From: Henricia sp. BOLD:AAB3569
Lineage: Eukaryota; Echinodermata; Asteroidea; Spinulosida; Echinasteridae
Direction: 5' to 3'
Assembly (NCBI GenBank): GCA_037783545.1
Contig: JBBELK010000557.1
Span: 1 to 64,000 of the forward strand
DNA length: 64,000 nucleotides
Positions 1 through 64,000 of this stretch are shown piece after piece. Positions within the stretch are counted from its first letter, which is position 1. Each line of letters opens with the position of its first letter. A program made the translations under genes and the position numbers. The notes under the pieces were generated by a model. It did not search any database, was not told the origin of the DNA, and saw only the letters and a program-made list of their open reading frames with translations.

Positions 1-202
1 CCACAGAGAAATAAGCCATAATACGGGGTTCTTCACAATCTGACAATGCGGTCTTTTTTAAGGGATTTTTGACTCCACTGGATAACAAAGGAAATAAATC
101 TCAACCTGGTTTTAATGAAAACACATTTTTACATTCTCTTCGATTTAAGGGGAGATGTAAATATACAAAGCCAATAAAAGGTATCTTATTTCTATCATCT
201 AG

Positions 203-264
203 AATCGCCTTGAGAAGCTTGCAGAAAGTCTGGTTCCTGATGACACGGAGGAGGAGTATTTCCG
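203..264 (+). CDS. Possible upstream NPHP1 exon (uncertain)
   Basis: An AG acceptor after a pyrimidine-rich stretch (ttatttctatcatctag) is followed by an open frame reading NRLEKLAESLVPDDTEEEYF and a GTTTGT donor. The helical, charged and then acidic make-up resembles the end of the nephrocystin-1 coiled coil where it enters the first Glu-rich segment. Its end phase (2) does not fit the ATG exon at 2591 directly, so an intermediate exon would be needed. It could also be chance. Confidence 0.3.
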
Positions 265-369
265 GTTTGTCATTTTATGAACTTCTCCTTCCAGAAAGTA
301 CTACTGCTAAATGATTTTAGTTCATTATAGTGTTGGAACTTGAAAACTGAATGCTCGAAAACAGGGGTC

Positions 370-1012
370 TTACTAATGACCATCAGGAGCTGTCAGGAGC
401 TGTCAGGAAGCAGTAGGGAACCATCAGGAAGCAGTCGGGAATGAGTCAGGAAGCAGTCGGCAACCCGACAACCGTCAGGAAGCAGTCGGGAATGAGTCGG
501 GAAGCAGTCGGCAACCCGACAACCGTCGGGAAGCAGTCGGAAACCGTCAAGGAAAGTCTTAATTCAAAATTGTTTTTAAAAATAAGCACGATTTTTTTCC
601 AAATCAATTTTTAATAATTAGTCTTTAATTTTTACAAATTAAACATAATTTATAAAAATAGAAAATTTAATTGTTAAAGTAAAGATAATTTTTTTACAAA
701 TTAATAAAAACAATTAATTGAATGAAAACAAAAATTTAAGTTTTATTTCATAAAAGTCTGATTTTTAGAAATTAAAAATTAAGGTTTAATTTCTAAAGTT
801 TAATTTAAAAAAATAAAAACACTTTACAAATTTTTTTTATAAAAACAATTTACATTTTTTTGTTTTTTTTAAACTAGCGTTTTAATTTTTTAACATTAAA
901 GTTTAGGGGGTTTCCTGACGGTTCATGACTGCTTTCTGATGCTTCCTGATTCCTGGGGGCTCCTGACGGGGGCTCCTGATGGTCGTGACGGTACCTGACT
1001 GTACCTGACGAT
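370..1012. mobile_element. Inverted-repeat element with AT-rich core
   Basis: The left part (about 370-550) repeats short words such as gtcaggaagcagtcgg. The right part (about 905-1012) carries their reverse complement (ctgacgg, gcttcctga, ctcctgatggtc). Between them lie about 350 bases of almost pure A/T. This fits a non-autonomous fold-back element with subterminal repeats. No coding capacity is seen, and a degenerate tRNA-type SINE 3' end (gtgttcaaatcttgatgaggacc) follows at 1011-1090. Confidence 0.55.
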
Positions 1013-1727
1013 GATTAGTGCGACCGGAAAACTGTCGTGTGTTCAAATCTTGATGAGGACCATATTTGTTTTTCTCACATATCATGTTTGTTTTTTTCAA
1101 TTCAATGGTGAGTATTGCAATCATTACATTGCTCAGCTGCATACCCATGCAACATCAAGACAAACAATTAGCTTCATAGGAAAAACCCAAGGGAGTATAT
1201 GCTTTAATAAAGCTCAACTGTTAGTGCATCTGCCCGTAGCCTTGATCAATGCATTGGGCTTGTCTTCTAGACGGCGCGCTGAAGATAAAACAAAGCGCTT
1301 ATAAGCTACGGCATCTTTTGCACGTATTGGCTCACAGCGCGCCGCGCTACGACTATGCATACACACACGTACATGTATCGGTCGACGCACGACTGGTTAT
1401 GTTTGAAAAACGCTTTAATCTGCGATCCACAGTTCGTTCATCCGAGGCAGTATTAAGAGCTCACACAAATCATTCAGGAAAGCTGTCATATTACGACCAT
1501 TGTCCCCCAGAAGTGTAATCAAATACGTAAACAGAAAAGCACAATAAATGCTACGAACCCGAGAATATTTGTTGTTTTGTCCATCGATCATGCCACGGTT
1601 CTCGTAACATGGAGTTCGCCATTACATGCATAATGCAGCTTCGCGTCATTACGTGCTACTCATGAAGCTCTTGCTTGGCTCAAGACAAATGTTAAATATT
1701 GATACCTTGCATACCCGCATATCCGTA

Positions 1728-2585
1728 GCTCATCTGCCCAGTGTGTCAGAGGTCTTGGGGGAAACCTGTGGGAGTATACCACTGTGCTTCATAGCTCAGC
1801 TGGTGGAGCATCTGCCCAGTGTGTCAGAGATCTTGGGCAAACCTGAAAGAGTATACCACTGTACCTCATAGCTCAGCTGGTATAGCATCTGCCCAGTGTG
1901 TCAGAGGTCTTTGGGGAAACCTGAGGGAGTATACTGCTGTGCCTCATAGCTCAGCTGGTATAGCATCTGCCCGGTGTGTCAGAGGTCTTTGGGGAAACCT
2001 GAGGGAGTATACTGCTGTGCCTCATAGCTCAGCTGGTATAGCATCTGCCCAGTGTGTCAGAGGTCTTTGGAGAAACCTGAGGGAGTATACTGCTGTGCCT
2101 CATAGCTCAGCTGGTATAGCATCTGCCCAGTGTGTCGTAGGTCTTGGGGAAACCTGAGGGAGTATACTGCTGTGCCTCATAGCTCAGCTGGTATAGCATC
2201 TGCCCAGTATGTCAGAGGTCTTTGGGCAAACCTGAGGGAGTATACCACTGTGCCTCATAGCTCAGCTGGTTGAGCATCTGCCCAGTGTGTCAGAGATCTT
2301 TGGGGAAACCTGAGGTAGTATACCACTGTGCCTCATAGCTCAGCTGGTTGAGCATCTGTCCAGTGTGTCTGAGGTCTTTGGGGAAACCTGAGGTAGTATA
2401 CCACTGTGCCTCATAGCTCAGCTGGTAGAGCATCTCCCCAGTGTGTCAGAGGTCTTTGAGGAAACCTGAGGAGTATACCACTGTGCCTCATAGCTCAGCT
2501 GGTAGAGCATCTGCCCAGTGTGTCGTAGGTCTCGGGTTCAAATTCCAATGAGGACCATATAATTTTTCTGTCATCTCATGTTTTA
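1728..2585 (+). repeat. tRNA-SINE-derived minisatellite, about 11 copies of 78 bp
   Basis: The motif cctcatagctcagctgg recurs at 1790, 1867, 1945, 2023, 2101, 2178, 2256, 2334, 2412 and 2489, a spacing of 77-78 bp, with a partial copy before. Each unit carries a D-arm/A-box-like stretch (tagctcagctggtagagc). Only the last unit keeps the B box (ggttcaaattcc) and the SINE 3' tail. The internal units replace the B box with a gggaaacctgagggagtatac linker. The array is therefore a tandem expansion of the 5' part of a tRNA-derived SINE. The same family is tandem on the minus strand at 37.1-37.6 kb. Confidence 0.85.
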
Positions 2586-2590
2586 GTCAG

Positions 2591-2972
2591 ATGAAGAATA
2601 AGCCTCCCGCAGTGTCCAAAAGTAAAGTTGTTGCCGCTGCTCCAAGTACTAAGAAAACGGCCGAAGAACATAATGGAGACCAAAATGATGACAATGAGAC
2701 AAAAAATACTGGTGCAGGAGATAAGGGACAACAGCCAAGTGATGAAAAAATCACTTCACCAACGTTGGTGAGCAAACTTAGCCGATTGAGCTTGTTTAGA
2801 CGCTCAAGCAAACGTTCCAAGGATACAGTGACTAAACCAATGTCAAGTGGGGATGCGAGTACTGCAGGGACAACAACAGAGCACAAAGGACGACAGAAAC
2901 AGGTGCAAGAGGAGCGGGAAAGCGCAAGACAGGAGGACGTTAAGCAGAGGCAGAAGGGGAAGATGAAGAAAG
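2591..2972 (+). CDS. NPHP1: NPHP1 exon 1 of this model (Lys/Ser-rich)
   Basis: The open frame starts at the ATG directly after an acceptor-like tttagtcag and ends at AAG|GTGAAC (phase 1). It encodes a charged, Ser/Lys/Glu-rich segment with a basic cluster ([10 protein letters not shown]) and no known domain. Human nephrocystin-1 has no equivalent, so linkage rests on phase agreement with the next exons. The ATG may be the true start or just an internal Met after a splice acceptor. Confidence 0.6.
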
Positions 2973-5900
2973 GTGAACCGGGGTGTTTCAATATAACATG
3001 AAATATCTGTCAACCAGAGTGTCAGAATTCCATGGGATCTGAAGTAACTATATCTCTGCAGAGTGTACACCATACTTGATTGAGAAGTGGCAATGTTATA
3101 AAGTACTTTCCAGCAGGGGCTACATTATTGTTTTAATGACACATTTGTGTTAGACACTCTTCAGTTGGCGCAAACATCATTGTGCATTGACACACATGTC
3201 AACCATTCATGTCAAGCATTGTAGATGTACAGTTGAGGTTAGAAGTATAAATACAACTGTATGCAACCAAATGTTAAAACTGGTGTGCTTTACACCATTT
3301 TTGTAACAGTCTTTACTAAAGTCTTGATTTTGTGGAATGCAGTACTTAAAACATAGCTTGTACCGGTACACCTTGCAATGGTTCGGGTAGTCCTGTTTAC
3401 CATTTTGGGTGATGATGGTAGTGGTGCACATGTATTTATACTTCTGACTGTAACTGTACATTTAGTTTGTTGTTGAGTATATTTCTAAAACAACCATTCC
3501 AGAGTGAATTTTGTGGGTGCACATAATCAGCTTGATAATGCTCAACACAAGACATTTAATAACACATGTGAAATAACTGATGCAGTTACTGTTGAGCAGC
3601 CTGTTGCATGAATTTGAATTTTCATGTCATTTTGAAACACCCCAACCAGCGGTCAATAGTGGGGAAACTAAATCACTGGAGGGCAGCGCGGAGGATGGAA
3701 GTGAACAATCTGAAGACGAGATGGACATAGCGCAGGGAGAGGATGAAGACTGGGCAGATGGGAGTGAAAATGACCAAGAAGAGGATGAAATGGGTGATGT
3801 CAAGTCACACAGGGTGTCCACAAGGAGTCCATCCAGCCACAAGAGTAAAACTATGACAAAGAGCAGTCAATCTGAAAGGACTGTTTCATCAGGAAAGGGG
3901 AAGAAAGAGGGTGGTGGTTGGAAGTTATTTCAACGCAAGATGGACAGGTGCTTATACTCTGGATTTGTCAAAACTCTGGGACAATGTACTAGAGGGATTG
4001 TTGACATTTACAGTACTACCAGCAATGTACTAACCAACATTAACTGATTACTAATACTGGGTTTGTAGGGGAAACCCGATGGAGTATAGATGGTGTGATG
4101 TCAGGGCAGGCATCAAAACATTGAAGTGTTATTATAAGGCCAAAAAATAGAAAACTATGTTTAGTGTAAGTTGAAGTCTCCCAAAATTACGCGATGATGC
4201 GGCAGGGTTTTTTACGCTATATTTGTTTTTGGTTTTTTAAAAGTAGATTCCAAGCAATGAGGCAAAATCAAAACACTCAACTGGCCATGCGTGTCTAAGA
4301 AAAAAATGTTTTGACGCCCAGGGTTAAAAGTAACGCGCGCACTGACGATATTTTAAAATTGTTTTTGCTGTTTTTGAAAAACAAAATTTGACAAGCAGGG
4401 TTGAAAGTGACGCGTGCGCTTACGCTAAACGTAGTCTCTTTTTGGGGGTGCCTAAAATGGCTGTGTGCACGCATCTCGATGTGCATAAATTGGGATACAG
4501 AATGGGGTCGCCTGTCAGATCGGCTTTGAAATGTGACCTTTGACATTCCATGAGCAATTTATGCAAAGCATATGATGATGCATATTCACAATGACAGGCA
4601 CGATTTCAACAGAATGCACTTTAGATATAAATATGTCACTGTGCCTCATAGCTCAGCTTGTCAAGCATCTGCCTGGAGAGTAAGAGGCCTCGGGGTTCAA
4701 ATCTCGGCAATAACCATATGATTTTGTTTTCTTATCCCATATTTGGTTATCATTAATAAAATGCCTCATTCCTGCTCAAGTGCTAACTTACATTTGTCAC
4801 ATAAACAACTTATTTGTGCGCATACTGTATTTTGCTATTGCAGTTGACCAAATACAGCTCATCATGCATTTTTTTTCTATTAACAATCTCACAACTCTAG
4901 CATGCTAAAATACTTAGACACCATAGCGGGAAATTGACACTAATTCTGCTCATTTGAAATTGCTAATCATGCACCTTTTCATCTGATCTTTTGATTTCCT
5001 TTCTTTCTGTTTTTCTTTGCTAATTTCTTTTCTGTTTTGGGGTACATTTACTTTGCTGTGATGCTAGCATTGAGCAGTAAAAGTTTTCACAAAGTCTTGT
5101 TTGAAGTTAAGATATTAAACACTATCTATAAACTGGGGTTATTTAACTTCCTTTTCTAAATTCCAAGTGTTATAATAGTATTTTTCATTTAAAAAATTAG
5201 TAAAACGTTTGTGTGTCCTTGTCAGACTTGATGGGAACACTTACCTGTAACAAGCAAAAATCACTTTTTCTGCAAATGATGATCTGTATGTTCTAAGGGT
5301 TTTGAATATTTGTGCATAAATAGTGGGCATTTCGTGTATTTTTGTTCTAAATATTCAAAGTGCTAAACAAATTAAAGATCTACTTGTAGGCAAAGTTATG
5401 CTAAGCAGGCATGAAACGTTTCAACTGATCAGGGGCCAATTTCATAAAGCTGTCTAGCAGAAAAATTTGCTTAATCCAACATTTGTTTGCTTTAGAAAAA
5501 TGGGTTAATAGTCAAAATTGTATGTCAACTTGTGTTTTTAGCAAGAATAGCAGAACAGTCAATTGTAAAACACATCACATAAGATTTTGACTGAAAACTC
5601 CTTTTATAAAGCCAACAAATTTTGGATTAAGCAAATTTTTCTGCTAAACAGCTTGATGAAATTGGCCCCAGGTGATTTCCTCCTAATTCTTTCCATTAAT
5701 AATTTTGACAAAAATCAGCGAGGATATCAAAGCCCAAGATTCAACAAGGATTAAAGATGATGGTAAGAAAGCACCTCCTGGACCTAAGGAGACTTTGGAT
5801 GAGGATGACGGCGGAGACGAGGAGGATGGAGATGAATATGAAGACGAAGAGGACAATTCAGCTGAAGATGAAGATGAGGAGGAGGAGGAGGAAGTCTCTG

Positions 5901-8900
5901 GGGAGGAATATTATGAAGAAGAAGAAGAAGATGATGAAGAAGATGATGAGGAAGAAGATGAAGATGAAGAAGAAGACGAGGGGGAGGAGAAGGAACAAGA
6001 GGAAGAGTAAGAATACCAACAATATTTCGTCCCCTTAAAGGAGAAGGGTACCCAAGAAACAAAAGACCTTGTGCTCAAGAAGTACAACTCGTAAATTATT
6101 TTAATGCAAAGAAAAAGAAATATTACCTACTGAAAAGCGCACAAGAACTTCACAAATAATCAAAATTTTAGCGATGCGTCGCACTATGGGTGCCGTCATT
6201 TTGTCCTAATACTGGTCAACGGATGACGTTTTTGCGGACAACGTTTTCGTGTATTGCCATAGAAATGCACAAAGGACTTGTACGCGAAAACGTTATTCTT
6301 TGCCCAATATTGGGACAAAATGGCGGCACCCATAGTGCGACGCATCGCTAAAAATTTGATTCTTTGTGAAATTCTTGTGCGCTTTTCAGTAGGTAATATT
6401 TCTTTTTCTTTGCATTAAAATAATTTACGAGTTGTACTTCTTGAGCACAAGGTCTTTTGTTCGAAATAGGCATCTCCATAGCAAATGCATGGAGCTGCGT
6501 ATTTCGTGGCACGAAATTGGCACCCCTGCATTGCTGACAAGCCCCTGCCTTTAACCAGAACTGGGTATGTCAATTTTTGGGCCCATCCACGGGATCAACA
6601 TTAACATTAACAAAGGTGTAAGTAACATCTATCGCAGTGTTCTCCACTGGTCAAAATTTTGTCAGGGCGCTGGGTGGGTGGTGGTGGGGGGGGGCTGGGG
6701 GGTGACACGGGCACGGGCACGGGCACGGGCACGCCCTCAAGAGACCGGTCAACAACTTCGCCTCTTAAACAATACATTTAAAACAGGCTAGGGGCCTGGA
6801 CGCTGATAATGAAATTATCACTCGTCCAGGCACCTAGCCGGTTTTAAACGTATTGTTTAAGACTAGACAAACCCACTTTTATTCCCTTATTGTAATTACA
6901 TTGCAAGCTGTCAGGTCTAGACTTAATTTATCTTGTTGCAGGGAAGATGAAGAAGAAGAGGAGTCTGGAGGAACAGAGGAATCTGGAGGAACGGAGGAGT
7001 CTGATGGTTCAGTCTTTGTATCACCTGATGAAGGGGTAAGCTGGCTCCTGATTGGTTATACCATAGGTCACATGATGACAAGTCTTACATCTGATTGGTT
7101 GAACAGAGGAGTCTGATGGTTCAGTCTTTGTGTCACCCAATAAAGGGGTAAGCTGGCTCCTGATTGGTTATACCATAAGTCACATGATGACAAGTCTTAC
7201 ATCTGATTGGTTGAACAGAGGAGTCTGATGGTTCAGTCTTTGTGTCACCCGATGAAGGGGTAAGCTGGCTCCTGATTGGTTATACCATAGGTCACATGAT
7301 GACAACTCTTACATCTGATTGGTTGAACAGAGGAGTCTGATGGTTCAGTCTTTGTGTCACCCGATGAAGGGGTAAGCTGGCTCCTGATTGGTTATACCAT
7401 AGGTCACATGATGACAAGTCTTACATCTGATTGGTTGAACAGAGGAGTCTGATGGTTCAGTCTTTGTGTCACCCGATGAAGGGGTAAGCTGGCTCCTGAT
7501 TGGTTATACCATAGGTCACATGATGACAAGTCTTACATCTGATTGGTTGAACAGAGCAGTCTGATGGTTCAGTCTTTGTGTCACCCGATGAAGGGGTAAG
7601 CTGGCTCCTGATTGGTTATACCATAGGTCACATGATGACAAGTCTTACATCTGATTGGTTGATCAGAGGAGTCTGATGGTTCAGTCTTTGTGTCACCCGA
7701 TGAAGGGGTAAGCTGGCTCCTGATTGGTTATACCATAGGTCACATGATGACAACTCTTACATCTGATTGGTTGATCAGAGGAGTCTGATGGTTCAGTCTT
7801 TGTGTCACCTGATGAAGGGGTAAGTTGGCTCCTGATTGGTTATACCATAGGTCACATGATGACAAGTCTTACATCTGATTGGTTGATCAGAGGAGTCTGA
7901 TGGTTCAGTCTTTGTGTCACCTGATGAAGGGGTAAGCTGGCTCCTGATTGGTTATACCATAGGTCACATGATGACAACTCTTAAATCTGATTGGTTGATC
8001 AGAGGAGTCTGATGGTTCAGTCTTTGTGTCACCCGATGAAGGGGTAAGCTGGCTCCTGATTGGTTATACCATAGGTCACATGATGACAACTCTTACATCT
8101 GATTGGTTGATCAGAGGAGTCTGATGGTTCAGTCTTTGTGTCACCCGATGAAGGGGTAAGCTGGCTCCTGATTGGTTATACCATAGGTCACATGATGACA
8201 ACTCTTGCATCTGATTGGTTGATCAGAGGAGTCTGATGGTTCAGTCTTTGTGTCACCTGATGAAGGGGTAAGCTGGCTCCTGATTGGTTATACCATAGGT
8301 CACATGATGACAACTCTTACATCTGATTGGTTGATCAGAGGAGTCTGATGCTTCAGTCTTTGTGTCACCCGATGAAGGGGTAAGTTGGCTCCTGATTGGT
8401 TATACCATAGGTCACATGATGACAAGTCTTACATCTGATTGGTTGATCAGAGGAGTCTGATGCTTCAGTCTTTGTGTCACCCGATGAAGGGGTAAGCTGG
8501 CTCCTGATTGGTTATACCATAGGTCACATGATGACAAGTCTTACATCTGATTGGTTGATCAGAGGAGTCTGATGCTTCAGTCTTTGTGTCACCCGATGAA
8601 GGGGTAAGCTGGCTCCTGATTGGTTATACCATAGGTCACATGATGACAACTCTTAAATCTGATTGGTTGATCAGAGGAGTCTGATGGTTCAGTCTTTGTG
8701 TCACCTGATGAAGGGGTAAGCTGGCTCCTGATTGGTTATACCATAGGTCACATGATGACAACTCTTACATCTGATTGGTTGATCAGAGGAGTCTGATGGT
8801 TCAGTCTTTATGTCACCTGATGAAGGGGTAAGCTGGCTCCTGATTGGTTATACCATAGGTCACATGATGACAACTCTTACATCTGATTGGTTGATCAGAG

Positions 8901-11900
8901 GAGTCTGATGGTTCAGTCTTTGTATCACCTGATGAAGGGGTAAGCTGGCTCCTGATTGGTTATACCATAGGTCACATGATGACAACTCTTACATCTGATT
9001 GGTTGATCAGAGGAGTCTGATGGTTCAGTCTTTGTATCACCTGATGAAGGGGTAAGCTGGCTCCTGATTGGTTATACCATAGGTCACATGATGACAACTC
9101 TTACATCTGATTGGTTGATCAGAGGAGTCTGATGGTTCAGTCTTTGTATCACCCGATGAAGGGGTAAGCTGGCTCCTGATTGGTTATACCATAGGTCACA
9201 TGATGACAACTCTTACATCTGATTGGTTGATCAGAGGAGTCTGATGGTTCAGTCTTTGTATCACCTGATGAAGGGGTAAGCTGGCTCCTGATTGGTTATA
9301 CCATAGGTCACATGATGCCAACTCTTACATCTGATTGGTTGAACAGAGGAGTCTGATGGTTCAGTCTTTGTATCACCTGATGAAGGGGTAAGCTGGCTCC
9401 TGATTGGTTATACCATAGGTCACATGATGCCAACTCTTACATCTGATTGGTTGATCAGAGGAGTCTGATGGTTCAGTCTTTGTATCACCTGATGAAGGGG
9501 TAAGCTGGCTCCTGATTGGTTATACCATAGGTCACATGATGACAACTCTTACATCTGATTGGTTGATCAGAGGAGTCTGATGGTTCAGTCTTTGTGTCAC
9601 CTGATGAAGGGGTAAGCTGGCTCCTGATTGGTTATACCATAGGTCACATGATGCCAACTCTTACATCTGATTGGTTGATCAGAGGAGTCTGATGGTTCAG
9701 TCTTTGTATCACCTGATGAAGGGGTAAGCTGGCTCCTGATTGGTTATACCATAGGTCACATGATGACAACTCTTACATCTGATTGGTTGATCAGAGGAGT
9801 CTGATGGTTCAGTCTTTGTGTCACCTGATGAAGGGGTAAGCTGACTCCTGATTGGTTATACCATAGGTCACATGATGACAACTCTTACATCTGATTGGTT
9901 GATCAGAGGAGTCTGATGGTTCAGTCTTTGTGTCACCTGATGAAGGGGTAAGCTGACTCCTGATTGGTTATACCATAGGTCACATGATGACAACTCTTAC
10001 ATCTGATTGGTTGATCAGAGGAGTCTGATGGTTCAGTCTTTATGTCACCTGATGAAGGGGTAAGCTGACTCCTGATTGGTTATACCATAGGTCACATGAT
10101 GCCAACTCTTACATCTGATTGGTTGAACACAGGAGTCTGATGGTTCAGTCTTTATGTCACCTGATGAAGGGGTAAGCTGACTGCAGATGGGCCATGTTTT
10201 CTTCCACATCCAGATTGCATATTGCAAATTTCTTTTCATGGAAACTGGTAGTATTTTGGGGAGGTGTTTTATATGATTGTTACATGTAGGTTAGAAAGAA
10301 ATCCTTTTTCTAGAAAAATCTGAACAAGCGCCTTTGAGAATGTTTGAAGAACATTGGTTTAAAATTAAACAACTTCAATAATGTGAAATATTACAAACCC
10401 TTAGAGTCTCTTAAGTGTATGTCTGAATTTCTCGAGGTGTTTTTTCTTTTTTTTCTTTCACATTTCAAAGATGGAACGCTTTGAAGCAGTGTGTGACTAT
10501 GTCCCAGAGCAGAAAGACGACCTTGGCTTCAAAAGTGGTGATATTGTCACAGTCATCAATGCCGGGTGAGCAATGGTGCCAAGGTCAATGCTGTTTCAAA
10601 AAAGATAACCAGTATTAGTCATTTCAGGCTAAAAACTCCATCTCATACATAAACACTCTATAAACACATGTATGATGGCTACCCATCATACATGTGTGTG
10701 TGTGTGTATACATGCGAAAGAGTAGAATGGATATTCCTGAATTACAAATAATGATTGTTCTGATAAAATGGTTGCCATTTTCAAATATCTTTTGAAAAAA
10801 TCCAGGTGGCTTCCAAAAAGGAAATAAGTACAGATGTGAAATTGTATTTGTTTTCTTACTTGGCCTAACCCATATGTCAGCTTGACTTGACTAGAAATGG
10901 TTGCTAACCCTAACCCTAACCCATATGTCAGCTTGACTTGACTAGAAATGGTTGCTTTTTTGTAATAAAAATACAGGTGTTGTTAATTAAGATTTGTTTT
11001 GCCCTTACCCGATGTATATTAGCACTGTATACTCAGTGCTTTCTCAGTGTTTTGCCCTTACCCGATGTATATTAGCACTGTATACTCAGTGCTGTCTCAG
11101 TGTTTTGCCCTTACCCGATGTATATTAGCACTGTATACTCAGTGCTTTCTCAGTGTTTTGCCCTTACCCGATGTATATTAGCACTGTATACTCAGTGCTT
11201 TCTCAGTGTTTTGCCCTTACCCGATGTATATTAGCACTGTATACTCAGTGCTGTCTCAGTGTTTTGCCCTTACCCGATGTATATTAGCACTGTATACTCA
11301 GTGCTGTCTCAGTGTTTTGCCCTTACCCGATGTATATTAGCACTGTATACTCAGTGCTGTCTCAGTGTTTTGCCCTTACCCGATGTATATTAGCACTGTA
11401 TACTCAGTGCTTTCTCGAGACACTATGAAAAACATCATACAGGTGGCTTCTATAAAGAATGAGAGGGGATGTCAAATTAATATTTTGTTTTTAATTTTTT
11501 AACTCAGCCTTACCCATAAGTCAGCTAGAGTACACTGTGCCAGTATCAGCTGTATGACTTTATGAACAACCTGCATATAGGTGGACTTATACTGTCTCTG
11601 ATCTATGTATCTGAATAGTTTGACCACCATTTGACTGTTTGTAGGGGAGATGGCTGGTGGATGGCAGAGGATGAGGAAGGCAACCGGGGAATGGTGCCCA
11701 GCACATACCTCAAGGTAGCTATTGGTTTCATTACTTCCAAGAGCATGCAGAATGGACAATCATGATCACTGCTGTCATTTTCTCAGTGAATCCTTTTTAG
11801 GGATTGTTTGTTCACATTCAGTATACAAAGCATACTGAATGTTGCACTATACATGTAGATACAGTACCAGATAGGGGTCATTCCATGAAAACGGGACACA

Positions 11901-14900
11901 GTGTCCCCCTTACGTCGTGACACTTCTGGACTTCAGAGAACGATTACCCTCGGTATATAAAGAATATATGACCTCATGAATCGAACACCACCTTTATCTG
12001 TTGATACTACCCAAAACATAACGAGAACGATTCAATAAACTGGTGCGATCTTATATTCGCCCAAAATGTGACAAATTTTTCTCATAATGTAATTTGAGTC
12101 GATAAAGTCCAAATTCTACAGCTGGGTAAAATCAGCAACGACCTTTTCCAGAAAGAAACTGGTCAAAAAGACTTGAAATGTAATCGCTAGAGTTAAAAAA
12201 TGCCTTGGAGACCCCTTATGTCGTGAAACAATTTTCTTGAATATTTTCAAGACTATGAAACCAAGACATGTTTAACCGTTTGTAAATTATTTTCAATATT
12301 CTACATTATTTAGAAATTGCACAGAAATTTCTTTAAACAATCTTGTTAACTTGAAAAGGCTATTTTTACAAATGCATAAAAATGTCACACTTTGGCTCCT
12401 GTTTTTATGGAAAGACCCATAGATCATCTTTTTTCCCAAACAATGTCCAATATTAATTCCATTTAAAGGGAGTGCATAATTTGTCAACAGTTTCAGTGGC
12501 AGATCCAGCCTTATTAAAATACAGGAATACAATGGATTTCAGGGGGCTGTACCCCCCGCTTTTCAAAAATGAGAGTAATGGTTATATATCTTTACGAATT
12601 GTGGTTTTAATTTTCAAATTATCACTAAAAAATCACAGTAGCTTCGTTCGTTTTGGCCGTCATCAAATTAGAGTCATTGGCAAGTTTATCCAAGATTAGT
12701 GCATGCCACCGAGTGCGTAACACACTTTAGGAGAGCTGCAAGCATTAACAAGAAAAGTTGACTTCTTTCTGCAATGAATAAAGCAAATTTCACTGTGTTC
12801 CAGAAATCATTTTACTAGCTGTTTAAGTACCTTAACCCAATGTCGTAATGCTCTATGTTAATGTGAATTTCTTACAGCTAAAGAAAGACCATGATGATTA
12901 CAGAGATTTGCAGTCTCCTGAACACGAAGGTAATTTCGGACGTTTCACAATAAAGACGCCACCAAGCGTTTGATGCGGAAAGGCTACATTTTGATGTGCG
13001 TGTGTGTGTCTGGTCGAAACGATCATTGCGAGACGTGTGAAAAAGCATATTATTATGTTGTTTATTCTCAAGAAAAGAGCAAAGATTGAACTTTTTTTAT
13101 CGCAAACAATGTTAACTGTGTTTAAATAATCTAGGCTTTCTCAATAAACTTCAACCTCTAAATCAGGTATTCGTTTTTAAATCAAATCTGAATTGTTTGT
13201 GCAATAGACTAATCCATCCGACGAATGAAAACTGCGGTGTATCTCCAACGCGTTTACATGACGTCACAATAGAAATACACCGCAGTAACAATGGAATAAT
13301 CACAAGAGGGCGGGCTCACTGAATGTTGCTCGGATTACACTATAAACGAATCCACCGATGATGACTGCTCTGTCAGAAAATGCCCTCTCCGACAGAAACT
13401 CTTGGTGGCGCTCTTATCATGAAACGCCCCAATTGAAATTAATGTATGAGATGGCTGCAGTGTTTGTGTACATCAGATGTAGCAAGATTTTGGTAAATTT
13501 GTGTACATTGTGTGCATTTTGGTTTTCCCACAGATAAACTGCGTGCACAAGGTGCTCGACCCAAAACGTAAGTGTACATGTATTTGCTGTGTTTCAATTG
13601 TGTTTAGACATTGCCCCAATCACGTTCAGAGATGGATTTCAGTTCACCTTATATGCGTAGCAGTAATCTTCACTTCAATAGAAACACAGAATGAGTACCC
13701 ATGTATTATTACAAAGACTTGCCTCTGAGTCTGAGTTGACATCATGCAAATAAGTCTGTTTATTTGAGTTTCTTTTGTGTGAACCACAAGTCTCTCTAGA
13801 CTTCAATATGGTGCCTGATCACCACTGAAATGAAACAACCAAACTTGGGATGAGAGAAAAATCGTAAGGGTCTTATCGGGAATCGAACCTGAGACCTCTG
13901 CCTCACCGGGCAGACGCTCTACCAGCTGAGCTATAATGCCTCTCTCATCCCAAGTTTGGTTGTCCCAAAAGCCAGTACATGTATAGACCTTTATCACGGT
14001 GCGTCCATCTTTGTCTTGTTGCCCACTGCATAGTACGTGTACTGTACATAGGGCGTGATCAGTCACGCATATGCGTGTCTGCGCGATAGCGCGTGCAGTC
14101 TTCCGTTGTTGTTTTGAGAGAATCACTGTCCGCACTGCACGTTTTCTTAATCGCACCGCGCGCATGTCATTGTGATGCACACAATGAACATTTTCAACAC
14201 GGGGCCAAACAATTTTATTTCACCAAGCCTCGCTTTCGATACGTTCATTTTAATAGGGGAAAATAGAAGATGGCCGCACCGTGATAAAGGTCTATACCGA
14301 CCAACACAAAGAAATGTAAATGTTCAGGTTAATCAAAACTTGAACATTGCTTTTGTAATTAAGTTGACATTGAAATATTCACATAACAGCTTCATTATAC
14401 GTGACTGCATATAGAGCTTCTGTGTGCTGAACATTTCCACTCTCAGATTGATTGTGTTTTTCAATCAAAAAGTGGAGAAACTGTTTGTATTTCTTTTGTT
14501 GCTTGGTACATGTACAGTGTATATGTATATGGTTTATAGTTTGTAAGTAAGGCATGGTGCATCTTGATGTTCTTCAACTGAAAGTAATCCAGTGCCTGGG
14601 GTCATCTTATTGCATAAATCCAGCATGAAGGAGTTGCCTGTATCTGACAGTCATTATACTATTAATAGCTTTCGACCACGTGCAACATCCGGGAATGTTT
14701 GGGTGTCACCGGCCACGCGCGCACATGTGCGCACCAATAGCAGAGCTGTTAATCCTCCCGGATTTTGGGGAAGACATCTCAGGAAACAGGTTCATTCCGT
14801 GACTCCAAACATATCTAAAAATCCCCACGGTTGTTAATTGACAATCCAAGAGGGTTTTTATCTATTTCAGGACTCACAAAATTAGTCATTTTCCAAAGAA

Positions 14901-17900
14901 TCTGTTGCAAAATCCGGGTGGGTTGGCAGCCTTGCAATAGACGCACATGAACATGCGTAAAAACTACCCATCAGCGTATTTTTATTCAAAAATGCCGCAC
15001 ACGCGCGTTGCGATACGTTCAAATTATTGAGCATGTACTCGGCTTGTGAACAACGAAATTGTTTTTACTTGATCGCGATTTTTAGCCTGAAGAAAGACAG
15101 TTTTATCTTTTTTTAAAGAACATAAAGCACGGTTAAGCAACAGAGGTAAGTGCAACCAATGCAATCCAAAATGGTGGAAGGTGTGCCGTCACCGGAAAGC
15201 TATGAATAGCATATTTTTTAATGTGATCCACAGCTACCACATAGCTATTCATTGCCTCATATCAGAAACTAAAAGGGTAGTTTAGCCATAACCTGCCATG
15301 CATGATTGACTGTCTGCCAAATGCAAACAATGGTGTCGATTGATAGCGACACGGTCCTATTATTTCTCTATTTTATCCAATGGGGCGACACTTTGTATGT
15401 AGAGAGCCCTATTAGGGTGACCCACTCTATTAGGGCTACAATTTGGTGTAGCCCCAATATTTTGGAAGTCAAAATCAATTTTTTTAAGGTCAAAATCCAT
15501 CTTTTTCAAATCGAGAACCATTTTTATTAGGTCTAGAAGCATTTTTATTAGGTGTGGAAACATTTTTGGAACCTCCGGTTTACAGAAATTTGGTGTCCAA
15601 TCGATGTCTTTTAGCCGAAATTTTGGTGGTAGTCTGGCAAAGTCTTACCGGCGGGTCGCCCCTTTGCATTAAGTGATATCATTATTATTATTATTATTTC
15701 TTTCTGGTATTCATACTAGTGCTGCGACCGTGTAAACGTTTAAACGTTTAAACGACCGAAATGTAACTATCCGTTTAGAAAAATGCTAAACGGATATCCG
15801 AAACCAACTTGTGAAAAAACGATCCTCCTTTTTCAAAGATCTAATGGCCGTTTTGCGCCGCCGGAAATTTCTAAAGAGGCAGTTTTGTTCTGAAAGAATC
15901 AGGCAGCATACCGCTGTGATGAGCCCAACGGTCGATATCCTTTGTGTTTTCAAGCTGAAGATGTACAGTTGCGTTCGCGGGCGGAAGCGATTTTACTGAT
16001 GGTTTTCGGTTTCATCTTGCAAGTTGAATTCAAAGCAGGGCGGTAAACAATGTGGAGCCGACAACGTAGTTGTGTTGGAACTGTTATTGATTCCATTCTC
16101 TCATTGGTTGCTGACTTTGGGTTTGAGTGACTTCTCGAAAGTATCCAATTACAGCAAAGCCAAGCTGAACTTTCGTGGCCTGCATCATGTATGCTTCAAT
16201 TCAATAAAGTGTCAGCGGTGCCGCGCGAACGCACATGATACCAGGTCAAAGAACTTTATATTGCAAGCGCGGTAATAAGTTTTACTTTTTGTTATGTTTA
16301 CTATTCGTTTAAACGTTTAAACGAACGTTAAATTGACGTTTAAACGTTTAGAAAAATAAACGGTATCTCCCAGCGCTAATTCATACCAAGGATTCCTCAA
16401 TAGTGCTCATTGCACTGTCACTCGTAAGCGTGAGGAAACCCATGAAGAATTATAATTAGAAATGGCCAGAGACACCGGGGAATCCCCTTGCTCTTCACGA
16501 AAGAATGCTCTGGGATCTTTAGAGTGCATTACCCTAACACACTGGACCAACGGCTTTACATCCCTTCCGAAGGATGGAGCAAGTGTGGTTGAGTGCCTTG
16601 CCCAAGGGCACAGGTACCGCAGCCGGATTCGAACCCGCAACCCCAAGTTTTCACCCATGATTGCGAGTCAATGGCCCTAACCACTCGGCCACGGTACCCC
16701 ACTAGTACTTTGCATTTTTAATGCCCATAAGACCACGCTGAGTTTTTTATACAGATGACAAATAGATGGATTGACATGAATTGATAACTGGCCAAAACCA
16801 TTCTCTACACGGCACACTAATGTCAAATTGCATGTTGCATTGTATATTGTATGGTTTGTTTCTAATGGTTTAACTTGCAGAGGAAATAAGTTATGGAAAG
16901 GATTAAAGAAAGCCATGAATGAAGTGAGTTTACTAAACTGTTTTTTTCTCTTTATGCTTGCTGGATACACACTTCTTGTATGCTTCTCGTGTTACTGGTA
17001 TTAGCTAGGGACTGTTTGCTTAACAAAAAAATCACATTATATTTTGGGTGGTAATTGCATTTTATTGAGAAAGTTTTTTTTATACAGAAAGTTATTCGCC
17101 CTCACGACGCGGTATGCACTATATACTTAGTGCGTTATTCGCCCTCACGACGCGGTATGCACTATATACTTAGTGCGTTATTCGCCCTCACGACGCGGTA
17201 TGCACTATATACTTAGTGCGTTATTCGCCCTCACGACGCGGTATGCACTATATACTTAGTGCGTTATTCGCCCTCACGACGCGGTATGCACTATATACTT
17301 AGTGCGTTATTCGCCCTCACGACGCGGTATGCACTATATACTTAGTGCGTTATTCGCCCTCACGACGCGGTATGCACTATATACTTAGTGCGTTATTCGC
17401 CCTCACGACGCGGTATGCACTATATACTTAGTGCGTTATTCGCCCTCACGACGCGGTATGCACTATATACTTAGTGCGTTATTCGCCCTCACGACGCGGT
17501 ATGCACTATATACTTAGTGCGTTATTCGCCCTCACGACGCGGTATGCACTATATACTTAGTGCGTTATTCGCCCTCACGACGCGGTATGCACTATATACT
17601 TAGTGCGTTATTCGCCCTCACGACGCGGTATGCACTATATACTTAGTGCGTTATTCGCCCTCACGACGCGGTATGCACTATATACTTAGTGCGTTATTCG
17701 CCCTCACGACGCGGTATGCACTATATACTTAGTGCGTTATTCGCCCTCACGACGCGGTATGCACTATATACTTAGTGCGTTATTCGCCCTCACGACGCGG
17801 TATGCACTATATACTTAGTGCGTTATTCGCCCTCACGACGCGGTATGCACTATATACTTAGTGCGTTATTCGCCCTCACGACGCGGTATGCACTATATAC

Positions 17901-20900
17901 TTAGTGCGTTATTCGCCCTCACGACGCGGTATGCACTATATACTTAGTGCGTTATTCGCCCTCACGACGCGGTATGCACTATATACTTAGTGCGTTATTC
18001 GCCCTCACGACGCGGTATGCACTATATACTTAGTGCGTTATTCGCCCTCACGACGCGGTATGCACTATATACTTAGTGCGTTATTCGCCCTCACGACGCG
18101 GTATGCACTATATACTTAGTGCGTTATTCGCCCTCACGACGCGGTATGCACTATATACTTAGTGCGTTATTCGCCCTCACGACGCGGTATGCACTATATA
18201 CTTAGTGCGTTATTCGCCCTCACGACGCGGTATGCACTATATACTTAGTGCGTTATTCGCCCTCACGACGCGGTATGCACTATATACTTAGTGCGTTATT
18301 CGCCCTCACGACGCGGTATGCACTATATACTTAGTGCGTTATTCGCCCTCACGACGCGGTATGCACTATATACTTAGTGCGTTATTCGCCCTCACGACGC
18401 GGTATGCACTATATACTTAGTGCGTTATTCGCCCTCACGACGCGGTATGCACTATATACTTAGTGCGTTATTCGCCCTCACGACGCGGTATGCACTATAT
18501 ACTTAGTGCGTTATTCGCCCTCACGACGCGGTATGCACTATATACTTAGTGCGTTATTCGCCCTCACGACGCGGTATGCACTATATACTTAGTGCGTTAT
18601 TCGCCCTCACGACGCGGTATGCACTATATACTTAGTGCGTTATTCGCCCTCACGACGCGGTATGCACTATATACTTAGTGCGTTATTCGCCCTCACGACG
18701 CGGTATGCACTATATACTTAGTGCGTTATTCGCCCTCACGACGCGGTATGCACTATATACTTAGTGCGTTATTCGCCCTCACGACGCGGTATGCACTATA
18801 TACTTAGTGCGTTATTCGCCCTCACGACGCGGTATGCACTATATACTTAGTGCGTTATTCGCCCTCACGACGCGGTATGCACTATATACTTAGTGCGTTA
18901 TTCGCCCTCACGACGCGGTATGCACTATATACTTAGTGCGTTATTCGCCCTCACGACGCGGTATGCACTATATACTTAGTGCGTTATTCGCCCTCACGAC
19001 GCGGTATGCACTATATACTTAGTGCGTTATTCGCCCTCACGACGCGGTATGCACTATATACTTAGTGCGTTATTCGCCCTCACGACGCGGTATGCACTAT
19101 ATACTTAGTGCGTTATTCGCCCTCACGACGCGGTATGCACTATATACTTAGTGCGTTATTCGCCCTCACGACGCGGTATGCACTATATACTTAGTGCGTT
19201 ATTCGCCCTCACGACGCGGTATGCACTATATACTTAGTGCGTTATTCGCCCTCACGACGCGGTATGCACTATATACTTAGTGCGTTATTCGCCCTCACGA
19301 CGCGGTATGCACTATATACTTAGTGCGTTATTCGCCCTCACGACGCGGTATGCACTATATACTTAGTGCGTTATTCGCCCTCACGACGCGGTATGCACTA
19401 TATACTTAGTGCGTTATTCGCCCTCACGACGCGGTATGCACTATATACTTAGTGCGTTATTCGCCCTCACGACGCGGTATGCACTATATACTTAGTGCGT
19501 TATTCGCCCTCACGACGCGGTATGCACTATATACTTAGTGCGTTATTCGCCCTCACGACGCGGTATGCACTATATACTTAGTGCGTTATTCGCCCTCACG
19601 ACGCGGTATGCACTATATACTTAGTGCGTTATTCGCCCTCACGACGCGGTATGCACTATATACTTAGTGCGTTATTCGCCCTCACGACGCGGTATGCACT
19701 ATATACTTAGTGCGTTATTCGCCCTCACGACGCGGTATGCACTATATACTTAGTGCGTTATTCGCCCTCACGACGCGGTATGCACTATATACTTAGTGCG
19801 TTATTCGCCCTCACGACGCGGTATGCACTATATACTTAGTGCGTTATTCGCCCTCACGACGCGGTATGCACTATATACTTAGTGCGTTATTCGCCCTCAC
19901 GACGCGGTATGCACTATATACTTAGTGCGTTATTCGCCCTCACGACGCGGTATGCACTATATACTTAGTGCGTTATTCGCCCTCACGACGCGGTATGCAC
20001 TATATACTTAGTGCGTTATTCGCCCTCACGACGCGGTATGCACTATATACTTAGTGCGTTATTCGCCCTCACGACGCGGTATGCACTATATACTTAGTGC
20101 GTTATTCGCCCTCACGACGCGGTATGCACTATATACTTAGTGCGTTATTCGCCCTCACGACGCGGTATGCACTATATACTTAGTGCGTTATTCGCCCTCA
20201 CGACGCGGTATGCACTATATACTTAGTGCGTTATTCGCCCTCACGACGCGGTATGCACTATATACTTAGTGCGTTATTCGCCCTCACGACGCGGTATGCA
20301 CTATATACTTAGTGCGTTATTCGCCCTCACGACGCGGTATGCACTATATACTTAGTGCGTTATTCGCCCTCACGACGCGGTATGCACTATATACTTAGTG
20401 CGTTATTCGCCCTCACGACGCGGTATGCACTATATACTTAGTGCGTTATTCGCCCTCACGACGCGGTATGCACTATATACTTAGTGCGTTATTCGCCCTC
20501 ACGACGCGGTATGCACTATATACTTAGTGCGTTATTCGCCCTCACGACGCGGTATGCACTATGTACTTAGTGCGTTATTCGCCCTCACGACGCGGTATGC
20601 ACTATGTACTTAGTGCGTTATTCGCCCTCACGACGCGGTATGCACTATGTACTTAGTGCGTTATTCGCCCTCACGACGCGGTATGCACTATGTACTTAGT
20701 GCGTTATTCGCCCTCACGACGCGGTATGCACTATATACTTAGTGCGTTATTCGCCCTCACGACGCGGTATGCACTATATACTTAGTGCGTTATTCGCCCT
20801 CACGACGCGGTATGCACTATATACTTAGTGCGTTATTCGCCCTCACGACGCGGTATGCACTATATACTTAGTGCGTTATTCCGAGGACACGCTAAAAACT

Positions 20901-23900
20901 CTTGGCGTGCTCGGGCGGGACTCGAACCCACGACCTCCTGCATACTAGGCAGACGTCTTAACCACTCGACCACCGAACATGCCAATGGCAAATGGTGGGT
21001 TCTATGGTCCTACAGCGGGTGACTGTAACTGTACTTTTAACTAAGTAATTATTGCGTCGGTCCATATGTTTATACATGGTTGTTTTTTTTGGTTTTTTTG
21101 GTTTTCCTAAAAATGCCACACACCTTTCTGATTTAATGAGCAACTAAACACTGCTGGGCCATGCTATGCGGATAAATCAAACTTGATCAGTGTATACGGT
21201 CAGACCAGCCCAAATTTGTTCAGCGCACACCTCTCCGGTACGTCGGCCGATACGCTAATTGACTGGTAAATCACAAAGGTGCGTGGCAGGCTTTTCATAA
21301 GCAGATAACCCTGCAAACAAGCAGTTAAGGGAATGATTCTTGTAAACATCATCCCAAGAAGTCAGACTTATTTAATTCAGGCTTGGGTCCCCTGTTAACC
21401 CTATGATGTCTTAATATGGGACTCTAATAAACTCCCAGGCTTAGTAGCCTAAACAAGGTGTTGTGTAGAAAATAACTTGGGCATGAAATGGTTAAGTAAG
21501 CTTTTTATAGCTGTGAAGGTCACCTTCATGAAATAAAGTTAACAAAAAGTTGTTATTACAATATAATCAATGAATTATTTGCTATTGTATTGCCAAGACA
21601 AGTGTGACAGACGTACTGACTGCTATGGGTGCTATCCCATCAGGATTTAGACCCTCAACTACGGCAAGATTACTTAAAGAAGGTAATGACAAAATGGACA
21701 TTTTGGAGTCAAATATTAATCAAATGTGACGAAATGTTAACCCATGGTGGTCTTTGTGTTATTCCCTTGGACTATTTTATATTGTCTATAGACCATATCG
21801 AATAGCCGCCATTTTGTGGGGCACCTTGTGTTACTTAAACTGTTCAACAATGGGAGCACAATATGTGCAACCATGAATGTCCTTAAGGAACAAAGAAACT
21901 GCCCCATGAAATTGAGGCTATTCGATACGGTGTATTGCTGCACTGTTCAAGATCTGCTAAACCACAGAATTTGTGACTCGGAAGTTTCACTAAACCAAAG
22001 ATATGTTTGCTAGACCTCGGCCAGAAAAATATGCTTTCTCTGTTGAAACTGGGAGGAATGGACTGGACTGTCAGTCCTGTGTACTGTAACACAGAATGCT
22101 TGAAACTAACATTTAAATAAGTCCAGGAGTTTAGTGAATATTTTAAGCCATCCTATTGGAGAAACCTCACAGAACGCTTTGAGTAAAACTAAAATGACTG
22201 GCAATCCATCCAGGGGGAGTTTTAATGTTCCTAGTCACTCCATGCCAGACCATTACCATTGATGCAGTCAAGCCCTTCTTAAGTCGAGTTCGGGCAGACT
22301 GTTCTTTACACATGAACAATGTTCTCGCGCCCGAACAACAAGAACATGACCACCTATCCATAGAGAACAGTTACATGTGTCAAGAACAGACTGCTCGAAC
22401 TCGACCTAAAATGACCAAATTTGGCTGTATACACAACGCAACATCATGCGCATTGCATATATATATACATGTATATATATACAAGACTTAGTGCGCTGTC
22501 TTTACCTTCTGACTGAGGCACTACAGTGCAACGCTGGTACTATAAATTCATTTTGATGCATTTTTGCGTGTACCAGATCAGTTCACCCTGTGTAATGTCC
22601 TCAAGCCGCGTCTGAGTGGCTCACATCTTGCCTTTAAGGATATCTTCTGGAGTCCTCAGGATCGACAGGTACATGTTTACACATCAACAATATATGATCT
22701 CTTTAGTATGCTCCGTATAAATGTAATCATATTGTATTGTTAACATGAAAAATTTGCCAAATTGGTAGGGCATCCGCACATTAATTAAGCAGAAGGTCTG
22801 TGGTTCGAATCCCGGTGGAGCCAAGTTGTTTTTTCACTGCATCCAGATTTCCCAAACTCATGGACATTTGTTCCAATTTCTATCACAGTTGTCTGTATTT
22901 CTAATTTAAAAATGAACAGGCAAAAGAAAAAGAAAAAAGTTGCACCAATGTTTCGTCCATCAAGGTGAAAACAGTCTGAGTGAAGACAGTACCTTGATGA
23001 AGGAAAGCATGCAAAATATTACATCATCTTCACAGTTTGTCATAAGTTTGGATGGAAACCATTCATGGACATGGACATGTACACACTGACACATGTTTTT
23101 TGTAGATGTTGCCGCCAAGATTTGACTTTTTGAATTTATTAAACATTTGCCATTTTGTTTTCTCAACAGATACGAAGCCGCACTGTGCGTGTTCAGAAGA
23201 TGTTTTCTATCGTGATGGTCAAGAACATTCCCAAAGTCGGAGCAGGTCAGATATATAAACTTGAAACATTTCATTTATACAAATTCTTTATTGATACTGA
23301 TTTTCAATAGCACACTCCTCAAAATAAAACAAGGGTCAAAAGTATTTTTGTGAAAAATGTTGACCAAGTCAGGACATTTTAGCAATTTTAGTAAAGGTTG
23401 CTCTGCAACATTTTAAGCACTTTTCACATGGTTTGCATGTCTGTTGGCTTAGAAACTGACAGATCATGTGACAAGACACAAAAATGCTGATAACGGGTTC
23501 ATGATCGATGTCGCAATTTAGCCCATTACCCTTACTAAAATTGTTTCTATGTCCTGACTTGGTCAACATTTTTCACAAAAATACTTTTGACCCTTATTTT
23601 ATTTTGAGGAGTGTACTTTAAGGACATAATTGTAACTGCTTTATTACATTTGATGATCCATAAGTCGTTATCCTCGTTATGGGGGAGGAGGGGGGAGAAG
23701 GCGACGATTTTCTATGGGCCACGCACGCGCTCTCAACGATCCACCCGTAACTTACTTGCCACGCCACTGCGTTGAGCATGCAGCGCCCTCAAGAGATGAA
23801 CACATTCACCACTTGAGGGCGCTGTTCAAAACAAATGCATGCAACTGTCATGGCCGTTATATCGACACTGATTGATAAAAGCAAGCGAATCATGTTTGGT

Positions 23901-26900
23901 GAATTTACACCTCATTTTGGAATGACTTGGCTGTACTTTCAGTGTTTTAGAGGGGAAAATTCATTATTTTTTGTCCGGGCGGCCGAGTTTTTTTGTCCGG
24001 GCGGCACATTTGTGTCCAGGCGCTAATGGTACTTGTAATAATTTTGTCCAGACGCGCCGCCCAGACAAAAGTACCTTCGACATTTTCCCACCCCCTCCCC
24101 CCAAACCCCCAAAGTGACGCAGGTCAAATTTGTGACTTTTAATGTGATTTCCTTGATAACAGGTTTGGAGACAAAAAGCAGACATGTCAGGGTGGCCATG
24201 TTTGATGGAGAGAAGGTGAGCCAACTGTTAGCCCTGTACATTAAGCCCCATGCGCAGGGGCGGGGCGTGGAGGCGGAGCATGTGGGCGGGGCATGGGGCG
24301 GGACACGGAAGAGGGGCATGGGGGTTGGGCATAGGCAGCGGGGTGCGGGGTGGAGCTCAAAAAGGTCAATATCCCAGTGCGCAAGCCGCGGTCGGGCCGT
24401 CAGCGGCCCGCTAGCGGCACCGCTAGCGGGCCGCTGGTGGCAGCCACCCGCGGACCGCGGACCGCTAGTGCTCCGTTGGCGATTGAGGAGCGGCAGTGGC
24501 ACTGGTGGTTTGCCACTGGATACCGCTAGTGGTTCGCTAGTAGCTCGGGAGCTGTAAAACGCTGTTCGCGTGCCACTTGCAAGCCACCGGCGAACCGCCG
24601 GTGGTTTTTGGTCGGTGTGCCGATGCCGACCGGCCGCTTCCCAGCCGACGGCAGCCGACGGCGGTCCGTCGGTGGCTTGCGTACTGGGATATATGCGCGT
24701 ACTTGCAACTACTGGCAACTACTGGCAACTGGAGTTGCCGCGAGTTGCTCATGTTCTACTTTCTGGCAACTAGTTGTACCCAGTTGTCGATGTACGTGTA
24801 CGCGTAGTTGCAACTAGTTGCTGTCAGTTGCACGCGTGTGTCGAAATACGTGCGCGCACATCAACAGCAACTGCAAGCAACAGTTGCTTCCAGTTGCAAG
24901 GTCAATGTACTCTAGGCTTTACCGAGTTTCCGTGTCGATGTACCTCCTCTGAAAACTGGATGTTTCCAGTTGCCACTAGTTGCGCAACTGATGGGGCAGA
25001 GCATGGGAGGGGCATGGGTCAGGGCATGGGGCAGGGCGTGGAGCCGGGGCATGGGGCCGGGGCATGGGGGCGGGGCATGAGAACTTACTTGGGTCATAAC
25101 AGGAGTGGACACAAGGAGAAGACATGTCAGGGGGCTGTGTTTAATGCAGAAAAGATGAGCCAACTGTTAGCCCTGTACCACCGTGCCTCATAGGAGGGTT
25201 GTAGGTGAGTCCATCACAAGTCATCACAAGCCTTCACAAGTCCACCACAAATCCCTGGGTCTTAATTCAAGTCACAGGCAATTCAAATGAACTTTAACAA
25301 AAGCATTATTTTGTGCGTGTTCATCCTTTGCTTCTTGTTAATGGACTTGTGACGGACTTGTGCGGGACTTGTCACAAACTTGTGATTTTATCGACTCTGG
25401 ACTTGTGATAGACTTGTGATGGACTCGACTACAATCCTGCCTTATAGCTCGGCTGGTAGAGCATCAGCCTAGTTTGCTAGAGGTCTTGGGTTCTAATCCC
25501 AACAAGGACCATAAATTTGTCTGTCATATGTCATGTTTGGTTCAACTTGTGTGCTGTGTTTTTGCTACAGGTATTGAGTAACATCCACACAGTCCAGGCA
25601 ACGTACGTTGAGACAGATCCTAGAACATGGAGATTCTCACCAAAGGTACACTATAAACCTTGCCTTAATTCTTACCCAGCCTTGTGCATGCGCATACAAA
25701 ACGCCTGCGATGCATGTAATGCGTGCGATCGCACAAAAACGAATCAACGCGCACGCACAGCACTTTGAAAGAAAGGTCATGCAGGATAGTTCACTGCAAA
25801 ATGGCAACGTTTACTGTCAAAGACTTTAGGGGAGTTTTACTGGGGCCAAAAACCTCCAGGTTCCCAGGTGGTACCATTTAAGACTGACAAAACACCCTTT
25901 TATTTTGTAAATAATGAATAAGTCTTGGTAATGTGGGTGGAATAGAGCGGGAGTACTCAACATGTACACTGTAAACAATTCTTAATTGAACATTTTGTTT
26001 ATTCTCTTTCAGATGGCAGGCCTTCTCCCTAGTGCCTTGGATGGGGATTGTTTCCTACGAACAAACCACACAGAGCAAAATATTGGTAAGTGACTTAAAG
26101 GCCCAGTGTATCATTTGCAATGACCCCAAAAAGTAATCGACGAGTTTACAGGGGAAAAGTTCTGAAAGTAAAGATTGAAGTAATAGCAACTATCCAATGA
26201 AAGGTTTTCGCTCAAAATGATATACATGTGTAATTTTACCAGAAAATAATCCGTAAAGATGAAATTATTTTCACGATTTACTTATTTTTGGTTCGCATCT
26301 ACGCGGTCCAAAATGCATGGGCGCTGTGTACTCCGTGTGCGTGTTCCAACGCGATGCATTTTTATGGATCGCGCGCACACGCAGTATGTGCGCCACAGAG
26401 TGCATGACGCAAGCCACATAGTACCCGATCAACTGAGAACGAATATTTGAAACACCCCGCCAAGACCAGGAAAATGCATATGGTGCGTTAACAAAAGGGA
26501 AAAGTGTGTTGAGGTATAGGGGCGTTAGTGGGGAGTACCTTTGCCACATATTGTGCTGGGTATAAAGATTTCTGCCTGGTATAATGCAGAAGGTCGTGGC
26601 CGGGTTCAAGTCCCACCCAAGCATGCTATGACGTTTTTCTAATAGTGTCTCAGGGAAGCGTGCACCCTAATTGATTGTCATTCTCCCCGACACAAGCCGA
26701 ATTACAATACTGATAGTTATCCCACAAGCTGAGTAGAATGGAGCGCGTGTGGTCTAGTGGGTATGAAGCGGGACTCCCAATCAGAGGTTGGGGGTTCGAG
26801 CCCCACTTCGACCAACGTGTCTGTGTCCCTGGGCAAGGCACTTAATCCCAGTTGCCTCGTCAACCCAAGCGATATATGGGAAGCTGTTAAGGGAATGCCA

Positions 26901-29900
26901 CAATCTAACTGCTGATAGGGTTGTGCGCCTGACCAGCAGCCACCTAGTTGAAGCGAAATGGTTCTGGTGATTCCCTGATGGCAGCGGTAATAATGGTAAC
27001 AGCGCCTTGAGCACCCTGCCGGGTGGATATGTGCGCTATACAAATCTAATCATTATTATTATTATTACTGCATGCTGATCATATGAGATGCAGATGCATT
27101 ACATTATGCCGTATTCCATGAGCATGAGTGGAATAATAAATTTAAAATCTTTGTGCAAACTTGACACACACACATGGTTGGGAAGTATATGCAGAGAATC
27201 GCTATAATGATTCACATCAAATGTGACACCATTCAAACCATTAAAATTGAACCATTTTGAAAAATGAAGAGATATTAAAGAAATTGGTGTAAACATTTTA
27301 TTTTTTCCCCCACCAAATAGAAAATTATTACATATGGGTCTCTTGTACTGTCATTTTGTATTGTCTCTTGTAGCGTCACTTTATTTCTGGGGCAAGTTAA
27401 ATACAAAGATTTAATTGTGTTTGTTTTTGCTTTGTTTTGTTTTTTAGGACTACTCTTTGAAATGTGCATGTCCTACGTACGAACGGTAAAAATATTGATA
27501 TTTAAGTTTAGTTTGTCACATGTCACTTTGGGAAACTGAGAGTCTGCATTTTTAAAGAAAGAAAATCTGGAAAAAATAATCTTAAGAGGAGTTTACACTA
27601 TCGCGGAAAAATCACACTGCCACGCTGCGCTCACCGCGTTGCATGAGGTCCCAAGCGTCGATCTCTCCAAAATAGAAAATTTAACTTTGGTAACTTGGGG
27701 CTTCTCTGATACCTCATTTGCTGCGCATTGGAGAGGTCAGCGCATGGCAGTCAAAGTTGAACAGATTTTAACTTTGACCAAGCTCAAAACGTTCTATCTG
27801 CGCAAAGCCATTTTTCCGCGATAGTGTGAACACCCCTTTACTCTATTCACACTTGTGGGAGAATATTGGGTATATGACGGCGAGATTGCACCTGCTAATT
27901 TAGGACTTCATGAAGAACCAATAACAATCACAATTTGAGCTGATTAGCTGACTTCCTAATTTTGGTTCTTCAGACCCACTGAAACTTGATAAACCTTTGT
28001 TGATCTTGTTTGTCTGTAGAAAACTGACGAGAGTGGTGAGCTGAGCTGTGGCTGGGTGCACCTGCCGCTCTTTGATGAGACAACGGGTACTCCGGTGGGA
28101 AATAAGTATGAATAGAAAAGACAAAAATATACACATTCAGAAATGTGGAAATACTACTTTGTACCAGGACCAAGTGGACAGTTGAAACCACTTCCTTCTT
28201 TGTCCATATGCAAATCAGATGCCACAAAGACGTTTTTGAACCACAAATTTGCTGGAAATTAAGTTCGGACTAGCATTGGACATATGACGTTGGATTTACG
28301 TCAGATTATTATTATTATTATTATTTCTTTCTGGTATTCATGCCAAGTATTCCCCATGACGAATTAGAAATGGCCAGAGACACCGGGGAATCCTCTTGCT
28401 CTTCACACAAGAATGCTATGGGATCTTTAGAGTGCGTTAACGTTACCTAACACACTGGACCAACGGCTTTACATCCCTTCCGAAGGATGGAGCAATTGTG
28501 GTTGAGTGCCTTGCTCAAGGGCACAGATTCCGCAGCCGGAGGAAGATTCGAACCCGCAACACCAAGTTTTCACCTATGATTGCGAGTCAATGACCCAAAC
28601 CACTCGGCCACGGTACCCCACTCAGATTGTTGTTTTACTTTTGCATAAAGTGTGAACCATGCCTTTAACACTAACCTTTTTATGATTAAAGTGAGTTTTA
28701 ATTTTTCCTCCTTGTGTAGGATCTATAACGTGCCAATTAAAGGCGGGACTCCGTATGAACAAGATGTTGAAGTAGATCCCTCTATCAGCAGAAATGGTAA
28801 GGCAGTGACTTCATTAGTGGGCAATTCAACAAATTGGATGTACATGTACAATTCAAAGACTTCAAGTGCTTGCATCATAAACTCCTCAAAACGTTTAAGG
28901 GGGAATTTTTTTGCCAAGTGTATGTTTCCCATCTCGCAGCAACTGTTGCCAGTAGTGTCAAGTACGCGTACATCGACCTTTTTAAGCAACTGATCAGTTG
29001 CTCCCAGTTGCTCCCAGTTGCCGGAAACACCAATTGCCACTAGTTGCTTCCAGTTGCAATGTAGATCCCTCTATCAGCAGAAATGGTAAGGCAATGGCTT
29101 CATTAGTGGGCAGTTCAACAATTTGGATGTACATACGTGTACATTTCAAAGACTTCAAGTGCTTGCATCATAAACTCAAAACGATTAAGGGGGAATTATT
29201 TTGCCAAGTGTATGTTTCCGATCTTGATGGGATCCAGTGGCCAGGCCCGTAACCAGCGAGTTTTGCGGGGGGGATCGAATAGTGCCATCAGGCACTATAG
29301 TTTTAAGACAGTAAAATGCCGGCTATACATAACATTGCATACATAACGAAGAATGCATGGATAAGTAAATTTATTCTCAATATCCAACTGGCTATATTGT
29401 GCGACGAAAAATTGAATTATTCAAATTATTGAATTTTTATTTTGTAGAGCGGAACTCCCTGTTCTGCGGGGGGGGGGATCGTCGGATCCACCAGATGGTT
29501 ACGGGCCTGGTGGCCAGCCCATATTTTTATCCTCATCCTCCATGAGGTTCATTGATACACAAGCAGTATGGGGGCGGACACTGATGTACGGTACCCTCCT
29601 CCCACTGCAACAACAAAAGATCGTACGATTGATTCAAGGATTTCATCACAATGTCTCCTCCCACTGCAACAACAAAAGATCGTACGATTGATTCAAGGAT
29701 TTCATCACAATGTCTCAGTGCAGTAATTCAGGGCACCTTGACGAATAAAGCACAGGTCGGTGCCACAGTTTGTGTATTTAATTAGCTTTACCTAATTTTA
29801 TTTTTTTAAAACTTGAACCAGCCTCTACCAGCAAGTTCCGAACCATGATGACGGCCAACAAAACCCCAAGATTGATTGTCAAACTAATCACCCCAACCAA

Positions 29901-32900
29901 GGAACAAAAAGATGATTTAAAGTGAGTCAATATTCTACTGTTAAGTAAACTTTCATATACCACTCATATAGACAATCATTACAATATAGTATATTTTTAA
30001 GCCATTTAACTCATACTAAACAGTATCACCTAAAAATACTGACGACTTTTCGTAGAATAACTGGTGGATTTTGAGTTTTAAAAAGTGACCAACGTCAAAA
30101 GTGATTTTCTCAAAACAACTGCGATATTATGGGCTAGAACCAACAACTAGATAGAACCAACAAGCATAAATTGCCTATATTCTTACCCTTGTCACAGCAA
30201 AGCATGTATGTTACATTTGGTGGTTCTATTTATGAACGCTACCTTGCCCATCTGACTGAACTAAACATTACTTAAATGTTTGTCATGTGTTTATTTGCAG
30301 TACTTTACCAGATGATGTTGTGAGCAGTGCATGTTACATAGCAGCGTTATCTTGCTACCGCAAGTTGCTAGCTGAAGCACTCCTGATAGAGAGAAGTGAA
30401 CCTCGTAGCACAGGTGGGATCTTACAAACAGACAGCCTGGGCTGCTTTCGAGCGCTCGTCCCTGGTGCACCTTGGCGTTGGGAACGTTACGTCACACACA
30501 TGCGTACACACAATCGCGCTCGAAAGCGTTATCGGGATCCCTGGTGCACTACGGTCATTAAAAATTACATCCCCGCTAATAAAAGCTTAGTTTTCCACAA
30601 AATTAATCACAGGTATCCAATGAAAATAAATCATGAAAATATTTACAACATTTGCATTCGATGTGGAAGCTTGAACATTCAAAATATCAACCCAAATTTC
30701 CAGAATCATTCTACGACGCGCCAGTCATTTTTGCCGATTCATGCATGAGTACGCACATCTGCGCATGTCTCCCAGTTGTCCCGACGACTCGGAGGTCGGG
30801 AGCAGTTGGTGCCACCATCTGGTGCACCAACACACTTTCGGGCGAGCACCATGGAGCACCAGGGATCCCTGGTGCCGCGCTCGAAAGCAGCCCAGGTCAT
30901 GTGATCTGGTCATGTGATCTGGTCACGTGATCAGCAGTGCATGTTACATGTACATAGCAGCGTTATCATTCTACCGCAAGGTGCTAGCTGAAGCACTCCT
31001 GATAGAGAGAAGTGAACCTTGTAGCACAGGTGGGATCTTACAAACAGACACCCTGGTCATGTGATCTGGTCATGTGATCAGCAGTGCATGTACATAGCAG
31101 CGTTATCATGCTACTGCAAGGTGCTAACTGAAGCACTCCTGATAGAGAGAAGTGAACCCCGTAGCACAGGTTGGATCTTACAAACAGACACCCTGGTCAT
31201 GTGATCTGGTCATGTGATCAGCAGTGCATGTTACATAGCAGCGTTATGCTACCGCAAGGTGCTAGCTGAAGCACTCCTGATAGAGAGAAGTGAACCTTGT
31301 AGCACAGGTGGGATCTTACAAACAGACACCCTGGTCATGTGATCTGGTCATGTGATCAGCAGTGCATGTTACACAGCAGCGTTATCATGCTACCGCAAGG
31401 TGCTAGCTGAAGCACTCCTGATAGAGAGAAGTGAACCTTGTAGCACAGGTGGGATCTTACAAACAGACACCCTGGTCATGTGATCTGGTCATGTGATCTG
31501 GTCACGTGATCAGCAGTGCATGTTACATAGCAGCGTTATCATGCTACCGCAAGGTGCTAGCTGAAGCACTCCTGATAGAGAGAAGTGAACCTTGTAGCAC
31601 AGGTGGGATCTTACAAACAGACACCCTGGTCATGTGATCTGGTCATGTGATCAGCAGTGCATGTTACACAGCAGCGTTATCATGCTACCGCAAGGTGCTA
31701 GCTGAAGCACTCCTGATAGAGAGAAGTGAACCTTGTAGCACAGGTGGGATCTTACAAACAGACACCCTGGTCATGTGATCTGGTCATGTGATCAGCAGTG
31801 CATGTTACATAGCAGCGTTATCATGCTACCGCAAGGTGCTAGCTGAAGCACTCCTGATAGAGAGAAGTGAACCTTGTAGCACAGGTGGGATCTTACAAAC
31901 AGACACCCTGGTCATGTGATCTGGTCATGTGATCTGGTCACGTGATCAGCAGTGCATGTTACATAGCAGCGTTATCATGCTACCGCAAGGTTCTTTTAGC
32001 CATCACGTGCTACACGAGTCTGCCCCGGTGGCAGCCACCACTACCCGAGCTCGCGGGCGGGTCTGTGGTGTAAAGCAAGGTGTAATGACGTCACCTAGTA
32101 ACCGCGAGTAGTAAAACATGGCGGACAGTTTGGAATCGCGACGTGAGTACGAAGAAAAACACTTATTTATGACACAAAATAGGAGGGAATTGGGCTGTAC
32201 ATACATTTGACTGAATCAGATGTCTGTGGGCATTGACAAAGTTTATTTCGGTACTTTAGGGCTACTATTTTTGCGTGGCGCCGGCTTCATTTTTCATCCC
32301 GAATCAAACGATAACGGCGTTTATAAATCCCCACCCGGCAACAACCTTTGACCACGTGTTCCCAGAATTCAAAGCGAGACCCTAGTTTGTGTCGTTCGTT
32401 TTGCATCTTCTGGGGGCTTCCCCCGGTGTAAACCCCGTGTTACACGAGGTAAGCATCTCGAACGCCCCCCATAGCAGCGTTATCATGCTACCGCAAGGTG
32501 CTCGCTGAAGCACTCCTGATAGAGAGAAGTGAACCTTGTAGCACAGGTTGGATCTTACAAACAGACACCCTGGTAATGTGATCTGGTCATGTGATCTGGT
32601 CACGTGATCAGCAGTGCATGTTACGTAGCAGCATTATCATGCTACCGCAAGTTGCTAGCTGATTCACTCCTGATAGAGAGAAGTGAACCTCGTAGCACAG
32701 GTGGGATCTTACAAACAGACACCCTGGTCATGTGATCTGGTCATGTGATCAGGTCATGTGATCAGCAATGCATGTTACATAGCAGCATTATGTAACCAGG
32801 GCCATTAAGGTGAAAGGAAAATAATGTACTGCTACCCAACCTGATTCCTCTAAATGAAGGTACAATGATTGCCTGCTCATCCTAATGATATGTAGGGTAC

Positions 32901-35900
32901 AATGATTGCCTGCTCATCCTAATGATATGTAGGGTACAATGATTGCCTGCTCATCCTAATGATATGTAGGGTACAATGATTGCCTGCTCATCCTAATGAT
33001 ATGTAAGGTACAATGATTGCCTGCTCATCCTAATGATTGTTTTTTGTTTCCTTTTGACAGATCTGATCCACAACCCAGTACTTGCTAATTTTCCAAAGGC
33101 CACACTCTACCTAGATATTATGGATGCATTAAGGGTAAGGCTAGCCAAGATTCACCTAAACATATGTGGTTTATAATATGTCGGCAGTGTTCTCCACAGG
33201 TTTTCTATTTTTCTAGGGCAGCACTTGCAAGATAACGAGCACAGCCTGTCATTGTGAGTGCCAATTCTAAAGCCTAGCGTACATCCACATTGCAACTGGA
33301 AGCAACTCAACTGATCATTTGCTGTTGATGTGTGCGTAGTGCGCTCATCGACAGCAACTGATCAGTTGCGCAACTAGCAGCAACTGGGAGCATCTAGCCA
33401 AGTCTACATTTCCAGAGCGTGCACATTTACACAGCAACTCGGTAAAGCCTAGAGTACATTGACCTTGCAACTGGAAGCCACTGTTGCTGTGCGCGCACAT
33501 GATCAGATGTACGCGAGCAACAGACAGCAACTAGTTGCAAGTACGGCTACATTGACACAACTGACCGCAACTGGGTACAACTAGTTGCCAGAAAGTAGAA
33601 CATGAGCAACTCGCGGCAACTGGGATTTTCCAGTTGACAGTAGTTGCAAGTGCGCGTACATCAACCTTTTTTAAGTAACTGATCAGTTGCTCCTAGTTGC
33701 TCCCAGTTGCCGGAAACACAAATTGCCACTAGTTGCTTCCAGTTGCAATGTCGATGTACGCTAGGCTTAAAGGCGCGAAACCCACAACGGAGGTCTGGGA
33801 GGCATCACCCAGAAAATGTTGAATTTAAAAGGCTCTGAGGGGCATTTTTCTAGCACCTTGGAATAATTTTACCCTGATAGAAGTCATATCAACGATACCA
33901 ATTTTTTTATCGGAGTTGAAACATTTTTTTGGGGTTGATTTTTCGTTGTGATTCCCACCACATCTTAATTTGTCTTGTTTAATTTGAGATACATTGTTAC
34001 ATGCATTTGTGGTTGGTGGGATGTGAATTTTGGTAGGGATCCTCAATAACTGACCCTACTTGTGTGTCTTTCTTTTTGTCTATATTTCATACTACCAAAA
34101 TATCAAAGCTGATGTGTAATGTTTGCCTATTTTATTTTAACAGAGCTGCTGGTCACACAAGAAACGTTCAATGAAGAAATCTGACAAGGTGAGATCTCCA
34201 ATGATGTCAATCAATCAGCCTCTTTGACACTTGCCAAAGTTCACTGGTATACACACATGTATTATAAAATGGTGGATTTTTGTACTTTGCACATGTCTAC
34301 AGGGTACTCCTGGCACTGTTGACATTATTATCGCTGCCATCAGGGAATCGCCAGAACCATTTCGCTTCAACTAGGTGGCTACCTGGCCAAGGCACACAAC
34401 CCTATCATCACTTAGATTGTAGCATTCCCCCTACAGGGTACTCCTGGCACTGTTGTCATAATTACCATTTCACTTCAACTAAGTGGCAACCTGGCCAAGG
34501 CATACAACCCTATCAACACTTAGATTGTAGCATTCCTCCTAACAGCTCCCTCAATATTGCTTAGGTTAACGAGGCAATTAAAATTGTCTTGCCTGTGGAT
34601 ACAAACAACCTCTCGATGATAAGCATGGATGTGTATACCAACATATGCTCTCTGCACATTGTAAAATTGATGTATATATTGTGCAGTACATGTATGTCAT
34701 TTGTTCATACAGAGAGATGCCGAGCAGGTACTGAAGTTATTCAAGGATGTGTGTATGGAGAGCATCTACCCACTGCTGTATAGTTTGTACAGATGATGTT
34801 TATGTAATTTGTTAATACAGAGACACGCTGATCAAGTACTGAAGTTATTCAAGGATGTGTTTATGGAGAGCATCTACCCACTGCTGTATAGTTTGTACAG
34901 ATGATGTTTATGTAATTTGTTAATACAGAGACACGCTGATCAAGTACTGAAGTTATTCAAGGATGCGTGTATGGAGAGCATCTACCCACTGTTGTATAGT
35001 TTGTACAGATGATGTTTATGTAATATGTTAATACAGAGACACGCTGATCAAGTACTGAAGTTATTCAAGGATGCTGATCAAGTACTGAAGTTATTCAAGG
35101 ATGCGTGTATGGAGAGCATCTACCCACTGTTGTATAGTTTGTACAGATGATGTTTATGTAATATGTTAATACAGAGACACGCTGATCAAGTACTGAAGTT
35201 ATTCAAGGATGCGTGTATGGAGAGCATCTACCCACTGCTGTATAGTTTGTACAGATAATGTTGATGTAATTTGTTAATACAGAGACACGCTGATCAAGTA
35301 CTGAAGTTATTCAAGGATGCGTGTATGGAGAGCATCTACCCACTGCTGTATAGTTTGTACAGATGATGTTTATGTAATTTGTTAATACAGAGACACGCTG
35401 ATCAAGTACTGAAGTTATTCAAGGATGCGTGTATGGAGAGCATCTACCCACTGCTGTATAGTTTGTACAGATGATGTTTATGTAATTTGTTAATACAGAG
35501 ACACGCTGATCAAGTACTGAAGTTATTCAAGGATGCGTGTATGGAGAGCATCTACCCACTGCTGTATAGTTTAATTGTACAGACGATGTTTATGTAATTT
35601 GTTAATACAGAGACACGCTGATCAAATACTGAAGTTATTTAAGGATGCGTGTATGGAGAGCATCTATCCACTGCTGCATAGTTTAATTGTACAGACGATG
35701 TTTATGTAATTTGTTAATACAGAGACACGCTGATCAAATACTGAAGTTATTTAAGGACGCGTGTATGGAGAGCATCTATCCACTGCTGTATAGTTTAATT
35801 GTACAGATGATGTTTATGTAATTTGTTAATACAGAGACACGCTGATCAAGTACTGAAGTTATTCAAGGATGCGTGTATGGAGAGCATCTACCCACTGCTG

Positions 35901-38207
35901 TATAGTTTGTACAGATGATGTTTATGTAATTTGTTAATACAGAGACACGCTGATCAAGTACTGAAGTTATTTAAGGATGTGTGTATGGAGAGCATCTACC
36001 CACTGCTGTATAGTTTGTATAGATGATGTTTATGTAATGTGTTAATACAGAGACACGCTGATCAAGTACTGAAGTTATTTAAGGACGCGTGTATGGAGAG
36101 CATCTACCCACTGCTGTATAGTTTAATTGTACAGATGATGTTTGTCATTTGTTAATACAGAGACACGCTGATCAAGTACTAAAGTTATTCAAGGATGCGT
36201 GTATGGAGAGCATCTACCCACTGCTGTATAGTTTGTATAGATGATGTTTGTCATTTGTTAATACAGAGACACGCTGATCAAGTACTGAAGTTATTCAAGG
36301 ATGTGTGTATGGAGAGCATCTATACCCACTGCTGTATAGTTTGTACAGATGATGTTTATGTAATTTGTTAATACAGAGACACGCTGATCAAGTACTGAAG
36401 TTATTCAAGGATGTGTGTATGGAGAGCATCTACCCACTGCTGTATAGTTTGTATAGATGATGTTTGTCATTTGTTAATACAGAGACACGCTGATCAAGTA
36501 CTGAAGTTATTCAAGGATGTGTGTATGGAGAGCATCTACCCACTGCTGTATAGTTTGTACAGATGATGTTTGTCATTTGTTAATACAGAGACACGCTGAT
36601 CAAGTACTAAAGTTATTCAAGGATGCGTGTATGGAGAGCATCTATCCTCTGCTGTACTCCGCAACTTTGCCTCCATACAAGTTTGGTGATCCGCAGAATG
36701 AACAGGTAATGAGACTGGATGTTATTCATCAGCCCTTGACCTTATTAAACTCCCAGGGTGTATGTAAAATCATATTGATTTTGGAGGATTGAGGAGAGTT
36801 AGGGTTAATAGCTATTTAGTGGGGTTTTATAGAACTTTAAAGGGCTGAATTGCATAAAGCTTTCACCTAAACCACGATATAATAGGTGGGTGGTGCCATT
36901 GATGACAGTTGATGGCCAAAGACACTGGGGAATCCCTAATACATGAAAGTACATGAAAGTATGCTCTGGAATCATTAAGTGTATTAAGCAATACACTGGA
37001 CCAACAGGTTTACATCCCTTCCGAAGGATGGAGCAATTGTGATTATTTTTGTTTTACTCAAGGGCACAGGTACATAACTGGGTATCAAACCTGCAACATC
37101 AAGCTTTGCCCAATACCTATGGCACACGGGAAGATGCTCTACCAGCTGAGCTACAAGGCACATGCAGTGATATACTCCTTCAGGTTTTCCCCAAAACCTC
37201 GGACACACCAGGCATATGCTCTACCAGCTGAGCTATAAGGCACAGTGGTATACATTGTACTCACTATGGTTTCCCCCAAGACCTCGGACACACCAGGCAG
37301 ATGCTCTACCAGCTGAGTATTGAGGCACAGTGGCGTACTCACTAAGGTTTTCCCCCAAGACCTCTGACACAACAGGCAGATGCTCTACCAGCTGAGCTAT
37401 TAGACACAGTGGTACATGTACACTCCCGCAGGTTTTCCCCAAGACCTCTGACACACCAGGCAGATGCTGTACCAGCTGAGCTATGAGGCACAGTGGTATA
37501 CTCTCCCAGGTTTTTTTCAAGACCTCGGACACACCAGGCAGATGCTGTACCAGCTGAGCTATTGAGGCACAGCGGCATACTACGGATCATTAAAGTGCGT
37601 TACCTAACACAGTGGACCAACGGCTTTACATCCCTTCGAAGGATGGAGCAAATGTGTTTAGGGAAGACACACAAAGCTAACCGCCGGTACCGACAGCGGT
37701 ACCGCTGCGGTACTGCTCGAGAACAGCTCACTTAGTGCAGGTGGTACCGCTAAAAACCGCAGTCGGTACGGGCGGTTAGATTTATGTGTCTTAATTCCCT
37801 TGAGTGCCTTGCTCAAAGGCACAGGTACCACAGCCGGGTATTGAACCCACAAACCCAAGTTTTCACCCGAGTATTGCGAGTCAGTGACCTAACCCACTTG
37901 ACCACAGTACCCCTCTGACACATCGAGCAGATGTTCCACCAGCTGAGCTATGAGGCACAGTGGTATACTTCCTCAGGTTTTCCCTATAGGAACCGCATCT
38001 AGGCAAAGACCTAATCATAATCTAATGTGCTTCATTTGTTCATATATCCCTGTCCAGGAGCGTTGGGAGGAAATCTCCAGCATGTTGAAGCAGTGTCAAT
38101 CTAATGGCATATTGGACTATCTGCTCAAGCCTGGTGTTATGCACACACCTATTGATATCAACGAAATGACCTTTGACGTTTTGGAAGTCTACCATCATGA
38201 CAGCTGA
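2591..38207 (+). CDS. NPHP1: Nephrocystin-1 (24 exons traced; 5' end not resolved)
   Basis: Nephrocystin-1 is a scaffold of the ciliary transition zone and epithelial junctions; known partners of the vertebrate protein include nephrocystin-4, inversin, p130Cas and filamin. Joined exons are 2591-2972, 3650-3947, 5719-6006, 6942-7035, 10471-10565, 11645-11714, 12878-12929, 13534-13567, 16881-16923, 21598-21682, 22577-22668, 23170-23245, 24163-24215, 25571-25645, 26013-26085, 27448-27485, 28020-28105, 28720-28796, 29822-29921, 30301-30413, 33061-33134, 34144-34188, 36589-36705 and 38058-38207. All phases agree. The product is about 869 residues from the ATG at 2591, against 732 in human. Order: Lys/Ser-rich and acidic N-terminal part, SH3 (exons 5-6), then the nephrocystin homology region with family-typical strings such as [33 protein letters not shown] and EVDPSIS. 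Expected N-terminal coiled coil is not found, and about 60 residues present in human between exons 9 and 10 are not seen. Identification is firm; the N-terminal exons are less so. Confidence 0.93.
3228..3458. mobile_element. Tc1/mariner-type MITE
   Basis: The ends are inverted repeats of about 28 bp. The left reads TACAGTTGAGGTTAGAAGTA; the right is its near-perfect reverse complement. Both begin with TACAGTT, the form seen in Tc1-like transposons that duplicate TA. It is 231 bp long, does not encode a transposase, and lies in the intron between exons 1 and 2. Confidence 0.8.
3650..3947 (+). CDS. NPHP1: NPHP1 exon 2 of this model (acidic then Lys/Ser)
   Basis: The acceptor is ccccaaccag and the donor ATGGACAG|GTGCTT. 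Entry phase 1 and exit phase 2 keep the frame from exon 1 into exon 3. It encodes an acidic stretch ([19 protein letters not shown]) followed by a Ser/Lys-rich part. If the donor is skipped the frame runs to a TGA at 4045-4047, so a short read-through end is a possible alternative. Confidence 0.6.
4639..4770 (+). mobile_element. tRNA-derived SINE (cctcatagctcag family)
   Basis: An A-box-like start (gcctcatagctcagcttg), a B box (gggttcaaatctc) and the family tail (accatatgattttgttttc...catatttggt) are in order. It is the same family as the array at 1.7-2.6 kb. About 5 kb of sequence with no recognisable coding content surrounds it apart from MITEs. Confidence 0.7.
5432..5669. mobile_element. 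MITE with GGGGCCAATTTCAT ends
   Basis: Terminal inverted repeats of about 48 bp begin GGGGCCAATTTCATAAAGC on the left, and the reverse complement ends in gaaattggcccc on the right. Internal sequence is AT-rich and non-coding. Ends of this type are common in marine invertebrate genomes. Confidence 0.85.
5719..6006 (+). CDS. NPHP1: NPHP1 exon 3 of this model (first Glu-rich segment)
   Basis: The acceptor aaaaatcag leads to [16 protein letters not shown], then a nearly pure Glu/Asp run to the donor GAAGA|GTAAGA (phase 2). Vertebrate nephrocystin-1 has Glu-rich stretches on both sides of its SH3 domain, and this fits the first one. A stronger-looking internal donor (GATGATG|GTAAGA at 5762) could give a 44-base version, but that would not keep the frame into exon 4. 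Confidence 0.75.
6059..6460. mobile_element. Fold-back element, 150-bp arms
   Basis: Bases 6059-6208 and 6311-6460 are near-perfect reverse complements (for example acaaaagaccttgtgctcaa against ttgagcacaaggtcttttgt), with a loop of about 100 bases. It has no coding capacity. A more diverged relative with similar ends lies at 49.25-49.57 kb. Confidence 0.85.
6764..6861. repeat. Perfect-looking 40-bp-arm hairpin
   Basis: The arms read cttaaacaatacatttaaaa and, on the other side, its reverse complement with few changes; both continue through ggctag..cctggacg. The loop is about 20 bases. A G-rich stretch with repeated gggcac words (6670-6733) precedes it. It is probably a small fold-back insertion. 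Confidence 0.7.
6942..7035 (+). CDS. NPHP1: NPHP1 exon 4 (Glu-rich end, donor duplicated downstream)
   Basis: Acceptor tcttgttgcag, donor GATGAAGGG|GTAAGC, phase 2 in and 0 out. It encodes [11 protein letters not shown], a twice-repeated GGTEES, and ends [13 protein letters not shown] just before the SH3 domain. The last 39 bases and the donor are repeated 28 more times in the following intron. Confidence 0.85.
7036..10172 (+). repeat. 112-bp tandem array copying the exon 4 donor, 28 copies
   Basis: The donor GGGGTAAG occurs first at 7033 and last at 10169, which is exactly 28 periods of 112 bp with no net length change. Each unit holds intron sequence (ctcctgattggttataccat, ggtcacatgatgac, tctgattggttgaacag) and then the last 39 bases of exon 4 with the donor. 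The join creates cagag|GAGTCTGATGG, so every unit contains a 39-base, phase 0-0 segment between an AG and a GT. Units differ by a few substitutions (aactctt/aagtctt, ttgaacag/ttgatcag, tcaccc/tcacct). Confidence 0.95.
10471..10565 (+). CDS. NPHP1: NPHP1 exon 5 (SH3 domain, first half)
   Basis: Acceptor ctttcacatttcaaag, donor GCCGG|GTGAGC, phase 0 in and 2 out. It encodes [20 protein letters not shown] and on to [15 protein letters not shown] matches the ALYDY motif and the DDLGF stretch the RT loop of SH3 domains. The SH3 of nephrocystin-1 binds proline-rich partners such as p130Cas. Confidence 0.92.
10904..10952 (+). repeat. 49-bp duplication with short telomere-like run
   Basis: The segment cctaacccatatgtcagctt...aatggttgct occurs twice in a row (from about 10864 and 10914). 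Between them is ctaaccctaaccctaaccc, three copies of the (TTAGGG)n motif. It is probably a small replication or repair scar. Confidence 0.6.
11001..11420. repeat. 53-bp hairpin satellite, 8 copies
   Basis: gcccttacccgatgtatatt starts at 11001, 11054, 11107, 11160, 11213, 11266, 11319 and 11372, an exact 53-bp step. Each unit contains AGCACTG-TATACT-CAGTGCT, a perfect 7-bp-arm inverted repeat. Units differ only at tgctttctc/tgctgtctc. The core is shared with the 43-bp satellite at 17.1 kb. Confidence 0.95.
11645..11714 (+). CDS. NPHP1: NPHP1 exon 6 (SH3 domain, second half)
   Basis: Acceptor gactgtttgtag, donor CTCAAG|GTAGCT, phase 2 in and 0 out. It encodes [20 protein letters not shown] and YLK. 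The WW pair and the G.VP..Y signature are the ligand-binding landmarks of SH3 domains. With exon 5 the SH3 fold is complete, about 55 residues. Confidence 0.93.
12878..12929 (+). CDS. NPHP1: NPHP1 exon 7 (post-SH3 linker)
   Basis: Acceptor tgaatttcttacag, donor CACGAAG|GTAATT, phase 0 in and 1 out. It encodes [17 protein letters not shown]. It occupies the place of the second Glu-rich segment of vertebrate nephrocystin-1 but is shorter and less acidic. Confidence 0.85.
12931..13437. mobile_element. MITE touching the exon 7 donor
   Basis: The left end (aatttcggacgtttcacaat...gccaccaag) and the right end (cttggtggcg...gaaacgccccaattgaaatt) are inverted repeats of about 50 bp with some mismatches. 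An inner hairpin (ctgcggtgtat / atacaccgcag, 13231-13287) is present. The left end begins within a few bases of the exon 7 donor, so part of that 5' splice-site context may come from the element. Confidence 0.65.
13534..13567 (+). CDS. NPHP1: NPHP1 exon 8 (34 bases)
   Basis: Acceptor ttggttttcccacag, donor CAAAAC|GTAAGT, phase 1 in and 2 out. It encodes [11 protein letters not shown]. It is a short linker exon whose place follows from phase agreement with exons 7 and 9. Confidence 0.8.
13848..13968 (-). mobile_element. tRNA-like SINE head inside a 20-bp inverted repeat
   Basis: On the minus strand it reads tatagctcagctggtagagc (A box), a six-base anticodon stem tctgcc/ggcaga and a B box ggttcgattcc. 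Acceptor and T stems have mismatches, so it is a tRNA-derived pseudogene rather than a tRNA. It is bracketed by accaaacttgggatgagag and its reverse complement. Confidence 0.65.
13982..14296. mobile_element. MITE with TATAGACCTTTATC ends
   Basis: tatagacctttatcacggtg at the left is matched by its reverse complement ending at 14296, followed inward by imperfect ..catctt/aagatgg. It has no coding capacity. It lies in intron 8. Confidence 0.75.
15681..16700 (-). mobile_element. tRNA-derived SINE (ggccgagtggtta family), split by a hAT insertion
   Basis: The tRNA-like head is at the high-coordinate end. On the minus strand it reads gtggccgagtggttaggg, then B box gggttcgaatccggc, and it ends in an ATT-repeat tail. 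The SINE is interrupted at 15717-16378 by a hAT-type element. Other copies: 28305-28620, 36908-37110, 37583-37914, 55400-55748 (minus) and 51680-51945 (plus). Confidence 0.85.
15717..16378. mobile_element. Non-autonomous hAT transposon with perfect 8-bp target duplication
   Basis: The element is bounded by TAGTGCTG and CAGCGCTA and flanked on both sides by attcatac (15709-15716 and 16379-16386). The uninterrupted SINE at 55.4 kb shows the single-copy target. Subterminal regions are rich in palindromic gtttaaacgtttaaac. An 8-bp duplication is the mark of hAT transposases. No intact transposase frame is seen, only short ORFs. Confidence 0.9.
16881..16923 (+). CDS. NPHP1: NPHP1 exon 9
   Basis: Acceptor ggtttaacttgcag, donor AATGAA|GTGAGT, phase 2 in and 0 out. 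It encodes [15 protein letters not shown], the start of the nephrocystin homology region (human has a similar W...V.KAI.E helix here). The next human segment of about 60 residues is not found. Confidence 0.85.
17091..20874. repeat. 43-bp hairpin satellite, 88 copies
   Basis: The unit starts gttattcgccctcacgacgc and runs through ggtatgcactatatacttagtgc. From 17091 to the last full start at 20832 is exactly 87 x 43 bases. Copies appear identical except for four consecutive ones (about 20560-20690) with atgtac for atatac. Each unit holds GCACTA-TATACT-TAGTGC, a 6-bp-arm hairpin. Such uniformity means very recent expansion or efficient homogenisation. It lies in NPHP1 intron 9. Confidence 0.97.
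20908..20979 (-). tRNA. tRNA-Thr(AGT)-like gene or SINE head next to the satellite
   Basis: Read on the minus strand, a full cloverleaf can be drawn. Acceptor stem tgttcgg/ccgagca has 7 pairs, D arm gtcgagtggttaagac, anticodon stem tctgc/gcagg with loop ctagtat (anticodon AGT), and T arm gtggg-ttcgagt-cccgc. The box B is ggttcgagtcc. Good pairing favours a recent tRNA copy. The position beside tandem repeats and the lack of a T-run favour a SINE head or tRNA-like pseudogene. Confidence 0.5.
21598..21682 (+). CDS. NPHP1: NPHP1 exon 10
   Basis: Acceptor ttgtattgccaag, donor AAAGAAG|GTAATG, phase 0 in and 1 out. It encodes [20 protein letters not shown] and on to TARLLKEG. The MGAIP.GFRPS string is a hallmark of nephrocystin-1 proteins. 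Confidence 0.93.
21788..21935. mobile_element. Short MITE (ATAGACCATATCGAATAGCC ends)
   Basis: atagaccatatcgaatagcc and the reverse complement ggctattcgatacggtgtat bound 148 bases, with a further matching inner part (tggggca/tgcccca). Non-coding, in intron 10. Confidence 0.7.
22283..22405. repeat. Inverted repeat, about 32-bp arms
   Basis: gtcgagttcgggcagactgt and its reverse complement (with one base changed) bound a loop of about 55 bases. Probably a small fold-back element in intron 10. Confidence 0.65.
22577..22668 (+). CDS. NPHP1: NPHP1 exon 11
   Basis: Acceptor tttgcgtgtaccag, donor CGACAG|GTACAT, phase 1 in and 0 out. It encodes [20 protein letters not shown] and on to [11 protein letters not shown], matching the human LAFRDLMWD region of the nephrocystin homology domain. 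Confidence 0.93.
22772..22830 (+). mobile_element. Degenerate tRNA-derived SINE head
   Basis: attggtagggcatccgcac resembles a D arm and ggttcgaatcccggtggagcc a T arm plus acceptor end. The region between is AT-rich and unpaired. A SINE or tRNA relic in intron 11. Confidence 0.5.
23170..23245 (+). CDS. NPHP1: NPHP1 exon 12
   Basis: Acceptor ttgttttctcaacag, donor GGAGCAG|GTCAGA, phase 0 in and 1 out. It encodes [20 protein letters not shown] and PKVGA; human has IRSRPSRISL...CKMIP at this place. Confidence 0.93.
23311..23615. mobile_element. MITE with 65-bp near-perfect inverted ends
   Basis: cacactcctcaaaataaaac begins the left arm, and the right arm is its reverse complement through gtccTGACTTGGTCAAC. 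The ACACTCCTCAAAA-type ends resemble Tc1/mariner-group termini. 305 bases, non-coding, in intron 12. Confidence 0.8.
24163..24215 (+). CDS. NPHP1: NPHP1 exon 13
   Basis: Acceptor tttccttgataacag, donor GAGAAG|GTGAGC, phase 1 in and 0 out. It encodes [18 protein letters not shown] (human: LSRHVRLCLFDGNK). A decayed second copy lies at about 25101-25160. Confidence 0.93.
24240..24345. repeat. GGGGCATG-rich low-complexity tract
   Basis: Words of the type ggggcatggggcgggac repeat irregularly just after exon 13. A matching tract (24985-25078) lies just before the decayed exon 13 copy. The two tracts probably took part in the duplication. Confidence 0.7.
24370..24691. mobile_element. GC-rich palindromic MITE
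   Basis: tatcccagtgcgcaagccgc at the left is matched by ggtggcttgcgtactgggata at the right (imperfect inverted repeat). The inside is built of small palindromes (cgctagcgg, gcggccgctggtgg, ccgacggcagccgacgg). The long ORFs across it on both strands reflect lack of stops in GC-rich DNA, not genes. Confidence 0.65.
24700..24925. mobile_element. CAGTTGC/GCAACTG-rich element
   Basis: About twenty copies of GCAACT or AGTTGC words occur within 220 bases, many as gcaactagttgc palindromes, ending in cagttgcaaggtcaatgtac..taggctt. The same family is at 28936-29060 and 33269-33770, where paired ends aagcctagcgtacat / atgtacgctaggctt define it as an inverted-repeat element. Confidence 0.7.
25090..25175 (+). 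pseudogene. Decayed duplicate of NPHP1 exon 13
   Basis: tcataacaggagtggacaca and the following gacatgtcaggg..gtgtttaatgcagaaaag align with exon 13 and its intron flanks (gagccaactgttagccctgtac is also repeated). The donor GT is lost (aagATGAG instead of aagGTGAG), so it should not be spliced as the original is. Confidence 0.85.
25193..25438. mobile_element. hAT-like MITE inserted in a SINE
   Basis: Ends are ggagggttgtag and ctacaatcct, with subterminal gtccatcacaagtc repeats on one side and gacttgtgatggac on the other. It is flanked by gcctcata (25185) and gccttata (25439), an 8-bp target duplication with one change, inside a tRNA-type SINE that continues at 25447-25545. Confidence 0.75.
25447..25545 (+). 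mobile_element. tRNA-derived SINE, 3' part
   Basis: tagctcggctggtagagcat, B box gggttctaatccc, and the family tail ggaccataaatttgtctgtcatatgtcatgt. Same family as the array at 1.7 kb. It ends 25 bases before the exon 14 acceptor. Confidence 0.75.
25571..25645 (+). CDS. NPHP1: NPHP1 exon 14
   Basis: Acceptor gtgtttttgctacag, donor CCAAAG|GTACAC, phase 0-0. It encodes [20 protein letters not shown] and RFSPK; human reads [12 protein letters not shown]...TWTFSPQ here. Confidence 0.95.
26013..26085 (+). CDS. NPHP1: NPHP1 exon 15
   Basis: Acceptor tttattctctttcag, donor AATATTG|GTAAGT, phase 0 in and 1 out. It encodes [20 protein letters not shown] and EQNIG; human has ILPCLLDGDCFIRSN. Confidence 0.95.
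26741..27068 (+). mobile_element. tRNA-derived SINE with L2-like tail
   Basis: The tRNA-like head is tgtggtctagtgggtatgaa and gggggttcgagccccac. The body follows, then a 3' end ctgccgggtggatatgtgcgctatacaaat and an (att)n tail. The gcgctatacaaat end is typical of SINEs that use an L2-type LINE. A tandemly duplicated, reversed fragment is at 34300-34590. Confidence 0.85.
27448..27485 (+). CDS. NPHP1: NPHP1 exon 16 (38 bases)
   Basis: Acceptor ttttgttttttag, donor CGAACG|GTAAAA, phase 1 in and 0 out. It encodes [13 protein letters not shown], matching human GILFELGISYIRN. Confidence 0.92.
27586..27838. mobile_element. MITE (ACACTATCGCGGAAAAAT ends)
   Basis: gtttacactatcgcggaaaa and its near reverse complement ttttccgcgatagtgtgaac bound about 250 bases. 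The inner part also pairs in places (aactttg..caaagtt). Non-coding, intron 16. Confidence 0.8.
28020..28105 (+). CDS. NPHP1: NPHP1 exon 17
   Basis: Acceptor tgtttgtctgtag, donor AATAA|GTATGA, phase 0 in and 2 out. It encodes [20 protein letters not shown] and [16 protein letters not shown] is nearly invariant in the family. Confidence 0.94.
28305..28620 (-). mobile_element. tRNA-derived SINE (ggccgagtggtta family)
   Basis: Same family as at 15.7-16.7 kb, with the tRNA head at the high-coordinate end and the (att)n tail at 28305. It lacks about 45 bases of the tail-proximal part. Confidence 0.85.
28720..28796 (+). CDS. NPHP1: NPHP1 exon 18
   Basis: Acceptor cctccttgtgtag, donor AGAAATG|GTAAGG, phase 2 in and 1 out. 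It encodes [20 protein letters not shown] and PSISRN; human has [19 protein letters not shown]. Its last 24 bases, donor and following intron are duplicated once at 29062. Confidence 0.95.
29062..29225 (+). repeat. Duplicate of the exon 18 end, donor and intron
   Basis: gtagatccctctatcagcag aaatg|gtaaggcaatggcttcatt repeats 28773-28930 with few changes over about 160 bases. The donor is intact but no acceptor fits upstream, so it is a donor-only copy. A CAGTTGC element (28936-29060) separates the two copies. Confidence 0.88.
29595..29713 (+). repeat. 59-bp tandem duplication
   Basis: ctcctcccactgcaacaaca...ttcatcacaatgt occurs twice in a row (from 29595 and 29654) without changes. Intron 18, no coding meaning seen. 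Confidence 0.8.
29822..29921 (+). CDS. NPHP1: NPHP1 exon 19
   Basis: Acceptor aaaacttgaaccag, donor GATTTAAA|GTGAGT, phase 1 in and 2 out. It encodes [20 protein letters not shown] and on to [13 protein letters not shown]; human has IMTMRRQPQLLVKL. Confidence 0.93.
30301..30413 (+). CDS. NPHP1: NPHP1 exon 20 (donor end duplicated downstream)
   Basis: Acceptor gtgtttatttgcag, donor AGCACAG|GTGGGA, phase 2 in and 1 out. It encodes [20 protein letters not shown] and on to [18 protein letters not shown]. Its last 94 bases with the donor recur about nine times more up to 32.8 kb. Confidence 0.94.
30436..30896. mobile_element. MITE with CCTGGGCTGCTTTCGAGCGC ends
   Basis: The first 20 bases and the last 20 are perfect reverse complements. 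It interrupts the first intron unit after exon 20 (gacag|cctgg...ccagg|tcatgtg). A second copy in the opposite orientation is at 45619-46095. Words such as ctggtgcaccagggatccc repeat inside both ends. ORFs across it belong to the element and are not genes. Confidence 0.88.
31991..32469 (+). promoter_or_regulatory. Inserted promoter-like segment: CRE, RFX X-box, short ATG exon
   Basis: This 0.48-kb segment breaks an exon-20 repeat unit (accgcaaggt / catagcagcg). It holds TGACGTCA (32086-32093, CRE) overlapping GTCACCTAGTAAC (32090-32102), which fits the RFX X-box GTNRCC-N-RGYAAC exactly. An ATG follows at 32118, with 25 coding bases (MADSLESR plus one base) and a donor GTGAGT at 32143. X-boxes drive ciliary genes. 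The phase (1) fits exon 21. Whether it is used is inference. Confidence 0.45.
32859..33040 (+). repeat. 37-bp tandem repeat before exon 21, 5 copies
   Basis: tacaatgattgcctgctcat begins at 32861, 32898, 32935, 32972 and 33009. Each unit carries ctcatcctaatgat, which matches the branch-point consensus (CTAAT). The last copy sits 20-35 bases before the exon 21 acceptor, where a branch point is expected. Confidence 0.9.
33061..33134 (+). CDS. NPHP1: NPHP1 exon 21
   Basis: Acceptor tttccttttgacag, donor TTAAGG|GTAAGG, phase 1 in and 0 out. It encodes [20 protein letters not shown] and MDALR; human has DLISHPMLATFP...DVMDALR. Confidence 0.95.
33269..33770. mobile_element. GCAACT-rich inverted-repeat element, possibly nested
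   Basis: Ends are aagcctagcgtacatccaca and its partner tgtcgatgtacgctaggctt. A second internal start (aaagcctagagtacattgac, about 33446) suggests two nested or fused copies. GCAACT/AGTTGC words fill the inside. Same family as at 24.7 and 28.9 kb. Confidence 0.8.
34144..34188 (+). CDS. NPHP1: NPHP1 exon 22 (45 bases)
   Basis: Acceptor ttttattttaacag, donor GACAAG|GTGAGA, phase 0-0. It encodes [15 protein letters not shown], in the place of human SSWAGKESTLKRSEK. Confidence 0.92.
34300..34590 (-). mobile_element. SINE fragment, tandemly duplicated
   Basis: tactcctggcactgttg..ccatttcgcttcaacta..acaaccctatca..ttagattgtagcattcc is the reverse complement of the body of the SINE at 26.7 kb. Its inner part occurs twice (from about 34304 and 34438). 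Confidence 0.75.
34713..36588 (+). repeat. 108-bp tandem array copying the exon 23 acceptor and 5' part
   Basis: Acceptor-plus-exon starts (taatacag|AGACACGCTGATC) occur at 34821, 34929, 35037, 35175, 35283, 35391, 35499, 35611, 35723, 35835, 35943, 36051, 36161, 36267, 36377 and 36483. A first, more ancestral copy at 34713 reads RDAEQ. The copies stop at ctgctgtatag and then run into intron sequence with in-frame stops. The working exon is the 18th copy (36589). The unit is mostly 108 bases, with a 30-base internal duplication near 35066. Confidence 0.95.
36589..36705 (+). CDS. NPHP1: NPHP1 exon 23
   Basis: Acceptor atttgttaatacag, donor GAACAG|GTAATG, phase 0-0. It encodes [32 protein letters not shown] and GDPQNEQ; human has VLPLLHSTRLPPFRW. 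Only this copy continues past LLYS into the conserved ATLPPYKF. The first array copy (34713) has RDAEQ, closer to the vertebrate KRD. Confidence 0.93.
37100..37590 (-). repeat. tRNA-SINE-derived minisatellite, minus strand, about 6 copies
   Basis: accagctgagctat occurs at 37141, 37223, 37308, 37387, 37471 and 37549, a spacing of 78-85 bases. The units are the reverse complement of those at 1.7-2.6 kb, including the gaggttttcccc linker in place of a B box. A further single copy is at 37912-37990. Confidence 0.85.
37583..37914 (-). mobile_element. tRNA-derived SINE interrupted by a palindromic MITE
   Basis: A SINE of the ggccgagtggtta family is split after gatggagcaaatgtg and resumes at cttgagtgccttgctcaaagg. 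The insert (about 37664-37792) has ends aagacacacaaagctaaccg and its partner, with internal ggtaccgc palindromes. A related SINE fragment lies at 36908-37110. Confidence 0.8.
38058..38207 (+). CDS. NPHP1: NPHP1 exon 24 (last exon, stop)
   Basis: Acceptor catatatccctgtccag, phase 0 in, stop TGA at 38205-38207. It encodes [20 protein letters not shown] and [20 protein letters not shown], then VLEVYHHDS. Human ends with a comparable [21 protein letters not shown]. The C-terminus of about 25 residues is duplicated in the 3' flank. Confidence 0.95.
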   Translation, partial: ERWEEISSMLKQCQSNGILDYLLKPGVMHTPIDINEMTFDVLEVYHHDS

Positions 38208-38800
38208 CGGGGGTAATCTGCGTTTTATAAATGAACACTGCCAAGTTCTCAGGGTTTGATGCACGACAGATCAATCATGTCTGTACAGTTTTTGATACAG
38301 TCTATCTGCTGCAGCTTTGTGTTATGCACACACCCAATTATATCAATGAAATGACCATTGACCTTTTGGAAGTCTACCATCAGGAGGACAGCTGATAGGC
38401 CCGAGTCTGAAGCCATGTCTGAATTCATTGGCTTTGGCTTAAAATTACATATGATTCCCTGGTAGCCGCTAGGTAGACTTTTCATAGAATAGTGTGTGTA
38501 ATGTGTAATATATGCAGCCAATGATTTCAGAAATAGTGAACACTGCCAAGTTCTCTCAGGGTTGTATGCACAAGAGATCAATCATGTCTGTACATTTTTT
38601 GATACAATATTTCAATCATTCCTTTAATTCAGTCCCATGGCAACCATGATTTGAAATGGTTTTGTTAGTAATCCTGCCACGTGATCATGCATTCAATGCC
38701 AAAGATATATATTTTTACTGCATTTTCTTGGCAACTTTGTATTCTGGACCCCTAGTGAGTGGTTGTCTATTCCATTTGTGTACATGTAATTAAAGAACAA
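38208..38800 (+). other. Probable NPHP1 3' UTR with partial duplicate of the last exon
   Basis: gtgttatgcacacacccaat...ttttggaagtctaccatcag (38319-38390) repeats the end of exon 24, and aacactgccaagttctcagggt (38233) recurs at 38538. Together they show a tandem duplication of about 310 bases. A possible poly(A) signal, ATTAAA, is at 38789-38794. No other coding content is seen up to 39.59 kb. Confidence 0.7.
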
Positions 38801-39589
38801 AACTGCTTGAAAATAACATAAATTTGAATAATTGCATTGTAAAATGGCATACTGTCATCAGAGACAGTGTCAAAAGCACAACAACTTGTGAAGATGTCAA
38901 TTTGCACCCCACCCCCCACTTGTTTGTCTCCTATATATGATGTAATTCATACTTTGTCGGCAAAATCATGGTACTGTCGGCAAAAATTAAAAGTTAATGA
39001 AACTAATATACCACTGCTTATAAAATGCCACGGCAATGGCAATGCTATTATAATGATTATATTACATGTATGTCCATACAAGCTGTTGTGTGATGGTGCA
39101 AACTGGGGTGATTACCTTCAAACAAGGTATAACTGAACTACAGTTCTCAATGTACAGCGAGTTTGACAGTGTGTAATCATAACATATTAGACGACATTTC
39201 TTTCGAGTACTTAAAAAGTACTCGACTACAACATTCCTCCGGCCCAAAGCTGAAAGGTTTGTCACTTTAACTTTAATCTCGTTCTCCATTTAACCAACTC
39301 TATCTGCATAGGACAGTTTTAGCCTGCTAAAAGATTCACTGTGCCTAAGGTTAGAGCTTTACTACAACCTTGTTTTGGCAGCGCGACAAGATTTGGTATT
39401 TCTTTTCTCTTTTTTTTTAATTGAGCATCTGCAGACCTGAAAACGTTCAGCAGTGAGTTAGAACAGTCACTAGTTTGTGTTGTACGGAATCATATCACTA
39501 ATTCAGGTTAAGTTGTATAATGTGTGTGATAACAAAACTTGTTAACCAGTCCTGTGTATGTTAATTACTGTATTTGTTGTTTTAGAAGT

Positions 39590-39715
39590 TTGGTGCATAG
39601 TTTAATTCTACAGGTCGTGGGTTCGAGTCCAGACTATGGGCCTGGGCAGGGCTTATTGTACTTGGCCATAAATTACCTCTCTCTCTGTCCACCTTAAATG
39701 GTGCCTGCGAGGGTA
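39590..39715 (+). mobile_element. Degenerate tRNA-derived SINE head before the 107-bp satellite
   Basis: ttggtgcatagtttaattctacaggtcgtgggttcgagtcc has a good B box (gggttcgagtcc) but a degenerate A box. It is followed by a SINE-like body that runs straight into the first satellite unit, which suggests the satellite grew from a SINE 3' part. Confidence 0.55.
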
Positions 39716-42700
39716 GTGAAGCTGTTTGATTAGCCCATGAGTGCCTGACAGGCAGCCAGGGCTGCATGCTCCACAGGGAGTTGAGAAGGGTTAATGGGAT
39801 GATATAGTTGAGCCCAAAGTGAAGCTGTGTGTTTGATTAGCTCATGAGTGCCCGACAGACAGCCAGAGCTGCTTGCTCCACAGTTAGTTAAGAATGGTTA
39901 ATGGGATGATATAGTTGAGCCCAAAGTAAAGCTGTGTGTTTGATTAGCTCATGAGTGCCCGACAGGCAGCCAGGGCTGCATGCTCCACAGGGAGTTGAGA
40001 AGGGTTAATGGGATGATATAGTTGAGCCCAAAGTGAAGCTGTGTGTTTGATTAGCTCATGAGTGCCTGACAGGCAGCCAGGGCTGCATGCTACACAGTTA
40101 GTTGAGAATGGTTAATGGGATGATATAGTTGAGCCCAAAGTAAAGCTGTGTGTTTGATTAGCTCATAAATGCCCGACAGGCAGCCAGGGCTGCATGCTCC
40201 ACAGGGAGTTGAGAAGGGATAATGGGATGATATAGTTGAGCCCAAAGTAAAGCTGTGTGTTTGATTAGCTCATAAATGCCCGACAGGCAGCCAGGGCTGC
40301 ATGCTCCACAGGGAGTTGAGAAGGGATAATGGGATGATATAGTTGAGCCCAAAGTGAAGCCGTGTGTTTGATTAGCCCATGAGTGCCTGACAGGCAGCCA
40401 GTGCTGCATGCTCCACAGGGAGTTGAGAAGGGTTAATGGGATGATATAGTTGAGCCCAAAGTGAAGCTGTGTGTTTGATTAGCTCATAAGTGCCCGACAG
40501 GCAGCCAGGGCTGCATGCTCCACAGGGAGTTGAGAAGGGTTAATGGGATGATATAGTTGAGCCCAAAGTGAAGCTGTGTGTTTGATTAGCTCATAAGTGC
40601 CTGACATGCAGCCAGGGCTGCATGCTCCACAGGGAGTTGAGAAGGGTTAATGGGATGATATAGTTGAGCCCAAAGTGAAGCTGTGTGTTTGATTAGCTCG
40701 TGACAGGCAGCCAGGGCTGCATGCTCCACAGGGAGTTGAGAAGGGTTAATGGGATGATATAGTTGAGCCCAAAGTGAAGCTGTGTGTTTGATTAGCTCAT
40801 GAGTGCCCGACAGGCAGCCAGGGCTGCATGCTCCACAGGGAGTTGAGAAGGGTTAATGGGATGATATAGTTGAGCCCAAAGTGAAGCTGTGTGTTTGATT
40901 AGCTCATAAGTGCATGACAGGCAGCCAGGGCTGCATGCTCCACAGGGAGTTGAGAAGGGTTAATGGGATGATATAGTTGAGCCCAAAGTAAAGCTGTTTG
41001 TTTGATTAGCTCATGAGTGCCTGACAGGCAGCCAGGGCTGCATGCTCCACAGGGAGTTGAGAAGGGTTAATGGAATGATATAGTTGAGCCCAAAGTGAAG
41101 CTGTGTGTTTGATTAGCTCATAAATGCCCGACAGGCAGCCAGGGCTGCATGCTCCACAGGGAGTTGAGAAGGGATAATGGGATGATATAGTTGAGCCCAA
41201 AGTGAAGCCGTGTGTTTGATTATCTCATGAGTGCCCGACAGGCAGCCATGGCTGCATGCTCCACAGGGAGTTGAGAAGGGTTAATGGGATGATATAGTTG
41301 AGCCCAAAGTGAAGCTGTGTGTTTGATTAGCTCATAAGTGCCCGACAGGCAGCCAGGGCTGCATGCTCCACAGGGAGTTGAGAAGGGTTAATGGGATGAT
41401 ATAGTTGAGCCCAAAGTGAAGCTGTGTGTTTGATTAGCTCATAAGTGCCTGACAGGCAGCCAGGGCTGCATGCTCCACAGGGAGTTGAGAAGGGTTAATG
41501 GGATGATATAGTTGAGCCCAAAGTGAAGCTGTGTGTTTGATTAGCTCATGAGTGCCCGACAGGCAGCCAGGGCTGCATGCTCCACAGGGAGTTGAGAAGG
41601 GTTAATAGGATGATATAGTTGAGCCCAAAGTGAAGCTGTGTGTTTGATTAGCTCATAAGTGCCCGACAGGCAGCCAGGGCTGCATGCTCCACAGGGAGTT
41701 GAGAAGGGTTAATGGGATGATATAGTTGAGCCCAAAGTGAAGCTGTGTGTTTGATTAGCTCATAAGTGCCTGACAGGCAGCCAGGGCTGCATGCTCCACA
41801 GGGAGTTGAGAAGGGTTAATGGGATGATATAGTTGAGCCCAAAGTGAAGCTGTGTGTTTGATTAGCTCATGAGTGCCCGACAGGCAGCCAGGGCTGCATG
41901 CTCCACAGGGAGTTGAGAAGGGTTAATGGGATGATATAGTTGAGCCCAAAGTGAAGCTGTGTGTTTGGTTAGCTCGTGACAGGCAGCCAGGGCTGCATGC
42001 TCCACAGGGAGTTGAGAAGGGTTAATGGGATGATATAGTTGAGCCCAAAGTGAAGCTGTGTGTTTGATTAGCTCATGAGTGCCCGACAGGCAGCCAGGGC
42101 TGCATGCTCCACAGGGAGTTGAGAAGGGTTAATGGGATGATATAGTTGAGCCCAAAGTGAAGCTGTGTGTTTGATTAGCTCATAAGTGCATGACAGGCAG
42201 CCAGGGCTGCATGCTCCACAGGGAGTTGAGAAGGGTTAATGGGATGATATAGTTGAGCCCAAAGTGAAGCTGTGTGTTTGATTAGCTCATAAATGCCCGA
42301 CAGGCAGCCAGGGCTGCATGCTCCACAGGGAGTTGAGAAGGGATAATGGGATGATATAGTTGAGCCCAAAGTGAAGCCGTGTGTTTGATTATCTCATGAG
42401 TGCCCGACAGGCAGCCATGGCTGCATGCTCCACAGGGAGTTGAGAAGGGTTAATGGGATGATATAGTTGAGCCCAAAGTGAAGCTGTGTGTTTGGTTAGC
42501 TCGTGACAGGCAGCCAGGGCTGCATGCTCCACAGGGAGTTGAGAAGGGTTAATGGGATGATATAGTTGAGCCCAAAGTGAAGCTGTGTGTTTGATTAGCT
42601 CATGAGTGCCCGACAGGCAGCCAGGGCTGCATGCTCCACAGGGAGTTGAGAAGGGTTAATGGGATGATATAGTTGAGCCCAAAGTGAAGCTGTGTGTTTG

Positions 42701-44998
42701 ATTAGCTCATAAGTGCATGACAGGCAGCCAGGGCTGCATGCTCCACAGGGAGTTGAGAAGGGTTAATGGGATGATATAGTTGAGCTCAAAGTGAAGCTGT
42801 GTGTTTGATTAGCTCATAAGTGCATGACAGGCAGCCAGGGCTGCATGCTCCACAGGGAGTTGAGAAGGGTTAATGGGATGATATAGTTGAGCCCAAAGTA
42901 AAGCTGTGTGTTTGATTAGCTCATGAGTGCCTGACAGGCAGCCAGGGCTGCATGCTCCACAGGGAGTTGAGAAGGGTTAATGGGATGATATAGTTGAGCC
43001 CAAAGTGAAGCTGTGTGTTTGATTAGCTCATAAATGCCCGACAGGCAGCCAGGGCTGCATGCTCCACAGGGAGTTGAGAAGGGATAATGGGATGATATAG
43101 TTGAGCCCAAAGTGAAGCCGTGTGTTTGATTATCTCATGAGTGCCCGACAGGCAGCCATGGCTGCATGCTCCACAGGGAGTTGAGAAGGGTTAATGGGAT
43201 GATATAGTTGAGCCCAAAGTGAAGCTGTGTGTTTGATTAGCTCATAAGTGCCTGACAGGCAGCCAGGGCTACATGCTCCACAGGGAGTTGAGAAGGGTTA
43301 ATGGGATGATATAGTTGAGCCCAAAGTGAAGCTGTGTGTTTGGTTAGCTCGTGACAGGCAGCCAGGGCTGCATGCTCCACAGGGAGTTGAGAAGGGTTAA
43401 TGGGATGATATAGTTGAGCCCAAAGTGAAGCTGTGTGTTTGATTAGCTCATGAGTGCCCGACAGGCAGCCAGGGCTGCATGCTCCACAGGGAGTTGAGAA
43501 GGGTTAATGGGATGATATAGTTGAGCCCAAAGTGAAGCTGTGTGTTTGATTAGCTCATAAGTGCATGACAGGCAGCCAGGGCTGCATGCTCCACAGGGAG
43601 TTGAGAAGGGTTAATGGGATGATATAGTTGAGCCCAAAGTAAAGCTGTGTGTTTGATTAGCTCATGAGTGCCTGACAGGCAGCCAGGGCTACATGCTCCA
43701 CAGGGAGTTGAGAAGGGTTAATGGGATGATATAGTTGAGCCCAAAGTGAAGCTGTGTGTTTGGTTAGCTCGTGACAGGCAGCCAGGGCTGCATGCTCCAC
43801 AGGGAGTTGAGAAGGGTTAATGGGATGATATAGTTGAGCCCAAAGTGAAGCTGTGTGTTTGATTAGCTCATGAGTGCCCGACAGGCAGCCAGGGCTGCAT
43901 GCTCCACAGGGAGTTGAGAAGGGTTAATGGGATGATATAGTTGAGCCCAAAGTGAAGCTGTGTGTTTGATTAGCTCATAAGTGCATGACAGGCAGCCAGG
44001 GCTGCATGCTCCACAGGGAGTTGAGAAGGGTTAATGGGATGATATAGTTGAGCCCAAAGTAAAGCTGTGTGTTTGATTAGCTCATGAGTGCCTGACAGGC
44101 AGCCAGGGCTGCATGCTCCACATGGAGTTGAGAAGGGTTAATGGGATGATATAGTTGAGCCCAAAGTGAAGCTGTGTGTTTGATTAGCTCATAAATGCCC
44201 GACAGGCAGCCAGGGCTGCATGCTCCACAGGGAGTTGAGAAGGGATAATGGGATGATATAGTTGAGCCCAAAGTGAAGCCGTGTGTTTGATTATCTCATG
44301 AGTGCCCGACAGGCAGCCAGGGCTGCATGCTCCACAGGGAGTTGAGAAGGGTTAATGGGATGATATAGTTGAGCCCAAAGTGAAGCTGTGTGTTTGATTA
44401 GCTCATAAGTGCCCGACAGGCAGCCAGGGCTGCATGCTCCACAGGGAGTTGAGAAGGGTTAATGGGATGATATAGTTGAGCCCAAAGTGAAGCTGTGTGT
44501 TTGATTAGCTCATAAGTGCCTGACAGGCAGCCAGGGCTGCATGCTCCACAGGGAGTTGAGAAGGGTTAATGGGATGATATAGTTGAGCCCAAAGTGAAGC
44601 TGTGTGTTTGATTAGCTCATAAATGCCCGACAGGCAGCCAGGGCTGCATGCTCCACAGGGAGTTGAGAAGGGATAATGGGATGATATAGTTGAGCCCAAA
44701 GTGAAGCCGTGTGTTTGATTATCTCATGAGTGCCCGACAGGCAGCCAGGGCTGCATGCTCCACAGGGAGTTGAGAAGGGTTAATGGGATGATATAGTTGA
44801 GCCCAAAGTGAAGCTGTGTGTTTGATTAGCTCATGAGTGCCCGACAGGCAGCCAGGGCTGCATGCTCCACAGGGAGTTGAGAAGGGATAATGGGATGATA
44901 TAGTTGAGCCCAAAGTGAAGCCGTGTGTTTGATTATCTCGATCATGAGTGCCCGACAGGCAGCCAGGGCTGCATGCTCCACAGGGAGTTGAGAAGGTT
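39716..44998. repeat. 107-bp satellite, about 49 copies
   Basis: The unit is gaagctgtgtgtttgattag..ctcatgagtgcccgacaggc..agccagggctgcatgctcca..cagggagttgagaagggtta..atgggatgatatagttgagcccaaagt. Some units lack 8 bases (tagctcgtgacagg). Variants with taaatgcccg and ggataatgg recur at 40167, 40274, 41121, 42290, 43031, 44192 and 44620, so blocks have been amplified together. Each unit has a gcagcc-ag-ggctgc hairpin. The repeated 64-residue ORFs on the minus strand are by-products. Confidence 0.95.
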
Positions 44999-45618
44999 TA
45001 AAGGTACACACCGGCCTACCGTTTACATGATTTAGTGATTTAGAATCACTGACAATAATTTTTCGATGGTCGATGTGACAAAAAATAATCAAAATGTCAC
45101 GAAGTAAACATGTTTAAAATTAACAAAAGAGGCCCATATTGGGCTTTACGCTTTACCAGCCGTCCATCGCTGTATAATACCATGTGTTTGTAAATAAAGG
45201 TGGCGTTCGATACGGGCCGACACGTATTTAAACCTCGTTTTCCCTGACTATAATCACAGCTTGCATGATCCTCCAAGGTCAGTGCTGACTCGCGGAAGGT
45301 ACTCGAACGCAGTGGTTTCTTGCACATCCGCAATGCATGGTTCTTTTTTCTTCGGATACTATTTGTATCGCCGCAAATCCGCGAAAATCTGAGAGATTCT
45401 CTCGTCCATATCAACACCCAGAACCCCTAGCTTCTAATGAAACCTGCTGGCAGATTTGTCTACAAATTTGAAAGTACATTATGTAAATAGTGTTTGTAGG
45501 ACATTATTTTCCATCAAACAGAGAAACCAACCGCGAATGACAAAAGCAACTCGCACTTCACGCTGGTTTCTACGGCTGGAAATAAAACTAACTCCAAGAC
45601 CACGTGATTTTCGGGAAC
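44999..45618. other. Unassigned stretch after the satellite
   Basis: No convincing exon, RNA gene or repeat is seen. Short ORFs on both strands (up to 106 codons) lack recognisable domains. Confidence 0.5.
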
Positions 45619-46095
45619 CCTGGGCTGCTTTCGAGCGCGATCCCTGGTGTTCCCTGGTGCTCGCCCGAAAGCGCGTTGGTGCACCAGATGGTGGCACTTT
45701 TCCTTCCTCCATGGTGGCACCAACTGCTCCCGACCTCCGAGTCGTCGGGACAATGGGAGACATATGTGCAGTTGCGCGTACTCGTGCATGACTCGGCGAA
45801 AATGGCTAGCGCGTCGTAGAATAATTCTGGAAATTTGGGTTTATATTTTGAATGTTCAAGCTTCCACATCGAATCCAAATGTTGTAAATATTTTCATGAT
45901 TTATTTTCATCAGATATCTGTGATTATTTTTTTGGAAAACCAAGCTTTTATTAGCGGGGATGTAATTTTTAGTGACCGTGGTGCACCAGGGATCCCGATA
46001 ACGCTTTTGAGCGCGATGAAGAGTGTACGCATGTGTGTGACGTAACGTTCCCAACGCCTAGGAGCACCAGGGACGAGCGCTCGAAAGCAGCCCTG
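45619..46095. mobile_element. MITE, second copy of the 30.4-kb family
   Basis: GGGCTGCTTTCGAGCGC and its reverse complement bound the element. The inside matches the reverse complement of 30436-30896, including gttgtaaatattttcatgat and gctttt attagcggggatgtaa. ORFs inside belong to the repeat. Confidence 0.88.
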
Positions 46096-47635
46096 GTAGC
46101 ATAAAATCACGTGACCTTGATTTTTAAACAAATCCAAAAAAACGGCCAAATCTGGTGATTTTCTTTTCATGTTCTCTTCAGTCTATTTCGGAAGGACTTT
46201 CAGAATCATGTGTGGGTCTATTTCGAGCCCAACAAAGCCGGTGTGTCCCTTCAATGGAATGATGTAATGAGCCCTGTGACCCAGGGATAATGATATGAGT
46301 GCCCTGATGAGCACCTTGCTTGGTACCTGTATGTCATTGCGACCAAACCTTGCCTTTGTAATTGGACCTCATCATAGCCCAAAGAGATATTTGACAAAAT
46401 AACTGAAAGAAGTAACTTTAGTTTTGAAGCACTGAATATCACTATTTCTCATTACACAAATTACTTGGAGTATTTATGTATAAATAGGAAGATGCAATCA
46501 CGTTATGTGCTGGCAACTAGCTTCTTCTTCGTCATCTCAAGTTGATAATATAGTATAGTGTACTTGCGCATTTTGGTGGCGGCCATGACATATGACAGTT
46601 GTGTATGCACAGCAACGCGTAAACAAACGGGACGAAGTGTACTGCGAGACGGAAAATCGGACGTTGTCGTCGATTCGCATAAATCTCAGTCCCAGGCAAC
46701 AAGGCCTAGTTTTGAGAAGGTTTTCTTGTGTTGGTGCTAGCTGCTGTACCGGCGATGCCTCAAGATTGTGCCGTTTCGAGCTGCCACAACCGGCGGTGGA
46801 GGCCCGGAGGGACAAAAATGTGTGGGTTTTCAACCTAGGCTCAGCTATATGACTGCGCGACCGGCTCTGCATCTTTCATGTCTTTTGGTGATTCCCAAAA
46901 AATTGTTATCGGGGCCAACTGCTATCAGCCAGCATGCACCTGGCATGCTAGGTAGGCATTGCATATGCAGCTAGGGATATAGGCCTACATGTACTGAGAA
47001 ATTTGCCGAGGGGGAGGCCATGCAATTAAGCCGAAGTTGCTTATAGGGCCGGGGGGAGGGGGAGGGGATTTTTTAGGTGAAAAAAAACTAGGCCGACACG
47101 TTTGTTCGCATACCATGACGTGTTTTAAATGAAACAACTTGATATTTTCTCATTGCTAAAATCATCTTTCCTAACTAGGAAATAATTCCGTTTACTGGTC
47201 GCCACTTATTCTCCTTATTGACTTAATAACCACAAAAGCGTGTTAATATTTTAATGAGTGAAAAACATTGACCATTTTCCTTGAAAATACTTAAATTTGT
47301 TCTGCCCTGTTCCGTAAACGAAATTCATACCTCTAACAAAATTTGCACGTTTTGGGGCATTATATGTCATATTTTTATTAGGACGAATTAGTGGCGAACG
47401 TGTACAATATTTGTACCAAATTTTCGGGCATATATTTTTTAATGAGAGCAAATAGGATGAAACTAATTATACGTATCTGTCCAGAAAAAAAATTAGCAGT
47501 TGATCATGGCTTTAGAAATATGTGCAAAACATATTTCTCACTAAAAAGTTTAGATTTTTCTATCAAATCTGAACTTAACCTATGCTAGATGTGTCATTAA
47601 AAAAAATATGATCAACTTTGATTTGATTTGAAATA

Positions 47636-47832
47636 ATAGACCTTTTTCGGAATTTTCTGCTAAGAACGGAAATAGCATGATTGGTACAGTGGACCTTTGA
47701 CATGTATAGACCGGTTCCCGATCCTATAACTAATTGCGGAATGCCATCTACCTATAGGCCTACATGTCAAAGGCCTGCTGTACCAATTTATGCTAATTCC
47801 ATTGTTTGCGGAAACCCCCAAAAGGTCTATTG
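47636..47832. mobile_element. MITE (AATAGACCTTTT ends)
   Basis: aatagacctttttcgga...ggtacagtggacctttgaca is matched by tgtcaaaggcctgctgtacc...aaaaggtctatt in reverse complement. About 197 bases, non-coding. Confidence 0.75.
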
Positions 47833-48875
47833 TTTCACTCAAAGACTATAGCACTTCAGACCAAACCATTTCAGGGGAAGTTTTCTACTATCATGGGGAA
47901 AAACAAACTAGGAAAAAACAAGCAACTGTTGAAAATGCTGTTTCTGTTACTGTTTTTTGTGTTGAAATAAATATTTCTTTCATATTTGCAGCGACCAAGT
48001 TCTGCTGACAGATGTACATCAAGTGTCAATAAAACTACTGATGTTAAGACCAGATGAAATAGACCACATCTACTCATGTTTAGCAGGCTGCTGTTGAGGT
48101 GATGATTGAAGTGCCTCCAAGCAATGACACTGAAGTACCAACTGACTGCATACCCTGTCCTCCACCAACATCCATTCCGCATCATGGCCAAGGTAGTTTT
48201 CCAGTTTAGTTCATTCAACATGCCACTTAGACCCAGTATTAACGGTGTTTTAGCTCCTTTGTACACACTTTAATGGTGACTTGTCGCTAAAAATCACAGA
48301 AATTTTAAGATGTAAAACTGGAATGTTGAAATCCCCATTTTGTCAAAATTTACCTTGCATACAGGTACACCTATTTTCTTGACTTCTCTCAACATAAAAA
48401 AGGGCTTTGGGTAGGTTCTACGTTTTATTTGGACTTTATTTTCACTTGTTGCTACAGTTTTCAGTGCTTCTAAAAACCCAGTATCGCATTAAATTTAACT
48501 AATTAAATTAAATTCCCTGTACCTGTATAGTTAGTTTCTCATAATCAACATTTGTGATTTGTTTCATTTCAGGTAAAACAAGACATGACAGAGCCAAGGA
48601 CCGTTCCACCAAGAAACGGCACCTTTTGAAAAAGAGGAGGAAAAAAGCCAAGAGAGATGCATCCATCAACTGAGAAGAATGAGACAACAAAAGGTTCTCA
48701 GACAGACTTAACTGGTTCTAATATTATGCAAATGGAAATTAATGAAATGAAAAAAACACATTTGCTGTGGGTTGACAAACGTGTGAGTCGGGTGTCACAG
48801 AATAAAGTTCTGCCTAGACCTGTGCCATTGTTAACAGTATAATTAAGCTCGCAGTATTATTCCCGCTTAGTGCTC

Positions 48876-49240
48876 CTTACAGGAGTGTGACCAGATCACT
48901 TTTTTTTACCCATAACTCCCCGGGACTTACCTTATGGGTCATGAGATTTTTATATCATAACATCCGTTATATTTTTCTGATTACGAAACTGAAACTCCCG
49001 CGCTTCTAGGCCGCATATTTCCGAGGATATCGTCGAAAATCCACCGATTATTTGTAAACTAATTTTCCAGTATCAACGTTTATCTGCTGAAAGCATACTC
49101 GATAGTTTTGTTCAATTTTTTACTGGAAATTGCGAATTTTTTCGGGTTTTTGGGACATGGGAGGTGTGTATGGGAGTTACTTGATAATATTGGTAAGTTA
49201 CATCGAAAACTATTTTCCAGAAACTCTGGTCACGCTCCTT
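48876..49240. mobile_element. Possible MITE (AGGAGTGTGACCAGA ends)
   Basis: aggagtgtgaccaga near 48881 and tctggtcacgctcct near 49225 form imperfect inverted ends, with AT-rich sequence between them. Confidence 0.45.
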
Positions 49241-49245
49241 TAAAA

Positions 49246-49575
49246 GAAAAGGTATATACTCAAGAAACAGACATGGCCTGTAGTGCTAAACAAGTGCAAC
49301 TCATACATTATTCTTGTGCAAAGAAAAATAAAATGATCAAATGATGAAAAGCAGATATGAACAAATGGCATTGCCTTGTAGTATGGGCACCGCCATTTTT
49401 GTCCGAAAACTGGACTGTATGCGAAAATAATTTTTTTTAACCAATTTTGGAAAAATTGCAGCACTCGCATTACGAGGCATCACTGCAATTGCCATTCTTT
49501 GTTCATTTTCGCTTTCAATGGGTTGTTTTACTTTTCTTTTGTGTAACAAGAAGGTACACAATGTCTGTGTCTTGG
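49246..49575. mobile_element. Diverged fold-back element
   Basis: aaggtatatactcaagaaac at the left and ggtacacaatgtctgtgtcttgggtata at the right pair imperfectly. The inner text (gggcaccgccatttttgtcc) resembles the fold-back at 6.06-6.46 kb. Confidence 0.5.
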
Positions 49576-50443
49576 GTATATTTCTTTAATAATGTGGGGG
49601 CGGAGCAAGAGGCAGGAGGTGGCAGGAGTGGGTGGGGAGGGGTTTATGGAAAAGGGGGCGTGTTGTGCTTGGATGCCAGATATTAAATACCAAAGCAGCA
49701 GCTGATTGACGGGGTTAATTTTTGTTTGTTTTTTGGGCTGTATTAACACTGCCCTTTTTGCATATAAATTTGATATGTGTGTGGTGTGGGAAAAAAAGCA
49801 ACATGGAGTGAAACGACACACTAAAAACGACAGAATGAACTCGGGATAAAGGTGTTTTATGATTCTGAAATTTTCGGTTGTCATTTCACTCCAAATTATC
49901 TACATAGTCATACCACTTTTTGTCAACAGGACCCACATCAAATTTACGCACGAAAAGGCCCAGTGTGATGAACCCACCCTTAGCAGTTCATTTGAAGAAG
50001 TCAGACCATCAAAAATATGCAGTGTTACAACTACAGGTACAAAGTACCACAGACAAACATGGATAATATGAGGCATTATGTTTATCGCAAGGAAATTTGT
50101 AGGTCTAAACCCTTTGTTCTGCTTTTTTTCAGGAAATCTGCAAAGTGGGACCTCTTACTATACTGAAAGTCAAAAGAAAATTATTTTCAGCAAAAAGGTC
50201 AAATTGGCCAGTTCACAAAAGAAAGGCACTCAAGCATGTCATGCTCAATTTTAGGAACACTTTTCAAGTACAAAAATTCAGGTATCTTGGTAATTTTTAT
50301 TCAATCAGTATAACAAGGTTCCACTTTCCAAGGTTAATCTAATTTTTAGGAGTGTATGTGTATTGTGGATTGAGGAACGCTTACTATAGTACAAATGTAT
50401 TCAGTTTTCTTGAAAACAATTGTCACTTTATGACTAATGAATT

Positions 50444-51560
50444 TGAATAAAATATTGCAAAATAGACAATTGTCTGTGTATGCTTATTGCTGCTTTTTTT
50501 CTCGCAATTATAATGCTAATGCAAACCAACTTAAAGGTTTTTGTAGCCCATCATTTGCAATGACCCAAAGTTGTTTACCTTAGTTAACAAGAATACAATA
50601 CTCCAAGTGTTGACAGCTGCAATAACAAAAACCACATTTTATAATTTATTTCTGTCCAACGTGGTACTTTCTGCAAGGTGGTAGTGCACTCAATATTTTT
50701 TTTAAATGCAGGAACTTTAAAGCATTGATCTGATGCATGTATATGTGGCTGAAATTTCTGTGGGCTAATTCACCAACATTCTTTATTGATGTTATTGCAC
50801 TAGTCTGTAATTCTTGTAAACAAGTTTAATCTTTTAAATGATATATTGTTGGGCCTTTAAAATCATCCATGTGCATGCATTTTTCACTGGTGGCCTTTTA
50901 CTCAGAAACCAAGTCGTGGTTATTCAGCCTCGGCCTTGATCACAGTGTCAAAGAGGCGGTTACATTGAAGTCGGACTTGGTCAAGTCTAGCGGATTTCCC
51001 CGTACCAGTACCACCCATAGGGCGCTTTTTTACGTCACTGCGAGGGAAAAACGAGAGGTTTTGTACCTGTTTAGCTTCTTAAAACATGTTAGAGTTTAGG
51101 GGTTAAGGTTGGTTTAATAGAAGAGAGCTCGACTTGCAATCATAAGGTCCCTTTTTTTTTTCTCTAATAGCCTAGTGAGAGTAGGCCTAAGAGTTTTGAC
51201 TGTTTCCAAGATTGTCACTTGAGAAGTAGCCCAAGCCTATATCAGTCATTGGAAAAATTGGGGTGTACTCCACGCTACGGTGTAAAAAAAAATTACCTGG
51301 CCGGCCGGGCGCGAGCGGTGATTGTGAACGCCTGAGTTGTAAAGCAAACCTTGGCAAAAGGCTAACTTGGGACTTGATCACTACGTCCACGATCACGATC
51401 ACTCACACGAGCCGAGACTATGATAAAAACTGGATCTATCCACCGGCATGATGAATGATGTTCCTATCATATCGCTGCATAATCCTGCGTTTCATGCGCC
51501 AGGGACGCACGTGCTGTTTACATGAGTGTCATATGTCATGGCGACCTCAGCAACAACGCG
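50444..51560. other. Unassigned intergenic stretch
   Basis: AT-rich DNA with no exon-like segments I can defend. The short ORFs at 50869 and 51263 have no domain. Ordinary non-coding DNA or old repeat relics. Confidence 0.5.
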
Positions 51561-51561
51561 C

Positions 51562-51660
51562 GCGTACGAAACAACACTATAGTTAAAGCTGAAACCGTAT
51601 AGTTGATGGCATAAAGGGCCTTAGTTGCCGAAGATGCCATAAAATATACAACAACAACAC
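51562..51660 (+). mobile_element. SINE 3' tail (tatagttaaagct family)
   Basis: ctatagttaaagctgaaacc..ggcataaagggccttagttg..ccgaagatgccataa followed by an (aac)n tail. The full-length relative is at 58116-58372. Confidence 0.75.
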
Positions 51661-51679
51661 AACTTGTACAAATGTTTGT

Positions 51680-51945
51680 TTGGGGTTGTGGGTTCGAAAC
51701 TCGCCCCGGCTGGGGTACGTGTCCTTAAGCTAGGCATTTAACATCCTTCCTCCAGCCAGTGTGTTAGGTATCGGTAACGCACTTTAAAGATACCAGAGCA
51801 TTCTTTCGTAAAGATCAAGGGGATTCCCCCGGTGTCTCTGGCCGTTTCTAATTCATCATGGGCTTCCTCATGCTTGCGAGCGACGGTGCAATGGGCGCTT
51901 TTGAGGAGTCGTTGGTTTCAGTGTCAGAAAGAAAAATAATAATGA
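51680..51945 (+). mobile_element. tRNA-derived SINE (ggccgagtggtta family), plus strand
   Basis: B box gggttcgaaactcgcccc is followed by the family body (cagtgtgttaggtatcggtaacgc, ccccggtgtctctggcc) and a weak aataata tail. Same family as at 15.7 kb, 28.3 kb and 55.4 kb. Confidence 0.8.
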
Positions 51946-52554
51946 CTCGTCCAAGAACAAGAAACGTCCCCCAGCTAGAAGTGATCAAGCTGCCTGAGAT
52001 TCTACCATGGCGACACCGAGTTCCCGCTCGCCACCAGAGATCCCCGGGACTGCCCGCAGTCACCATTGGCACTAAACCAAGTTTGTCCGGGGAAATCCTG
52101 CAAGGTCCTTTTGCTAACCTTCGCCAACACAGCAGGCATGCAGTTGGCGCTACATCTCAGGTTCAAATGCTTAACCTTCCTCTTGCGGGTTCCGACCTAT
52201 TCGACGGTAGGTTCAACGAGTCTGTCATTCTCGAGGACGCGCTTGAAGGCAGCAGAAATTTGACCTCCGCCGACGTTCTACTAAGCGTAGGCTATATGGT
52301 CGTTCCCTTCGCCGAAAGTGGTACATGGTCCACCACGGCTCCAACCTCGTCACACGGGTCCAGATCCTCTCCGCCATCTTCGTTTCGGCCCTCCCGAAAT
52401 AATCTCACTATCAAGACCGTCTTCTTGCTGGCAGGAGTGAACTCCACGCCTTTTCCATCGAACCATGGAGTCCGCCTCATCCTTCACATCGGATTCCTCA
52501 CCAAAACCAAAGCATTGAATTTCCTCCACCGGATATCTTCGTATATTCAATATC

Positions 52555-53154
52555 TTGATATATTCAAGAGGACAAGTTCTATCTGGCCCGCACAAAGTCT
52601 CTGTGATGAGGCGACGAGACATAAATTTTATTCACAACGCGACGCATCCTGATCACAGTGCCTCTGTGACCACGATCTCTAGATGGGTGACGGATGCTAT
52701 AAAAGCATGTCCGGCCCACGGTACGACAGCATACCAAGCACACGAAGTGCTAGCTACCTCATGGGCTCACTTTCTGGGTATACGTATATCAATTCAAGAA
52801 ATCATGGAAACTGCATGCTGGAAAAACCCTTCCACCTTCACATCGTGCTACCTGAGAGATGTTCTGCAGTCGGAAGGGAGCATGGGCAGCCGAGTTCTGC
52901 AAACTGTAACAAACTGGCTTTCTCCCACTTGTTATTTGCTACTCGACACAAGGAAGAACACACAGGAAAACTTATTCAGAAACAAATCACCCCACGTTTA
53001 TTTCGACACTCGTGATTCAAGAACGTCCAGAACAAGAATGGCGCTCACGAAACGTTTCCCGCCGAGACGGGTGTCCCAACCTTCTAGCAGGGGCTCGCGC
53101 CAACCGGCTCCGTGTGGAGCCGTGTTAGCGCCCTCAGCTCGTCAGCCGGCCTAA
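52555..53154 (+). pseudogene. DIRS-type tyrosine recombinase remnant
   Basis: The frame contains TTISRWVTDAIKACPAHGTT, then AYQAHEVLATSWAHFLGIRI and FTSCYLRDV. This is the C-terminal half of the tyrosine recombinase found in DIRS/Ngaro retrotransposons, with the box-II histidine, the ATSWA stretch and the nucleophile tyrosine. The arginine expected three residues after the histidine is absent, and upstream catalytic parts and a reverse transcriptase are not found. Inactive fragment. Confidence 0.6.
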
Positions 53155-53783
53155 TCGTGGAATGGTGCTGGCGCCCTCTGGTAGCCGATTGGGACCGGCG
53201 TTACACTGCCTCCTCCGAGGACCCTGCTTTGTCCTCAAAGCAGGCAGCGAACCCCGCTGTCTCGCCGGGGAGACGATTCATTTACAAAGGGTAGCATGGC
53301 CAGAAAAAGAAACACATGGGAGTGAAGTCAGGGACCGCTCCGGCCGGATGCGGCTCCCCTCTGGCGACTGCCTACGCAGACGCGGTGGAGATCGTGTCCC
53401 GGACCGGCCCCTTTCGTGGTGCCGACGGCGCGATGGGGGCAATGTCGGGGTTCTCCGGGCGTGGTCCTCTTCCCTGGGCCAGCGGTCGGGGGAAGGTGGA
53501 GTCGGCTGGGGTGCCGCAGCGACTGGGTGTTGCTCCGAGGTGGTGCTTTCGCGTCCTCTCCTTGGTTTTCCTTCGCCGACAGTGTCCCCTGGCCTTCGGC
53601 GGCCCCATACCTCCTCCTGGTCCAGCAGGCCTCCTTTTCTCAGGGATCGAGCTGCGGCGTCGGGCTGAAAACATCTTCTCCACCCCGTCGCCGCCTGGCC
53701 CAGGTACACCATCCCAACCCCTCTCCATTGTCTTTCCTTTACCGCTCCTCGAATCATCTGGTGTTCAGCCGGCACCACAGTAT
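53155..53783. other. GC-rich stretch beside the recombinase remnant
   Basis: Long open frames on both strands reflect GC-rich composition. A palindrome ccctgctttgtcctcaaagcagg is at 53222-53245. It may belong to the same retroelement, but no domain is recognisable. Confidence 0.4.
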
Positions 53784-54025
53784 CAGACCTGCCAACTAGT
53801 ACGATTTGGCCGTATTTCGTACGGGAAATTGTTGAAAATACGACCTTACGTTTTCCCCTACAAAAATACGGGTTTTGACTGTCTTGACACGCCTTATGAA
53901 GAATACAACTTTTGGAGTTTCAAAAATACAATTTCGTGATTCAAAGGTTGGCAGGTCAAACGGTCGTATTTTCAACTTTGTTCCCGTACGAAATACGGCC
54001 AAATCGTACTAGTTGGCAGGTCTGA
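53784..54025. mobile_element. MITE with 60-bp near-perfect inverted ends
   Basis: cagacctgccaactagtacg and its reverse complement bound 242 bases. Pairing continues through gatttggccgtatttcgtac. The right end is followed by a second partial end (ttggcaggtctga). Confidence 0.88.
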
Positions 54026-54058
54026 CTTGGCAGGTCTGAAAGCATCCACAGCCAGGTC

Positions 54059-54577
54059 CTAGCTCCCGAGCTTGCGTAGGGAGATTCGGGTAGCTCTTGG
54101 AAACCAACCGCCTGATCGACTGCCCCAGGCTACTGATAGATTCGTCCCGACGTCTGGTGCACATCGACAGCTGGGCCCGATGTAATGAAATTTGTGCTCC
54201 AGGATACGGGGGTACTCCTTTCGCGCCTCTGGTGCCATGTCAGCCAGGGCTTCTTGTGCTGAGCCCTTCAGGTGGGATGCCAGGAACATAGCTTTCTCGG
54301 CCTCGCCCAACTGGTTGACTGTCGCCACGCTCTCAAAATAGATGAGGTAGTCGGACCACGACGAAACCCCATCAAACTTATCTGGGAGCATCATTTGTCT
54401 CCGACCCCCTGAGGGGGCCCCCAGCTTTCTATTGGTTTGTGCAGTGCGGAGCTGATTCACGTGCTCCGCACCATAGAGTTGTGCAGTGCGCGAGCTGATC
54501 TCCATAGGGTTGCCGCTTGCGGAGCTGATTCCCGTACTCCGCACCATACGTTTGTGCAGTGCGGAGCAGATCTCCAT
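54059..54577 (-). pseudogene. LTR-retrotransposon gag remnant
   Basis: The minus-strand frame has LPDKFDG, a W-x-x-Y..FE core, FESVATVNQLGEAEKAMF and LKGSAQEALADM. This pattern fits the gag capsid region of Ty3/gypsy-type elements. No zinc knuckle, pol or LTR is joined to it. Upstream on the same strand are decayed tandem words (tgcggagc, gcagtgcgg). A decayed fragment. Confidence 0.6.
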
Positions 54578-55303
54578 AGGGTTGTGCAGTGCTCCGCACC
54601 ATAGGTTTGTGCAGTGCGGAGCTCCGGCGTTACAATACTATCCAAGGCTGCTCTCCGCAGAACTCGCTCCACCTCGCTACCCCTTGATAACAATTTGTCC
54701 GACGCGTGCCTCCCCACCCTTAAACTCCTCGGTGCTACTTTGCATTTGTAGGATAAACGAGTGTGAGTTATCTTCTGTACTGAAATTTCTCCAAATCCAA
54801 GGGGATTTTCAATTCCAGTAAGAAGTTACTTACCTCGTCTATCGCCCACCCTTTCTTGGAGAGAGCTCCCTTTAAAAAACTGAGTGGCCCGCTTCGCGCG
54901 GTAAGTCGTTAATTATCGTGATCATCTAAGGAAAACATAAGTGATCAGAATGCTACGCGCTGATTGGTCAGCTGGCAATAGCAGGGAGTACGCTACTGCG
55001 CGTGCGCCGTTAGACTACTTGTAGCGTGTGAACAAATTCTGTAGCGTGTGACATGACACAGGTTTAGTAAAGTGGATATACGTAGCTTCGAGCATGTGGA
55101 GATGCATGATATACTGCGTGCTCTGGCCAGTACCGTGAACTGCTGTTCGCTATATTGTTCTGAGCACTCGGGGTGATCAAGCAAGTGTTGTCCAGGTGAA
55201 GTATACAAATAAGTCGAATGGCTTGTCGCGAGCTCCGTATTTTGACACTTCCCAGCACAAGAGGGCGCGCCATGTATACCGGCAGCGTAGACTGGTTATT
55301 GAC

Positions 55304-55346
55304 CTGTTCGGGGTTTTGTGAGGTCAAAGGTCGGATGTACTAAACC
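55304..55346 (+). repeat. 41-bp arm of a distant perfect inverted repeat
   Basis: ctgttcggggttttgtgagg..tcaaaggtcggatgtactaaa recurs as a perfect reverse complement at about 57832-57873. It contains AGGTCA-A-AGGTCG, the layout of a DR1 nuclear-receptor site. The 2.5 kb between holds a SINE and two MITEs. Confidence 0.8.
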
Positions 55347-55399
55347 GCGCACGTGAGACGTCAGTGGCATGTTTTATTGCATAGGGATTTCGCGATGAC

Positions 55400-55748
55400 T
55401 ATTATTATTATTTCTTTCTGGTATTCATACCAAGGATTCCTCAATAGTGCTCATTGCACTGTTACTCGCAAGCGTGAGGAAACCCATGAAGAATTGGAAT
55501 TAGAAATGGCCAGAGACACCGGGGATTCCCCTTGCTCTTTCACGAAAGAATGCTCTGGGATCTTTAGAGTGCGTTACCATTACCTAACACACTGGACCAA
55601 CGGATTTACATCCCTTCCGAAGGATGGAGCAAGTGTGGTTGAGTGCCTTGCCCAAGGGCACAGGTACCGCAGCCGGATTCGAACCGCGCAACCCCAAGTT
55701 TTCACCTATGGTTGCAAGTCAATGATCCAAACCGCTCGGCCACGGACT
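55400..55748 (-). mobile_element. tRNA-derived SINE (ggccgagtggtta family)
   Basis: The most complete copy of the family here: (att)n tail at the left, head at the right with B box gattcgaac. Its uninterrupted ggtattcataccaagg shows the empty target of the 15.7-kb hAT element. Confidence 0.88.
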
Positions 55749-55749
55749 G

Positions 55750-56480
55750 AAGACTGAACGGCCCGTTTTCGCTTTTGTTGACGAATTTGGTCGATCAAAT
55801 TTGACTTCGCATGGCATCAGGCCTTAATTTAGATGAGATTAAGCTATAGAAGGTGAAAGCTTTGAAATAATACTTACCAAAAAGAGGTTTGCAGCCACGA
55901 AATAAACGCATCGGTGAACTTCACGCGCCTGCGTTATATACTCAATCACCGTATACTATTATTATGTCGAACTCGGGGTCCAATTTAGAAGTTGGTCTAA
56001 CTTCTGTGTTGCACTATTGCTCGCGAGACTGAAGTGTTTGATCACATATGGCCTTAAATTTGAGCAGCAAATTGTGTTGCTCAACTTGCTGGGTGTTTAT
56101 AAAGATTATCTTTCTTATATAGTTAATTGATAAACCTGCATGACCTTTAGCTGAAATTCGAGACTTGCATACACCAATATGTGCGATATTAAAAAAACAA
56201 AATACATGTACTACCTATAGGCCTATGCATTTGTGCATGCATTGCAGAGGGTTTATCACCAGCACAGCATGATTTGTTTTAGAATATCGAATATAGATTT
56301 CTGAACGAGAGCCATATAGTATGGGCCTATACTGACTGGTCTATTCACAATCACAAGTTATTTTTCCTTTTTACAAAAACAGTTAATAAATGTATGAGGC
56401 ATAGTAAAACAGTTACACATGTATAACCTGGCTTATTTGGGGTGGGCAGTCAATAATCAGTATTTATGTAGTTCTTATTT
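55750..56480. other. Unassigned AT-rich stretch
   Basis: I see no exon, RNA gene or clear repeat in this interval. Confidence 0.5.
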
Positions 56481-56723
56481 AATAGGCTTTTTGAAGTATG
56501 GCGGACGCAATAAGAGGGTCGGTATAAAATCGAATAAAATGCAATATAACTGCATCTCTCACTTTGCATGTATTTTATTAATAATTCTGTCTCTGTCTTA
56601 TAATTGCAACATGTACATTTTTTTTTTGGAAAGACATACACTTGTTAAAAATATTCATACCTAAATAAAATTGTACCCTGCAGGCTCTCCTTTTGTTCCG
56701 CCATACTTCTAAAAGGCTAATTG
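56481..56723. mobile_element. Short MITE (aggctttttgaagtatggcg ends)
   Basis: ataggctttttgaagtatgg and the imperfect reverse complement ccatacttctaaaaggctaat bound about 240 bases. Confidence 0.7.
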
Positions 56724-57029
56724 AAAGTTGACAAACTAGTTCCTGATGGGAAGGTTTGGGGAACTAGTTGGTCACTATTAGTTGGTTTATTAGGAAGTTC
56801 ATCATAATGATCATGGCTTCAGTCCTTGTGTGCAAAACATAAGGGACAGGCTGAAAATTTATGTTTCCTCACAAATTCTTAAATTTTTCTTACTCGATAT
56901 TTTGGGTTTTTCCCATCAAAAGTTCAAAAATTGTCAACATTTATGATAAACAACGGAAGGTACATTTTAAATCCTTGCAGGTTGCTTGCAGTTGTATAGC
57001 GTATTGGTCCCAGCTAACATGATCGCGCA

Positions 57030-57650
57030 CGTACGACCGAGTTTAATAAATCTTATCGACGTTCTCAAGGCATCATGGGATTGGATGACAGATGAAGCAG
57101 GGAATTTTCACACAAACCTATGGGGCTCTGGGGACATGATAACGTTCATCGATTTCATTCTCATTTCTGTGAAGCGATTAACATGTGATCTTCTCACACG
57201 CTTTTGATCAAAGAAAGATGCAATTTTTGACAAATATAATTTTTATTTTAATTGAGCTTAGATGAAATAAACCAAGAAAACTCGACTTTTTGAACGGCGC
57301 CATTTTGTACCATTATAGAAGGGCTGTCACGATTGGTTGAGCCAGGGTTGAGCTACCACGTTAGAGCCAATCAGGTGCGTTCTTTTGTAAAGTACAAACT
57401 GGTGCTATGCATTATTTTAAATTTTCTCATTTTATTTCATTTTACTACAGTTAAAAATTTAATTTTTCCTTGATAAAGAACGTGTGGGAAGATCACATGT
57501 CAATCGCTTCACAGAAACGAGAATAAAATCGATGAACATTGTCATGTCCCCAGAGCCCCATAGGTTTGTGTGAAAATTGCCAGCTTCACTTGTCATCCAA
57601 TCCCATGATGCTTTGAGAACGTTGATAAGGTTTAACGCCGCGTGATCGGG
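57030..57650. mobile_element. Fold-back element, arms of about 220 bp
   Basis: gttctcaaggcatcatggga..caaacctatggggctctggg..gaagcgatt at the left is matched by its reverse complement at 57480-57640. The spacer is about 200 bases and carries no ORF. Confidence 0.8.
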
Positions 57651-58115
57651 CGGAGTTGGGTCTTAAAAAACTGTTTGTGCCTTGGACATGATAGGAAACG
57701 AGAGAAAACTTACTGCAGATGAAGGCTTATATAAGGGTGACCAGAGAAATGTCGTTTTAAAACAAAAATGTGTAATAAAACTACACGTAACCATGGTAAC
57801 TGCACGTAGCGCGCCTCGATTTAGTATAATTTAGTACATCCGACCTTTGACCTCACAAAACCCCGAACAGAAAAGTTCATCCAAGTTCATCAAAGTTCAG
57901 GGAGTTTGCGTCGGTGAATTTGATGAATTACACGAAAAGGTATTTATTAATAAAATACATGAGTTTGGCTGCTAATAGTAATACTAAATAAATAGTTTGT
58001 GTAGAACCGACCAGTCATGTTTTTATTCTGTAATGTCTGTTGAGTTCTCGACCGTGGCGTTGCCGTTGTAGCCTATTGACCCCTTTCGAACACGTGCAAA
58101 TACGCCATTTTTGGG

Positions 58116-58372
58116 GCGGTTCTTTCCTCGCCTTTCACCTCTGGCGTCCCGGGTTCGAATCCGGGGCGTGTATGTGGATTGGGTTTGCAGTCCCTAGTTG
58201 ACCGCGTGGGTTTTCCCCTGGGAGTTTTCCTCCCACTTCTAAAACTGCAACTCCTAATTCTTCGTCATCTAAAGTTGATAATAAAGTATAGTTAAAGCTA
58301 AAACCGTATAGTTAATGGCATAAAGGGCCTTAGTTGCCGAAGATGCCATAAATTAACAACAACAACAACAAC
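58116..58372 (+). mobile_element. tRNA-derived SINE (tatagttaaagct family)
   Basis: B box gggttcgaatccggg is followed by a body with gtgggttttcccctgggagt and the 3' part taaagctaaaaccgtatagt..gatgccataa with an (aac)n tail. The tail alone also occurs at 51.6 kb, and a piece at 46.52 kb. Confidence 0.8.
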
Positions 58373-58542
58373 TACGCCACTTTGGGAGTCAAATAATGCT
58401 GAGTCAATGTGGAAGCGATGTGCGTGCGCACTGTGTGTTTCTGGTGGGCGTAACGCGGTTTAATTCACCAATAGGTGCGTTTAGACGATGGTTGTTAACT
58501 TAAAGTTATGTCGTTGTTAGTGGGCACTCGAAATTTGAAAAA

Positions 58543-58829
58543 TGAAATTTGTCCCTTGGCTCTGATATTTACTTTCCTTCGTCGTATACGACGAAGGGGA
58601 AGTAAATATGAGGACAGGAAAGCAGTCTTTCTCATGTTTACCTCTCCGCTCTTGCGCATGCGCATCTTTTGGGCAAACAGTCTGTATTTTATCTCACGGA
58701 GGGTCTTAAGTTTGCCCCATAATTTCATCTAAACTAGACATCGATGCTTACTCTTCGGTATATTTACACGCTTGGGTGGGTGCAGCTATTAAGCAAATAT
58801 CAGAGCCAAGGGACAAATTTCTTTTGCGT
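58543..58829. mobile_element. Inverted-repeat element with inner palindrome
   Basis: gaaatttgtcccttggctct and its reverse complement bound the unit. Inside, atatttactttccttcgtcg-tatacgacgaagg..agtaaatat (58566-58610) forms a 22-bp-arm hairpin. Confidence 0.75.
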
Positions 58830-59195
58830 GAGTTTGCCACAGATTTGGGGTTAGAAACGGCAACAGGGCGGAGAATACGACGCCCTGTTCACGGGTCTAG
58901 CCTATATGTACCCTGTAGGCCTTGGTAGCGACTTGATTTTTTTATTCAACATTTCTATTTTGAGTTAAAACCACTTTCACACAACAGACAAGTTGCAACA
59001 GATTTCAAAAATACCTTTGTTGCAAAAATTCATCAAGCGGTTGCTGTTTTATGCTTGTTTAAATGTGTCAAATTTACATGCCGAATCGTCAATGAAAGTG
59101 AATAGACAGATGTGTGCAAAGCGCCCTCTTTGGCACGCAGCATGTTATTTTTTCTTGGTTAGTCTTAATTTCAAGCGTAATATATAAAAGCAGAC

Positions 59196-59770
59196 TGGGT
59201 TAGTTCTAAAGGTTGTTGGTTCGAACCCCAGTCCATAGTGCGGGTGTCATTAAGCAAGGTACTTTGCCACTCATTGCTTCTAGTTCTAACCAGGTACTTG
59301 AGACTGAAAGTAAAATGTTACACGGCAGAAGAAAACAAAGCTACAACAGAGCGACAAAATACACGGCATTCGCCGACGGTATATTTTGGACAGATGGCCG
59401 CGATGGCAGCATTACAGAGAACGGATCTTGTCCCAAGATGTTTGAGTAACCAAACCCTTTTCATTCGTTATTGTCTATTTTCTAAGGCAATTTCAGACAG
59501 TTTGTGGATCTCATTACCACTAAATTTATTATGCTACGACATACTGTGTGTCCCCCCTCCCCCCAAAATAAAACACTTACTGACCGCTGAATAGTTACAA
59601 AAACCAAGTATTGATCTCAATTTGGTTTCCTAATACTAGGGAAAGCTCACTTAATTTATTAACTCCAGTAAAAATTGCATCGGTCTCGCTTCATTCCTTT
59701 TGAATACACAGGCTATTATTTAAGAGTAGTGCTTTTCGGGCCATTCCAAGTTTGATAATAAGTAATTCGT
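59196..59770 (+). repeat. Direct repeat, first copy (0.55 kb)
   Basis: From tgggttagttctaaaggttg, a SINE-like head with B box ggttcgaacccc, to the end of the shared part, this is nearly identical to 63447-64000. Both contain an open frame starting MAAMAALQRTDLVPRC with no known domain. The second copy runs off the window. Confidence 0.9.
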
Positions 59771-60478
59771 ACCTCAGAATATTGACCCCGTTCTCACTAG
59801 CGAAATCGCTTCGTTTGACGAAGATCAGTTAATCATCGTTAGTGCGTTCACATCTCGCTTAACGAAGACCGAACGAAGATCGAATGAAGAGCGGTGCCGT
59901 TCACAATAGGCGACTGCTAACAAAGATTAAATGAAAACGTGTCAAATCGCTTCGTCGAACGAAGGGAGCGTTCACATAACAATAATATTTTGTTTCTTCG
60001 AATGAAGCGATCTCAGCTATTTGCTTCATCGAATAAAGCTATTTGCTTCATCCATCGTTCGTTCACATCAGGAAATATCTTCGTCGAATCATCGTCAAAT
60101 ATTCGTCGAAAGAATATATTTTTCTGGTGAAAACGTGGTAAATGTCGGGTTTTTTTGGGTGTGTCGTTTTATGTTCAACTTGAGCTTTCCTGGCTGTTCA
60201 TGTAATAAATAATAAATACATGAATAAATGAAACAGCAATAACAGCCAGCAAAGCTCAAGTTGAAAATAAAACAACACACAGAAAAACCATTGTTGTGAA
60301 CTGTGAACTTCCTTATTATCAATCTTGGAATGGCCCGAAACATAATAGCCTGTGTATTCAAAACCAATTAAGCGAGACCGGTGACATTCAGAAGAGTTAC
60401 AAAAATAGGTGGGCTTTCCATATTTCGACAGAAATTTGAGAACAATACTTGATTTTGGTAATTATTTAGCGGTCCCGT
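59580..60478. mobile_element. Inverted-repeat element, arms of about 190 bp
   Basis: accgctgaatagttacaaaa..tcggtctcgcttcatt..cgggccattccaagtttgat at the left has its imperfect reverse complement at 60310-60475. The inside (59795-60110) is rich in cttcgt/acgaag words and gttcaca. Its left arm is also part of the 59.2/63.4-kb direct repeat. Confidence 0.75.
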
Positions 60479-60990
60479 GAGAGGGACATTTTATTTGGGA
60501 CACGCTTTACGTGACACGCAGGGTCTGGTTATCAATGCTTCAGACAGGCTGGGCATTATCCAGGGTTTAAACGTAGACGAGGTGGAGGGACAGGTAAACC
60601 TCGCAAGAGGTACGGATCAGATGACGGAGGCAGAGAAGCCGTTCAGCACTCAGACTGTCTCGGGATCCCAGCCTAGGTGCGGGTTATTTGTCCATGGAGT
60701 TGTGAGGGGTGAGTGTCGCTTTTTGGTTGATTCAGGATCAACTGACACGCTGATTAGTAGTCGACGCTACTATACCAAATCCCTAAAGAAAAGCGGCCTG
60801 GCATAGAAGCGAATGAGGTCGTCGTCCAGCAAGCCAATGGCAGTCCTTTGACAGTCGCGGGGTCTGCCTGAGTTGACTTGCAAGTGGGTCAGACAGTTTA
60901 CCCGATTCGGGTAATTTTTGCTGACATCAAGTGTGATGGCATTTTTGGGATGGACTTTTTGTTACCTACTGGAGGTAGCTCACATTTCGG
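60477..60990 (+). pseudogene. Retropepsin-like remnant of an LTR retrotransposon
   Basis: An open frame to 60806 contains FLVDSGSTDTLIS, the D-S-G active-site motif of retropepsins. After a frameshift near 60780 a second part with GIFGMDFLLP follows, broken by a stop at about 60870. This is the Ty3/gypsy protease layout. No reverse transcriptase follows, so the copy is dead. Confidence 0.65.
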
Positions 60991-61640
60991 TAGAATTGAA
61001 CTGAGGGTGAATGGTGAGCGGTCGAAATGTACTAGTTGAACTGGTGAACCATTTGTTGGCTGAGTGGTTGTTGCCGAGAATATCGAGACACAACCGGCAA
61101 TGGATTTTTCATGCCAGACACCATTGGATTTTCCTATTAAATAAACACACCGGCTTTGTTGGGCTATTTGGGGCTCAACATAGACCCATACGTAATTCTA
61201 AAGGTCCTTCGGGAATAAACCAAATAGATCCTGAAAATAAACCACCAAATTTGAGTGTTTTTGAGAATTTGTCGACAAAAAAATCAAGGTCACGTGATGT
61301 TCTTGCGAGTTAGTTTTATTTGCAGTCGTATAAACGTTTGTTAATGCAGTACTGCAGCAAATTTAGCTGTATTTTTTTCCCCAAAAATATGCATGAGTAT
61401 TCAACAAAAGTGACTATTTAATGTGGTTATTAAAACAAACTTATAAATAACTATGAACAATTTAACGTAGGATTTTGATTCGCAACACGAGATTTTAACA
61501 GTGACTTTTTAAAAATCAATACCATCTTAATTCCCAGTGTGTGTGTATTCTCGCCAAAAACATAATTCGGCACATCTACGGACCACCGAAACGGCCACAT
61601 GCTGTCGACGGGGGGTTGTATTCCGAGTGAAACAGCGTTT
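60991..61640. other. Unassigned stretch after the retropepsin remnant
   Basis: A 100-codon ORF (61011-61313) probably continues the dead retroelement. The remainder is AT-rich with nothing recognisable. Confidence 0.4.
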
Positions 61641-61940
61641 TGTCATTACATCCTCACAGCACTATGGCAGCGACACCAACCATTGTATCCAGCAGGGTAC
61701 CAGTATCTAGTTGGTAACATCATTTTGTCATTACATCCTCACAGCACTATGGCAGCGACACCGACCATTGTATCCAGCAGGGTACCAGTATCTAGTTGGT
61801 AACATCATTTTGTCATTACATCCTCACAGCACTTTGGCAGCGATACCAACTATTGTATCTAGCAGGGTACCAGTATCTAGTTGGTAACGTCATTACGTCG
61901 TCACAGCACTATGGCAGCGATACCAACCATTGTATCCATA
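61641..61940 (+). repeat. 85-bp tandem repeat, about 4 copies
   Basis: tgtcattacatcctcacagc starts at 61641, 61726 and 61811, with a shortened copy from about 61889. Units carry tatggcagcgacaccaacca and gggtaccagtatctagttgg. Confidence 0.85.
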
Positions 61941-62073
61941 GTCTAAGATAATTTATTAATTTGAGGGATGAGTGCAATTAGGTACACGTGCAAATGTTTT
62001 CCTGATTTTGGTGGCAAGTTCTAACAGTTAAATAAAATATTGTTGGTATATTTTCCCACAAACACACAAATAA

Positions 62074-62257
62074 GAGCCCTTTCATACTACACGTGAAAGC
62101 GAACCCGAACGCAAATCTTGCGTAAAATCTGACGGCGAACATTCGCGCAAGTTTAAACTCGTGGAAGTTTAGCTTGTCGATATTTGCGGCGCAAAAAACT
62201 ACCTTTGACGTCCAATTCGCGTTTGCGTTAGCTTTCGCAGGAAGTATGAACCGGGCT
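62074..62257. mobile_element. Short MITE (GAGCCCTTTCATACT ends)
   Basis: gagccctttcatactacacgtgaaagcg is matched by cgctttcgcaggaagtatgaaccgggctc-like text in reverse complement (gctttcgcaggaagtatgaa). About 184 bases with inner gcg/cgc words. Confidence 0.7.
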
Positions 62258-63446
62258 CCACCTCAACACGCATAATACATTGCTCATTTTGTAGCAATTT
62301 TGTGACCAGCAGGAGGAGCCCCTGACTGACGGCAAAAAGTGTGATTTTCGTGCATGCTTAATAAACCGGACAACGAGCAAGGTTACAATTTTAATGTAAA
62401 ACTTGTATTATTGTTTTATTGAATCTAAACAGTCATTTTTATTTCTTTTTATTCTACTAAGAACCAATGAAAATTGTAAAATAATGATTTTGTTTTTACG
62501 AAAATATGAAAAAGTTGCACATCGATATTTTTGTTAGGTTTGTAGGCATGTTTTAAATGTTTAAACTGTTTAATATTAGATCAGGCAACATATTATCAAG
62601 TTGTCTGATTTAACAGCAAATACAACATTACAAATGCTATAAACCACACATACATTGCACGTTTTATTGACGGAAAACTATTTTTAATCAACAGACTGAG
62701 GAACGTTACCAGACTTATTATTCATTTTTTATTTTTGTCTTCAAAAACTGCTTCAAAAACACCTTTCCACTCAAAAGAAACAATTATATTTTTCATATGT
62801 TGTTTATTGAATGTTGTGGACTAGATTCATGTTAGAATGATTCCTATTGCAATTAGTTCTAGGTCAAATCGTAAATTGACTGGACTTAAAAGCTCAGTGG
62901 CAATAATTCCCTACAGCTGGTACCGTGGTTCGAAGGTTAGCGAGGCATTGAACACGTGATAGGGGCAGGGAGCCAGACCACAGGATGTGTTTCGCCATTA
63001 GGTGTTTTAGTATGTGTACCAAACTGTTAGCTCCACGCAGAACGGTCAGAACAGCCGGTTGCTTGAGTGGTACAGTACAAAAAAAACCCCGGAAAAACCT
63101 ATTCGGTGGGGTGCGTCCATTAAAATCATGAACAGAAAAACTCCAGAAATCCGAAGAGAAAGCTGCCATGAATCATTTGCGGCAAGGTCGTGAGGCTAGC
63201 ACGATAGTGTACAACACCAAAAGAAGAAGTCAGAAAAAGCATTTGTTGTTCAATTAAAAGTTAAAAGTTGAATTGTTCTATCCAATTTTTTAAATTTCCC
63301 CTCTAAATGTAGAGATGGGTGAATTAACATGAAAAATCGATCGTGGCTGGCATGAAAATCCACAGCCCGTTTGTGCTTGAACCCTTCAAATGCAATTTTG
63401 TGTATGCGAAGTGCTGTGGCGGTGCTGTCTAGTGGATTGTGTTCAG
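62258..63446. other. Unassigned AT-rich stretch
   Basis: No exon, RNA gene or repeat that I can defend. The ORF on the minus strand at 62894-63169 has no domain and no splice context. Confidence 0.45.
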
Positions 63447-64000
63447 AACCTGGGTTAGTTCTAAATGTTGTTGGTTCGAACCCCAGTCCATTGTGCGGGT
63501 GTCCTTAAGCAAGGTACTTTGCCACTCATTGCTTCTAGTTCTCTCTAACCAGGTACTTGAGACTGAAAGTAAAATGTTACACGGCAGAAGAAAAAAAGCT
63601 ACAACAGAGCGACAAAATACACGGCATTCGCCGACGGTATATTTTGGACAGATGGCCGCGATGGCAGCATTACAGAGAACGGATCTTGTCCCAAGATGTT
63701 TGAGTAACCAAACCCTTTTCATTCGTTATTGTCTATTTTCTAAGGCAATTTCAGACAGTTTGTGGATCTCATTACCACTAAATTTATTATGCTACGACAT
63801 ACTGTGTGTCCCCCCTCCCCCCAAAATAAAACACTTACTGACCGCTGAATAGTTACAAAAACCAAGTATTGATCTCAATTTGGTTTCCTAATACTAGGGA
63901 AAGCTCACTTAATTTATTAACTCCAGTAAAAATTGCATCGGTCTCGCTTCATTCCTTTTGAATACACAGGCTATTATTTAAGAGTAGTGCTTTTCGGGCC
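63447..64000 (+). repeat. Direct repeat, second copy, cut by the window end
   Basis: This repeats 59196-59770 with a few small changes (ctctct insertion, one-base gap in the poly-A). The two copies are 4.25 kb apart. Confidence 0.9.

Follow-up and report, generated by a model that had tools for sequence, protein, structure and literature searches.

Tandem arrays across exon-intron boundaries in a predicted starfish NPHP1 gene resemble lancelet mirage minisatellites

Three tandem arrays in a starfish gene that we read as NPHP1 extend across an exon-intron boundary, namely at the donor of exon 4, the donor of exon 20 and the acceptor of exon 23. Many copies in each of the three retain the AG or GT signal, and the arrays together hold 54 GT or AG sites in addition to the working ones. 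This count bears out the original prediction that the pre-mRNA carries dozens of decoy donors and acceptors, and its statement that the coding frame is intact agrees with the open frame obtained through the working copies of 24 exons. The arrays are likely to be mirage minisatellites, a kind of repeat known from lancelet genes, of unusually large size and probably neutral.

Exon structure and identity of the gene

The window, that is the whole 64,000-nucleotide stretch of Henricia DNA under analysis, contains 24 exons (E1-E24) that were read from the sequence and join in frame into 869 codons plus a stop (2591..38207, plus strand). E1 is counted from its first ATG, and its true 5' edge probably lies a few bases upstream of that codon. 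Judged from its translation, the gene is starfish NPHP1 (nephrocystin-1), a gene of the cilium, with most of its length inside the window. Residues 370-869 of the predicted protein share 76% identity with the Asterias rubens nephrocystin-1-like protein at 99% coverage (E 1.2e-262). Among the best 120 of 541 matches, the proteins of A. amurensis and Acanthaster planci reach 75% and 74% identity over the same residues, and starfish proteins rank above those of crinoid, urchin, sea cucumber and acorn worm. In a phylogeny of nine proteins, a set without a brittle-star protein, the window protein groups with A. rubens, A. amurensis and Acanthaster planci with a support of 100/100; within this starfish group it joins Acanthaster weakly (90/91). 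Taken by itself, this placement indicates a starfish or, far less probably, another echinoderm close to the starfish. The predicted protein also has the NPHP1 layout of an SH3 domain (Pfam, E 1.5e-12) followed by a long conserved C-terminal part, and its top PDB match, confined to the SH3 part, is nephrocystin 1 (1s1n, E 7.2e-12).

An extra exon upstream of E1, designated E0 (203..264, plus strand), was located through tblastn matches and the flanking AG and GT read from the sequence. Residues 84-127 of Asterias rubens NPHP1 match positions 167-298 at 47.7% and Acanthaster residues 62-82 match positions 203-265 at 81%, while tblastn with the first 83 residues of the A. rubens protein found nothing in the window at an E threshold of 0.01. 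Since E0 matches Asterias residues within 84-127, the start of the gene would lie outside the window. The exon counted as the fourth in the original prediction is accordingly not the fourth of the gene, given the exon found upstream at 203-264. Within the poorly conserved N-terminal part, the acceptors of E2 and E3 score low (-1.8 and 0.6) and their positions may be wrong, without consequence for any of the three arrays. Exon 3 encodes a long Glu/Asp-rich tract from GAA/GAT repeats (5825-5976). This tract is extended by exon 4 through an 18-bp coding repeat (EESGGT, 6957-7003) at the place where the 112-bp array begins.

Arrays and duplications at exon edges

The end of working exon 4 (6942..7035, plus strand) forms the first copy of a donor array that occupies 6994..10179 on the plus strand. 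Its 112-bp unit comprises roughly 41 bases of exon end, the donor and intron sequence. Tandem Repeats Finder (TRF) reports 28.4 copies with 98% matches, and the array contains 29 donor copies when the working one is counted, in keeping with the original prediction of up to 28 duplications at some sites. All 28 spacings are exactly 112 bp. When the copies were located by an exon word, GTAAG was found at the same distance in 29 of 29, as GTAAGC in 27 copies and GTAAGT in two. Comparison of the 27 interior copies demonstrated that neighbouring copies differ by 1.88 per 112 bp and copies twenty units apart by 4.57, a rise with distance matched by none of 1000 random reorderings of these copies. 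The first and last copies were left out of this comparison; the last is partial (median 40 differences), and the first is only slightly divergent, with a median of 4 differences against 3. Among the interior copies, 7 of 41 columns vary in the exon part and 8 of 65 in the intron part (P = 0.57), and five of the seven variable exon columns fall at codon positions 1 or 2. As the exon part is as variable as the intron part, nothing points to use of the copies, and the array displays a pattern of local growth without constraint. A search of the window for the intron part of the unit gave, among the matches listed outside the array, stretches of 10-15 bases at E 4.6, which is chance level. The sequence past the last copy bears a weak resemblance to the unit. 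A special insertion mechanism was considered for the partial last copy and set aside, an aged last copy explaining it equally well.

Duplication of the donor side of exon 20 was likewise verified. Working exon 20 (30301..30413, plus strand), placed by in-frame exon joining, is followed on the same strand by an array with nine extra donors (30906..32791), giving ten donor copies with the working one, of which eight read GTGGGA and two GTTGGA. Copies are spaced 138-154 bp apart outside two interruptions. One interruption, between the working exon and the rest of the array, is a dispersed repeat (30440..30895, plus strand) that has a second copy on the minus strand at 45619-46092 (86.6%). The other consists of unrelated DNA that splits the array at approximately 31990-32470 and has no second copy within the window. 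The two copies of the dispersed repeat lie in opposite orientations and have inverted ends (GCTGCTTTCGAGCGC).

The exon 23 array (34668..36656, plus strand) displays the acceptor side duplication that had been proposed. It carries 18 acceptors, usually spaced 106-112 bp apart, the last of which is the working one at the start of exon 23 (36589..36705, plus strand). One copy contains a 30-bp internal duplication. The search patterns behind the ten exon 20 donors and 18 exon 23 acceptors contained the splice signal itself. Separate exon words returned ten exon 20 copies and 19 exon 23 copies, one of the latter arising from the 30-bp duplication inside a unit, and this agreement indicates that no exon 20 or exon 23 copy reaching the junction has lost its signal. 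Among the 6 of 18 matches listed, identity to the working copy is 84.1% for the first exon 23 copy and 93.6-94.6% for the others. Variability along the exon 23 unit is 0.177 in its last stretch against 0.039 at the acceptor and 0.032 in the exon, which taken alone could suggest constraint; the contrast rests on ten columns beside length changes, and we therefore draw no conclusion from it.

Splice-site strength was scored with a small matrix built from this gene's own sites alone. On this scale 38 of the 54 copies equal or exceed their working site, including 28/28 at exon 4, 7/9 at exon 20 and 3/17 at exon 23. The working acceptor of exon 23 beats 14 of its 17 copies on this small own-gene matrix, which could mean that site strength has been kept there, a point against the neutral reading. 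Unused sites of comparable strength are ordinary in this gene, as beyond the arrays the score of the exon 4 donor is equalled or exceeded by 30 of 1681 GT sites other than working donors, and that of the exon 23 acceptor by 77 of 1445 AG sites other than working acceptors. Substituting any copy for the working site leads to a premature stop (28/28, 9/9 and 17/17 for exons 4, 20 and 23, or 54 of 54). For exon 20 the stop falls within the first retained stretch, so that all nine copies would give the same product. A random intron would likewise give a stop, and premature stops are therefore the null expectation.

Duplications had also been listed at four further exons, where the present reading differs from that listing. 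Upstream of exon 21, in what is likely its branch-point region, TRF detects a 37-bp unit in 4.8 copies (32859..33037, plus strand). The unit contains a branch-point-like CTAAT and the array stops 23 bases before the exon; the duplication proposed for this region is present, but it has no exon sequence. Exon 13 (24163-24215) has a single extra copy 940 bp away (25096..25178, plus strand, 84.5% identical) rather than an edge array, and the duplicate comprises the complete exon, including the edge on either side. Its use as a second working exon 13 is ruled out by AT standing where the donor GT should be. The end of exon 18, its donor and the start of the intron were copied once, at a distance of 289 bp (29061..29224, plus strand, 91% identical), and the coding end of exon 24 with its stop has one second copy in the 3' flank (38302..38395, plus strand, 85% identical, distance 185 bp). 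Both ends are thus duplicated as predicted, though by a single extra copy and not an array, and the exon 24 copy spans a stop codon rather than a splice site.

Origin of the arrays and alternative explanations

Minisatellite-like tandem duplications of exon-intron boundaries have been described in lancelet globin genes, where the duplicated boundary may be a 5' or a 3' one, and such repeats have been named mirages in lancelet Adh3 (PMC3087553). In the same account repeat number varies between haplotypes (6 and 3), and Adh3 data together with globin RT-PCR suggest that regular splicing is undisturbed. Homogenisation that spares the ends of the cluster is likewise part of the description there, as is length instability from one haplotype or tissue to another. 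In lancelet PGBD5, repeats of 60 and 108 bp overlap two exons and their copies differ between two genome versions (2 or 7; 3 or 6); this report cites Adh and troponin C, and notes that a predicted exon of PGBD5 was an array copy (PMC3902484). As in the Branchiostoma examples (Adh3, BflGb6, BflGb9, troponin C and PGBD5), the starfish arrays span a boundary and carry AG or GT in many copies. Their units are also similar in size to those given for lancelets, which measure 150-160 bp in the globins and 60 and 108 bp in PGBD5. Differences concern extent and evidence. Three boundaries are involved in starfish NPHP1 compared with two in lancelet PGBD5, and one unit reaches 29 copies, where 2 to 7 are cited for BflGb6 and PGBD5. 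Splicing and length variation have been studied for the lancelet mirages, whereas the NPHP1 arrays are known from one sequence.

Human genes within segmental duplications also have minisatellites that overlap exon-intron boundaries (PMC2812944). Unlike those in NPHP1, the human repeats as described there average four copies of a 30-bp unit, occur in recently duplicated primate genes and in some cases form new introns; NPHP1 is an ancient gene whose open frame implies no new intron. The Rogers model of intron gain through duplicated AG/GT proto-splice sites, as cited in PMC3087553, likewise involves splice signals duplicated within a gene. In that model, however, the duplicate becomes a working intron boundary, while the NPHP1 copies are confined to introns already present, and the frame is open through the original junction. 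An intronic minisatellite has been linked to alternative splicing in C. elegans in an account that, in the part drawn on here, contains no exon-edge repeats (PMC4039745), and short tandem repeats and segmental duplications are reported for a sea urchin immune gene family (PMC5103432). A keyword search of open-access literature, a collection that lacks most subscription journals, turned up, among the matches listed, no boundary-spanning repeat from an echinoderm. The lancelet and human cases (PMC3087553, PMC3902484, PMC2812944) contradict the original prediction that no described gene has this pattern. The kind of repeat is already known, and what exceeds the descriptions found is the starfish taxon and the copy number.

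We envisage that at each of the three sites a local tandem duplication happened to straddle an exon-intron boundary, and that the array then expanded by slippage or unequal exchange among neighbouring copies. Under exon definition, the spliceosome would pair the exon's outer site with the nearest inner site and generate a normal message, and the array would be tolerated inside the intron and would drift. As a boundary-spanning duplication keeps an intact exon at the array's border, normal splicing would still be possible; we assume it here, the frame being open when the working copies are joined. The original prediction correctly noted the working exon at the array edge, which is the geometry of any tandem duplication over one exon boundary. 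Interruption of the exon 20 array by unrelated DNA supports the mirage reading. If correct, this reading extends mirages from lancelets to a starfish. Exon 4 is followed by 29 donors, all scoring at least as well as the working one, the largest identical competing set that we have come across, and RNA reads from NPHP1 could directly test how a choice is made among many identical sites. The arrays also serve as a warning for annotation, as automatic gene models may mistake array copies for exons.

Arrays as such exceed chance by their length and identity, and their position was evaluated by a placement test in which a unit of each array's length was placed randomly in the gene and an edge was scored as included when at least 8 bp lay on both sides. 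Ten arrays were taken from the TRF rows within the gene, after exclusion of units up to 26 bp long, of the repeat in exon 3 that encodes Glu/Asp, and of a 38-bp unit rich in GC (2.0 copies, 24257-24332) that stops short of an exon edge. Three of the ten contain an exon edge where 0.70 would be expected, a post hoc P of 0.027. Local two-copy duplications contain an edge in 3/5 cases against 1.33 expected (P = 0.10), one of these edges being the coding end of exon 24 and not a splice site. Arrays and two-copy duplications combined give 6/15 against 2.04 (P = 0.006), and removal of four transposon-like or palindromic arrays gives 3/6 against 0.47 (P = 0.007). These P values overstate the surprise because the window was picked for the feature, the sets were chosen post hoc and exon-containing copies stay recognisable for longer. 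Placement on exon edges is mildly above chance, which random placement does not fully predict, and hints at a bias only. Exon edges in the starfish lineage might be mutationally prone to tandem duplication, for example through transcription-linked replication trouble, with mirages enriched across the genome. The enrichments for arrays, for the combined set and for the reduced set favour such a bias, as does the presence of boundary repeats in several of the lancelet genes described. Against it, the evidence comes from a single gene selected for the feature with an array set picked by the analyst, the two-copy duplications are not significant by themselves, exon copies remain recognisable longer with one partner under selection, and the gene is repeat-rich overall (34% in counted arrays against 22% of the remaining window). 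We regard this bias as unlikely; it is compatible with the mirage explanation and both could hold. It is similarly doubtful that minisatellites in starfish arise preferentially at exon edges, with many genes bearing large arrays of intact decoy sites which the spliceosome has to pass over, and does. If they did, the arrays would constitute a natural library on how exon definition chooses one site among dozens of near-identical candidates, and would keep supplying new introns.

The remaining explanations assign the copies a function or deny that they exist. Decoy sites could regulate NPHP1 output if use of a copy led to a stop and message decay, by which expression would be damped or timed, and the scores of 38 of the 54 copies together with the stops behind all of them are what such regulation would call for. 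Nearly any retained intron stretch has a stop, though, the exon part of the exon 4 array is not more conserved than its intron part, and lancelet mirages are said not to yield aberrant messages (PMC3902484). Regulation of this kind is very unlikely, and the earlier suggestion that the arrays tune splicing finds no support here, given substitutes that stop as a random intron would and an unconstrained exon part at exon 4. The copies might also act as extra cassette exons adding repeated protein segments, as an AG stands before the exon 4 copies (CAGAGG or CAGAGC in 27 of 28, CACAGG in the last) and would define an exon of approximately 41 nt. In the eight copies listed this AG scores -0.7 or -2.1, whereas the 23 working acceptors scored have a median of 7.3; at exon 20, eight of ten pseudo-exon starts have a donor in reach and the frame stops in all eight. 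We give this possibility hardly any weight. Expansion of a protein repeat through the exon 4 copies was tried with one 41-nt exon and with one set of three, and both stop the frame. Assembly artefacts are an extremely improbable source of the arrays; a simple joining error would produce neither the ordered differences along the exon 4 array nor the unrelated DNA that breaks the exon 20 array in two places, although copy numbers may be inexact. Neutral mirage repeats accordingly remain our preferred account of the three arrays.

Other repeats in and around the gene

Several further repeats were observed. Intronic arrays at 1731-2532 and 37132-37581 have units of approximately 78-85 bp on opposite strands, and both contain CTCAGCTGGTAGAGC. 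This sequence resembles a tRNA head, and each array looks like an expanded fragment of a tRNA-derived SINE. An intronic 43-bp unit repeated 88 times (17091-20881) contains a near-palindrome (GCACTATATACTTAGTGC), and a similar near-palindrome (GCACTGTATACTCAGTGC) occurs in an intronic 53-bp unit repeated eight times at 10995-11416. ARAGORN, run with the bacterial code, reported a minus-strand tRNA-Thr (AGT) at 20907-20979, directly past the end of the 43-bp array, and at 13868-13940 an incomplete tRNA; both may be SINE heads. Directly downstream of NPHP1, a 107-bp unit is repeated approximately 50 times (39723-45001).
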